Positions 1-64,000 of a stretch of 64,000 nt of DNA are shown here, one piece after another (the first letter of the stretch is position 1; every line of letters starts with the position of its first letter). The DNA is taken from contig OX579637.1 of the NCBI GenBank assembly GCA_951230915.1, positions 5,580,001-5,644,000 of the forward strand. Reading direction: 5' to 3'. Made by a program: the position numbers and the translations under genes. The DNA comes from Antitrichia curtipendula. Lineage: Eukaryota > Streptophyta > Bryopsida > Hypnales > Leucodontaceae. The notes beneath the pieces were generated by a model, which had not been told where the DNA came from, did not search any database, and worked only from the letters and a program-made list of their open reading frames with translations.

Positions 1-1495
1 TTGTATAATTCTCGACACCAAAGGCAAAGTGGAGTTGGTCATGTAGGTCATGCATGATATAAACAAGTGGATTCTTACCACAATTAACCACGTATATATT
101 ATACTAGGTTTAGGTTGGTTTTACACTTCTCCGATGTTACTTATTTTTAGAAAGAAGATTCAAATTTTTGACCAATTTGAAATACAAATCGATTAAGGAC
201 TTGCATATCAAGACGAACTTAGTCCACACTTTGCATTGGGTGCAGAATTATGGTCTGTTACCATTGCAGAAGTTTGTGGAAATGTTGAGGCCGTCAGAGT
301 TGAAGAAGTATATGGCAATAAGTACTAGGAAAACTTGGTACTCGATGCCTTTGATGTTTTTACAGCTTTCATGTTTCGGATAAGATGTTTGATTTTTTAA
401 CGTTTTTTTTGAGAAATGATTTTGATGTTTGCTATGGTTTGACTAGTTATTTAAGAATATTATTCACAAGTCTTGGTTGATTTCAGCAAGAGATTTCAAT
501 TGCAGCGGATGCTGCGGGACGAAAATACACTGAGACAACTCTAGCAGATGAGAGAAGCGAACCAGGCATTGCAAATGCCATGAGAATGGGGGCTAAGGAG
601 AAGGCGAATAAACTATATATGAAGATAATGAAGCTAGTTGCGATGGCTGACCCCACAAATGGTCCAAAATTCCTGGAAGAGGTGATTCTTTTTCAACAAC
701 AAATGTTTAACATCCTTGTATTTTAAAGTTCATATTTGTTATTTCATATGAAGTATAAACATTATAAATCTGCAGGTTGAGAGGCATTGGAGTAATAATG
801 AAGCCCCTGAAATGACACTGGAGAAGCTACAATTGGTAGCTACGTGCAACACTACTCCTTATCACAAGACAAAAATTTTGAAGTGGTAGAATTCATCAGT
901 GTCCTCTTGCAAAGCTCTAAAGTTTCCGGCAAAGCCAGTTTCGAAGACACACCTTGGACCTTTCTTAAACGAATGCGTGTGGTACACTAGGATAAGTGCT
1001 TGAAAGCCATTTCCATTGAAGTATATCCTTCCCTCATAAATTTAAACCTCAAGAGTGTTGTTTTTTACTTTTTGGACACACCCATGCTTTTGCAAAAGTC
1101 AAAAGTGAATTTCTTCATTTTCCTTGAAGATCGAAGATGCAGTGGTGGATTATTTTGAGGGGGTGGCGAGGGATGATAACATCATGATCAACATGGACAC
1201 CCCACAGCGCCCAGAGCACCTACCAGATTACGTGAAAAGATGGAGGAGGAAGATTTAGGAGCAGGGGTTCATGTTGCATTTGAAAGGAGTTAACTATTTC
1301 AAGAAGAGTGATTTCTTCATGGCATTTTGAAGGCTCAAGCCATGCGGTTTGCAAGGTTCTTTTCCAGTTAGTTTTTTGAACTAGTCAATTCTCATTGTCT
1401 CCCTTAGTGATGAAGACTATCCCTTGCAATTTTGAATTTTGTAGTTATAGCTGTAGCTAAAGGCTATCCAAAAATAACTTTAAGCTATGACAAGT

Positions 1496-1587
1496 ACCAA
1501 ATATTGGAGGTCAAGTTGGTACCCTCAAGACCTTAGTCGGATCCAACTAAGGTTTTGGAGATATCAGGTGGACCTCTAATTTTTGGT
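1496..1587. repeat. 92-bp imperfect palindrome (hairpin), copy 1
   Basis: The segment begins ACCAA and ends TTGGT and folds on itself through arms containing TTGGAGGTC and GACCTTAGTCGGA. It lies in a probable intron of methyltransferase-like copy A. A second hairpin of the same length and sequence family lies at 1730-1821. It may be a short foldback element, a small-RNA precursor or a protein-binding palindrome. Confidence 0.7.
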
Positions 1588-1729
1588 TCCAACTCCTAAA
1601 TGCTTTTTCAAATTCTTTTTTTTTAAGCCTACAACTGTAAAGTTTTGTTTTCAATATGCTTGCTATAGATTCTTGATAGGATTTTTTTGTTTAGGTCCAC
1701 TTAGAAAATAATTGTAATTAAAGAGGTGT

Positions 1730-1821
1730 ACCAAAAGTTGGAGGTCCAACTAGTGTCTCTAAGACCTTAGTCGGCTCCGACTTAGGTCTTGGAGGTGCCA
1801 GTTGGACTCCAAACTTTTGGT
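1730..1821. repeat. 92-bp imperfect palindrome (hairpin), copy 2
   Basis: This is the second copy of the hairpin at 1496-1587, with a better preserved centre (GTCGGCTCCGAC) and outer arms ACCAAAAGTTGGAGG / CTCCAAACTTTTGGT. Spacing between the two copies is 142 bp. Both copies share loop and arm sequence, so they come from a common repeat and did not arise by chance. Confidence 0.75.
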
Positions 1822-4712
1822 CCAAAACAAGCCCCTAAATGTTTTGGATTGAATATTATCATTATTTTTTTCCCAATCCTAATCTTAAAATTCATCCCTA
1901 AACCCTCCTTAAAGCTATTTTTTGGATGTCATTTTTTAATGCAACTTCACTATATTATTTATGTTAGAAGTAGGAAGTTGCATGTATTGATTTGTTTTCA
2001 TTGTTGTTTAGGTTTTTCAAATTGGAGCTTCTATCAAAGGGTGCAATTTCTCAGAGGGATCTTCCTGCTTTTGTCTACATGGCTTGATTGTACTTCGTCG
2101 GATTGCATCTATACTACAAATCAACTTTGAATGTTTACGACAGCTCATCTTAGTGGAGAAGGGTGGTATTTGGAATGCCACATCACCTTTACGCCACCAT
2201 CGGAAGTAGAGTACCGAAAGTCATTTGAGGGACTTGGTGCCATTGACTTGAACGTGGATGAATTTGCAGGGCTCACTGATAGGCAAAAGAGGAGGGCCAT
2301 GACAAGGAAAGAACAAAATTATAGAAAGAAAGAAGCTCGTGAAAAGATAATATTCAGCTCAAGGGAGAAAAAAGAATCTGACCGCATTGCAAAGTTGGCA
2401 GAGAAGGAGCAAGAGAGGATGGAGAAGGCAAAGGCCAAAGGCAAGAAGAAGGTTCCAATTCCAGCATTTTCTACAATGGACCAAGGCTTGCATATGCAAG
2501 GCATGTCTTACGTCGGAATGAAAAGAAAGGCCCTTTTGCAATTGACAAAGGACGTCATCACTCAAGGGACACAAGCTCTTGTCCTACAAGAAGATAAAAA
2601 GGACGATACAGAGGATTTGATCTTGAGCATCTCTATTGAGGACCTCATGGATGACATGCAATCAAAGAAACCAACTTGGTATCTGGAGGTTATGAAATTC
2701 TTGAAGAAGGTAATATTTTGTATTATATATTTTCAAAATCATTTTTTGACTTAAATGACATTACAAGCATGTGTGTTCATGATCCTTTTTTTGGAATGCG
2801 GTATTATTGCAGGTTTCAACAAGAAAGTCTCGTTTTTTCAATGGTGTACTTAATTGGAGGCCGAGGGTGGATGTTATCCTCTTTGATTGTCCAGAGAATT
2901 TGCTTGTCCCGGAGGTTTTAAATGCAGAGAATGAGGTTCCGACATGGAACAATGACATGGAGTATGAGGCTATGCATTCAGTATTTGTCTTTACAGAAAG
3001 GCATCTACAGAGCCATGGCTGTTTGATTATTATTCATTCATTCTCCGTAGACTCGAAAAGCGCTATTTTAGGACCCTGTGCAATTTATCCAATGTTAAAG
3101 AAGAAAAAGAAGTGGTTGGACATGAATCAATTGCACTTGACTTCAACATTAGATAACACAACTACGATAAGTGTAATGCAATATCCTCTAGAAAATGTTG
3201 CCATTTCATCATTGTTTTTGTAGTAAAATTTTTACAACTTTATTTTCTAGATGCTTACAGACGCAAGAGTTTTCAATCACCCTTTTGGTGAAGGATCTGG
3301 GTGCAAAAGGGAAATCCAATTTCTCTTTCAGACTAACAGAAACAATGAAGAATGCAGGTTTTGACATTGGATGGGACAACATTTTGATGAACTTCACCAA
3401 GGAAAGCGATTTGGCCATGGATGGCCCTAAACCATGGCGTGGGGCTCAAGAAAAAGACCCCTCATTTTGACAACTTCTACTTGAAGCAACAACCAACGAA
3501 AGAGATGTAGTTCTAGACTGCACCGCAACTACAAGTGAAAATTGACTTTAATTACTGTATATTCAATTTGTCATTTGCAAAGTAAGACATTCAACTAATG
3601 TATTTGGTACTATTAATTTTAGATGCATCTATTATTGCTTGTCGTGGCACGGGCCGCCACATTGTGGCATTAGAAGAAGATGGGGCAATTTTCAAAGTCA
3701 TCCTTGAACCCATGGAGAAGTCTATTTTGGACCCAATGACAACACATCCGCCACCACTAGTTGAGGCATCCAAAGATGCAGATGGTATGACCATTGTGGC
3801 TTGCAAGTTCTCTCGGAAGATACCATTCAGTAAGTAAGTTTACAATTTTTTGTAATCCTCTTTTTTATCTCAAGTTCTAGGTTTTGCAAGTCTAACATTG
3901 TTTAGCATTTGTTTGCAGTCATGGACAATTGACATCGGCAGATAGGATAATTTTGACACAAAGTCATTTCTTCAGTCCAAAGAAGCCTTTTCATCTTCTC
4001 GTGTATGCTAAGCAGATGGCATCAAGGTTTGTGGAGTTTGGTTGCCCTAAATCTAAACGCCGCAAAGATACATATGCATTGAATGTTCTAGAGTTTATAG
4101 ATGGTAGTGTATCAGAGGATAGGAAGACATTGGAGTCATCACCATCTACAACTGCGGGTTCCGCTACCGAGTCCACTGCTACTTAGATTCTTGAGATTAA
4201 TACATCCCATGAGTCGGTCTATTGTATTTGGTTTTGTATTTTGATTGTTTTTGTGTGTTTTATGTCTATATCTTGAACTTTCATTATTTTCATTTGGATT
4301 TTACATATCTTGATGTCTATTGAGTATCACTAAATTCTTTTGTTGCCAAAATGTCTGTAAAATATGTTTACAAGTTCCTCAAATTCCATTCCAATGACTC
4401 CGCATTTTCTAAAATCCAAATACCCTAAATCCACGGTCATAGGCCCTTCATTGATTTTTCTTCCAAAAAACATTCCCACTCACAGGCTCACAAGCTCACA
4501 AGTTCACAAACTTACATGCTAGCAAACCCTGGTTGATGTCCCTACTCCCTACAAGATTGCTTCGGGATGAATCCCAAACCACAGAGGAAGCTCTATGATG
4601 ATGAAATAGGTGTAGTGGCCGTTGTGAAGGTGTCTTAACAGTCCTTGTCTTTGCAATCTTGTTTGTTTGTAAGTAATGCTTTATAGACATTGTAGAGTCT
4701 CTCTTACAATCT

Positions 4713-5063
4713 TTGTACTTGCAGATGGATGACATAGTGCCTATGTCTGTTGCCATTGACAGCTACAATTTCAAGGACATCAAATTTGCGAGTTATAGAG
4801 ACTGGCCTATTCCTTCTGAGGGCTTGTTGCATCCTCAATCTGGTTCGTCCTCATTAAGCATTACCAAACAACAGTACAAAATACCTAATGGACTACCTCC
4901 TCTTCATTATAACCGTCATCCTTGGAAAACTTGGGAGCGGAGGTCCTTGAAGAAACAAAGGCGGGAAATTATATGCCAAAGATCTACTAGTAGTAGTGGA
5001 TATAGTCAAGGACTAGAGTTATTGAAGGCAATGGAGATGTTGAGGAGTAGGTTGCACTTGTAG
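4713..5063 (+). CDS. Unrecognised open frame downstream of methyltransferase-like copy A
   Basis: This is an open stretch of 116 codons on the same strand as the methyltransferase-like gene, with an AG acceptor-like context just before it (tacttgcag at about 4724). The predicted segment is polar, with a basic patch (KKQRRE) and a C-terminal leucine-rich helix. I recognise no domain. It may be a further exon of the decayed element or a chance open frame. Confidence 0.25.
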   Translation: MYLQMDDIVPMSVAIDSYNFKDIKFASYRDWPIPSEGLLHPQSGSSSLSITKQQYKIPNGLPPLHYNRHPWKTWERRSLKKQRREIICQRSTSSSGYSQGLELLKAMEMLRSRLHL

Positions 5064-5427
5064 TACATAGGTTGAAGACTATGACAAAAAACTTATTCTC
5101 CGATGATTATATCTATATAAAATTTTGCTGAATCATTCAAATATTAATGAGCGATTTAGAATTTTAGATTCTTAGTGCTATATTGTATAATAGCAAAGAA
5201 CCAAAATTATATTGTTGATAGCACTATAACTTATAGATTTTCCAAATTTATTAGTGGATACTAGTTGTGGAAGCGCTAACAGACAAGCCCTTCAATCATA
5301 TTAAAGAATATTATGTAGAAAAAGATCAAATTTAGATTGTAAGCAATGCAACCTGGTAGACAATACAAACCCGGTAGACAAAGTATTATATCTCATTGCT
5401 TGTGTTGGACGAGTAAATAGAAGCTTG

Positions 5428-5681
5428 GGATGAGGAGGTCATGGTAATTGAAGAATGAAGTGGATGCTGAGCTTTGGGTTGGGTCTCAATACAAAAATTG
5501 TAGAAAGAATGTAACCTAGATTCCACTTTAAGCACGGCGTTGGAAAGCATTGCATCTCATGTACAATTTTTGAGAGTGTTGTACTCAAATCTGGGATAGT
5601 TGTTCCTATAATTTTTGTACTTATGTCTATGCCAAAGTGTAGCATCCACTTCATTCCTCAATTACCATGGTCTCCTCATCC
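5428..5681. mobile_element. Foldback / MITE-like inverted repeat
   Basis: The arms at 5428-5477 and 5632-5681 are about 50 bp each and nearly perfect reverse complements (GGATGAGGAGRYCATGGTAA...GCTTTGG type). Pairing continues more loosely inward, with the shared block TACAAAAATT. No coding capacity. I could not identify a convincing target-site duplication, so the superfamily is undetermined. Confidence 0.7.
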
Positions 5682-5949
5682 TAAGGAATCTCTTTGCAGT
5701 ATCTAATAAAGGCGGTGAAGATGCAATACTTTGCTACTAGGAGTGTCACGGTAGACAAAACTTTTGCAAACACTCATTTTGCAATGAATTTATCCTATAT
5801 ATGGAAATTTGATGAAGTTTTTCCATTCTTATAGTGCATATTGCATTTAGTGCATGGTATTTCATAATTCTTCATTTGCAAATCTATTTTGGATGTCATT
5901 GCATTCCTTTTTACATGATTGCAAACAAGAAATTCAATTTTTTTAATCA

Positions 5950-6723
5950 TTTATGTGCGTCTAGAGATTCACATGTCACTATACACAAGCTCCCATTTCT
6001 TGGTCTACCCGACTTATGGTCCCTTCTGGCTTTTAGTATAGACTTTCCAATACCTCCCTTAAGGTTGTGGATTGATTTCACCTTTTGCTTGGTTAGAGGC
6101 AGACATGTATTAAAGGGAGTTCTACCTAGATTCTGTTTTTTTGATGGAGAGATTGCAAAAGGTTCCATTACTCAGATCCTCTTCGCTTTTTGGGACTCCT
6201 TCACCGCGGGTGGTCTTCCTTGCGAACCTTCTAGAATGTTTGTCTTCTTTGCGGACAAAGCTTCCGATGTAGGGTTTAACGATTTGAGCAAAGAACGCAT
6301 TGGATGGCCAAAAAGTGAACTAAACGTAGACTCCAATGTTTCCACATCATTGTTGCCTAATTAAACGGATGGATTTGGATTGGCACAAGTGCGCAACTCT
6401 TTCAAACTGCTCAAATGTTGTTCTTTAAACCATGAGTCTCTGGGATCATTCAAAATAATACTACCGCTTGTATATAGTGCATGTAAAGGACTGCTACGTG
6501 GTGGTAATTGGGGATCTTGCACGAGCTGCTTCATGCCTTTGACATTGCAAATAGGCATTGAGCACATGAACTCCAACACATCCGGATCTTGGCTTCCCTT
6601 TACTTGAGGTGGTTGGACATTTTGAATACCTAGAAGTCCAATATTTTCACTTGCCAGTGCCCTTATTAATTTAGCACTTCGGTTGCCCACATTTGTGTGG
6701 GACTTCACCCCACACTCTCTCAT
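5950..6723 (-). pseudogene. Unrecognised coding-like remnant on the hAT strand
   Basis: Open minus-strand stretches at 5947-6168 (73 codons) and 6361-6723 (120 codons) lie downstream of the hAT transposase remnant. The first contains a basic segment rich in Lys and Arg; the second is polar and contains no motif I recognise. They could be downstream coding of the same decayed element or captured sequence. Bases 6169-6360 hold only short broken frames. Confidence 0.25.
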
Positions 6724-7170
6724 GTCATTATGTTGATCATTTTCTTCCGCTCATGCTGTTGTTGTGGATGGACACTCGGGAATTGGAATCACTTCATCCG
6801 TTTGGAAAGTTTCATCATCTACAAACGTTGCCTCATTTCCTCCGCTACCTTCGCATGAGTATCCTCCCTATCCGCTAGAATGTTTCCTTTACGCAACAAT
6901 CCCATTCCATCTAAGTATTTAGCTATCAAAGGTCCACCTTCATCATACCCACAATTGTCCTCATCCAACGGAAAGTTATAAGGATCTTCACAAATTGTTT
7001 CTGATGTCTCTATTGTAATGATGTGGGCTTCGAAGCGGTTCATCATCAAAATTATATATGTCGTGGTTATCTTCGTTGTCTACAAGGGGATCAACTTCTT
7101 CACCGTCTTCACCACTCTCATCTTTTGATGTAGACAAAGCCGAGTCCTCCAACTTGAGGTTCTCATTGTA

Positions 7171-9173
7171 CTACTTCTTCTCATTGTTTTGCTTCAATTC
7201 AACCAGGACTTTGGAATTGGTGTACACGTATATCAAATTCTGTAGTCTTTGTGGCTTCAACTTGTTTTGATATTTGTTGTGAACAAAAGAGTGGCTACTC
7301 CATTTTTGTTCACTTGAAAACAAGGATACCAGTTTGGCCAAATTCCTCTTGGCAATTAGAGCAATGAGCTTCCCACACACACCCTCAAAATCCTACCAAG
7401 CATGAGCCAATAATTGTTGTTCACCCGGATCCAACATATTGTAGAACGGAGGTTTCCTATGTTGGAAGGCTACAAATTCCTTCGCGACCTTCGTGTACTC
7501 TCCTAATTTACATATTTGCATTAGAATTCACTTGCATGCAGCCATAGCATCGGTGTCATTGGTTAGTTTTTTATCTTCAAGAAGGTAAAGATTGAATAGT
7601 GCTCCTGCATAATGTATATCTATCTTCACCATTTCACGTCATTCATAGAGTGACTTCACCAATAAGATGGCTTTGTCCAAAGCCAAATAAAAAGGCTCTG
7701 TATCTAAAACAAGGATGGACTACTCTAATTTTTTCATATTATGCAACACCTTGCCCATATATGGTGTCTTTGCATCCAAATCACGAAGAGCATTCACAAT
7801 TGGAGTTCTCACATCTTCAAAATTTTGACAACGACGCCAGAAATGCCCACTTAGAATTGTCTTCTTCACCTGTTCAAATTCTAAACGAGTTTTTAATTTT
7901 CTCGGGTGCTTCTTTGCGTATTCCTCTCATTGCAGGTTCGTCATAGTTTGTTGCAAGTGCACTTTCACCTTGAGCATACGTGCAACCATATTGTAATTAG
8001 AGGCAAATCTTGTTTCCATGCCATCAACAAATTATACTACGTTGAATATTTCCAAAGTATCGCAAGCGACATGTGTCTCTTCTTGAAAAATTTGACTGTC
8101 TTTTGGGAATCTTTCACGACATCATCAATCTATTGTTCATTTGTCCAATTTCATAGCAACAAATTTAAGGCATGCGCCACGCAACCTTGGAAAAAAATGT
8201 GGGGATAGGTAGTAGATAACAAATTCCATACTACTGGATTTACAGCCACATTATCGATACTCACCTGCACTTCATTTGTAGAGCTCACTTGTTCTATGAA
8301 TCTCTCTAATATAGAGGCCAAATATGGAATATCTTTAGCTTTTCCAGTTGTATCTATCAATCCTAGGAATTGGTCACTCGTGAATGACACAAGTATGGCA
8401 TTTATCAATGGCCAATTCGAAACTGAGGTCCACCCATCAATAGACAATGTGGCTCCGAACTTCCTAATACTAGTTTCTGTCCGCTTACAGAGATTGACCT
8501 CTAGGTCTATCTTTGCTTGGTCAAGCAATTTATGGCGTAGGTCGTGGTATGATGGTGGAGTTTAGGATTGGTGAAACTCCACCGTTTGCTTTACTACTCC
8601 TTTGAATGCTGGATTTCAAGATAGAACAAATGATATATTTGCAGTATAAAAAAAATTGGCCCACACTACATTCAAGTTGCATTTATTTGCTTATTTAAAT
8701 ACCTCCACTAGCTTATTCTATTGTTTAGGCCTACTGCTTGATCCCCGTTGAATTCCAAGTTCACCTAATGTTTGTGTACTTAAGTTTGTTTCGAAAGAGC
8801 CAACAACATATTCTTTTAGCACTATCCATGAGCCTTCTTCAATAGAATGCATAGTGACTCTTCCATTTGACATAGCATAAACAACCATAGCCATAGGTGT
8901 GTCGTTGCCATTTATAATGTGCGGAGTACCTCTTTGTGGAATCACTCCATTGCAACAAACAAATAGACCTCAAACTTCAAATGTCATTTGTGAACAAAGG
9001 TTGATTCCTTTCTCTCAATTACCTGATGTGCCTTCATGTCCCAAATGGTTAAACATATGGCTCGGTTTCTTAGGAAACATCAAGTTGCAAGCCTTGCATT
9101 GCACTTTTTCAATTGACGAGATTCCATACCAACAAGACCAATCCTTATTCATGGTGATATGCCACATTTAACT
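7171..9173 (-). pseudogene. hAT-family transposase (BED finger, DUF659, hAT C-terminal region), decayed
   Basis: Read from 9173 downward. At the N-terminus a BED-type zinc finger is visible (VQCKACNLMF with a downstream HMFNHLGH), about 9140-9040. The DUF659 region at 8528-8151 has LSIDGWTS, a central AKDIPYLA segment and CVAHALNLLL, typical of plant hAT transposases; its SIDNVAVN holds the position of the second catalytic Asp. The hAT C-terminal dimerisation region lies at about 7380-7180, with EQKWSSHSFVH and RLQNLIYVYTN. Between these blocks (8150-7400) all frames are repeatedly stopped, so the gene is dead. It probably belonged to an older element now overlapping the methyltransferase-like copy A region. 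Confidence 0.75.
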
Positions 9174-10340
9174 ACTTTTGGACTTTAGGGGGAATTCCGA
9201 ACTTTGTGAAGGTATTGTCCATTGTAAAATATCCTCATATTATGTAAATTGTAGCTGCAATGCCTTTCAATGGAGGCTGAGTCCGCTTGAGGATGCTGAG
9301 TCATCAGGAGATTCTTGATGCAGTGGAATTATATCCCTTTTGGATTTTGAGTGCTGGAACAAATTGATGAATTTGGGATGACGTCATCTCCCATATTTAC
9401 TATAAGGATTGCATTTAGATTTAGAGTTGGCTTTAAATATGTGACATTACAGATCAAGAGATCTCATGAGATATTTCACAAACAATTACACAAGAAGAAA
9501 GAAGTGATGAGGCAAAACAATGCAATTACGGACATTTGGTAAATACAGAAGGTGGATTCACCACTACATAATTTTTTTTTTTTTAAAATTTGGAACTAAT
9601 GGGGCGAACCCACTACATGAAAACACAATACTAAACAGCCAAGCCATGAGTTTGGACAACCAAAAAGATAACGAGCAAAAATGACTTTATAATCATTTGG
9701 ATGCAACAAATACGTGCCATTTAAATTGCATAGGTGACAATCTAACGGGTGCCATTAATTAAGGCTTTACGTTAAGTACCGCAGCTAGTTCCATGTGAAC
9801 CTATGCTTATTTTTGGACCCACGACTAATCAAACTGCGGTCCTATAATGTGCGGACATTACCACTCTAAAGTATCTATATCATCCGTCACATGCAACGCT
9901 AGTTGAAGTAAATGTGGACGTGCCTAATTTAGAGGATCTAGAACAAGCATTACAACAGTGTCATTCAGGAGTACCCTGCGCGTCCGAGGATTACTTAAAA
10001 GAATCTTCAATATTTCATGACAACACGGATACAGTTGGTTCTTGCGTAGATTGTCGGATCCAGTAAAGAAAAGGAACCTCAAAAGAATCTTCGGCGGTAG
10101 AATACGTCAAAGAAGAACGGCCAATGTTGAAGGTTGCACTACCGCCCACAAGCCACAGTGAGCTTCTTCAACAAAATGTCGGAGAAGACCGTGGAAGCCA
10201 GCCCGTATTTGTATATTCTGTGGAAGATCCTCCGCACCACCTTTAACGCAGAGATCCCCAGTCAATACCAGGAGCATTGCCTTCTGCAAAGACCAAGTAA
10301 ATCACAACATACAAAAATGATGTAAAGACAGAAGAGGACA
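9174..10340. other. Spacer between the hAT relic and element 1; one short open segment
   Basis: No recognised gene. A plus-strand segment at about 9900-10065 is open and acidic (VEVNVDVPNLEDLEQALQQ-type composition) and ends next to a GT. Another open stretch lies antisense at 10107-10289. Neither matches a family I know. The left boundary of element 1 must lie here or just upstream, but I see no clear terminal inverted repeat. Confidence 0.3.
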
Positions 10341-11771
10341 TCGATTGATCGTGAGATATCACGATCACTATGCAATACTACAGAACCGCATACCCAACAG
10401 AACTCGCGGATTAGAAAAGAGAACAACAAGTGAATATTTCATTTGCAGCAGAGTTTAAGAAAGTTAACAATACGTATAGAATGTGACTACAATCCAAAAA
10501 TGTAAGACTAATGAGGGATGCAGAAAAATGATTCTTGTCAAACACAGAAAGCGGAATTGGGTTTAAATACAAAAAGGTTGAGAATACCACAGCAAAGGAG
10601 GTTTTGCATTTGATTGCAGCAATATGATTGCAGAGTAGAGAGAATCCATTAGAGGCAAAGGCAGAGGATCGTTAGATCTTTTGATCAAGCTATGGAGAGA
10701 AGATTAATTCATCAATTTGAAATCCGCACTTCAGCATATCCTAATAGGAAGAAAACTTCCAACGAACTGTTGAAGCAAAACTACAACTATTGTCATCAAT
10801 AATATAAACCAAAGTGAGGGACATTATGGGGACGGAAGAAAATTATCACTACTCGGAAGACGTTCAATTGTTTGTACTATTGGACATGTACATGGTGATC
10901 CATTAAATTCCATGGATGTCAAGAGGGAAGATTGTGCGATCTTCTAATTGAACTAAGACGCTAAAGATTATGATGCCCAATCTATAAAAATCTACATAAG
11001 ATACTGTTTAGCTGCATTCCCCCATCAAGGCTAGACGTCATGGGGACTTACCTTCGTGGCTAGACACGATGGAGACTACTGGAGTAGAGAAGGTCCCCCA
11101 CTTTGCTCCTTCACTTAGTTGTCATATTTCTCTTTGCTCCTTCCTCTTCATTTTGCTTTTGTTCTTTACTTTGTTCTTATCTCTTAATGTCATATGGCTT
11201 GGCTGTATTCTTGGTTTCTTTTTTTAATGCACAGATCCGTCAGTTGTTTAAAAAAAAAAAAAAACTACTTCAGAGTTAAGAACAAATTCATTTTGCCCAG
11301 TAACATGATATGCGATTTGAAAATAAAATTGAGACTGATGCTGTAAACAATGAGTACAAAACGATTGTCAATTAAAAGCACCCCGCACAGTCCATCGCGA
11401 GATCTCACGACAGAAATGAACTTACAGAGTATACAAACACATCTTCGTATATTCACGCACAAGGATAATTATGGAGGTCAAGGTTATCCAATTGAATTCA
11501 TAACTCTAATTTATAGATGAATTTTGCATATAAATTTACTATAACATTTACAGCATGGCTTACAAAATGAGCACAAATTCGAATGACACTTACGAAAAGA
11601 GAATGTCAAGTATTTAGAAAGTGCATTTACAATATTTATAGTGAATTCAAGAGTATTAAACAGTAAGTAATCATGTGTATGGCAGAAGGAGATCGTGACA
11701 TCTCTAGATTGAGTCCCACGCAAAAGAATAACCAGATCTAAATTACTCCCTTTAAAATATCACACCCTGAT

Positions 11772-12405
11772 CTAGCCAACGGGACCGCTGGCCAGACTCT
11801 GACTAAGAAGAGGCGGATTTTTTTTATCATACGCTGGAACAGCTTCTTGTAACTTGAAAAGTTGATCAAGCTGAGGAAAGAGTTTCCCCAACAAGTAATC
11901 GTCTTTCATGTCACCATCCCAAGTATTGGGGAAAATGGCGCTATGACAATTGTTGTGGAGGTTCTTTAATGGATCATCATCAATGAGGAGAATATCTTCT
12001 TATGTTTGCAAATTCAGCATACGGGCAAAATGTGACAGACTCTTCAAGAAGTAGGGCCTGTCAGGACGATGTCGGTCTCTGTAGGACGAGAGTGTGCAGT
12101 CCTCCTACGTGAGATTAGGCACATCCTTTGTCTTGAAACACGTCAAGAACAGTAGCTGGTTAAAAACGAACGTCACATTTGGTTTTGTCATACTGCTCCA
12201 GAAAGTGAGATTAGCAGTCCTATGCAGCCAGTCTAGGAAGCCTACGTATAGCGGTCACTTTACATAGCGGCATCTATTACAATCATTGAGTGTCTTGTGA
12301 ACTAGAATTCCATTCAAGTTAAGGATTACAAAATACTGTCGTGGTTCTATCTTTTTCAATGACTTCGACACCTCTTCACAAGAGACTTTAGTGACTTGAC
12401 AACCT
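11772..12405 (-). pseudogene. FCP1/NIF-type HAD domain of element 1 (decayed)
   Basis: The minus-strand translation from an AG acceptor near 12405 reads YFVILNLNGILVHK (HAD motif I region), a segment ending FWSSMTKPNV (motif II, the W-[ST]-S of FCP1-like domains), then ILLIDDDPLKNLHNN (motif III/IV, the DD pair), AIFPNTW and a C-terminal LFPQLDQL helix. This is the order of the FCP1-homology (NIF) domain. The canonical DxDGT is replaced by NLNGI, so both catalytic aspartates of motif I are missing. In-frame stops occur at three places (before PLYVG, EDCTL and EDILL), so this copy is dead. Homologues lie at 41189-41990 and 58357-59158. Confidence 0.75.
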
Positions 12406-12827
12406 ATTGAAAATCCAAGAAACAAGGCATTAGAGTTTAGTTAAGTATCCGTTCTCAAATATAACCATTATCAAAAATGTTACTTAGACGTCGAGGTCGG
12501 ATGTCTTTATGGGAGGACCCTTCTCCGCTCTTCTCGACACTCATCAGTGCTTTCAACCCCTCATCTCCGTCTCCTCACTGATTTCCCATCTTGTGGTGGA
12601 TCATTGGCTCTTTTTCCCTCTCATCGCTGACTCGCTGCAACTTTGCTCTTTCCCAGTCTCGTCACTGTTACATGGCCCCTTCTCCATTTCCTCGTCGCTC
12701 AATTGCCCTGTCGCCCCTTTGTCATCGTCCAATTGATCCATTGGATCCCCTCCTTCCAGTCCTGCATGCGGCCCATTCTAAAATGCTTAGTTAAAGAAGG
12801 GTTTGTATATGAATCGGTGGGCTCGCC

Positions 12828-14476
12828 TTATGGCTTACGTATGTTGTTTCTTCTTTTGATATTCATCTTGGGGTCGATGATTCCCAATGCAATTACATTG
12901 TTACTTGGTGATTCAGCAATTGATTTAATTGCATCCACAATACAGAATTTCAATATGTATGCGGCCTCATAGGGTAAGGCCTCCAGCACTTTGTTAGTTC
13001 CCTCACCGTTTCCAGGAGCCACTTCTCTTGATACCTCCAGTGCAACACTGCAGGCGACAAAAGCAATATCCAGAACCCTCCTGCATCTCCATGAAGGACT
13101 CATAGGCTCTAAGTCAACGAGAGTGTCTTCTTGTATGTCCACTGTGATGCCCATTGGCAAGAGCCCTTGCAAATGGACTGTCTTGATATCCCCCAATGTA
13201 TTTGTTCCTCCACCTCCTACATGTCCGGCAACTACTTCGCTTGCTGCCTGATCAACTTGCGCCATGACGGCCACCGTCTCGTGGACGACTAGGGGATCCC
13301 TCGACGCCTCCGTGTCTGCACCACTGCCTTGGTTACCCTTTTCAGAGCCTAGTATAGGGACATCTTTCTCCTTGCCAATCAATAACTTGGAGATTGTTGT
13401 GGGAACTCTCGAGTTAAGTCTGCCAGCGACCCCCTCCGAGAGATCTCCCACAAGAATAGGCCGTGGGTACCCTTCTAGAGTACCCTCTAGAGTCTTCTAG
13501 ATCATCGTGGGATACCAGGATGATTGTTGGCCAATGCTCTCGTCTGAGTGTTCCCGCCCTGGGATACGCTTAGGAACATCTTTCATTATGTCAACCAAAG
13601 TCCTTGTGTTCATCGTGGGATCCCCCAATGGCCCTTGTTTCCTGCTGTCTTGCGTGTGTTCCATCCCTTGAGTAGGTTCTGTCAGATGCCGTAGCTTCAT
13701 GGCAAATCCTTGAGCACCAGGTGTCTACGGCTCTTCCTCTTCAAGCGCGCTTAAGTCAGCAATCATCATAGATGAAGGTGTACAAGCACAAGTCAAAAGT
13801 ATGTATGTTGGGTGTGATGCTTTGGGATTCACAATCCCAGTTGACTTCTGGGGATTTTGTTCCCACTCTACCAGCTCCCTGTTCTGCTTTCCCTGAGAAC
13901 TCCCTCCCTTAAGCGTTTGCCCTGCGGCTGCATCAACCTTCCGCAGGCACTTTGCAGACTTTTTTCTAGTAGTATCTCTTCTAGAGTCAATTTCCTTGGC
14001 CGGCTTCATTCCCGTCTTCTTCTTGGATGTCCTCGGGTTCATGAGTAGAGTCCCTATATCCTCATTGCCTGTTGAACTGTTAGACAATACATGCACTTTT
14101 TGCCCCGGTGCTGCCGGTTCAAGAACTTCCTTTGGCTGCTAGACCACATCTTTTGGACCAGCTCCAAGGGACTAAACATTGGGATCATTGGCGTTCACAT
14201 CTTCAAACCTCCCTCTTGGATTTATCATCAGTTACAAAGTGTCCTTCTGCGAGGAATCCAAAAACAAACCACTTAGGCATTTAGTTTCCCATTTTTGAAC
14301 TGCAAATCATTATTGTTTGCTTGCCAGGATCTTGAGATCTCACAATGGTTCAACAAATAATGCACACTAACCTTGGTGTGCTCAACCAACCTTATTCCTA
14401 TCCGCTGCTCAGGTTCATTCATGATCTGATTCACTGCATCTTCCTCATCCTTGTCACCAGAATTCTGACAATCCAT
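12828..14476 (-). pseudogene. Linker / low-complexity region of the element 1 gene
   Basis: Open minus-strand blocks at 12828-13451 (207 codons), 13497-13700, 13725-14096 and 14273-14476 are separated by stops. They lie between the HAD domain and the helical region, where elements 2 and 3 carry their proline-, serine- and charge-rich coiled segment. The first block has a helical stretch (VLDIAFVACSVALEVSREVA, then ALPYEAAYILKFCIVDAIK) that I cannot assign; the 13725-14096 block is basic (TSKKKTGMKPAKE). An intron with acceptor tttgcag and a family 1 palindrome is visible around 14300-14375. Confidence 0.45.
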
Positions 14477-14696
14477 TGATTTGTTGTTGACTTCATTAGC
14501 AGCCTCGATGTTTGGTTGATTCTCGGCCTTGCTAAGGACTTGTGGAATTGGAAGAGGTGCCGCATGTGCTTCCTTGTCATCCCAAATCTATTTTGCAAAG
14601 ACCTCACTTGCCATCACAGCTTCAGGGGAATGCACAACTTCTAGCACTTGAACCCCTCCTAAATTCTGAAATACACCAATTGATTGTTAGTGTGCC

Positions 14697-16028
14697 TCAA
14701 AGTAGCAGGAACAGAATTTTTCTTGGCTCATAATGAAAGGAGAAATGTGAAGTCCAAATGCATACCACTTCAAGGAAGATGAACTTGGGACCTCTGTTGA
14801 CATTCACGAGGACAAGGTCGTTGTAGGCTAGTTCTTCAAATATCTCCTCCGCCGTCTTGATCTTCAGATAAAGCACATGTTGTCGTCTCCAATACAGGTA
14901 GGTGTCCTTTATATCTTTCGATCTGTACACTTGTTTCAGGCCAATTAATCCGGGAAAATATCTTATGAAGGAAGCTTGCTTGGTTCACTGAGGCTTGTGC
15001 TCAAAGATGAAGACAAGAAACACATCAAATCCCTCTCCGACCGGGGGCAGAGGGAAAAAGTTGTCAGGCCCAGCCATGTAGGTCACAACGTGCTAGTCCT
15101 ACATTCTTGCTCTCATCTCCTCATCTCTTTTCTTGAAATAAGTCACAATATTGTAGAATCCTTCGGCATCTGTGATGAAAACGACACTAGCCTGGGGTGA
15201 GATAGTCTTGTCCTTTGGGTCAAAATACTCTAGAGTGTTGAATAGTTTGTCCAGTTTTCTTTTCTCCAACATCTTTGAGCGGGATCCATAGGATGTCTCC
15301 TTAAACATGAATCAAATGTACAAGTGAGGCTTCTTTTTTACCTGCCATGCCTTGACGTCCTAGGCCGCCAAAGTTTTGCTGATTTTCCAAGTTCTTTTGT
15401 CCATGGTTTTGCAGGGATAATGCTCCAAAAAACCCTATTCATGGGCCTGTGTCACTTCATCCTCTACGGCCACCTTGAAAAACAACTTCCACATAATAAT
15501 CATGAATTCCAGAAGGTCCTTTGGGTCGGAGGTCTTATTCAGACCCTTTGTGCGGTTTTCCAATTACTTCTTGCCAACAAGGTTTTCCAATGCTTTGTTC
15601 ACCCACAAATCTATATCCTTGCAACCAATTTCCTTTTCGTTGGCAAACGCCTCCCATTTGAATTCCGGGTATGGTACGTACTGCATCTTCCTCATGGGCA
15701 GCAGACGACCCTTGTAGTGTGACAAGAGCTCGTTCTTCATGGACCTCACCAGCCTCACTCTTGCACCAGTGGTATTGAGAGGGATGATTTTGAGAATTTG
15801 CTTGGTAGTCTTCTGACCACTCAACTTGCAGCTCTTTACACAAACGGTGTTGGCGTCCACTTGATCTGCAAGGTAGTTTATGTCCTCTAATCGAAGTCCA
15901 TAGAGCATCTTGAAGTCGTTCTGCGTTAGGGTTTTTTGCTCTTGTCTCCCACATATATTGACCAGGCCAATTGCATCGGGAAGCAATCCTTTCATATACC
16001 TCTCTTCATTGTTGATCCACCTCTTCAT
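14697..16028 (-). pseudogene. Helical middle region of the element 1 gene
   Basis: Minus-strand blocks at 15564-16028 (154 codons), 15099-15308 and 14697-14930 are rich in charged helices (KRWINNEERYMKGLLPDAIG; FKKRDEEMRARM). Their position, between the ParB-like block and the linker, matches the 375-codon block of element 2 (43753-45104). Sequence similarity to that block is weak by eye. The exon at 16028 and above follows an intron with acceptor atgttgcag near 16120 and carries a family 1 palindrome at 16200-16217. Confidence 0.45.
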
Positions 16029-16639
16029 GTTGGTGTTGTCCTACATAAAGAGTAGGACTCGTAACTCCAACATTTCATGAGCCTTCATTCCCGCAAATAT
16101 TGTCACCAAGGACGGATGAAATGTCTGCAACATAGAGGTGTCACAGTGAGTACCCAATGAACAGGTCTACACCATCAAAATGAAGACCAAGAATTTGAAG
16201 TCGTGAGATCCCACAATCCTGGATAATCTAAATAGAACTAATTGTCTTACCAAACACTATTTTTGATAGACTAAGTAACAATCGGAGGAAATCACAATTA
16301 CAGCATTGTGAAGGATACGATAGTAGCTCTAAAACATATACGTCATGGGATCACCTGATGGACATTCTGATAATGCATCCAGAAAAGCAAGAATTGTAAC
16401 CCAGTAAACAAGTAACTACAATGTAGTTGAAAATCTCGAAATGGTCCTTAGGATTGTCTTGAGAAAATTTGAAGATGCATTGCAGGAGCAATGATGGAAC
16501 CCGCAACAACAACATTTCAACGTGCTCTATTTCAGGCGATAAGTACAAATCAATCAGAGTATCCTACAATGACTACTAAGGGTTCTGTTGAATGAAAGAG
16601 ATGCCGAGTAGAGATAAATATGACTTGAAATCTTACATT

Positions 16640-17101
16640 ATACTCTTGCGAGTGTAGTCTTCCTATGATGGCAGGTTGCGGACTTCCCATATTGTGCCAC
16701 TTAATTCTTGCGTACACGAGCTGCTTGGTGAAATTTTGCTCCCTTTGTTCTCCAACAAGATTCTAGTTCAGCCCCCGCAAGAAGTGCAGTATGTCTTCAT
16801 GGTTGTCCTTGGGTGTCTAGACAAGAATGATGTAGAACGTGGAAGCGAGATTCTTGTCCGCCTCGGGAGTGTCACCAGCGGCAATCAGGTCCCTGAAGGC
16901 TCTTACAGTGTGCTGTCTCCTAATAATGAAGTAGTTCGTCTTTGGATCCTCGAAGATTTCTTCCTTTGGTGGCTCTTTCTCGTAGTGCGTCACTACCCCT
17001 ATTGGGCCATAAGGGCCAACCATTAGAGGAAGGACTATTATCACTCTACTCTCTAATTCAAAATCTGGCACAATACGTGCCTTCCTCGTGATTCTATCCA
17101 A
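16640..17101 (-). pseudogene. ParB/DUF262-like domain of element 1 (decayed)
   Basis: The segment reads NYFIIRRQHTVRAFRDLI followed by STFYIILV, then after stops an N..NLVGEQREQNFTKQLVYARIKWHNMGSPQPA stretch in which element 2 has N.VNHFVAMKPSWSTNILGARKVWEIMGRPRNP. The FIIxxQHTVxA core corresponds to YIINGQHSVTA in element 2 and YIINGQHSIEA in element 3. NG-QH-S is similar to the DGxHR/DGQQR loops of the ParB/sulfiredoxin and DUF262 superfamily, which bind nucleotides. Stops after IILV and GLN show it is inactive here. Family membership is inference from a short motif and following strand/helix pattern. Confidence 0.5.
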
Positions 17102-17122
17102 CCGTTCCTTGTCAATGCCCCA

Positions 17123-17955
17123 TTACATGAACAATACTTTGGAAGCCTCGTGCAGATATTTCATTTTCACGCGGATGAGCTCCCCCATTTTGCCACCCAA
17201 TGCTTTTCTGTCCCATTTGTAGGAGCCACCAAAGGATTTCTCGTATAATGTCTTCATCGCCATCATTTGCTCCGGTTTCATCTTTTTTATCTTTGCTTCT
17301 TCTAGAGCCACAGCCTTGTGCAGTAAAAACGGGGCCTTTGCTTTTTTCTTCTTTCTGACTAACCCCTGTCCGACATCATCATCATTGCCGAGAGCTCCAA
17401 CCACTGACTTCCTCTTCTTGCCCTTCTTCGCCGGAGATGGCGTGGGAACAACCACTTTGATTGCCTTGAAGGCAGCACTCGCTTCACTCAAATCTTCTTG
17501 TATGATGTCCCATTGGTTCTTCATTTCCTTAGGCTTCCACCAAGGCTTAGTGGGATCTTTGCACTTCAAATGCGCCTTGACGGTCAAGGACTCACATAGT
17601 GCGAGGTTCATCTTTGCGTAGTCTAGGATCAAGCTGTAGGTTATTCACTTAGTGAAAATGGGTACCTTCTCCCTTACAACAAGAAGTATTGTTCTATCGT
17701 CAAATCCTTGCACTTCCATGATGTTGAGACTGCCTGTTGCGTGTCCTAACGACCCATTCAGGATTGAGGGAAGAATCAATGCAAAACCGTCACTCTCAAC
17801 CTTCCACACTAGGCCCCATTGTGTAACGCTTGTGTCGCATTGGAATATGGCTTTGGAATGATGTGGTCCCCTGTACTTGAAGTCATGGATCCAGTTGTCG
17901 ACAAAGTGGCCAAGCTTCCTTGGTGATAACTCCTTCGGACCATCATCGAACTGTT
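17123..17955 (-). pseudogene. N-terminal exon of the element 1 gene
   Basis: Starts after an acceptor (gctgcag) near 17967 and runs to about 17123. The first part (DGPKELSPRKLGHFVDNWIHDFK...VREKVPIFTK) is followed by a stop, then 169 open codons with LCESLTVKAHLKC, a basic proline-rich stretch (PSPAKKGKKRKS, then KKKKAKAP) that looks like a nuclear localisation signal, and a charged helix. It occupies the place of the N-terminal part of the long exon of elements 2 and 3, where sequence similarity is low. Confidence 0.45.
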
Positions 17956-18570
17956 GTTCACTGCAGCATTGTAGGCAATGATGTTAGTGAGGGTGACAGT
18001 CGATTAGTTGAGTCTTCCCATTTCATTTCTCTTTATGTGTTTGAAGTACAAGTACGATTGTAGGATCTCACAATCGGTAATCTAAAGACATTTCAGTGAG
18101 TCGTAAGATATCTTTGATCGATTCTAGTTTGAAGTCCTCTTGACGTCTATTTTTGATATTATTTTTGGACAACATAGAATAGGACATATCTCATCACCAA
18201 TTGAACTGGAGAGTCTAAGGATATCCCGACAACTTATATTTATTGATAAGCATCGTAGCATATCACAATGATCACAAAATTATATTGGTCTTGTTTCGGG
18301 GCTAGTTCACGGCGGCTTCTATCAGTCATTTTTACAGGGTACTGTCTACATCGATCATGAGATCCCATGATGGGTAATCTCCAAGGCCTATTCAATAATT
18401 TGTCTGTGTTCGGCGAGGCTCCACAAGATTGTGCATCGTGCGATCCCATAATGTGGGATTTCTTTACTTCCTGGTTTGCACCTAAGTCTTGGTTTGCATT
18501 TCTTTGGTGTCTCTACAACATTCCACAATGGGATGCTTTCTACTCCCACAAAATTGATCCTCAAAACGTA

Positions 18571-18928
18571 CATCTCAAATTTAAGGAAGGACGATTTTTT
18601 AACAGATATCATATTGATTCAGTGGCTTCATACCTACGTACTATAATCGTACATATTACGTGTATTTAGACGCACTGAATCAGTGCTAAAACAATGAATA
18701 TTAATAACGTATGATTCTTGTACTATTATCAATATAGTTTAGGTGCATTTTGAATATCACATTTGTATAATTAAAGTACATCAATTGTACACTTTTGGAA
18801 AACTTTTTAATGACATTGATTCAGTGCGTCTAAATACACGTAATATGTACGATTATAGTACGCAGGTATGAAGCCACTGAATCAGTACAATATCTATTAA
18901 AAAATCGTCCTTCCTTAAGTTTGAGATG
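18571..18928. mobile_element. MITE with ~115-120-bp terminal inverted repeats and TA target site
   Basis: The left arm begins CATCTCAAATTTAAGGAAGG and the right end is its reverse complement with few changes. Pairing runs inward through AGTGGCTTCATACCT and CGTGTATTTAGACGCACTGA, about 120 bp per arm, with a short AT-rich middle. TA dinucleotides flank both ends (18569-18570, 18929-18930), which fits a Tc1/mariner-type target duplication, though the termini are not the Stowaway consensus. The nearly complete hairpin could be a small-RNA source. It interrupts element 1 between two family 1 palindromes. Confidence 0.85.
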
Positions 18929-19342
18929 TAATTCAGCTACTTGACAAGTTGATATCGTGGGATCCCACGATGAATTGTTCTCTAATCTCTTGAAAGTGTT
19001 ACCTACCGTGATATCTCACGATGATTTGCACTAAAAACTAACTAGGAATTGGAGAATTGAGGGATCTCACGATGCACAGGTTTAGGAGCACAATGCGCGG
19101 TTTCCAGGACACAAAGCATGGTAATAAGGTTGGATACTAATTACCGTGTATTCTTCTATTGATTTTCACTATTGTAATTCTCAACAGGGTCCATAACAAT
19201 GAATAAACAGAGTGCAGATTAACCTAAATCTTAGAATAACAGCAATAGCCTTCATCCTAATTTTAATTCCAATGTTTTAAAGCTTGGCATTGCATGCACA
19301 AAAAGGAAATGAGGACTACATTTAGAAACTTACAGGTCGTTC

Positions 19343-19487
19343 CAGGGTTGTCCCCGTCACGTCCTGTCAGTCCGTCAGGATTCAACCCCGGCGTCCGTCA
19401 GGATCCAAAAAAAAAAAAAAAAAAAATTTTTTTTTTTTTTTTTTGTAGACAGTCTGTCCGTCCAGGTCGACGGACAGGCCGTCCTCG

Positions 19488-19525
<38 letters not shown>

Positions 19526-19734
19526 GTGGACGGCTGGTCCGTCCCTGTTGACGGCTGGCCGTCCCTGTGGACAAACGGTCCGTCCAGGTCGACGGACAGG
19601 CCGTCCTTGAAAAAAAAAAAAAAAAAATTTTTTTTGATCCTGACGCAATTCTGACGCGTCAGGACGCGTCCGGACTAACGCCGACGGACATCCGGACATG
19701 AAAACCCCACGTCACGTCCGGATAGACAACCCTG
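19343..19734. mobile_element. hAT-type MITE with 8-bp target-site duplication
   Basis: The ends are CAGGGTTGTC (19343-19352) and GACAACCCTG (19725-19734), flanked by identical 8-bp GGTCGTTC (19335-19342 and 19735-19742). The 8-bp duplication and CAGGG start are classic for hAT elements. The interior is odd: GC-rich blocks built from repeated GACGGACNGGCCGTCC-like palindromes, separated by homopolymer A and T runs of 8 to 30 bases. No coding capacity; open frames across it are only Lys/Phe runs. Confidence 0.92.
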
Positions 19735-20339
19735 GGTCGTTCCAATCTACTTGCTCTCTTGTACGCTCAGATGAACCTCATGCCATTGTACCGTGTGCTT
19801 GCACGAGTCTGGAATACAGTAGAATTGTAAAAAAAAATGCCTGATGCCAAAAAAACATCATACGATCCAACAACAAAATGTTAAGACTTGTTTTGGGACG
19901 ACATGCCAAATGGATGAGATGATCAACAACAAAACATAATTTTCCAAATGGACTATCGTACTACGCCTAAGGCATTCAAGCGTGATCACATTTAGGAAAA
20001 AACTGCAATTTCTACCTTGAAAGACAATGCATTCAGGCCAAATCAAAATGTCACAATACTAAAAAATTAAGAACTTGTCTATCGAGTACAAAACAAGTAT
20101 GTCTTACTACATGAATTGAGAACTTAAGAACATTCAATGTAAACAAAGAAAGTCAGAAAGGGCTACTGGTAGGTGGAAGGATAGGAATTTGAGTCGACAA
20201 ACTCATGCCGCGCACTTCAGTACTTCTATATTTCTATAAATTAAGCTAGTGAGAATGGAAATCAGAAACTAAAACAATGAAGGTCGGCAACAAGTACTAA
20301 ATCAGAGGGAAGAACATTTAGGAAACACTCATTTGTCGG

Positions 20340-20880
20340 GTCAACCTCGTGCACAGTCTTGGCCTGGAAATCCTTTGTGCATGTCTTCTGCACCTCGCGC
20401 GCTTTTCTCCACAAGCTCGCCCGCTTGTCTCCGTCGAAATAAATTGTAGAATCCGCCAGGTGAACTCTCGCGAAGCTTGCACACTTGTCTACGAATTGAA
20501 GTTGGCGTGCCTGTTTCCGCCAGCAAAAGCTTCCACCAAATGCTTCTCACGGAATTTAAATGCCTTGACTCTCGCCCGTGAAAGATGACGAACTCCATGC
20601 ACACCACTCCAACGCGCCACCAACAAAACTTCCACACGCGCTTTGTGAAACCAAACTGAACACACTCCATGACAAAACACACTGGCTGCAGGAAAATACA
20701 AACTCGAAGACTGAAAACACAAAAGAGAGAGCAGGACTCGTCAAGCTGCATACAACATTGGGTGAGGAGGGACAACGCTGGACATCGTGGAAAATGAGGA
20801 AGGGAAGTCCAGCCCTCCTTCCCCTGTCAACATGGCACTGTCAATGGAAGAGACAGCGGAGGAAATGACTGGCAGCCTTC
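20340..20880. other. GC-rich block, possibly promoter/5' region of the element 1 minus gene
   Basis: Base composition is distinctly more GC-rich than the surroundings. Open frames exist on both strands (minus 20341-20775, 144 codons; plus 20578-20868) but show no domain or splice-consistent homology. A similarly placed GC-rich block lies upstream of the element 2 minus gene (48.2-48.7 kb), so a shared promoter/leader role is possible. Confidence 0.25.
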
Positions 20881-21283
20881 CTCATCATTACTGACATGAT
20901 GAGGGGGGCTGATTAGAAATCTACGGGTTTTGGTCACTCATGATCAAAAATTAAGTCATAAGTGAATATGAACTTACTCTAAGTGAAAATGAACTTAATA
21001 CCATAAACTTACCATAAGTGAGAACTAAATTAGTCTCTTTTCCATTCATAGTCATAATCATATTTACTTGCATGTCTTGAACTCCTCTAGTAGTTATAGG
21101 CTTCAAATATCAAAGTCTAAATGCCAAAAGAATAAAAAGATCTTTTAAATGAAAATAAAATATTCTTTGAAATTAATTAGAATATAATTTGAAAAATGAT
21201 TCAAATCATATATAAAACCTTCAATCATAAGATGATACTATAAAACTATAAGAGAATTTAGCAATGTTAGGTACAAAAAAACA

Positions 21284-21345
21284 CAACGACGCTAGAGTGT
21301 GAGCAGGGAGCAATGAGCGATGAGCATTGAGCAACAAGCGATTCT
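21284..21345 (+). repeat. Left terminal repeat of the MULE-like element
   Basis: Core GCTAGAGTGTGAGCAGGGAG at 21291-21310, followed by degenerate GAGCAATGAGCGATGAGCATTGAGCAA-type short repeats. It is the inverse of the right end at 30870-30930. Confidence 0.8.
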
Positions 21346-21600
21346 ATTTGAATGTTCAATGTGAATATTCTTACTGAAAATAGGATTGTCAGAGTAATAA
21401 AGAATGTTGTCAAATCTAAAAATAGTAATTTAAAAAAACCAAAATTTAATTAATCATTTTTTTTTTGGAAAATTTTCATTTACAATAATGAATTTTTTGA
21501 TCACTGATTGCCTAAAAGGGCATTAACAATGGACTAGCATTTTTTTCAACCATACAAATAGTACCGCAAATTTGTTGTACAAATGAACTTCATCCATGTC

Positions 21601-21676
21601 ATTCATCCATCATCCATTCACCCATCATCCATTCACCCATCATCCATTCACCCATCATCCATTCATCATCCATCCA
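21601..21676. repeat. Minisatellite, 16-bp unit
   Basis: About four and a half tandem copies of CATTCACCCATCATCC, in the left subterminal region of the MULE-like element. Similar CATCCATTCATC-like sequence recurs near 30.7 kb in the right subterminal region. Confidence 0.9.
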
Positions 21677-21824
21677 AGAAAGACTTTAGTTGAGTATTAT
21701 AGTACATGTCCAAAAAAATTGAGTGTAATTCATTTATTATTATTTTTCATAAACTATATTCTATAAAAAATAAATAAATATTCTTAACTTCAGAACTTTG
21801 TACAGTAGTTTGAAGTTAGTTTAG

Positions 21825-21932
21825 GGCTCCTTGGAATCATGGAGCACCTTCAATGTGTATTTGGAGAAATGAAACAATCAATTTGTCAATATTGTTTGCC
21901 TGTGGTTTAGGGCTCCTCGAAATCGAGGAGCA
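21825..21932. repeat. Palindrome family M, left subterminal pair
   Basis: Two copies of a 22-bp palindrome, GGCTCCTYGAAATC followed by the inverse arm ending GAGC, at 21825-21847 and 21911-21932. The family occurs otherwise only in the right subterminal region of the same MULE (29886-30424). Confidence 0.85.
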
Positions 21933-22253
21933 CTTCCAAGAGTCATTTGTAGAATTCTACCTCTTTGTCACACAGTGTTTTTTTGGCTGAAATTAGCCTT
22001 TTATTATATAATTTTTTGGATGTTTATGGCTTTACAAATGATTTGAGTGGATGCCATGGACTATTTTTTTTCCACCTCTAAATAAAAGTGTTTTCATCGT
22101 CTACTCTAAGTAGATACAAAACATCTTAAAGATTGCTACTTGCAAGAAGTACCTTCATTTTATGCAAGCTTAGACTTGGTGCATGAATATACTTGTCGTC
22201 CTCAAAGTTCGCCTTGCAAATGAACCTAAAGACATAATACAAATGTTTGCAGT

Positions 22254-24700
22254 TCACCCATGATTTCTACTACCAAGTGCAGCTGTACTCATAGTGATGA
22301 AGTCTTCACAGGTATAAATTGGGAAGTCTGAAATTGTGATTCGATAGACCTTTTGGATGGGAAAGATACCAGACATTAGAGTTATTACTCTACCATAGCC
22401 GGGATACGGAATAACAACTACAGATTCAATAATAGCTTTCAGAATTCCGTGTTGTCTCCCATTTGTTGCGGTGGTCCACTGTGGGTGCACTGGGGTTACA
22501 ACGGATGGTCCTTCCCAATCGTTTTGTAGGATGCATGTCACTGTCAGATGGTTGCAAATCACTATTTGCAATCTCTAGGTGCAAGAATGATACACCTTGT
22601 ACCATGCTCTCCTCATTAAAGAGGTGAAGCTCTTCACCAACCTCTTTAGTTTGCAATTAGAAATCAGCTTCTTCTAAAGAAAGGATCTCTGATTTATTGA
22701 GATGCGTCCCACGTGCTATGGGCCAAACTTTAGGAAGAAGGGGCCAGTCATGAACCCACTTCACCTTAGAGCCTCCTACACAACGCGTAAGGTCATCTAC
22801 ATAAAACCAAAAATCAAAGTTGATGATGGCTTTGGTTCCATATTCCGTCATGCGACCATTGTAGGTAGGTGCTACTGTTCCACTTTTCTTTGACTTGTTG
22901 ATTTTAGCCCCGCATTTCTTCTTCATCCCAACTTGAACACTGTGACAAGTCTTTCTTTCTTTCGTATACCTTGCAATGTGCCATAGAGAAGGATTGCACT
23001 CTGTTTCAAGTACTTTAGTAGCATGAGGATGTACTATACTTGATTCTCCTTCTTGTGTTGACATTGGTATTGATGAACCTCATCCGTACGTGCTTTGGTT
23101 GATCGAGTTTGAACTTTCAGTTCAGAAAAATTCACAGTATCATGGCAGTGAGAATCGCCATCTGACCCTGGTGGCATATTTAGTTTGTGCATTGTGGAGC
23201 CAAATACTTCCTCAACTTCTAAATGAGGAATCCGTGTGGTGAAGAGGTCAGCACTTGGTAGTTTGGCAACTGCCTCGACAAACTTCACTGGATTTCTAGT
23301 TCGTCTTGCAGCTCGAAGGCAAAGCTCGTCCAAGTGGGGACCGGTCCCAGATGCATACCCTTGGAGGTATGCCCAAAAATTAGTTGACTATTGAACAGCT
23401 TGCATCATATCATCCGTAGTGGCGATATACAAGCAAGTACCCCTCTTCCCAGACATTTGTAACCACTTGTTATAAACTGTCTCTGCCAAGTTACATGAAG
23501 GCATTTCAGCTAGCTCCTCCAAGCCCAGGTTCTGTGCTACAAATAAAATAATTTGATAATATGGTAAGGCCTTCTTGATTTCAATTTTTTTGTTTTATTA
23601 CTAAAAATTGTGAATGTTCAACACAAATTTGGGCAACTTAGCTACATCTAAAGGAAGCTAATTACATAAAAAACATGTACATTTTAGACACGAAGTTAAA
23701 CTATCCGTGACTAAAATTTCATATACTTCAAAAAGGAGAATTTGAATTTGAGGAGAGACATGACTTACCAATTTGAGAAATCCACCCCATTGTCGATACC
23801 GAAAGTGCCCAAAACCAAGCCAATCGTCTAGCTCACGGAGAGAGTCCTCTGATGCAGCCCTTGAAGAAAGCCACCAACCTTTAATTCCAAAGTATCATTT
23901 TTCAGCTTCCGCCATTGACTTTACATCTTTGTATTGTTTACAATGTTTCTTGTGGGTTTTTTGGAATTCAGGTCTAATGAGCTTCTCTATGTGCTTATTC
24001 AATGATGTCATCTAATGAAGTAGACAGGAGCGCACTCGGTTTTGCATTGGCTCTTGCTTGTTCCCACTTCCATACACTACACAAACAGCATGCTAGTTGG
24101 CCATTGCATTGTCAGCCATGAAACCTTTGAAATTTGGAGAAGAAATCCCGTGGCGCACCATGACAGAGTTCAGGGATCTCCACATTTGTTCTTGAGATTG
24201 AGCATCCTCACTCATCATGTCACAAACATAGATAGTTTGGACTTTGCAAAACTCAGGGTCGTAAACATGGGCAACCATTGACGTCCATCCCTTCATACTC
24301 TTTACATGATCAAACATACTCCATGAATTTTGCAAGTCTCCTTGAGGTTGCATTCGCTTCACCAAATCCACTCCGCTTTCGGGGCCTTCCTCGGACATCT
24401 TGAAAAGGTAAGCCTTATCTTTTCTTTGGCCTAGAAATATACTATCTGGAATATACGAATATGCACTTCTCATTTTCAATGAGATAATGTTGTCAATGGG
24501 TCCTCTGCTTGTGCTATGACGGAAACTAGAGATGGTATTTTGAATACTCAATGAACTGAGTACTCAAAACTTTTCCATGACTACTTCTAGGGCCTCCCCT
24601 TGAAGGGGCTTTGAATCACTCTATAGTCCATCTTCATGAAATAATTCAAATGCAAGAAATTCTTTGCTAGCAGCAAGACTAATAGCAGAATTTGTGGCAC
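22254..24700 (-). pseudogene. MULE-like transposase (decayed)
   Basis: Reading from 24551 downward: a segment with KGWTSMVAHVYDPEFCKVQTI and a DMMSEDAQSQEQMW strand/helix, then FKGFMADNAMAN (catalytic Asp position), YGSG, a C-x-L-H-type position and KHIEKLIRPEFQ, followed by GWWLSSRAA...DWLGFGHFRYRQWGGF. Next come NLAETVYNKWLQMSGKRGTCLY, FGSTMHKLNMPPGSD and, at 23064-22657, LWHIARYTK...GMKKKCGAKI with a basic Cys motif. The order resembles Mutator-like DDE transposases expanded in early land plants (from memory of the family). Stops after ADNAMAN, AEK and AVQ, plus an intron-like gap at 23.5-23.75 kb, show it is not intact. Confidence 0.6.
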
Positions 24701-25109
24701 ATGGTGTTCTAGAGACCTCTTGCCTAATCAGAGAGCTTGTCCGCTCAATGGAATCTCGGCAAATGCCTCATTGCTTGAATGATTTGTGAGCTTCCATTGG
24801 TTCTTAAAACTAAATGCTGAGCTAGATTCAATAGTGTCAGAAATCTGAGTGTGATCGATCTGGTGCACAAATGGAATTTGGCCTCACTCAAAACTGATGT
24901 AGAGTGAGGAGTAGTTTCCAGACAATTCTGATAACACAAAACGTAATAAAGCAAATTTGAGACCTCCTCGGACCATAGGAGGGTCCTTACCTTTGACTTC
25001 TTCATGAGGTTCTTATATCGGGTAAGACAATTATTCATCAATATTTGATTTCTACTAGACATACAATAAGAGTTCATTCATTTAAACTTCTTCGTTTTAA
25101 TCTTTGCAG

Positions 25110-28100
25110 CAAGAAGTGTCAACTGCAGCAGATCAGGCTGCTAGCTTATACGAGGAGAGAACTCCTAAAGAAGATCAAAATGCTAAAGCTTTGCATGATG
25201 CTATGAAAACGGCAGCAAATGCAAAAGTGAAGTCCCTTCGGTCTGAGTTTGACAAGTTGAGTGCAGTTGGGAACCCCAACCATGGAGCACGGTGGTTGGA
25301 AGAGGTAAGCTTCTTATTTTCTTTTAGTTCTTCTTAATAAGAAGTGGGGGGATGATGAAGTTGAAGAACATGTTTGCCATTATGTGTTCAGCTTATAAAT
25401 TCAATATTTTTCTATTTATTTGTCCAGATTAACCTTCGTTGGAGCAAACATGAACGTGCAGATATAACTTTGGATAAGCTCCAACCTCTAGATGCAACCA
25501 TTGTCTCATCAACTTACAAGAGTTGTTGGCTTTCAGTGGAATTCCGGCGATATGAACCGAGTGGCTCTTCGATTTCTAGTTCCTACGGCAACCAAAGAGA
25601 AGCTAAAAAATTGGTTATCCAAAGCTTGCTTTTGGGCTGAGGTAACTAATTCAATTTTTGCTTTACAATTTTTGGCTTCAAGGTAGTTCAAATTTTTTTG
25701 CATGATTGTCAAATGATCTTCTAATAGAATAGTTATATGTCAAACTAATACCTATTCCAAAAATCTTGTAGTTAGAAGAAGCTGCTACAACATGGTTCAA
25801 CGCAAAGGTAGCTTCGGAGCGCATTAGTATCAAATGGAATGCTAATGATTCTCTTGATCGTATTGGAGACTACAATGAGCGTTACAGAATCATTCTATAA
25901 GATCATGCCTTCAATATTTTCTTTGGCAAGAAATCCAAATACTCACATACTCTTCCATTCATTGGACAAGAAGGGATGGAGCACATTATGCTACATTGCG
26001 TATACCGGTACTTTCATTAGCCCTTATTTTAAATTCACTTCTGATTTAGTATTATGTTTTAAAGATTGGATTTGAAATTGTTTTGTGCTCATTCTTTAAG
26101 TTTGTTTTTGTATTCAGGTACTTTGTTTGAGAGTTGGCTTCAAAGGGAGGCATAGCCAAGAGGGATATGCCTAAACTATTCGGAGCATGGATTGATAAGA
26201 CCTTGCCAACCTGTGTATTTATAGCCATGCAGATCCGGATTTTTAGTACTAATGAGTTGGTAGCTTGTCCATGGTATTTGGAGTGCTAAAAATTGTATGC
26301 ACCTGCAGAAAAGCAATCAAAGAAAGCAAGTGCTACAAAGATAGGGATTGATGATTTGTCTAATGACGAAGAGGAGGAAGAGATTTTGGAGCAACCAATA
26401 AGTAAGAATGCAAAGAAGAAACAAATTCCAAAGGTATAGCCAGTTGCAAAGAAGGCGCGGAAGGGAAAGACATCTGGAGCCACATCCGGACATCATGATG
26501 AAGTTCCACTTTTGGAGGTTGAGGTAGTTCTAGTTGCTTCATCTCATGGTCCACTTGTTGTCCAATTTTCATCGACGGTGGTATTTGCACCTTCACAATG
26601 GCAAACTGCGAGCACCCTTCACTCTATCACTACAGATGTACAAGTTACTTGACTTATCCTGCAGTATTCCATTTGTGATGCCATTGGGTACCTAGTGAAG
26701 AACAAGCACCCGTCTCCTCAACAAATCTAAATATTGGACTTTGCTAAAAAGGTAACAATTTGACCATTTACTTGCTTAGACTTGCTATGCTTATGTTTCT
26801 AATATTAAATATACCTTTACTAACAACTATAGTCTCATGTCAATAGGCAGGGAGAGGCCGGCGTTGTTCAATTGGAGGAGTTGAGAAGCAAGAGGCTTCT
26901 TTTGATCAAATTCTTGCCGATGTCCCTGACGGTCTTCTAGTACCAAATGTATCTAAGCCTCCACATATTGTTCTTTCTTGGAACATTTATACTCCAGATT
27001 TTGTCCAATCAATCTTTGAGTTTGCTTTTGGCACTCTTCAGGATGATGGAGCGATGATGTTATTTCTTCCAGACAATCCTAAAAAAAGACGTGTTGTGGA
27101 TAAAGTTGCTGAAGTTCATAGCTTTTAGTGCGTTCATGACTAGTGGAGAGTCAATGAGTTGCGTTTGACGTCTTACAAGAACGTCAACAATACGGTAATT
27201 TACATTTGGTCATCAAATTCATAATGTCATTTCAATGAGTATATATGAATTACATCAATTTTTTCTATTTGATAAACTTATGTTATGTTGTTTTATAGAC
27301 GAAGCGTTTCTGGATTGTATTGTACGTTCGAGTTCTATACAAGGAGAAAGAGGTGGTAGCCTCTTTTTCAATTGACGAGAACCAGAAGCAAAGCGGGCAT
27401 GGCACAAACCTTAGTGGTATTTACTTTCCTACAAGGACCTAATGTTGGCACCATTCCATGTCATTAGTTATGATTTGTTATTTTCAATGTACTTTGGACT
27501 TTTGATATTGTTCAAGTTAACTGGTTTTTTGATTGTGTCTTTGGTTTCTAACTCAGGAAAAGGATTGTTGCATAATTTCATGACAATCACTAGTCAACTT
27601 CAAAAAGATGGGGTCCCATGGAGAGGTGCTCGTGAGAAGGATCCTTTGTTTCTTCAAATTTTCATCAAGAGTTTTTTGAAACCTGGTGACATGATATTGG
27701 ATTGCAACGCATCCACAGGTTTTTCTCTAGCTTGAAATAAAAAGTCTTCAAGTTCTAGTGTCTTCACTTTTTGCATATTCAAGTTTAATTGTTGCTTTTG
27801 CCATTGAAATGCCAAAATCTGCCTAACTTTGTTTCTATTTGCATTAGGAGCAAGCATCCATGCGTGTATTAGGGCTGGCCGGCATATTATTGCAATTGAG
27901 TCAGAGGCAACCATTTTCCAAGATGTACTTGCCCCTTTCATTGTCCCTGAGACTACGGCAAACTCTGTTCGTTCAAAGAGGAAGTATCAGGAATCATCAA
28001 GTGAAGACGATGATGATAGCCCTTCTAACAAGGGTGCTAAAAGCCCGGTGCCGATTGCACAAAATTGCTTTGGTTCGTAAGTTCAAACCTTTCTTTCATG

Positions 28101-28420
28101 ATGGTATTTAAAGTTTAATTGTAACTATTTCAATTTCTTGTAGTGCTTCATCTCTTTTGTAATAATGTATCATTTTGTTGTATAGATTGGTGAGATTGTT
28201 TGATAGTCCACCCATGCCGTGGTCACTACCTTCTTATGTTGAAGCAAATGCTATGGCTATTGCGGAAGAGGTTTCACCAATAATGACACCAAAGAGACAG
28301 AGGTCATATCCTAGGGCCTTGGAGTACATAGATGTCGAGGCTGTGGAGGATAGCCATGAGAGTGAGGATGACTCTAGCAGTGATGCATTCAATGCTGCAA
28401 ATGTAATAGGCTCTAACTAA
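25110..28420 (+). pseudogene. Beta-class DNA methyltransferase-like gene, copy B (multi-exon)
   Basis: Exons include 25110-25304 (QEVSTAADQAASLYEER; donor AGAG/gtaagc), 25428-25640, 25772 onward, 26290-26750 (acidic/basic linker), 26850-27195, 27300-27440, 27555-27718, 27848-28079 and 28185-28420. The core reads IVLSWNIYTPDF (position of DPPY), then PWRGAREKDPLFLQIFIKSFLKPGDMILDCNASTG, intron, ASIHACIRAGRHIIAIESE, matching motif X/I of N4/N6 methyltransferases (KPxxLLExLI...GDxVLDPFxGSGTT...GxxxIGIE). DPPY and DPFxGSGT are both altered. Stops near 25899, 26438 and 27127 indicate decay. The intron splitting motif I is at the same position as in copy A. It diverges from the MULE transposase, so it is probably cargo or an accessory gene of that element. 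Confidence 0.6.
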
Positions 28421-29884
28421 GGTTGAGTATATGTATTCTGTGGATCCTTCAGATTGGTTTGTTTATATTATATCTATATAAAGGACTTCTGCACTTGTGG
28501 ATTATGTTCACAGTGTAACACCTTTGGAGTTGGTACGACCAACTTTGCATTGCCCACAAACAAAGTTTTCTATGGAATTAAGCCAAATTGCGTAGGATTT
28601 GTTGATTTGTAATATGCAATTTGTCTCCTTTTCCATGATTTCAATTACAAGTACCTTCAATGCAAGAAGAATCTATGTGAAGTCTACGTTGATTTAGTAC
28701 AAACAATAAAACTAGCATGCTCAAAACTAAATATCGCAATAATGATTCTTTTTTGGTGACTAAACCAATATTATATGACTTCCAATAAAGAGGTTCATTG
28801 TTCCTTTAGACGAATTGGTTCATGATTGTTGGTGCTAAGGTATTGTACATAATTTCTGAAGGAAGGATCGTTTGTTTTTTGGAGATTTCTGTGACACTTT
28901 TTTCAGGACAATGGAAGGCTCAAAGAGCGTTTAAAGGCTTCTAAAGACTCTTTGAAACCCAAAACAACCTCTTTGGTTTTTAGACACCTAACTTTGGTGC
29001 TAAGTTACTTTTATAAATCTTTATCAACGCTGGTAGAGTGTGAGCAAGGGGCAACGAGCATTTAGATTTGAAAGCTCACTAAAACCTTTTTAAACTAACA
29101 CTAAACATGTCATAAATAGTGGTGTCAGATCCAAAAATAATAATGTCAAAATTGTCAAAATGAAAAAAAGTAAAAATAAAACCCTAAAAATTTAATTTAT
29201 TGCTAGAAATTGTAATTTAATGTAGTTATTTAGCATTCAAATGTTGTAGGTAGGGCAAAAAATGTTAGCGTAGCCCCTCACATAACATAAAAGGTACTAC
29301 CATTGAGGTGATGTATGGATAAAATTCATCCTTGGCATTCATATCTTTTTGGAATATTAGGAAAATAAATCAAAACACTATGAGAAGGTCATATTCATTA
29401 TATTGAAACTTTTCGCAATCTCATTTTTATCCTTGACTCAAGGATAAACCGCTCTATTTCTTTACTAGTATTTTTTTATAAATAGATAGCAACACCAATT
29501 TTTAGAATTTCATTATAGAATCCCTATTTTAGCATTATTTTTATTTTATTTTAATTTATTTTTTTAAAATGAATTTTCTATTAAATAGCATTCTATCTCA
29601 AAATCTACAAAAAGTCTCAGTATAACAAATATGGCCTTTGAGAATCAAGGAATAGAAAAGAGAATTTCTTTTTGTAATATATGGCTCATTGGATACGAAG
29701 AGACAATTTTTTATCATCAAAGGAGTCTTTTTCAATCTCTCTATTAATTTAGGGGATAATTTGAGTCGTGATTTAAAGAAAAAAAGAAAAAAAATTCAAA
29801 ATCAGTTTTGTGAAGATTTTTTATTTTTTATTTTTTATTTATTTTTTGAAAAAAGTATTTTTTTTTTAAAATTTTATACAATAA
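28421..29884. other. AT-rich noncoding right arm of the MULE, with an internal copy of its left end
   Basis: No gene seen. At 29025-29230 the sequence restarts like the left end of the element (CAACGCTGGTAGAGTGTGAGCA, GCAACGAGCATT, then TTTGAAAG and a similar AT-rich run) in the same orientation, so the subterminal region is partly duplicated. Flanks at 29.02 kb do not match the right-end duplication. Confidence 0.55.
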
Positions 29885-29885
29885 T

Positions 29886-30424
29886 GGCTCCTTGGATTTG
29901 AGGAGCCATTTCTTGTTGACAGAGGCACCTTCCAAGCTTTATTAATTTAGAGAATTTTTGAACTAAAATTTTATTTTATTTTTTGTTTCAATTTTATTTT
30001 TTAACTTATTTTATGAAAAATAAAAAATTTCAGCTCAAAGCTCCTTGGAATCCAAGGAGCCTTTCTTGAACTCCGGAAAGCTTTCCATTAGCTCCAAGGA
30101 CCCTTTATAAAAAACTTTACACCTTTAAATCCCCCCCAAACAACTTTTCCAAGGACCAAAGAAGGGCTCCTCGAAATCAAGGAGGCTTCTCTTGGTCATT
30201 GGCATTAGAAAAGAAGGGCTCTTCAAAATCTGAGGAGCCCTGATTTTTTTATTTCTTTTTAAAAATTTTAAAAATTTTTGATATAAAAAAGAACTGAATT
30301 TTTTTTTAATTTTGAAAAGAAAATTGAATCTTATTTTCAAAATACTAGTTAAAATTTTTTCCAAATTAATATAGAGAGGGTGCCCTTATCATTCAAAAAA
30401 ATTGCTCTTCAAATCTGAGGAGCC
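29886..30424. repeat. Palindrome family M, right subterminal cluster
   Basis: Five copies at 29886-29907 (perfect outer arms GGCTCCT/AGGAGCC), 30040-30060, 30164-30187, 30216-30240 and 30404-30424, spaced 40-160 bp in a very AT-rich background. The same family is at 21825-21932. Subterminal repeats of this kind often serve as transposase binding sites. Confidence 0.88.
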
Positions 30425-30869
30425 ATCTACTGAATTTAAGAAAAAAAAAGCAAATTCTTTTTTAATTATTATTTTTTGAAAATACAAATTTGAATATAGA
30501 ATTTGAAATTTTGAATGTACAATTGCAGTTTAAGTAAACTTCCACATTAACAAATGGAGGGTCGATGGCAACTTCTTTACTTTTAATTCAAGGTACCGCA
30601 AAATCAATTCTTATCTTAAATAACAAAGTATTTAATTTCATTCAATATACATTCATCATCTGGTGCAATGAGCAACAAATGTATTTCATCCAATAAAGTC
30701 AATCACAAAAATTTCATCCAAATGCATTCATCTTCACTCATCCACATTCATCCTCTTCAAATCCATTTATAGTCATAAATGTTTATCCTAATCCACGGAT
30801 ATAGGTATCATGTACTGAAAAGTATTAATTTTTTCATAAGATTTTCTAAAAACTGATATTGTTCAACAC

Positions 30870-30930
30870 TCATCGCTTATTGCTCATTGTTCAATGCTTG
30901 TTGTTCCCTGCTCATACTTTAGCAACCCTG
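30870..30930 (-). repeat. Right terminal repeat of the MULE-like element
   Basis: Inverse of the left end: TTGTTCCCTGCTCATACTTT then AGCAACCCTG immediately before the 10-bp duplication CAAAAAAACA. GCTCATTGTTCAATGCTTG-type short repeats precede it. Confidence 0.8.
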
Positions 30931-30940
30931 CAAAAAAACA

Positions 30941-32640
30941 TGAAGTTCAAAGTCCTCATTCCCATCACAAAACCTTTCAAATAAACATCTTTTATGCCCA
31001 AAAACAGAAATTTCTTTTTTAACCCCTAAAACCCCAAGGGTGTTTTCGGCCAAAAAACACTCAAAACTACCACTTTTGTTGTATTCACTTAAGGAAACCA
31101 ATTTTTTTGCTTTTTGAAAATTTAATTGTACGATCTTGTACTTAACTTGTCTGAAATCATGTAGTAAAAATTTTATCAATTTTGACCGTACGGATTGGAA
31201 GATATTAGCATTCAAAGTTGAACAAAAAGTTCTTTTCAAGAAAATGCTTAAATTGCCCGAAAAAAAAAGATTGTCCATAACTTTCTCATCCCTAGTCCAA
31301 ATATAATGAATCAAAGCTTCACGTATAGGTAAAAACATAGTCTTTTAGGGAAAAAATTCAAAAAAAATTATTTTGACTTTTTGTAAATTTTTTTGGACTG
31401 CCCGAGAATCTCTGATTCTTGCTCATAGTGCCATAACTTTTCCATCTAGCATCCGATTGAAACAAAAATTATGTATCCACAAAGCTCTTGCAAAGCTACA
31501 CAACCTCAAAAAATCTCAAAAAATTTCACTTCAAATTGAGACAATAGGAACCTACCCAGACCCAAATTATCCCCCGAGAGGACAATTGGGGTTTTAGGGA
31601 TTAAGCACTACAAATTGACCCTGATCTAATACTATAACTCCAGAAGCGATTGTGACAATGGATTTAAAAATATTAGATTACTAAAACTGCAAAATGCTTT
31701 CATCATATTGGAAGGAAAAAAATTTGAGACACCTTCCTATATTTATATATTGCTATTAATTAAGAATTGAAGTAGCAAAGTGTGTGCATCCCAACTTCAT
31801 AATAAAATTTGTTACTCTCGCTACCAATTTCTAAGTCTTGCATTTTCTGAGTCTATTGTCGCCTTCAGGTGCGTCCAAAATCAATGATGAATTTCTTTAG
31901 CTTCTAATTTTGAATTTCACATTTTTTAGGCCTCAGTGAAGCAAAGTGCTTGCATCCAAATTGAATTGGTAGAGGGACAGCGGAGGATTTACACTAAAAC
32001 ACCAAATTGGAAGGCAATATTGACGTTCTAAGAATTCGACTTAAACTAAACAAACATACTTCAAATAGTACACGTTGGTATGAAAAAAAATATATAGAAC
32101 TTGTAAATACTCCGCTCATGAAGTTACGATTCATGAGCGGAAACAATTCAATCCAGGTGGTTTATAATCCAAAAAGAACCTCGAGCTTCTCCTTTCGCTT
32201 GCACCCGTGAACAAGCAAAGCATGCTACGGGGATTGGAGTCAGTGTCTACCAATGTTGGTGACGAGGTTGGAGTAGAGGCGCAAGATGTTATGACCGGGT
32301 CATTTTTCACAAGGTAAGTTATGCATCCCTGTTAATTACTATGAAATTTCAAGTCTGAATGTTTCATCAATCAAATGCATGCCACAACAATTTGTAAAAC
32401 TCTTTAAGCATGCGTAGATTGAGAGTGAAGAAGAGTCTGATTGTGGTGGTTGCTCCCAGAAATAGATTTACTTACAAAAAACTCACCTAGTGATCAACAT
32501 GCTCTAGTGACATGGAAATTCACTTCGAGACGGCAGAAGATACAGCTCGCAATGCTAGTAGATACAACCACCGTGCCGTCGGATGTTGATGAAAATTCTT
32601 GGATACGGTGATATACGGAAGAACAATACGCGTACGTGTT
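30941..32640. other. Element 1 sequence right of the MULE; no gene recognised
   Basis: An AT-rich minus-strand open stretch (30919-31338) overlaps the MULE end and so cannot be a native gene across the junction. Plus-strand stretches at 31373-31597 and 32007-32210 have no motif. Bases 32210-32310 contain a short open segment with a possible donor (acaag/gtaagt). I see nothing firm. Confidence 0.3.
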
Positions 32641-32647
32641 GGAACCG

Positions 32648-35600
32648 ATCTTGAAATCCCACGATCGGTGTTTGTAAAGTGTAGCGACTTCTAGTGATCT
32701 CTGAATTGAGGAATTCAACGATCAAGAAATTGGAGGATCTCAGGATTGTAGTATCATGGGATCTCACGATCTTGGTGTCACGGAATCCTACAGCTGACTA
32801 GAACAAATTTGGTTTTGGGCTCCATCTTGACGACTCTAGGCGCTTACAACATTAACTTTGGTCTGTGTTTCTCTGAGTTCCGGACAAAAAAGAGATCCCA
32901 TGGTCTCTTTTTCTAATGGGGAGATTTTGTGGATTGTGTTTCCTATACGTGGATCGTAGGATGTCCTGGTCGTAGGATCCCTTGAGTGACTGGATATTAG
33001 GTTGGGACCTATTTGCGCGATTCAGTTCATTTACTTCTTAATTTGCATTTCACTCCCTCCAAGCGTAATTCTATATAAGGATCATGGGATGCCACGATTG
33101 CTGAAAAGAGTGACCCCGTGACTTGTGTGTTGTGAGATCTTACAACGCACTAAACCTTGGTTGTGGACCTTTCTATTTGGTTCCAGTGGCTTACTCCTCA
33201 AAGTACTGGTTACGGCTCAGTGTTCTCTTCACGGGCATCGTGTGACCACACGATCACTTGTGGACTTCAGATGTTGTTGCTTCCCTTGTTGGGGTTCTCT
33301 TTTCATTTGCCAAGAGATGCTATCTTTAGATCCCTTGACACTATTAGTGATGATTGCCTAGTTATCTTGTATATCGTACGGGAAATGTTTCCTTAGTAAT
33401 TCAATAGGAACTAAAGACATGGTCGTCAGGTTCCTTGGCTAGGAATGGAGCGTCGACCTCTTGACTGGACTAACTCCTGTTTTTCTTCATGATATTTGTA
33501 GGTTCAACAAATCTTCGAAATCTCTTTGCCAAAATTCACTCAGAATGCATTCATTTAGTGAACCTGCTACTGATGCAATAGTTCCATATATAAGCGTAGA
33601 GCATGTAGAAAGTGAATCATAGGAGTCCAACGATGAATCTCTATTGTTTGTGACTGATGATTGGATTAATCTATATGTTCCTAAATTTGGTGAGGTTGAA
33701 TCCAAGATTGTTAAGGAGGTTCATCCCTAGGGCTAGTGGCTGGATATGCCTCTATCTGTGGAGCCCTGGATTTATATTCTGGTGCAGCCCCATTCCATAA
33801 AGTTAGAGTTTCAGGACTTAATATATAACCCTATCACAGGATTTATAAAACATAGTATGATGTTTAGGGATGTGTTGTGTTGTGGAGAATCGCCAACATT
33901 GTAAGAATGTTAAGGGATCCTCCAGTGGATCTGTGTCCATATATTTGGTAGAGGGCCTGGTTTGGATTTGATGTGCATCAAAAAGACCAAGGGGGACTCC
34001 TTGTTTCGTTGGGTCTATCATTTGTTGGAGGGCGGAAGATCATTTCCAGGATGAAACACTTGGTGAGGGCTTTGTAGGTGTAATAGTCCCTGATGTTTTT
34101 GTAGATAATACAAAAGCCATAATGTCGTACAACAGGTGGCCATTGTCGGAGTGTTGGTTTCCAAGCGGTCATTTGTTTAAGGGGACAATGGATCATTTCA
34201 CCGCCTATCCAGATTCACACGACCCTCTCGCTTATCTTGGAGGTAGAATGAAAGCACCATATTGCTTTGTAGTCTGTAAACCAAGTATAAAGCTGAAGCA
34301 ATCACAGTTCGGCCGGAAAACAGTAGACAAAGAGATTTGGAAAGTGAGCTCGGAAAAGTGTTGCCAACGTTAGTGTTGTTAGCAATTTAACCACAAGTTC
34401 ACGCTTTTGGTTAGGCAGAAATACTACTTGAAGTCGTTCGAGGATTGCCGTGAATATGGGATTATAGTGGGAGGGCAACTTCACAAAATGAATGGAGATC
34501 GGAAGCAAAAATTCATCACACTACAGGGAGTGGAAGTTTGTAGCACGACATGGTACATAACTCATGGAATCCCAAAGTCAACCTACCACAGTTACATTGA
34601 GATGTACAACAACGGCGTGAATTTGGAGACGCACGAAAACAAAGGTATTAAGCAACCAAGGACTGTTCTAGTTATGGGGATTATAAAAGCCACTATTGAC
34701 AAGAATGCTAATCAAATGCCCCACTAAATGCACGATGTCGGTAATGGCCGAATGGTCATTCTTAAATTTTTGCCTGCGGGCAAAAATTGGAAACAAGTCC
34801 AAGCGGATGCCAACGAGGTAAACTCCTTGTTTCTAATTATTGCATTTAGTGATCATAAGATCTCTCAATTGGATCAACGGTTGTGAGATGTCACAATCTT
34901 TCTTCTGGAGTATTGTTTGTCATTTGCATTTGTTGGCTTTTTTACTCGAACCGTTTCTAAAGCATAGTAGTTCTGTTTTTTCAATTGAATGCCGACTACA
35001 GTCTGCTTCCTGTTAGCCAGTTGACCATTAGTAGAATTAAAAAGAGCTACTTCATTAACGTCTGTTGGGAGTTTGTTTGCATTTTTCTATCTTCAGCTCG
35101 ACAACTCTGCTAAGGATGACAAGAACAAATACCTAGTGGCATTCTTGTCGGTGCTCACTACACGAGGTGTCTTCAAGGAAATTCAAGTCAGGTTTCTACT
35201 AATCAGACATACTCACGAGGACATCGATGCCTATTTCAACCATTTTTCCAAGGCACTGAAGACCAAGAACACTTTCGTTGTCGCTGACCTCATGAAGGCC
35301 TTCATGCAGTTCTAAGAATTGTCATTTTTGTTGGAGTTTATACAAGAGGTGGGGGATTTCAAGTCGTTTATGGTGGGTTACCAGACCGATGGCTCAGAAA
35401 GATTAATTGGATTGGGGGAGATGCACCTATTTAAGTTCTACATGGACACTAATGGAGTCCCCCTCATGAATTACAAGTAATCAGCGGTTGATTCAAAGTG
35501 CCTTCCGTCTGATAAACCTTCTCAATGCATTTGGAAGAGAGATGACAATGGTCAGCCTAGGCTCCCTCACAACTGTCCGAAGCCTGTTCCATTTAAGCCC

Positions 35601-37652
35601 ATGTGGGGTAGTAAGGTTCTCGTCTTGGGTGGAAATCAAGAAAAGACAAGGAAAATGGCGCGGAAAGCTATCGTGAACAAAGGATTCATTTTGGTGGGAC
35701 TCAAGAAGTACATTCAGTACTGGCAACATAGAATGTCAAAATGCGAGGGATTTGCAGCTGCATTTGGTCCATACATGGAATACTAAAAGTGTGTACTGGA
35801 TGAGTTGAAGGAACCACTACTTGAGTGTCCTCTGGAGTTGGTGGAAGGCTTCTGGCCACAGTATGATTGGAAAGTGGCACGGAATGGAGTCCCTCGCTCA
35901 GGATCGACGGCCCATTTTATAAATGTGATTCCGGAAGAAGAAGAGGAGCCCGAACCTTATTGCGGCCTCGCAAATGAAGGGCCAATGGAAAGCTTCAATC
36001 CGTGGCTGGACATACGTCCAGGCTCATGGATATTTCTCAAGCCAGAAGTCCCGGAAACATGTGTTGTTTGGCAAGGAAGAGCATTGTCTATTGTATGCAG
36101 ACAGAAAGAAGATGCAAATAATATGAAGTTCTTGCTTCAATATTGGAGACCGATTAACTCCAAAAGTACCCTGGAGTTGAGGTATCGGAATTGCTGGTAC
36201 GATAAATGGGTTGTTGAAGATTCAGCCCCCTACCTAGGTTGATGTAGCTTCTGCTAATATATGCGAATTGGTCGAAAATAATGGATCCAAAATCAAGGAC
36301 CATTCCTGTTAAGAGTAGGGAGGTTGCCTTAGCAAATTTGAATTGGTCAGACGTGGTGGACCCATGATTGAGTGCCTTGTCCGAGATCGCGACCGCCATC
36401 ATGAGAACTCTCAACGCACTCTGGAGTTGTCCACACTATCGTGATATCTGACAATGCATTGTGCTGGTCATTGCGGACATTGTGAGATCGCACGAGGCTT
36501 TCTACATTGAATTATCGTAGTTGCAAGTTAGGTTTTCCAAGTACACTACCATGTTTGAGTTTGACTGTTATACGATAAACCTCTTAGTGTTTGTTTTTTG
36601 TAACAAATATTAGCATCATAAATCTTTATGAATGTATGAATTTGTTTATGGTGTTCATTATGCGTGTGGAACACGGGCAGTCACTTGATATGTGAAGTGC
36701 AGGCTGTCTTTTCTTTCATTTGTTGAAATGAAAGTGATTCATGTTTTTATCAATGATAGAGTACAGTGTTTGAATTATACATGCACAAAGATTAGTCTGA
36801 ATATGTATGTCTTTTATTACCATATCACTCATTGTTGGAATTCCAATCAAACGGTTTTGCATCTTTACAATTATGTAGACATCTAATATTTGATCTATTT
36901 TAGCAGTGAAAGAACCCTAATGTTCTCCGCACAAACTGCAATTTCTTAGATGGAATAGTATATTAGCCAATATTCATCTACAAATGTATGCTGAATGTCT
37001 GAGCACTTGTGACTCACTTGTCTACAGTCTTTTAATTCCACTGGATGTAGTGTGAAATGACAATGTTTCTTGTATTAGCACTCCATTGTGGAATCTCCTG
37101 TTTAGGTCAAACTAGTCTCCTTCTTCTAGAGAGGAAGTGCTTGTATGATAATTCTGAAGTGATGTTTGTGACTTTCAAGTTCACTTGCAAATTTCAAATT
37201 TTCATCCATGAATGTATCTATGAATTGCATTGTCTACAGCACTTGAATCAAATTATAGCGCTTCAACACAAAGATTGTTAGTGAAACCAATGCATATTCT
37301 ACAACCCCATTAAGGGATCTCCCGATGCATTTGTTTCAAACAAAACACTTAGTGAAGGATTAATATAGGGCTCGGAGCCCTATTTGCTTGAACTCGTTGT
37401 CATAATAGGATTTCTTGATAGGTTTAGGGACGTCAGCTGTAAATGGGATGCTATAAACGTTGTGCTATAAATGGGATGCTAAAATCATGGAAACTTGGTC
37501 CATAGATCTTCCAATCCAAACATGTGAACTCTCGCACAGTCAACTATGGAAGAATAACTTACATTATTTCTATCATTTCCAAGCATATAAAGAAGCACTT
37601 TCTAAAATACTTATGAGTGCAGAAATTGAGGTACATCATGGGATTTCACCAT
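32648..37652. repeat. Palindrome family 1 (18 bp), right cluster
   Basis: Copies of the ATCGTGRGATCYCACGAT family at 32648-32665 (arms extend to CCGATC/GATCGG), 32753-32770, 33081-33098, 33129-33146 (perfect variant GTTGTGAGATCTTACAAC with compensated arms apart from one pair), 33237-33254, 34880-34897, 36438-36455, 36479-36496, 37309-37326 and 37635-37652 (weak). They flank and interrupt the DUF7869-like gene, including one inside its intron. Confidence 0.85.
33500..36242 (+). pseudogene. DUF7869-like transposase-type protein of element 1 (decayed)
   Basis: An acidic N-terminal part lies at 33500-33730. At 34407-34727 FEDCREYGI...GIPKSTYHSYIEMY...ENKGIKQPR aligns with FRERMYQNS...GVPKSTFFRYQTYM...DNKGLVKPR of element 2. 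An intron (donor near 34819, acceptor atcttcag near 35096) carries a family 1 palindrome and replaces about 200 residues present in element 2. The next exon has LDNSAKDDKNKYLVAFL and IRHTHEDIDAYF, the D-N...K-N and H-T-H-x-D-I-D signatures of DUF7869. Stops at about 35315, 35478 and 35784 break it. The 35805-36242 block (145 codons) is the intact C-terminus with an EEEEEPEP run. Confidence 0.65.
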
Positions 37653-38380
37653 CTCTTTAATTTTGGACTATTGAAAGTCCAAAAGTAGTTAAATATGGCA
37701 TTGATTGCTTTAAGCTTTTTATATTGGAATCAAAGCACAAATGTAACAGTTGGATAAAATCTGTCAAAAATGAGATATAATGTGTGTGTACAAAATTTTG
37801 ACAAACAAAGTCCCTCTGTCCACTAAACTATGCATTACCAAAAAAGGGACACAAAAAATTGCAGCTCCTAGTCTTTAGAAATCATAGTGTTCAATTTTTC
37901 AGGAGTACTTGCAAATGCTAATTTTTGGATACTTATAGTCTTCATCTATTGGTGACCATTGCATATGGTAGGAAAAACATGAATTCCTCCTATAATGGTC
38001 GAGCGGACGAGGGACGGGCAATTGGATTGATGGAATAGAGGACGGATCAACCGACAAAAAAGAGGACGGGATAACGAAAATCCAAGTGCAAATGAAAAGG
38101 AATGATTCATGGGCACGGAGTTATAGAAAATAGCATAATGATAACATAAAATGATCTTGTACAATAGGTATGTAAAAGAAACATATTTGGCAAAAGGGTA
38201 AGGCAAGAATTACCATGATGGAAAAGTAAATCCAAACATATTTGTATTGCATAGATAGTTATATATCAATAAAAAGCAACTCATGGCATACCATGAGTAT
38301 TGTACATTACTAACATTCAATCTTTATGAGATCCCAACAAGTACAAAAGACTCCTCATTAGTCACCTTCTAATACAAATA
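36243..38380. other. Noncoding stretch with the last family 1 palindromes
   Basis: AT-rich, no coding signal that I trust; short open frames only. Contains palindromes at 36438, 36479, 37309 and 37635. The right end of element 1 should lie after 37.65 kb, but no inverted copy of a left end was identified. Confidence 0.4.
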
Positions 38381-38399
38381 AGGTCCACCTCTACTATAT

Positions 38400-39150
38400 T
38401 GTATCACTGTTATCTTCCTCGGAAACATGAGAAGCACCCTCTTGTTCCTTAAGTCTTTGACTTGCTCTACAAGTTTGAAGACCGCCCGATCTGAAGCCTA
38501 TGCCCTCCTCTGACCTAACTTTCATGTCTACGGGGATGAATTGTCATTTGGTTTCTAAAGAGTGGTCATCCTCGTCTTCAATCTTCCTTTTATTCTTCCT
38601 TCTGGGAGACAAATCTAATTCTTCTGCCTTCAACGCTCTCAAAGCCGCATTAATCATTTCTATCACTGATCTTTTTGTCATCATCTCTAGGGACCAACTA
38701 GAATGTTTGACCTTTGCCCTCTAGAAACGCCTTCCAAATCGTTATAATGTCAATGATCTTCTTATCGAATGCACTTGCCACCTTCACGAGTACATGTTCT
38801 GTGCTTGATTGTCCATCTACATTCAAAGCAACACGACTTTTTGCAGCTTCTTCTAGTTTTGACAAAAAGAGGGCCCTCCCTATTAAACTGTGATTGCATG
38901 CCCTATATTACTCATTGAACTCTTGGCATGGTTGCACTTCTATCCAGATGCCATTTACTCCTTTTCGCACTTTTTTTTCAGGAAATCAAAAGAATTTTTG
39001 GTGTTCCATGCTCTAGTGCTCCCCCATGCCGTAACAAAACAATTCTCAAGCCTCTAGTCTTCAATACTCCTAGTCCGCAACTCCACATCTTTGTTGCAGG
39101 TCATCCACACAAAGTCATCCAATCGATCATCGTAGATTTTATATAGCTTA
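38400..39150 (-). pseudogene. Unrecognised coding-like remnant upstream-adjacent to a RING finger
   Basis: Minus-strand translation gives alternating open segments, for example LSKLEEAAKSRVALNVDGQSSTEHVLVKVASAF and a downstream acidic EEDNSDTI-like end, interrupted by stops and frame changes. It lies on the same strand as, and downstream of, the RING-H2 segment, so both may be one decayed gene. No domain recognised. Confidence 0.3.
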
Positions 39151-39209
39151 TGCGTGAGTCTTTTTGAATTCCAAATTAGAGATCGCTTCCAATGAACGTA
39201 ACTTTGGAA

Positions 39210-39584
39210 TTAAAATTGCCTTTGGTCAAGTGGAAGGGTCCATCGATTGTATTTGTGGCTAAGGGACATGTTCACCTTGTACTCAAATTTTTTATAAAAC
39301 CTAGGGCTTAAAAGAGAACAACACTTGAGACAAATTGAACGAGTGAGAGATGCTTTCACCATACACGTGATATGAAAAGTGTGGCGACACTGGTCTATGG
39401 TTAAGGCGCCCTCAAGGCCAAAATGAACCAAACAAAAACTACATTTATCTTCCAGTATTATTATATTAAGACTGGAACCATGCACTACTATCTTCTCAGC
39501 CTCTTTGATGTGTGCTGAAATGCTGAATGCATGTTGTAAGGGTCTCAATCTTCTTCTAGTTCCAAGGTCCAATTGATGGATCAT
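39210..39584 (-). CDS. RING-H2-type zinc finger protein fragment
   Basis: An open stretch of 124 codons contains CSFC, then 15 residues later CRHTFHITC, then CLKC. This C-x2-C ... C-x-H-x2-H-x2-C ... C-x2-C spacing is the RING-H2 pattern of E3 ubiquitin ligases. The spacing between the first and second pairs is in the normal range. An N-terminal segment (FSISAHIKEAEKIVVHG) is helical. No start ATG is certain, and it sits between elements 1 and 2, so it could be transposon cargo or a captured host fragment. Confidence 0.55.
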   Translation of the reverse strand: MIHQLDLGTRRRLRPLQHAFSISAHIKEAEKIVVHGSSLNIIILEDKCSFCLVHFGLEGALTIDQCRHTFHITCMVKASLTRSICLKCCSLLSPRFYKKFEYKVNMSLSHKYNRWTLPLDQRQF

Positions 39585-40295
39585 GACACATCGTTCTCCA
39601 TATCATTCAACCGCTCGGTCATTGCATCTATATCCCCCTAATATGTGAAACATTATATTCACTATTTTGGGAGTTTTCCAATGAAATGGGAGTTCATTCT
39701 TAATGCCTTAGAATTTTGCAAAGCAAAAAAATGCAAACAAAAAGCATTAAACTTCAGCAAACACATAAAATGCATTCAATGACAATGAATACAAGCTTTC
39801 AAATGATGAAATCAAAAATTATATGCTCAACTAACGTTATATTCATTAAAATGAGAGGTTTCCACTAAATTGAGAGGTGTTGAGACCAAGTAATTGACCT
39901 ATAGTGCATCGAAATATAGTACATATAAGCATGAAACATATAACCAGTACCACTAACAAGTACGTGTCCGCCTCTACAGCATGAAGAAGGGGGCACACAA
40001 TTCAAACAATTGTGTCATTCCAATGACACTTGATTGTTTTATACAATCGTGTGATATTATCCGACATAAACGTCTTGCAAACTTTTTTCACAGTGTTGGT
40101 AATTACTGCAAGTGTGATTCACTGCAGCATGGCAATGTATGTAATATGTGCAGATAGCTTGTGTACCTCTAGACTATGACTCTACAATATGAACATCTCC
40201 TATATGTGCAACTTACTCTTGAGCATCTCCATGGTCTTCCTAATCTCTGGCCCGCGGCTGTATCCATTACTAGCTTGCTTATACTCCTATCGTGC

Positions 40296-40850
40296 TTATC
40301 GCCTTTGTAGTTCTAAGAACTTTTGATCCCACTGATCAAAAAATGGAGAAGCGAAACTCCTGGTCACGCGTCCGCTGTGCATTTTGGTCTTTCTTACTCC
40401 CAGGGCAAGAGGTCGTGGCCGAGGAATTGAGGGCACATCAGACTGGATAGCAACCTTCTCTTTGCACAATTCACCTGGCACTTCTAACACTGGTGACAGC
40501 GCTAATACTAGTGACATGACGTTCTTGTACAATTTCGTCTGTGGTGTTTTGTCGGAGGCAGACGATGACATCTGCGAAAGCGAAAACACCTCTAGACTTT
40601 AGTGGAGAAGGGGAGCAGGATTTAGGCAGACGAGGAGTTCCACTCGGAGGACTGTCTACCACACCATCCTCAAGAGGCCTAGGAGAATAATCCATCATGG
40701 AATTAGATGTTGCCGCCGAGCAAAGGAAGTTTCTTGTACTCAAAATTGCGTTTTGCCCATAGTCTAGGATGGAATCAGTTGACGCCGTACAAGTGAGGCT
40801 AGCATTCATGAGCGGAGACGGGGAGAAACGCAAATTCTGAGAACAACACA
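40296..40850 (-). CDS. Ser/Pro-rich segment F of element 2
   Basis: The exon begins after an acceptor (gttctcag) near 40842. The core STDSILDYGQNAILSTRNFL and PLEDGVVDSPPSGTPRLPKS, then CSPSPLKS, is conserved in element 3 (57738-58122: SEDSILDYGQYMILSTGNFL, QIEDGVVNNPPDKKPRLPIS, CSPSPLRS). Protein-level conservation across diverged DNA shows it was coding. No fold is recognised; the SPxPLK motifs look like phosphorylation sites. It lies downstream of the HAD exon's stop, so it is either a separate small gene or an alternatively spliced 3' exon. Confidence 0.55.
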
Positions 40851-41188
40851 CAGTTAGAGATAATATCACTTGAGATTAACAAAGCAAAGCCCACAAAATA
40901 AATGCAGTCTCAAATATCCTAGGCGAAGGCAGCAGACCGCTCAACAAGTAAGATGGACAAGACTTGAAACCAGAACAGAAGTCATATTTGAAAACCATAT
41001 CAAATCATTTTATTTCACAATATATGTGGATACAATGCTGAACAAGTACGTGAATTAGTACGTGAGATAATGATTCATGTATCAGATCGATGCGAGCTAA
41101 AGCGCACAAGAATATACATTTGCTTATTTAGGTGTCTAATAGATCGAGTCAACCTGAACTACACTATCAATACATACACAGCACTATC

Positions 41189-41990
41189 CTATCGTAAATT
41201 CTCTAAAACTCGCACTGCATTCAAAATGCTGTTGTACGTGCCACGACTTCGTTCGTCGTAGAGCATCCTCCTCCCAATTTTTTCTTTGCTAGTCTCTCGG
41301 AAGGACTTCAACCCTATGTCCCGAGCGTCTGTCAGACGCTTTAACCACGGCAACAAGACGTTGAGCAGAAACGTGTCCTTTGGACCATGTCCCTTGTAAT
41401 TCCAAGAGTCCGGGAGAATGACATTCTCGGTCTTGTTCATCACGTGCTTCACTGGGCTGTCATCAACTGCAATTGTATTTTCATAGTTGAATTTCCCTCG
41501 GAATCCCGTGAACAAGGTACTCATGTTCTTGAGGAAGAGATCTTTATTTGTGCCCGGTTCACTAAAAGTCCCGATGCACCCAAAATCATCTCTGTATTTT
41601 AGTTTCATGTACGACTCCTGTTCGAGAACGAACATTGGATACTCCTGACCCTCAAATAGGTACAAGCAAACTTCTTCTGTGGTGGACTTCTTCATGGAGC
41701 TCCAAATAGAAACAAATGCTATGCGTCCTAACTCACAAAGGAACTCAGCGCAATTTGGTTGGACCCAGACTGCTTTCAGTCCCACTAACGTTGGAATGGT
41801 TGCCGAGTGCGGCTGCGACGCATCACGGGCGTGAAAGTACGAGCCCTTCGACTTTGCATCTTCACACACACACAGAATTCCATTCAGGTCCAGGACAACG
41901 TTGAGCCACTTCTCCGGCACCCTCGACGTCAATGGAAGGTCTACCTCCTTCGATTTTCCTCGAGGACATGGAGGATCCGGTCCTTGCTAT
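41189..41990 (-). CDS. FCP1/NIF-type HAD domain of element 2
   Basis: The exon runs from an acceptor near 41990 (gtttgatag) to a TAG at 41189, open throughout. After a basic leader it reads KWLNVVLDLNGILC (motif I), then IAFVSIWSSMKKSTTEEV (motif II), AVDDSPVKHVMN (motif III/IV) and FLLNVLLPWLKRL. This is the FCP1-homology (NIF) layout of CTD-phosphatase-like proteins. DLNGI replaces DxDGT, so the general acid/base Asp and the Thr are missing while the nucleophile Asp stays. The same DxNG form is found in a plant NIF-like subfamily, so it may be a captured host domain. About 53 residues upstream of the usual start are conserved with element 3 (DP...RGK..EV.LPL), supporting the exon start. Confidence 0.75.
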
Positions 41991-42152
41991 CAAACGTACA
42001 AATGTGCAGCCAGTTACTACGCTGCACTAACACATTTCGACACAATCGGGACATCAAGGAAGAACAAAAGTGGACGACCTACTGTCCAAATAAAAAAATA
42101 AAATGAACTTATGAACACCGTGATATTATAAGGCATGAGAACGTAGAATACC

Positions 42153-42337
42153 TGCTCTTTGGAAGAAGTGGGATCCTGAGCGGGCTCCGGATTTGGAATC
42201 TCCAAAAGCCTCGCATCCGGAATAGAGGTGTCATCACAAAGAGGCCCACGATTGTCCACAGCGGCAGCGCTAGCATGTGGATTTTCGGCAACAGGGATAC
42301 GCTCTGGAGATGTTGGTGGAATCAAGACAAGTGCCTC
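42153..42337 (-). CDS. Short acidic exon of element 2
   Basis: Flanked by an AG acceptor (gaactgcag near 42338) and a GT donor (GAGCAG/gtattc at 42153). It encodes ALVLIPPTSPERIPVAENPH and an acidic, proline-rich tail. A similarly placed acidic exon with donor GAAAAG/gtataa lies at about 59296-59480 in element 3. It joins the coiled segment to the HAD exon. Confidence 0.5.
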
Positions 42338-42582
42338 TGCAGTTCAGGAATTGCCAAGAAAGAAATTCGTGAGACATCGGTGTATTTCATCATATCGAAA
42401 TGAAGTAAGTACAAAATTGATTTTCAAAATGCGAACTCAGTGGTTATGTCCACTACTAGTGCTCTGCCAAAAAATGATTGTTTGTCAACCTGATTCTACA
42501 TCCATGTTCATTCTATTCTACAAATCAGCTCGAGTTGAGCTAAAACTATACAAATGACATCGAGCGATATTTACAAATTAAC

Positions 42583-43594
42583 CTGCAGGGGGATCTGGAC
42601 CAGCCAGTGGAGCACTCTCTTGGTCTACATTGACAGCGGTGTGCTCTTGGGCCGTGACATCATCGGGGACAGAAATGGTTGCAGGCTCACTACCAGCAAC
42701 CTCACCATGCACTTCCAAGGGATCCAAATCCTCTGCAAGTGGTGCCGGTGACTCCGCGCATGCGGATTGAGGAGGAGGCGGAGCGGGTACCACGAATTCT
42801 CCAGTCAAAGGTGCAAGTGGAAGAGGAGGAGGTACAGACATGATTTGTACTCCGGGCTCCACCAATAAACTTAAGGATCCACTGTTATTGGATCCTCCTA
42901 CTGGACCCTGGAGGAGCAGCTGCTGACCCGCCGGCTGCATAGACGCGAGAGGTTGGATTGCACCCACATGATGCATGATGGTTTGAAATTGGTTGGCAGA
43001 CTGCTGTTGTTGCACCAGAAACAACTTCTTTAACTCCTCCATTTGCCTCGCATTCTCTGCAAACATCTCCAGGTTGGACCTGCGGTCGTCTATCTGGTCC
43101 TTCCTGAGCTGCTGAATCTCCGCCTCTCTGATGTCATCTTCTTCATTCATCTTCCGCCTCTTCTTCTCTCGGGCTGTAGGCGACGGCGAGGGCGACGGCT
43201 ACGTCCTTATGAGCTATCTGGATGAAGCCGAAGATCCCCGAATGCTCTGTGAAGCAATAACCGTGGGTGTTGTTTGCTCAGTTGGTACGTCGTAATCGTC
43301 GACATTGTCGTTCAGCTTGTGCTCACTGTTCGACGAGATATCTACACTCTCGTTTGCTGCAGGCTGCGACTGCTTGGCTGGTGTCCAACTGGCTTCAGCT
43401 GCCGCCTTTTCCTTCCGCTTCGACGATGACGGTGTCCCTGACCGCTGGGGTCTTCTCGGATACATGGCCTCGTCAACAAAATAGCCGGATGGTAGAAAGT
43501 CATTCTTATCCAGAATCTTAGTTGCACTCGCAATTCTTGTCCAGTCGTCGGATTCATCCGAGTTCCCCACCGCAAACACTTTGAGCCTGCTCAT
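42583..43594 (-). pseudogene. Coiled-coil / proline-rich segment D of element 2
   Basis: The exon starts after ccgtcag at 43595 with MSRLKVFAVGNS and ends at a donor (CTGCAG/gttaat) at 42583. Order: a short conserved N-terminal block (W..I......L...DFL.SGY, shared with element 3), a Ser/Thr/Lys linker with GTPSSSKRK, two in-frame stops (43214 and 12 bp downstream), KKRRKMNEEDD, a charged coiled coil, a Gln-rich stretch and a proline-rich acidic tail. Both stops fall in poorly conserved linker; without them the frame runs through the whole exon. Confidence 0.6.
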
Positions 43595-43752
43595 CTGACG
43601 GAGCGGCACATACACAGTCAATTGCATAATTACAATTCAGATCGGGTTGAGCTGAACAACGGTGACAATTGCATACTTACGATTCAGGTCGACTTGACCT
43701 GATTCATAGACCAGATATATTACCAATGAACGTGAATGGGAGTATTACTTAC

Positions 43753-45104
43753 CATTGCAGCACACGTGAATTTAGACTCGGCAAAGAGTGACAGAACGTT
43801 CACCCCAGGCACGCAAAATTTTCAAAGAATACGGATATAGAACTCCATCTGCAGCTCTGTGTTGTTGATTTTGAATTCGAGTTCATTGTACAGCTGCGGC
43901 TTCGTGTATGTATCTGTATTCAGCGCATCATACGATGCCCTGAGGTCGACATAGCTTCTGTTGTTCGGGCTCTGAAGGAATGTGAGATAAATTTTCTCGA
44001 CCGCCTTCTTGTTGGTGACGGAGTAGTCGCCCATCCTCTCTTGACTTATTGGCATATAGTCCGAGAACGTCATCTTGTACTCCTTCAGCACATCATTCAA
44101 CTCGATGTAGTGGAGAAGTTGCGTGTGCTCAGTGAGATCTGAAGCTATCAGAAGCCAATTGCGGACGTCCTCAAGGTGCGGTTGACCTTTCTTCTGGAAC
44201 GATTTCAAGGCAGCTGTGAAGAACAGGTAAGATGGCGTGCACTTCTCCTTGTTTAGGACGATAGGAGTGTTTCTCACGTCCCATACACCAAACGCCATGT
44301 TCTTCAAGTGCTCGGCAGTCATCGCCCCCTTCGGCCAATCCTGGTGCTCTTCTGAATTTATGTCATACGGTCGGTAGTAAGCGACAGACATTGGCGGGAC
44401 GAAGTTATTCCTGCGCTCCAGGAACACCTTGAAGAATTGCGCCGCGTACGGTGACATTTCCTCCACGGATTTGTTCTTGGCTCTGGGCTGCTTGGCTTCG
44501 GCCCAGTAATTGTCTTCAGGTTGCTCGAGAAGAACATTCATCGTGGCACTCGTGAAGTTTTGACTTTTCTTGAACTGCCTCCACTTCTCCACGTTCAACT
44601 CGTCCACGACGTTCATTAGTCCCAGTGTCATGTCCACGAGATGCAATGCCCGCTTCACAAGGTATTTGCGCTTCCAGTGCTCGACCCACTCCATGCATGT
44701 GTAGCAGCTCTCGAGCACCCCCGTGATGAGTTTTATTGTCACCTTCGGATACTTCTTGTTCTTTCTTCCTGGCTCTTGGTGCAGGATGTGCTTGGCCAAC
44801 TTCGTCAGGTCATACAACGAGAGATTACCAAGCCACTTGAAGAATTTGTGGGTCAAGTTCCCCCTCTCTAGCTTCCAGGTTGTTCTCGCGTTGAACTTCA
44901 TCCGAGTGTCTGGGTCCATGAGCTCCCCGTGCGCTGCGCTCGAAATCACCTCACTCTAGAGGCTGAAAACTTCATCAGGAGCGGTTATTATCATGAGCTC
45001 GTTCACAATCTTCAATTTCTCTTCTGCGTCTTTTCCCTATGCTGTCTTCTGGGCCTTCACAACATCAAGCATGGCAAAGCGCTTGTACATTGCCAAGAAG
45101 AATT
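43753..45104 (-). pseudogene. Helical segment C of element 2
   Basis: The exon runs from an acceptor (tcgtgcaag) at 45105 to a donor (GCAATG/gtaagt) at 43753. The open 375-codon core starts SEVISSAAHGELMDPD and contains DLTKLAKHIL, PKVTIKLITGVLESCY, MEWVEHWKRKYLVKRAL, ATMNVLLEQP and ELEFKINNTELQMEFY, each matched in element 3. Upstream, a TAG stands exactly where element 3 has Trp (SL*SEV against NLWSEV), and another stop lies in KTA*GKD, so the exon is inactive. Predicted almost entirely alpha-helical; no family recognised. Confidence 0.6.
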
Positions 45105-45241
45105 CTTGCACGAGTGTCATGCATCACAGAGCAGTTAGTACGCATGATTCAGGTCGAGTCGACCATAATAGTACTCTTGCTTAATGATGCAGATAGAGTA
45201 TGATCTGTATGGTTCAGGTCGAGCCGATCTGAAGTGCATAC

Positions 45242-46679
45242 CTTGAACATTGATTTATTCAGTTTGTTGTCCGCGTTACGCCTGGCAATGGACTTCTTTC
45301 CAACCGGTGCAGCTTCCTTGGGATTTCTCGGTCTCCCCATAATTTCCCAGACCTTCCTCGCTCCAAGGATGTTAGTGGACCACGATGGCTTCATGGCTAC
45401 AAAGTGATTCACTCGGTTGTAGTACGCGGAGATGGCACGGAGCTTTTCACCATCTGATGACCAGACCACGTAGCACTCCCACTGGCGGAAGTGCTTCACA
45501 ATCTCTTTGTCTAGTCCCTTTGCTACCATCAGCTTGCTCGCGGTTACACTGTGTTGGCCGTTGATGATGTAGAACTTGTTGTTCTTCAGCAGTGGCCACT
45601 GTTTGGGTGTGGGTTTCTCATTCTGATCCACGAGCATCACACATAGTATTTGCTTTGTGGACTTGTCGGGCATCTCCCACAGGTAGGTCATGACGTCCTC
45701 GGCCAATCTTTGCTCATGGCTTCGGATGTAAAGGTGTGCAGGTGCCTCACTCAGTTGGTCAATGGGTATCGTCTTTTTCTCCTCCCTGTCGAAGACGTAT
45801 GCGTCTGTGCAATTCTTCCAGTAAGCTTTGTACGCAGCCGTGGATGTGTCGTAATCATGTTTTTGCTTCGAGTCGTACGCAGCAGGTACATCAGTCACCG
45901 CGGACACGAAGCTTTGTTCTCCAGCTGCAGATGCGCTAGCGTCCTTGTCGAATGGGACAATTTCTGACAACGATGCCAGGTTGTTTTTCTTTCGGCCAGA
46001 AAGAGCTGCACCCGCTTGCTTGCTCCTTCTTGTACCGCGACTTTGTTGCGTTCCTGGAGTTCCCATTGACCCCTGCCCTTCTACTGCGCTCGGGCTTTCA
46101 GTGGAGGCCGACCGTGGAGTCACGCTCTTCTGCTTTGCTTAGAGTTTTGCCTTCAAAACATCAAAGTCGACGAAGAGAATCCTGAGCTTAGCACACAAGT
46201 TCTTCCCGACTACAGTCCTCCCACTTGCCATCTTGAAGAAGCCGAGGTCAACTTTCTTTTCCAATTCTGGGATCTCTGTCTGGTAGTCCGTTGGTTCCAG
46301 TGACCTGATGAAGTGCGAGATGTTGAACTCTACCTTCGAGGAGTCAAAAACCAGCGTGAAGTGATACTGATCTTCTTCTTGTACTCCTGTCTGTGCTGTC
46401 TTGCAGTGAATTTTTATTATTAGACCAAGGTCGTGGACGATTTCCTTAATTTCTTCTTCGTAGGATATCGGGAAGTACGGCTCAGTTTCCATATACTTTA
46501 CGGCGAAGCATATGATGTTTTTAAAAGGTATCATGTTCAGACTCCAGTACTGAACCCTGTCCGGGTTTTGGAACTCCCAATACTCCTCTTCCTGGTCGAA
46601 GTCATCTTCGTCCTCCTCGACATTGAAGTTCTCGCATCTCTTGTAAAATGCCTCCAGCTTTGATATCTGGTCTTCCATC
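45242..46679 (-). pseudogene. N-terminal and ParB/DUF262-like exon (A+B) of element 2
   Basis: One long exon from an acceptor (tctgtag) before ATG at 46678 to a donor (TTCAAG/gtatgc) at 45242. Part A is acidic (EEDEDDFDQEEEYWEF) with YWSLNMIPFKNIICF and ISHFIRSLEP. A single TAA at 46139 separates it from part B in the same frame. Part B: disordered leader, then YDTSTAAYKAYWKNCTDAYVF, QRLAEDVMTYLWEMPDKSTK, FYIINGQHSVTASKLM, then WECYVVWSSDGEKLRAISAYYNRVNH and an IMGRPRNP basic end. The NGQHS loop followed by a helix, a strand and an N-rich helix resembles the ParB (DGxHR ... eN) and DUF262 (DGQQRLT) superfamily, which uses nucleotides. Closest relatives here are the element 1 and 3 copies. Confidence 0.6.
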
Positions 46680-46732
46680 CTACAGAACATTGTTGACATA
46701 CGCTTGTTACATTCAGGTCGAGTCGAGCTGAT

Positions 46733-48160
46733 TATCGCGTGTCAATGATTTTATCAAGACCACGCATCATTCACGCATTGTCTTCTTTCGCTTCTATTTA
46801 TTGTCTGATATCATGATTCATCGGGGTATGTACTATCTTGGGCACTCGTTTTAGGTCGACTCGATCTAATCAGGATATTCTTCACTTAATTCGGTCAGTG
46901 TTTTAATTGGTTAAGTGTTTGACTTCCTCCTATTCTAGTTCCCAGTACATGTTTTGTCTGTTATTTGATCTTATTGATTTCACTCCTCGCTCTCTATATA
47001 GGTTGTGTTGTTTTAGATCGGGTTGACCTAAACTTTGTATTAGATCAGGTCGATCTTGTTTTCTTTTCGGTTGGTTTTTTGTCTTGTTTGTTATATGATG
47101 GTATCTGTCTCTTAGATCTGGTTGACCTATACGTTGTATAGCTGATTTACTTGGTTTGACAGTGGTCCTGGACCTTGTTTGCTGCTTCGTTATATAGGTC
47201 GGGTCGACCTAAATGCCTTATTTCTCTGTATCTTTGCTTTGTTTTTTCTCGTTCAGGTCGATTCGACCTGAATTGGTGTTGATGTTGGTTATTGTTTTGG
47301 TCTCTGCAATTATATTTTATTTGTTCTGTCGCGATTTGGTTTGTGATTATCACAACTGACGTCTTTTCAGGTCGGGTCGACCTGAATAACATTACTATTA
47401 CTTTAATTATTTTATGCATTCTTGTTTTTGACCTTGATAATCGACCTGAACTGTCATCGACCTGAACTGTCATCAATCTGACCTGCATATGATTTTTATT
47501 TTTACTAATCCCTAATCTGAATTAGTAGAGTTTCACCGAAATAAGTCCCTACACTCTCACGCTAAACCCTAAATCCTAAGCGATCAACAAGATCCTACAC
47601 CCTAAGCAAACAACTGGTGCATACCTGTAGTGAAGAAGGTTATGAAGTCCTTGATGTCCTTGATGTTGCGAACTGAAACCTGCACATTCGAAGCAATACA
47701 AGCTTTGAGTTCTCTTTAATAAAGGAGAACAATCCCTCAATAAAAACCTATGAACAAATTTGAACAAATTCATGTATCCACGGACTCCGAGCATAATCAA
47801 ATTGGACGCAGGTTTAAGAAAACTAAGAACACAATGTTCAAAAGACACGACGTTCTACGTTTTTCCCATTCCACCACCTCCACCGAAAACAATCTAAACC
47901 GGAAACTTTGCACCAAAGCAGAATCCAGGAGGAACAAAGCACGAAGAACAATCTAATTCAAAAATCTGAATGCAATCCGCAAGTTCTAAGAAAACACAAA
48001 ACACATTCTTCACAAGGTTTAGGGTAAGCCAAAACCCATGAATACAAAATCAAAAATTCTAAAATCGAGCACCCGTGAATACAAAATCAAAAACTCTGAA
48101 ATCAAGCGCAAGTGTATGACAGCAGAAGACAATGTTACAAAAACAGAAACTTGATGCAAT
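46733..48160. promoter_or_regulatory. Upstream region of the element 2 minus gene with dense palindromes
   Basis: Nine full palindromes and two half-sites occur in 46.7-47.5 kb, spaced 30-140 bp. An acceptor precedes exon A, so at least one 5' noncoding exon must lie further upstream, perhaps near 47.6-48.2 kb. That region holds GATGTCC duplications and CTAAACCCTAA-like motifs. No TATA box or start site can be fixed by eye. Confidence 0.4.
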
Positions 48161-49230
48161 ACTTGGCTTCTTCTACAAATTTGACAAACTCAAATTCGAT
48201 GCACTCTTCCGCAAAATCACACGCGCAATATCCCTCTTCTGCCAAAGTCTTGTGATCCTCTTCCGCTCCTGATAAAATTGCAACACCCGACGCCGTGCAC
48301 TCTTCTGCAAAATCTGACGCCTCCAATGCAGCACGGAGTCTGTCCGACGGTGTCCCTCCTCCACCCGCACTTTTCCACAAAAATCACACGCCCGACCCTC
48401 CGACGGTGTCCCTCCTCCGTCGAATCGCTGTAGGCACACCACGAAGCAGAACAAGGAGGAAAAGAGGGGATCGAACTTGTACAAACGCAGCCGCACCACG
48501 AAGCACAATCCAGGAGGAGAAGACGGGATCGAACTCGGACAAGCACGTAGGGAAGAAAAGAAGAACGACGAGGAGCACGCAGCACGACGAGGACGCAAGG
48601 AAGAGGGTATCGACGAAACCCTAGGTCATTTCTTCGAAAAGCCTGTTTCGGGAAGCCAAAACCAAAACCCGGGCAGCCAAAGCCTATACCCGGAAGCCAA
48701 AGCCTATACCCAGGAGCCAAAGCCTTATCCGAGCGCTAAAACCCTTACCCTGCAGCAGAGAACCTTAATATGGAGCAAAAAACTTACCCGGCAAAACATA
48801 CCCTTGCTCAAATCCTAAACCTTACCGAAGAGCCCAAACCTTTACCGAGGAGCCCAAACCCTCACCGGGAGCACAAACCCTTAACACTCGGAAGCAAGAA
48901 ACTCTTACCCGGGTGCACAAATCCTTATGTAGGAGCACAAATCCTAAACACTTACCCATTTTATTAGAGCACGTCTTTAATCCTTACACAACGAATGTAG
49001 ATGACTATAGAAATCATCCATTTTCATCAAAATCAGAATCATTCATTAGATAAAGGAATACAAGATGCACTCTCAGAAGTGAAATAGTTGTACCATATTT
49101 ACTCTATTTAGAACCAAATGTTTGGATCATTCAATTACTGTAGTGAATACTCCCCAAAACATTCTACATTATGCATTTAATTAGAAAGTTAAAATTATGA
49201 GTTGAAAATTAAAAAATTTCAAAGAATTAT
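48161..49230. other. GC-rich block and degenerate GAGCCAAACCC repeats
   Basis: 48.17-48.65 kb is GC-rich with duplicated GACGGTGTCCCTCCTCC motifs and overlapping open frames on both strands, none with homology I recognise. From 48.65 to 48.96 kb there is a degenerate short tandem repeat of about 15-22 bp built on GGAGCCAAAGCCTATACCC. Confidence 0.45.
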
Positions 49231-49240
49231 AAAAGAACTA

Positions 49241-49809
49241 TTCCCTCCGTCCCAAAATAATCTTCCTGTTAGACAAAATATTTTGGATTAAGAATAAAAA
49301 TAACATTTTTAAAGCCTGTTTGGCACTACATATAGAGTTTGGTGCACTCATATTGCCCTTGAAACTTTGAGTCTTGAAGCCCTTTGTAAAGTGTAGTTTT
49401 GGATTATTAAAAAGTGAAATTTTTTGGGTATTTTCAAGGAGCACCAGTGGTTATTTAATTATTGAGTGTGAGGTCGTCATTTTGTGGGTAGTTAGTATAA
49501 GTCAAAGACCATATGTAGACCTATATTTTGCCTCCCAAAACCTTCATGTCCTTCAATTAGATAATATTTAAAAAGAGATGCAAAAAATAAAAACAAGAAG
49601 TGTTGATTGACCCCTTCAACCATTTTATTTGTCTTTTGATTAGTGACTGCATAGATGGAGGGGGAACTATCGCTTGGAATTGTTTTGTTAGTCCTAGAGA
49701 ACAACCAAAATTTAAATTTGACCAATTTGCAGCTTACAAAGTACAACAAGAAGATCATTTTGGGACAAAAAATGAAGGCCAACAGGAAGATCATTTTGAG
49801 ACAGAGGAG
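49241..49809. mobile_element. Stowaway-type MITE, TA target site
   Basis: The left terminus TTCCCTCCGTCCCAAAATAA with TCTTCCTGTT next, and an inverse right terminus (AACAGGAAGATCATTTTGAG then ACAGAGGAG), match the plant Stowaway/mariner consensus CTCCCTCCGTCCC. TA flanks both ends (49239-49240, 49810-49811). At 569 bp it is longer than most Stowaways. A second partial copy of the right terminus (AGAAGATCATTTTGGGACA) precedes the end by about 36 bp. Confidence 0.88.
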
Positions 49810-49906
49810 TAATATATAAGACCATAAAGAAGCTTTCAAAAATATTCCTTAAATGATAACTTTAAAAACTAGTGCCTGCAAAGTTTTTAAGGAATATTTT
49901 CAAGTA

Positions 49907-50126
49907 GATTCTACATGTGGGGATTATTTACAACTTGTACATTTTTTTGGACTAGTCAATTGGCCAACAAATACTATGACATTTGAATTTGGATCCCCAA
50001 ACTACAGGGCATGTCAGATCCTTTTAATATTTCATGCACGTAATAAAATTAGCATATTGCGGCAAGAATGGAATCCCCACATGGATTCTACATGTAGGGA
50101 TTATTTACAACTTGTACATTTTTTTG
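49907..50126. repeat. Direct repeat pair, ~43 bp, 177 bp apart
   Basis: GATTCTACATGTRGGGATTA followed by TTTACAACTTGTACATTTTT occurs at 49907-49950 and 50084-50126. The offset is close to the 175-bp period of the adjacent tandem array, so both may derive from one older satellite. Confidence 0.8.
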
Positions 50127-50130
50127 AATA

Positions 50131-50611
50131 AAGAATTGTATAAGTTGCAAATGGGTTAGGAGTTTGAGTTCATGAAATGTTTAGGGTCATGCACATTTTC
50201 GGGTATTTTAGGTGCAAAAGAGAAAAATAAATAAACCAACCATATCTTGTACTTTAGAGGTCCCAAGTCCAAATTCATGGATTTTTGACGTGAAACCATG
50301 GAAGAAAGAATTGTGTAAGTTGCAAATGGGGTTAGGAGTTTGAGTTCATGAAATGTTTAGGGTCATGCGCATTTTTGGGTATTTAGGTGCAAAAGAGAAA
50401 AATAAACCAAACCAACCATATCCTGTGCTTTCGGGATCCCAAGTCCAAATTCATGGATTTTTGACGTGAAACCATGGAAGAAAGAATTGTGTAAGTTGCA
50501 AATGGGGTTAGGAGTTTGAGTTCATGAAATGTTTAGGGTCATGCACATTTTCGGGTATTTTAGGTGCAAAAGAGAAAAATAAACAAAACCAACCATATCC
50601 TGTACTTTAGG
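50131..50611. repeat. Tandem repeat, 175-bp unit, 2.7 copies
   Basis: Units begin at about 50131, 50306 and 50481 with AAGAATTGTGTAAGTTGCAA, continue through GTTTAGGGTCATGCAC and end CATGGAAGAA. The second and third copies are nearly identical. The period is in the nucleosome/satellite size range. Confidence 0.9.
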
Positions 50612-50823
50612 GTATGTTTATGCCATTTCTAAAGTAACATGAACATGAATATTTAATTTTTCATGAATAAAATGTCTTTGCCTTATTCACAACTTCTACA
50701 TTTTTTTCTCTCATACATTTATGTGTGAGTTTCTTGGGTTGACAATTGTGGGGCCCAAAATACATAATTATTCTCTTTGTTTCTAATTTGCTCACAACAT
50801 TCATAATATGAGCATGATTTATT

Positions 50824-50950
50824 AAAAATTTAATGAAGTAAGAGGCTTTGCCCCATTCGCAAATTAAAAATTTAATGAAGTAAGAGGCTTTGCCCCATTC
50901 GCAAATTTAAAATTTTAATGAAGTAAGAGTCTTCATCCCATTCGCAATTT
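50824..50950. repeat. Tandem repeat, 42-bp unit, three copies
   Basis: AAAAATTTAATGAAGTAAGA followed by GGCTTTGCCCCATTCGCAAATT, repeated at 50824, 50866 and 50909. Weaker relatives at 50661-50700 and 51262-51300 (TCTTTGCYYATTC-like) point to a more extensive decayed array. Confidence 0.88.
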
Positions 50951-51370
50951 CTACAATTTATTTCTTCTACTTTCACATGTGAACTTCATGGGCTTACACT
51001 TGATTGTGGGCTTTGAAGTACATGATCCTAATTTTCTTGTTTGTGCAAGGCTTTTCCAAAGCAACGTGACAATAATCAAACATAATTTCATGAATTCTAA
51101 GCCTTTGTTTTATTTGAAATTTATGAAATTTTTTTTTCTTAAAGTTTTGCTTATGAATTTCATGTTTTTTTAGGACTTGAGAGTCTATAAAAGAAATTTG
51201 CTTAAGTAATATTATTTTTCAGTTGAAGCATTCCCAGAAACGAGGATGATTCAAAAAATTTCATGAAAGAAAAGTCTTTGCTCAATTTGTAACTTCTGCA
51301 ATTCCCCCCCAGCTAATTGGAAAGGATCCAATAACTAAAAGAAATTCATTAAGGATGTCTAAAAATGTCC

Positions 51371-51407
51371 AAACCCTAAACTCTAAACCCTAAACCCTAA
51401 ACCCTAA
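51371..51407. repeat. Interstitial plant telomere-type repeat
   Basis: Five consecutive CCCTAAA-type units, the second altered to CTCTAAA. TTTAGGG is the telomere repeat of most land plants; the short tract here is internal and degenerate. Confidence 0.85.
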
Positions 51408-52939
51408 GTCTGCAAAAAAATCAATGCATGAAAAGTTTAAAATTCCAGAGTTCAGGGAAGTGATAAGCGAGAGAATATGTTGACTTTGGCCCTCTGGAAG
51501 GCATTTCCCACATTTGATGCTGTTGGAACAAGTCTAAATAAAAATTAAATAATTGACCCCCCTGCCTTTACGCCGTGTCGTGTTCGTATGACTTTATTTT
51601 ATAGAGAATGAATCTACAAAACACGCAGCCACTAAAATTCAGCGGATTACATTAATGCCATCAGCTGTCCGTTTGTTGTAGTCCGCAAATACTAGTGCAT
51701 GCATCTAAGTCCAAGTACATGCCCGCGACTTCATGCATGACGTGTGTGATTTCAAAAATTATGTACTCTGCTTCTCGCCCTCTCATTCCCACCAAGAACT
51801 TGTCGGATGTTGCCCACGTCCGGTTTAGGGTATTCTCTTTCTCATTCGCTTGACACTGCACCTCCGAGCGCAAGCTGTCCTTGTTCGTGGGCACTTGTTT
51901 CAGCTTTGTTATTGACAGTCATTCAAGTGTTGTGCGTGCAGGGTTTTTGCTTACTCAAAGGTTTAGTGCGATCTAAGGCGCTTGGGTTCTAAGTACGTCT
52001 TCATCGACTCAGTAGTTAATTCGTAGGATTTTTAGTCCATTAGTTATTGTCATGAAGACAAAGATGTACACTCCTGATCATGCGCATGACTTGTTCAGTT
52101 TAGTAGGTCAATGCTCTTGTGTTGCACGGAGATGGTTGTTAGTAATCGCTGTAGACCGATGATAAGTTTCGTTAAGCACTGAAGGAGTCAGTGTGAATGT
52201 GGTCCCTATATTACCGCCGTAAAACACGGAATGAGATATAAGTGTCTCGTAATCAAATAACCCCATAATGTTCGGAGCCATTCAGGTCGAGCCAACCTGA
52301 ATAATATAATGAGTAATGTATTCTCTCTGTTCATGATTTAGTATGCAGTATTTCACTTTTCAGGTCGGTCTGACCTAAATAGACATGATATCCCCCCCCT
52401 CCGGAATAACATGATAACCTCATCAATTTAGGTCGACTCGATCTGAAACGGGGAACAATATGTGGCTGGTGGATTCTTTTCGTTTATCGTGATCGCGATC
52501 CGTCATATGTTTTGTTTGTATGTGCATACAATATTTTATGATTTAATTATTAGGTCAACTTGACCTAAATGGTTTAGATTGGAGTAATGTCTATCACATG
52601 AATTGAAGCAAACTTAATGCAGTGACTGCCTTGGGTCCATCTAAATTCAGCTTAGAAATATCATTCGCTGGAAATGAATTCGGTGTAAGTTATACATTCA
52701 GTTTAGGTCGACTCAACCTGATAATGAAGCTGTTGAGGTCTTAGTCTTCTCTTGTTATTGAGAGCATCATAGTCTTGTAATTTACTTCATTTTTTGGATG
52801 GGAGCATTCAGCTCGAGTCGACCTAATTAGCATTGGTAAATTTGTATAGAATAGCTATTTCTGTTGTCTTTCAATATATTATGTATGAACTGTACTTGTC
52901 ACAGTTTTGGTACCTTCCTACTTGAAGGTAGTTGCATCT

Positions 52940-54041
52940 CACTAGAAGAAAACGGACTTTTTCAAAATGTCCAAAACAACGCGAGTATGCGTTGTGTGTG
53001 ACACGAAAATGATCAGCATTGACGTCTCCAAAAATCCGTTTGATTAGACGGGGTAAAAACATGTGAAAATCTAGAAGAATGTATCACTTTTGTACTCGTT
53101 TTTCTAAAAACATGGGTGACAACAATGTCTACTGAGGTCCTTAGAGGTCGACACGTGGAGGGAACCTGAGTGCTACGGAGGCGCCATTCGGATGGGCACT
53201 GCCACGTAATCTTTTTTTTTACTTGACCGCATCTAACGTGGTGGATGACGTGGAGGTCAGAGAATCTGATGTTTTTCATCCAACCTATTTTTTCATCCAT
53301 CCATTTCTTTTCATCCCACCTATTTTTTCATCCAATCCATTTTTTCAAAAAAAAATTAATTGACATAAATAAAAATATAATAGTAAGCAACAAAAAAAAT
53401 GTAGAATTCACCAAGAAGTAAACAAACTTACCATTTCCATCAATTTTATTTTGATGGAAAAATTACATAAAAATGAACGTTTTAAGGGTCATATTTATAC
53501 CCATTCTCTGTCCATGGTGCGACAAACGATATGGGATTAAAAGCCTACGTTGTTTGAGACGTATAGCCCAAAATCCAACATGTTGTTTCAGACATCCAAC
53601 CCGACGTCCATGCATCCATCATTTCTTTTTTTTTCAAAATATGCCACGTGGCTGGCCTTTGCTAAAAAATTTGTCCATTATGAGACAAACAATATGGAAT
53701 AATTAGCCTACGTTGTTTGAGATGTCCAGCTCGACGTCCAACTCAACGTCCATCCATCCATTCATTTATTTTTTTCCAAAATATGCCACGTGGCTGCCCT
53801 TCTCTAAAACTAATTGCTGACATGGCAGTTTATGTTGTATGTGACGTTTTATAAAAACATGGCCATGTCACAGTTGACATTGTCACAAACATAGCCGTCC
53901 ACAGTGCCATGGTTGCATTTTCTGCAAAACATGTATACGTTTTCTACAAAACACGTACATGTTTTTTGGAACATGTAACATTTGAAAAAACATGACGCGT
54001 TTGTTGCTAAACGCCAGCAAAAACGTGCTTTTCTTCTAGTG
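52940..54041. mobile_element. Non-autonomous CACTA element (1.1 kb)
   Basis: Starts CACTAGAAGAAAA and ends with the exact inverse TTTTCTTCTAGTG. Flanking trinucleotides are TCT and TAT, a 3-bp duplication with one difference. The interior has two direct subrepeats of about 160 bp (53.51 and 53.67 kb) sharing GCCTACGTTGTTTGAGAYGT and TATGCCACGTGGCTG, plus poly-pyrimidine CATCCATCC tracts. No transposase. It separates two family 2 palindromes just upstream of the DUF7869-like gene. Confidence 0.88.
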
Positions 54042-54151
54042 TATTATAAACTCTAAGGTCGACTCGAGCTTACATTTGTCTTGTCAGTTTTACCTCTTAC
54101 ACTACAAGCAGTTTACCTTGATTACTTTGACTTACCAACTACAATATTGAT

Positions 54152-56448
54152 ATGTCCTCAGATGCAATGGATTCCTCGGCAGACGTAGTGGACATAGTGG
54201 ATTCATCGGACGATGAGTACTATCCGCAAGAACATGAGGCTTGAAATAAATTCAATTGCCTCCAAGCGGCTATCCTAAATCCACCATCTTCGACGTCTGC
54301 TTGCCCATATACAAGTACCGTCTGAAATCCGCCCCGCGAAACTACTGCAAGAACGAAGGAACTACTCACTCAAGATTCCATCAACTTGGTGTCCAACAAA
54401 GTATGTTGTCGGCTGAATTGTGTTCAGCCATTCCCCAGGGATAAGATACAAGCCTTTCGTGAACGCATGTACCAGAATTCAACCTTCAAGCACAGAGCCT
54501 TTATGAAAATGGAAGTGCACAGACAAACCCATCTTGACCAACGTGGAAGAAGAATGGTAACAATTGAAGAGATACCGGTGTGTATGCAAGCATGGATGCA
54601 TATTTCAGGGGTCCCAAAATCCACCTTCTTCCGCTACCAAACGTACATGAAGGTTGGACAGGAAGCAATGGAGCACGACAACAAAGGATTGGTGAAGCCA
54701 AGAAAGCACACTCAACAAGCTACTGCAACATTGAAATGCATCCTAGAGAAAGAGGCGGATCTCATGCCACATCGTACGAAGACGTTGAAGTCGGGAGAAA
54801 AGGTTGTATCCATGATTCTCCCCTCCACGTTCCAATGGAAGGGTAAAATGAAAGAACTCAACGAAGCGAATGCTGCTTTTGGGTTGAAGGAGGTCTCAAT
54901 TTCAAACTTGAGCAAGATTAGATGTTCAGCGTTTCCAGAGTATGAGGTGAAGAAACCAGGGGACAATTTTGCACGGTGCGCTACTTGTGACAAATTGCAA
55001 GAGCTTAGGAGGCATGCTCTTGCTGGGTCTGTCACTGCTTTGAAGTGGTCACGGAGGTTGGACAAACATCTAGCAATTGCTCATGCTCATCGAGAGTTGT
55101 ACTATGCAAACCGCTACCGATCACTTACTTCACCGCAGGAGTGCCTCACAATCATGCATGACAAAATGGACCACGCAAAAACAGCTTATCCAGTCTACTC
55201 CCACAAGAGTAAAGATGTTGATGGTCTAGTGAAGTTGCCTGTGTCTGTCACGGGCATGATTGCGCATGGTCATGGAAATGTGCGTTATGCACATTATGGC
55301 TTGGATCTATTCACACATGATTCGAACTACACCATTGGCTCCATGGCAAAGTTGTTGCGAGATTTGGAGTTGCCTCCCAAGTCTTCTTCTCGGCAGTTGC
55401 TGTGGGTTTGGGGTCCACCAATTTGTTTCGTGCAGTGCTAAAGGGAGCTGAGATGTGCAAAAATTCACTTCCTTCACCGCCAATCAACTTAGTTCCAGCA
55501 ATACCTTTGTCCCCTATTCTCAATGTGCAAATGGACAATGCCACAGGCGACAACAAGAACAGATATGTTTTCTGTTTTTGGTCTCTTCTTGTTGCGAACA
55601 AGATCTTTCGAGAAATTTATGTGAACTTCATGATTGTGGGTCATACGCACGATGATATTGATGCGTTGTTTGGAAGATGGAGCATGCTCTTGAAGAAGGA
55701 GAACTTTCCAACAATCCCGGCCCTCATGAAGTCCTTCATGGATGTAGAGTCCATTTCTACTATCCCTCATTTCATAGAAGAGGTGCCCGATTTCAAGGGT
55801 TTCATTGTTGGTAAATGGATGGACGGCAATGAGATTCTCATAGGACACACAAGACCACAATAAGTGAAGTTCTATCTAGATTCGGCGGGTTGTCCAGTCA
55901 TGAAGTACAAATTGAAGTGTACAGATGAAGATTGGTTGGGCAAGGATGGCGGAGGGATTAAGTTGTGGAAAGAAGATGCTGAAGGGCGAAGACAATGGCC
56001 GCGCGGTGTACCGTTGTCAGTTCCACAAAAGGCAATTAAAGGCGTGGAAGACATTGTGAAAGGTGTGTCTGGATTTGTAAAGTATTGAGAGAATCTATGC
56101 AATGGAGACGTCACTGGAGAATGTCGTAGACGCTACGAGCTAGTTGTGCGCTATTGTTATGGTGTGAAGGTTGCTCTGCAGGAGCCACTACCATTGTCCA
56201 TTGTTTTGAAAGACGGGTTCTGGCCAACTACTCGTGTACAAGCAACAGAAGCAAATAAATTAGACGAAGATGGCGAGGACCTTGAAGAATATGGTGTGGA
56301 TGATGCTTATGTTGGGCCTTTGAGGGATCGCGCACAACCATCGTTCAGGGTGGCGCGGGATCTCTACAAAGGATACTTTGTTGCAGTTCGACTTGCAAAT
56401 GGTAAAAGTCAACCAGTTTGGATTACTAGGTCTACGTTGGAAGGTTGA
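54152..56448 (+). pseudogene. DUF7869-like transposase-type protein of element 2
   Basis: An acidic start (MSSDAMDSSADVVDIVDSSD) is followed by a stop; the main open frame enters at NKVCCRLNCVQPF (about 54388). Order: CCxxNC motif, MDAxx-free helical part with HISGVPKSTFFRY, CATCDKLQEL zinc-type pair (about 54980), MHDKMDHAKT, GHGNVRYAHYGLDLF, one frameshift near 55400, then VQMDNATGDNKNRYVFCF, IVGHTHDDIDALFGRW and PHFIEEVPDFKGFIVG. The D-N...NKN and GHTHxDID signatures define DUF7869, an RNase H-like, transposase-like family widespread in eukaryotes. Stops at 55861 and 56086 break the C-terminus (acidic EDGEDLEEYGVDDAY). Most complete of the two copies in the window. Confidence 0.7.
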
Positions 56449-56596
56449 TGAAACCGAACCACCTCTTTGGGAAGAAACAAATGCTTTGATGATAGCATGG
56501 AAGTCCTTGAACAGAAGAGGTACTCGCGAATGTAGGATCAAGATTCCTATAGCTCAGATTGAAGTCATCAACCAAAGCTTGGCTTCATATACTTGA

Positions 56597-57700
56597 CATT
56601 CTGGAATATTACCCTCAAATTAGTTATAGTATGTTAATTTCATATATTGGATATTTACTATTTTTTTGTCTTCATTTTAATTTAAATATACCTACTATTA
56701 CGTGTTCCTACATTCTCTTTTTGGGATATGTTATATTATTTAACTTGCTTAATGTATGTCCAAAATAGATTTGGAAATAAAATGCGATTGAGAAAAAGGG
56801 CAATGGGTATATCCACTCTTTAGTTTGTTAACATGTGAAGCACTTGTCACAATTTTGGATGGGGGGCCTGTTGGTTGTTACAACTTTCCTGCCTGCAAAG
56901 CTCACTTAGCAGTACCAAGTCATGTATCTCTTTCAGTCACTCATACGATTTCAACGGGAATCGAACTCGGACCGCCTGAAGGAGATGAATAGCTTCTTAC
57001 AACCAAACGTTCAGCTCATGACTTGGTGTTCAACAATGGTTTTAGAATTCACTTATATGATCTTAAACGATAGTATAACCCAAACTTGATTGTATTTGGA
57101 GACAAAACTCTCATTTTAATGGAAATTACAATGGTACAACTAATAAATGTGGTGATTCTCAATCTGAATTGTCAACATTTAATATTTGGATTTTGAACAT
57201 GTAAGTGGACAATATTATTTTGAGAGGTCCCCACCCTCTCAAAATAATGAATATAACGATAACTTTGCGCACTGCATCTCTATTACCCCAGAAAAGCATA
57301 TCATTTACATATATTTTGCTTTGCAATGCGTGCAATATATACTCTTCTATATGATGACATGTGTAGGAACCACGCAATGGATGCGTGATAAAAGCAACCT
57401 CTTGGACCCACCTAAGATAACAGTGGACTAGAATATAGACAAAAAATATGTAAACTAGAATGCACATGTATTATAAACAACTAGCAACTACGTGATGTAT
57501 TCTTGAGCTTTTCAAGAGCCATGATAATTTCAGGCCCTCAATTGGACCCTCCCCTGACACTTGCACCTACTTGACGCATGTGTTCTCTTTCTTGCTCTTG
57601 TAGTGACCTCTGCTCCCAGGAGTCCCAAGTAGGAGTGGAGGATTGAATCCACGCTGACCGTTCAGCGTTTTTTTTTTAATCTTCCTGATTCAGTCAATGC
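56597..57700. other. Junction between elements 2 and 3; possible SINE-like segment
   Basis: No gene. On the minus strand near 56945-56975, GGTCCGAGTTCGATTCCC resembles a Pol III B box, within a stretch bounded by inverted ACCAAGTCATG / CATGACTTGGT (56917-56927 and 57014-57024). A matching A box is not clear, and there is no cloverleaf, so this is at most a decayed tRNA-derived SINE. Confidence 0.3.
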
Positions 57701-57737
57701 TCGACAACATGGAAGTAGAAGACAAGCAACCGAGGGT

Positions 57738-58122
57738 TCAGGAATTTCCGGACGCAGATGACTTGGCGCATGGGATTTTACATCCGGTGTACATTAAATA
57801 ATTAGCATCTCTGTAAAGCTTCTTTTGCGTCTCTTTCTCTGAAATAGTTGGCGATCTTGACGAATCCCGGACTGCCCAAGAGCGCAGAGGAGATGGAGAG
57901 CAAGAAATCGGCAAGCGCGGCTTCTTGTCTGGGGGATTATTTACCACTCCGTCCTCGATCTGCTTAACAGAGAAGTCCATGGTGGAATTAACAATAGGAG
58001 CCGAGCAAAGGAAATTTCCCGTACTAAGTATCATGTACTGCCCATAGTCCAGAATGGAGTCTTCGGATGCTTGACACGGGAGGATCCCATCCAGCCTAGA
58101 TTTTATAGAATCATTTTTCATC
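57738..58122 (-). CDS. Ser/Pro-rich segment F of element 3
   Basis: The exon follows an acceptor (ccctgtcag) and starts MKNDSIKSRLDG. SILDYGQYMILSTGNFLCSA, QIEDGVVNNPPDKKPRLPIS and CSPSPLRS match element 2. The tail (SEKETQKKLYRDANY) differs. Unknown function; possible phosphorylation sites. Confidence 0.55.
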
Positions 58123-58356
58123 TGACAGGGAAAAATAAGAAAATTAGCCATAGAACTTTGAACACGTCATAAGTACATAGGGTTCAGTATAAGGTCTGGC
58201 CAGAGCAGAGAACCTTCGAGCTGTAAAAACAAAATCGTCCCAAAGTACACGATATCGTGAAGGGTGCTAAAATGCAACAAAGAAATACGTAAGAATAAGC
58301 TGTTTTAGGATGCTACATTTTTGGTCGACTCAAGCTGCATACCTCCAAAACTAAGT

Positions 58357-59158
58357 CTAACTAACACTAGCAGACCCACGAAGGACCTCTATAAGATTGT
58401 CATACTCTCGGCGACCCCAGTCTTTGCTCAGCATTCGTCTTCCAATCCTCCATTTTTTATTCTCTCTGAAGGACTTGAGACCATTACTGCGGTTGACGTA
58501 AAACTGTTGGAACCAAGGAAGCAGGACTGCCAGAAAAAACGTGTCCCTGTCACCATTTCCTCGGTTACTCCAGGAATTGGATAATATTACCTTTTCAGGC
58601 TTGTTCATGATGTGTTTGCGCAAGCTGTCGTCCACTACGACTGTATTATAAGAAGTGAAGTTCCCATAGAAGCCAGCAAAAAGGAAATCTAGGTTCTTAC
58701 GGAACAATTCCTTATTTGTTCCAAGTTCCTTGTAAGTGGTCAACCTCCCGGCTCTATCCCTGCACTTGATAGTCTTGCACGAGTCTTGCCCAAGAATAAG
58801 GAAGGGCCATTTTCCCTCCCGAAAGAGGTATCCACAAATTTCATCGGTCGTAGTTTTTTTCATGGAGCTCCATACAGTAATTTTTGCTATCATCTCTAGC
58901 TCCTTCAAGAACTCAGCGCAATTTGGACGAGCATATACTGCTTTGGGTCCAACAATTGCAGCGATTGTAGCAGAGTGCGGCTCTGAGGCTTCGCAAAAAT
59001 GCTTGGTTGAACTGTTGGACTTCCAGTCCTCGCAGCGGCATAAAACGCCACTGAGGTCCAGGACGACATTCATCCACTTGTCTGCCACCCCGGACCTCAA
59101 TGGACGATGGACGCCCTCCGTATTTCCTTTACGATTTACTATAGGATCGGACCCCTGC
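58357..59158 (-). CDS. FCP1/NIF-type HAD domain of element 3
   Basis: Open exon from an acceptor (gtttgttag) near 59158 to a TAG at 58357. It reads KWMNVVLDLSGVLC (motif I), IAKITVWSSMKKTTTDEI (motif II), VVVDDSLRKHIMN (motif III/IV) and FFLAVLLPWFQQF. The layout matches the FCP1-homology domain, and the sequence is clearly homologous to element 2 along its whole length. DLSGV replaces DxDGT, so the second Asp and Thr are again missing. All three copies in the window lack the canonical motif in different ways (NLNGI, DLNGI, DLSGV), which argues for a binding or scaffold role instead of phosphatase activity. Confidence 0.75.
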
Positions 59159-59295
59159 TAACAAACGTACGAATGTGCATCCAGTTATGATCGTGAAACT
59201 GGCTTAATTCGTACATCATGTGAAATCATGTCATTGTTGAAGGACAAACGACAATGTAGAATGTCCAGTTGTGCCATTCAAAGACAAGAGATTAT

Positions 59296-59480
59296 ACCTT
59301 CTCCAGTGCCGAACTTTAAGGCCAATCAGCAATTTCACAATTGGTTGCCACACAATGAGGTGCTAAAGTATCTTCATCCTTTTCAACGAACTCAGCTGAA
59401 CATATCGGATTTTTATCCTCAGCCCAATTTTGTGTAGAAGGAAGAATAGAAACCTCAGGACAACTTTCCAGATTCATAAG
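59296..59480 (-). CDS. Short acidic exon of element 3 (possible)
   Basis: Minus-strand segment with GLMNLESCPEVSILPSTQNW and an acidic EFVEKDEDTLAP stretch, one stop (DWP*SS), and a donor-like GAAAAG/gtataa near 59296. Its place between segment D and the HAD exon matches 42153-42337. Confidence 0.35.
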
Positions 59481-59721
59481 TCCTGCAATTCATGATTGTG
59501 GGGAAGGACTCTCTATAAGATATATATTGCATTTCAATGATAATCGTCCTTTACAATATAGAACTCAATCCACTAGTGTCGAAACTACGACTAACGCCAA
59601 CACAAACAATGTCCGTTTAATATCGAGTACTGCATCTACAGACAAAGCTAGAACTCAAACTCTATCAAACAGTTTAGCTCGAGTCGAGCTAAATCTACAT
59701 CAGGCAATTCTCACTAAGTGT

Positions 59722-60768
59722 TTATTGGGCAGAACCTACAGGTTGATCTTTGGTGGGCAGGGCATTACTTCCACGCTCCACCTCGGAAGCATCTCTGGAC
59801 AGGTCTTGCCCAATCTCCATCTCTGCAACTTCTATATTGGGACGTGGACTCCTCACTTGGTCTTCTTGCTGAGCTTCCGGAAGAGAGGGATCACCAACAA
59901 AATCATTAGACGGTAGAGGTGCGGGTGACTCGGGTGCACTACCAGGGATTGCCGTATTTGGCTGCGACGGACTCAAGGCGTTGCTTATGTTTGAGCCGGA
60001 CGGTTGGCCTTGCAGTTGTAGCATTGGAGTTTGTGGAGGAGGGGATAGCGTTGCGGACAATTTAGGATCAACCTTCATGATCAGGATTTGGAGCATTTCC
60101 CTGTTCTATTGGGCTAGCTCGCGGTTGTTCTGGGACTCCGACCACATCCACTCCTGATTATTTTTGTGAAGTTCAAGGTTTTCAGCCCTCTCCGTTGCGT
60201 TGTCCTCCCTCATCTGCGCTACTGCAAGCTCGTTTTGGCGCTGGTTCAGCTGAGATTGTTGTTGCATATTCGCTATCGACAAGGCAGTCTGCGCTGTAAT
60301 CTCCGCCAACTGCTTTGTAATACTTGTAATCGTTTCGCGCTTCTTCTTCTTATGTGGGCGCCCAGATGCAGTAGGAGTCTTTGGTGTCACATGCAAAGGA
60401 GGTAACATGGAGCTCGCCGATGATCCTGGTATATCTGTAGATGGGCGGCTCGTCGGTGTTGCCATTTCATCGAGTCCTTGAGGCCCGTCGTCTGCAATGT
60501 CTTCCTTGTCCTCATCGGATTCGGAATCAGATTCCGGTTCTTTGTACAGCAAAACCTCCATCTGCACCTCACTGAGTTGGGAAGTCTGGCTCGACCTCAA
60601 TTTCCTCATTGAGGATGAGGGCGTTGAACTTGGACCTTCACTAGTTGATCTCGGGTATCCACTCTCAAGGAAGTCGGCTAAGTCTAGCACCATCGCCTTC
60701 TTACAGATTTCTTTCCACCAACCCAATTGAGAACCTAGACCAGTGGCGTAGACGTTCACGTTACTCAT
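59722..60768 (-). pseudogene. Coiled-coil / Gln-rich segment D of element 3
   Basis: The exon starts after ctttgcag at 60769 with MSNVNVYATG and W..I......L...DFLESGYP, then GPSSTPSSS, an acidic run (SDSESDEDKEDIADD), a basic KKKKRE patch, a long charged coiled coil (TAQTALSIANMQQQSQLNQR...AQMREDNATERAENLELHKN) and a proline-rich acidic tail. One TAG at 60106-60108 (LAQ*NRE) interrupts an otherwise continuous frame. Likely a multimerisation or adaptor segment. Confidence 0.6.
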
Positions 60769-60965
60769 CTGCAAAGAAGAAATGATATCGTCATCGCAAT
60801 CAACATAAGAGGCCAGACAGTTTAGCGCGGCCCGCTCTAAAATGACATCTCTTTCAAATGGATAGGAGCGCGCACAGTGATAACAAACATGCAGTACAAT
60901 GACTACATACATGCAACTCAGTTTAGCGCGCCCCGCGCTAAAGTGCAGTCGTGTTGCTTATCACG

Positions 60966-62310
60966 GCCGCGCATGTTAGTTTTCCCCCCGTGTAACCGGA
61001 GAAGATGGACATGCCAGACTTGCAGAATGCCTTCACGAGCCACAAGTAGAATTCCATTCTCAATTCCGTGTTGTAAATCCGATACTCCAGCTCACTGTAC
61101 GCGCGTGCTTTCATGTATTGTGCCGTTTCTGGACACTCAAACTCGGAAGGGATTTCCACCTTGTTCTCATTCAGTGGATTCTGCAGAAAGATAAGGAACA
61201 CTTTCTTGGGCGTCCTCGCCGCTTATATTTTTATTAGTCGGTCATTTTTTCCAACCGAGTACACGGAATACGAAATCAAGAAGGAATTGAGAACCTTGTT
61301 CAATTCGACATACTTTAGTGCTTGAGCTTGCTCCTTCTCGTCACCACAAATGAGGATCCACAACGGAACATCCCCAAGTGCAGGTTTCTTTGTGTCGTCC
61401 ATGGACGTGAGCACTTCAATGAAGTACGGGTTCTCCACGGTAGAGGTGGCCTTCTTCTCAATCCCCGGCAAGGACCTGAAGTCAATCACCCCGAGCACAA
61501 GATGTTTACCGATCTCCGTAGTCCACACCTTCTTCGGCCATTCCATGTGACGATTTTCGACCCACTCATAGGGCCGATAGTGTCCATTCGCCGTCGATTT
61601 CTCAAATTTCTCCTTTGTGTTCAAGAAACACCTTGAAGAAATCATAGGCTTCTTGGGATAGCTTGGTGATCACCTTGTTCCTAGCCGATTTGTTTTTTGC
61701 TCTCCCAAAATAGACTTCACCGGGCCTGTCAAGCAGCACGTCCATGGTGGCGTTGGAGAAAAGTTGTTCCTTTTTAAAGGCCTTCCAGTTCTCACTAATG
61801 ATCTCGTTTCTTGCGTTCATGAGCCCAAGTTGAGGCTTGATGCCATTGAGCTCCTTGATCACGAGATGTTTCCGCTTACGACGTTCGACCCACTCCTTTG
61901 TGCTGAAACAGTCATTGAGGACTGATGTGATACTCTTTACTGTGACCTTTGGGTATGAATGAGTGCGTTTCCCACCCGATTGGTTGAGCAGATGTTTTGC
62001 AAGTTTTGCAATTTCATCGTAGCTCAAATTATCCAAGTGCTTGAAGAATTCACGATTCAACATGCAACTTTCGGGATTTCAATCCTCCTTCGCGTTAAAC
62101 ATCATATCCGTGTCAGGATTGAAGAGCTCTCCGTGCGCGGCGGCGGTGATCACCTCACTCCACAGATTGTACACATCATTGGGTGCCGTGATGAGCCGTA
62201 ATTTGTTTGTCAGCTTTAGCTTCTCTTCTTTATATTTCGTCTTCGATATCTTCAGATTCTTGACAACATCAATCATGGAGAATCTCATATACATTGCCCT
62301 CTCGAGCACC
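60966..62310 (-). pseudogene. Helical segment C of element 3
   Basis: The exon starts after an acceptor (cgtgatag) at 62311 with VLERAMYMRFSMIDVVKNLK. Conserved with element 2: NLWSEVITAAAHGELFNPD, EIAKLAKHLL, PKVTVKSITSVLNDCF, KEWVERRKRKHLV, ATMDVLLDRP, YRPYEW, ELEYRIYNTELRMEFY. A TAA follows KED (about 62080), a frameshift occurs near 61640 and a stop at 61223. The 3' boundary is a probable donor (GCGGCC/gtgata). Confidence 0.6.
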
Positions 62311-62458
62311 TATCACGTATTTCGACAAATGGCGTTAGAAATTGCAGCATAGTTTCATGTAATTCTATCGGAATACAGGGGGCAAAGAATTCAGCAAGGA
62401 ATGAACTGATCCGCATCTCGGGGATGCAGTTTAGCACGCCTCGCGCTAAAGTGCTTAC

Positions 62459-63911
62459 CTGGAAGCTCTCCTTTTTCTGCTTGTTCTCTACTGTCCTTCT
62501 CGTGGATGCTAGAGTACCAACTGACTTTGTTGGCGTCGGATTTTTGGGCCTGCCTATATCCTCCCAGACGTTTCGAGCTCCCAGAATATTGGTCGCCCAA
62601 GATGGTTGAACAGCCAGAAAATGGTTTGTGCGATTATAATATGCGGAAATGCTTCGCAACTTCTCAGCATCTTTTGACCATACAATGAAGCAGTTCCATT
62701 TCTGAAAGTGCTCCCTCTCATCCTTGTCCACGTTGTTTTTGTCATCGAACATGTACTTGCTAGCTTCAATACTATGCTGCCCGTTGATGATGTAGAATTT
62801 CCCGGCCTCGATTTCCTCCCACCCTGTGGGTTTCTTCTTCAGACCGATGGGCATGACGCAAAGCGTTTGTTTTGTACTCTTGTCCGGAATATTTAGGAGC
62901 ACATTCACCATGTCTTCAGCAATGCTGCTCTGCTTGGACCGGATGTTATATGTTGGAGGCGCCTCTATGAGCTGAGCAATGTCAATCTCTTTCTTTTCAC
63001 CAACACCAAATACTTACGCGTCTTCACAGGTGGTCCAGAACATCTTGTACACCTGACTTATATGCTCATAGTCAGGTTTCTTCTCTGTCGCCCGCGAATG
63101 TGGCACATTTTCCATCTCGTCCACGTAACTCCCTTCTGCAACTTCTGAAGTTTCAGATTCTTTTGCATAAGAAGTCTTCTTAGGCTGTGCTGCGGCAGCT
63201 TTCTTACCCTTTCGCGTGTCGGTCTTCACGGCTGGCGTTTGAGTACTTCTGTTACCCCAACTTGCACCTGACTCCTGCTTTATTTTGAGCTTGGAGGTCA
63301 TACTAACGCCTTGGTTTATAATCTCCTTTGACGCAAACCGGGCTCTGTTATTCTCCTTTTGCATCTCAAGCTTCCCCTTCAACGTGTGTAAGTCATTGAA
63401 TAACATTTGGATTTTACTGCATAGCTTTTTCCATGTGAGGGGTGTCCCATTTGCATTCTGCCACTTGTTGTTGTCCAGTTTTCTCTCTAGCTCCTTGATC
63501 TCATTGCGGTATGGAGTAGGTTCGAGACTCGAGAGGAATGAGCTCAACTCGAAGGGCACAAGGACGGAGTTGATACAGATTGCGAAGTGATAATTATTCT
63601 GCCTACTCTCACCGGGAATCGTTGTCATGCATTTGACTTTGATCATTGGATGCATGTCTGCCTCTACATCCTTGATCTTCTCGTGAAAAGAGAGTTGCAA
63701 GAAGCACTGAGCATTCTTAAATTTGAACGAAATGCAAAATTACTTTATGAACGGGATCATGAATAAGCTCCAGGCCTCAACTCTCTTCGGCTCCTTGTAT
63801 TCCCAATATTCTCCTACAATGAGATGGTTGTATGCACTTTTGTTGTCGTCGTGAAACTGCACTTCACATCTCTTGAAGTACATCTCCAGTGCCTCGATTT
63901 GGTTATCCATT
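62459..63911 (-). pseudogene. N-terminal and ParB/DUF262-like exon (A+B) of element 3
   Basis: Acceptor acttgcag before ATG at 63910 (MDNQIEALEMYFKRCE), donor TTCCAG/gtaagc at 62459. Part A: EYWEYKEPKRVEAWSLFMIPF, a frameshift near 63735, then ADMHPMIKVKC and LSSFLSSLEPTPYRNEI, matching element 2. A stop at 63013 replaces the Tyr of DAYVF. Part B: SIAEDMVNVLLNIPDKSTK, FYIINGQHSIEASKYM, WNCFIVWSKDAEKLRSISAY, then YNRTNHFLAVQPSWATNILG and DIGRPKNP. The NGQHS loop and N-rich helix are identical in arrangement to element 2, supporting the ParB/DUF262-like assignment. A basic lysine-rich linker (KTDTRKGKKAAAAQPKK) could be a nuclear localisation signal. Confidence 0.6.
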
Positions 63912-64000
63912 CTGCAAGTAGAACAACGGTAGCAAGGGTGGTTAGTCGACTCTCATTCTCAAGTTGCATTTTAGCGCGACACATTTCAGTTACTGCTTTG

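Follow-up and report, generated by a model that had tools for sequence, protein, structure and literature searches.

Related transposons and ParB systems

The sites of bacterial ParB, Noc and KorB proteins are palindromic (parS, NBS or operator). In eukaryotes, the 21.5-kb DNA transposon Sola1-1_Ec32 of Ectocarpus has a ParB-like and DNA methyltransferase gene that lies on the other strand from its transposase, and its description cites green and red algal relatives (Iyer 2011; Petroll 2025; PMC12477816). The VANDAL transposons of Arabidopsis encode VANC, whose motifs are 8–9 nt long and arranged in tandem in one orientation (PMC5735166). Chimeric Sola2-Fanzor transposons combine a Fanzor accessory gene with a Sola transposase and have AT-rich (AWWT) duplications (PMC3627910).

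The window (the whole stretch of 64,000 nucleotides analysed here) contains elements A and C, which resemble Sola1-1_Ec32 in their giant size and in having a ParB-like and methyltransferase gene whose strand is opposite to that of the transposase. Their accessory protein has, in addition, a coiled segment and a HAD domain of the FCP1 type, and its catalytic motifs are altered. Further differences are the plant-like setting and the lineage-specific palindromes; the string "palindrom" is absent from the main text of PMC12477816. A first-pass annotation had proposed a new class of element. ParB and methyltransferase accessory genes were already reported from giant algal transposons (PMC12477816), and the locus thus represents no new class. 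As in the VANDAL/VANC system, an element-encoded accessory protein occurs together with family-specific motifs that lie in noncoding DNA including introns and differ between families, but here these are palindromes of 20–22 bp, and the protein and transposase families are different. The likeness to bacterial ParB, Noc and KorB consists of a modelled ParB CTPase fold plus repeated palindromic sites, whereas the altered nucleotide motif, the eukaryotic introns and the fused methyltransferase and HAD domains set the protein apart. Furthermore, no ParA ATPase matched among 30 scanned ORFs, which cover the decayed elements in part. Short inverted repeats, a 4-bp target duplication and an accessory gene alongside the transposase are shared with Sola2-Fanzor elements, but the duplication is TGAT and the accessory protein is not Fanzor. 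The Sola-superfamily combination of 4-bp duplication and short inverted repeats is found in C only.

Gene strings and DUF7869 genes

The features are listed in Table 1. Strings A (40.3–46.7 kb) and B (57.7–64 kb) are clear homologues in tblastx, with the same order and strand and about 33–63% amino acid identity per block. The third string, C (11.7–18 kb), is real but decayed, with HAD pieces in collinear positions. The three homologous strings of the first-pass annotation are borne out. The features it named are present, although the interval it gave was too narrow (C extends from 9159 to 37701); the methyltransferase fold, palindromes and element ends were absent from that account. Unassigned blocks separate the HAD pieces of C from its ParB-like loop piece. 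All copies are damaged: in-frame stops interrupt the ParB-like exon in both A and B, the DUF7869 gene of A has a frame break and C is fragmentary. The setting is plant-like, and the closest named relatives among the matches listed are Physcomitrium patens proteins.

Divergently transcribed DUF7869 genes accompany A (54.3–56.4 kb) and C (34.0–36.2 kb), in agreement with the two copies annotated before. In A, two overlapping ORFs match PF25273 (E 4.6e-6 and 3.8e-30, the latter at 55321-55863), and the first of them has 392 relatives. In C, the family profile matches at 35025-35312 (E 2.7e-24) and 34383-34724 (E 1.9e-18). Asp motifs are conserved in the DUF7869 consensus (HDKMDH, QMDNA.DNKN and GHTHDDID). 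A search of open-licence PMC papers for "DUF7869" returned 0. The DUF7869 gene of B is expected past the window edge. A Pfam scan of 20 element ORFs yielded only NIF and DUF7869 above the cut-off, and no VANC or Mutator-type transposase.

Table 1. Positions of the features in the window.
Feature	Position	Strand	Remarks
A, last conserved block	40296..40875	-	tblastx A vs B, 63% over 75 aa
A, FCP1/NIF-type HAD domain	41189..41986	-	PF03031 E 8.3e-13; motif I DLNGI without the second Asp
A, exon 3: linker and coiled segment	42578..43605	-	short matches collinear with L001 3178-3345 and B
A, exon 2: most of DNA-methyltransferase-fold domain	43751..45125	-	DVRNTP vs family DFRxxP
A, accessory exon 1: N-terminal (weakly PH-like) and ParB-like CTPase-fold domains	45242..46693	-	in-frame stop 46139-46141
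A, DUF7869 transposase-like gene, divergent	54326..56448	+	frame broken near 55.4 kb
A-type palindromes TTCAGGTCGASTCGACCTGAA	41081..54073		introns and upstream of both genes
B, accessory gene, cut by window edge	57738..63952	-	tblastx to A; profiles
B, HAD domain	58357-59157	-	PF03031 E 3.4e-13
B, methyltransferase region	about 60960-62300	-	within accessory gene
B, ParB-like part	62455-63952	-	two in-frame stops
B-type palindromes TTTAGCGCGSSGCGCGCTAAA	59673..62450		sites 59673, 60821, 60922, 62430
C, left terminal inverted repeat, 28 bp	9159..9186	+	TGAT before, 9155-9158
C, accessory gene, decayed	11775..17983 (limits rough)	-	profile search of window ORFs
C, HAD pieces	12440-11775	-	collinear; E 0.13, 4e-3, 1e-4 separately; motif I NLNG
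C, ParB-like loop piece	17122-16820	-	alone not significant, E 0.27 / 0.4
C, DUF7869 transposase-like gene, decayed	33972..36242	+	tblastx to copy at 54.3-56.4 kb
C, right terminal inverted repeat	37674..37701	-	TGAT after, 37702-37705
C-type palindromes TATCGTGRGATCYCACGATA	9452..37653		clusters 9.4-11.7, 13.5-16.2, 18.1-19.1, 32.6-33.3, 34.9, 36.4-37.6 kb
E, likely nested in C	21291..30923		imperfect 52-bp inverted ends, E-type palindromes GGCTCCTYGRAATCYARGAGCC
E, gene with methyltransferase-like motifs	25107-27936	+	

Domains of the accessory protein

The long gene is predicted to encode a ParB-type CTPase fold and a DNA-methyltransferase fold, followed by a coiled segment and then an FCP1-type HAD domain. 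The domain models were built on the relatives P0001 and P0125. In the loop NGQHS, annotated earlier as ParB/DUF262-like, NGQH is invariant and S nearly invariant among 27 aligned sequences, two of them window-derived, and modelling gives this domain a ParB CTPase fold. The arginines of the ParB motif GERR are replaced here (NGQHS). No confident helix-turn-helix follows the CTPase core of the model; this and the replaced GERR arginines speak against the self-recognition proposed below. No PDB sequence matched the ParB profile at E <= 1.

Neighbours of the methyltransferase fold are CcrM, RsrI, PvuII and bdelloid N4CMT. Foldseek returned 0 rows at E <= 0.001 for P0001 and P0125, the first rows for P0125 (METTL3-METTL14) lying above this value. 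The methyltransferase profile found four weak rows in the PDB, two of which are arginine methyltransferases (E 0.15-0.19). Of the traits of ParB-methyltransferase accessory proteins, the ParB-like and the N4/N6 DNA methyltransferase domains are present, whereas a canonical DPPY-type motif IV is not. The presumed motif-IV position, placed by strand order, reads DFRxxP instead of DPPY or NPPY; across 44 aligned members the Asp is invariant, and the Phe, Arg and Pro are nearly invariant. The FCP1-type HAD domain, confirmed by PF03031 in A and B, lacks the second Asp of its motif; A's HAD ORF gave 0 PDB matches at E <= 1e-3. Judged by these motifs, methyltransferase and phosphatase catalysis have probably been lost, and the accessory protein therefore probably acts by binding rather than catalysis. 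Two scans of viral contigs produced 4 and 19 pattern-matching stretches with no relative among them.

Ends of element C and the nested element E

The inverted repeats of C are identical in 27 of 28 bp and flanked on both sides by TGAT, a 4-bp target-site duplication. At <=3 mismatches the repeat matches the two ends only in the whole window, and 0 times in 100 shuffles. The repeats and TGAT enclose both the accessory string and the DUF7869 gene. C is a giant transposon of about 18.9 kb after subtraction of the nested insert. The repeated insertion unit with ParB-like, FCP1-like and DUF7869-like genes proposed earlier is upheld, with ends and target-site duplication for C. Element E is likely a nested insertion, and C-type palindromes are absent from the region holding it (19.1–32.6 kb). 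No target-site duplication was found at the inverted ends of E, and no ParB-like gene is recognizable in it. For A, no convincing repeat with duplication was found, weak candidates lying near 39.66-39.84 and 57.1-57.26 kb; for B, which is cut by the window edge, no ends were found.

These missing ends, and the large insert between the two parts of C, would fit strings and DUF7869 genes that are independent repeats and neighbours by chance. Such a coincidence is very improbable, as a single palindrome type extends across both genes in A and likewise in C, and the ends of C enclose both. The two genes also occur together elsewhere, relatives of the ParB-like or the methyltransferase exon sharing 8 contigs with DUF7869 relatives, though 5 of these exceed 0.5 Mb. 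Convergent pairing of the 34-kb DUF7869 gene with A and of the 54-kb gene with B was rejected because A-type palindromes flank string A and the 54-kb gene and C-type palindromes flank string C and the 34-kb gene.

Element-specific palindromes

Every element has its own family of palindromes, 20–22 bp long, which are found in its introns, promoters and flanks. Conservation of the exon strings, as annotated before, is borne out, but the noncoding DNA does have a pattern in the form of these palindromes. The families have up to 16 members versus 2 in simulations, and all 47 good matches are noncoding by hand-set exon limits. Counts with the consensus sequences, which are partly circular, are 14 C-type sites at <=4 mismatches (0.0 expected) and 32 at <=6 in the window (4.6 expected), 31 of the latter between C's inverted repeats. 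The A-type has 13 and 20 sites at these thresholds (against 0.0 and 0.2 expected for the entire window) and the B-type 4 at <=4 (0.0 expected), with none of either type in hand-set exons. A-type sites are intronic at 41.1, 42.5, 43.6-43.7 and 45.1-45.2 kb; others precede the ParB-like gene (46.7-47.4 kb) or the DUF7869 gene (52.3-52.8 and 54.05 kb). The C-type cluster at 13.5-16.2 kb is located between coding blocks; site 14328 falls in an unassigned 104-aa ORF. D-type palindromes, with two sites, do not exceed the simulations, and a lone palindrome at 37363, near the right end of C, fits no family. Compared with A, the C, E and B types are clearly private. The A type and the L type, which comes from a different genome, are about one base apart per half-site, so that a private character is not clear between these two.

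At least one site is present in each of introns 1 and 2 in A, B, L001 and L002, as would suit transcript hairpins that bring intron ends together during splicing, for example. This role is most improbable, since sites also occur upstream of both genes (A, C) and downstream of C's transposase gene, the loops would measure 1-3 nt and the window has no Rfam match at gathering scores. Binding to subterminal repeats is common among transposases. The DUF7869 transposase could accordingly bind the palindromes, as subterminal or internal repeats for synapsis, with the accessory protein's role unrelated. C- and E-type sites do lie near element ends, where they could serve a transposase, as well as internally. 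In A, B, L001 and L002, however, the sites are internal, in introns and upstream regions, and E bears palindromes although its best DUF7869 match is not significant (E 0.09). We regard transposase sites as unlikely. The palindromes of E, in an element that has no recognizable ParB-like gene, also speak against their pairing with the ParB-like protein.

Still less likely is an active enzyme that methylates its own palindromes at N6-adenine or N4-cytosine. Self-modification was proposed by the Ectocarpus authors (PMC12477816), the fold neighbours are compatible with it and the consensus palindromes of A, L and C have GANTC or GATC centres. Against it stand the DFRxxP motif and three of the four B-type sites, which contain neither GANTC nor GATC.

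Proposed self-recognition by the accessory protein

The explanation we consider probable is that the copies are old giant cut-and-paste transposons whose ParB-like protein recognizes their own palindromes and counteracts silencing as VANC does. The transposase gene (DUF7869, DDE/D-like) and the accessory gene, transcribed divergently from it, would belong to a single element with short inverted repeats and a 4-bp target duplication at its boundaries, as in C. The accessory protein would be a eukaryotic ParB-methyltransferase fusion extended by the coiled segment and the FCP1-type HAD domain. By analogy with VANDAL/VANC, its dimer may recognize the palindromes as cognate parS-like or operator-like sites and coat the element's own noncoding DNA. 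The HAD/coiled part could then keep the element transcribable or, by analogy with VANC for VANDAL, shield it from host silencing. Together this suggests a self-recognition system for element control or protection. The missing ends of A and B and the bad decay of C weigh against this explanation.

More tentatively, in giant eukaryotic transposons a ParB-type clamp with dead methyltransferase and FCP1-like parts might load on lineage-specific palindromes throughout the element's noncoding DNA and override host silencing. It would be a VANC analogue of independent origin, built with bacterial plasmid-partition parts. Protein and palindrome would co-diverge, so that each lineage would control its own copies only.

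ParB-methyltransferase transposon proteins have been reported before, with no DNA site named in the passages describing them (PMC12477816), and no element-specific palindromes with ParB-type transposon proteins were found in the listed titles and abstract openings of open-licence PMC papers. The palindromes are candidate cognate sites, and they also mark gene pairing and delimit large decayed elements. Because they differ between elements, sequence-specific binding, anti-silencing and protein-site co-evolution are directly testable; Physcomitrium patens, which has annotated relatives of the protein, is one example of a suitable plant.

Gene strings and extent of the unit

The accessory-gene string and the DUF7869 gene form a real unit, which is delimited for one of the three copies (C) of this giant decayed transposon. 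In copies A and B, the latter cut by the window edge, the accessory blocks (ParB-like, methyltransferase fold or MTase, coil and HAD) are collinear with about 33–63% amino-acid identity (tblastx), and each copy has a Pfam match to the FCP1/NIF HAD domain (E 8.3e-13 in A, 3.4e-13 in B). The decayed copy C emerged from a search with profiles that combine A, B and relatives from elsewhere. The three homologous strings, the FCP1-type HAD domain and the two DUF7869-like genes of the first-pass annotation are thus confirmed.

Coordinates of coding blocks, element ends and neighboring features
Feature	Position	Strand	Evidence
Copy A coding-block string	46.7 to 40.3 kb	-	tblastx vs B
Copy B coding-block string	63.95 to 57.7 kb	-	tblastx vs A
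DUF7869 gene	54.3-56.4 kb	+	Pfam, E 3.8e-30
C, three collinear HAD pieces	12440-11775		profile search, E 0.13, 4e-3, 1e-4
C, ParB-like loop piece FIIRRQHTVRA	17122-16820		profile search, E 0.27 (alone not significant)
C, DUF7869 gene	34.0-36.2 kb		family profile, E 1.9e-18 and 2.7e-24
C, terminal inverted repeats	9159 and 37701		end scan
Second methyltransferase-like family, gene 1	484-5063	+	
Second methyltransferase-like family, gene 2	25107-27936	+	
D-type palindromes	1531, 1765		
E-type palindromes	21825-30403		
B-type palindrome	60922-60942		
F-type palindrome	37363		
DUF659 fragment	8151-8561	-	PF04937, E 5e-20
161-nt inverted repeat	18569-18930		
ORF with RING-like spacing	39210-39602	-	below Pfam cut-offs
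MITE-like inverted repeat	49244-49807		
176-bp direct repeats	50153-50680 and 50652-51306		88% and 61% to first copy

Copy C is bounded by 28-bp inverted repeats (27/28 identical), each flanked by TGAT, which enclose both genes. In a scan of 8600–11400 against 36300–39300 for inverted repeats with a 4-bp duplication, this pair scores 25.5 and the best pair independent of it 11. The element measures ~18.9 kb once E, a likely nested element, is taken out. In each of A and C, a single palindrome type spans both genes: A-type sites flank the A string as well as the upstream stretch of the 54-kb DUF7869 gene, and C-type sites flank the C string and the 34-kb DUF7869 gene. The latter are absent from 19.1–32.6 kb, a gap that holds E with its own palindrome. 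The earlier view of a repeated real unit is borne out, with ends and target-site duplication found in C only.

Relatives of the ParB-like and DUF7869 genes occur together on five contigs, and those of the MTase exon and DUF7869 on three, judged on identical size among 37, 40 and 87 contigs of at least 10 kb. This co-occurrence is supportive only, because 5 of the 8 shared contigs exceed 0.5 Mb.

Several further features were observed. The DUF659 fragment is of the hAT-transposase type. The 161-nt repeat (83% complementary, 40-nt spacer) adjoins C-type palindromes. The 176-bp repeat region between the two genes of A is devoid of palindromes and possibly a later insertion; related 55-bp units are also found between these genes. 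The MITE-like repeat, with CCTCCGTCCC at one end, is Stowaway-like. The ORF with RING-like zinc-finger spacing may be a host gene or part of A.

Palindrome families

The surprising part of these elements is their palindromes. Two relatives, L001 (7.4 kb) and L002 (6.2 kb), were found among 33 pattern matches in a genome contig scan. Both are filed in a cyanobacterial MAG (AVDCRST_MAG81) and are likely eukaryotic contamination, since their genes bear introns. L001 keeps the block order ParB-like, MTase-like, coil, HAD. On reading, the introns of both loci hold ATTCAGCTCGACTCGAGCTGAAT and near variants (L type), and those of A and B other palindromes.

A motif-free search of the window yielded 114 imperfect palindromes; 20 block-wise Markov simulations gave 51.8 ± 9.2 and never more than 69. 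The largest family joins the A and B types and has 16 members; the C, E and D types form families of 9, 3 and 2, and another pair is a low-complexity repeat close to 19.5 kb. L001 and L002 each contain a single family, with 8 members. Simulated windows contained no family in 17/20 cases and one pair in 3/20, so the two observed pairs count for little. With up to 4 mismatches, consensus sites number 14 for A (one within the B region), 4 for B, 14 for C, 5 for E, 2 for D and 1 for F (a lone palindrome), against 0.0 expected for each type in 5 simulations; these counts are partly circular because the patterns derive from the same DNA. A half-site resembling TTYAGSKCG is common to the A, B and L types, differing by about one base between A and L. 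The C palindrome is unrelated to these, and the C proteins are far more diverged.

Exon limits were drawn manually, guided by ORFs, homology and splice sites; on this basis all 47 sites with ≤4 mismatches are noncoding (L001 8, L002 8, A 13, B 4, C 14; binomial P 1.4e-4, 2.8e-4, 9e-4, 1.5e-3 and 5.8e-3, respectively). At ≤6 mismatches 71/73 are noncoding, the other two being 6-mismatch sites of C, where exon limits are least certain (site 14328 sits inside a 104-aa ORF without assigned identity). Introns and the upstream regions of either gene hold the sites; C has them downstream as well.

The outer arms of the listed B-type palindrome (TTTAGC...GCTAAA) equal those of the KorB operator; the match is probably due to chance. 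KorB is among the closest folds of the ParB-like domain in the predicted structure. A second methyltransferase-like family is represented by two decayed paralogues (motifs FDCPENL/ADVPDGL and DCTATT/DCNAST), one close to the D and the other close to the E palindromes.

Comparison with known elements

The elements had been proposed as a new class, which does not hold: a 2025 paper describes a 21.5 kb Ectocarpus Sola-1 transposon of the same kind, encoding on the opposite strand a 1104-aa protein with ParB-like and N4/N6 methyltransferase domains, and cites green and red algal cases (PMC12477816). Its authors propose that the transposon encoding such a protein is also its target, for binding as well as modification. 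Beyond what is described there, the window elements have a HAD domain of FCP1 type, altered motifs, candidate sites and a plant-like setting; as far as the searches reach, these are new. A model for the mechanism is offered by VANDAL elements, whose VANC proteins are reported to recognize short motifs that differ by family and lie in noncoding DNA, also within introns, and to bring about both derepression and loss of DNA methylation on binding (PMC5735166). The window elements would at most resemble these in their working and are not VANDALs.
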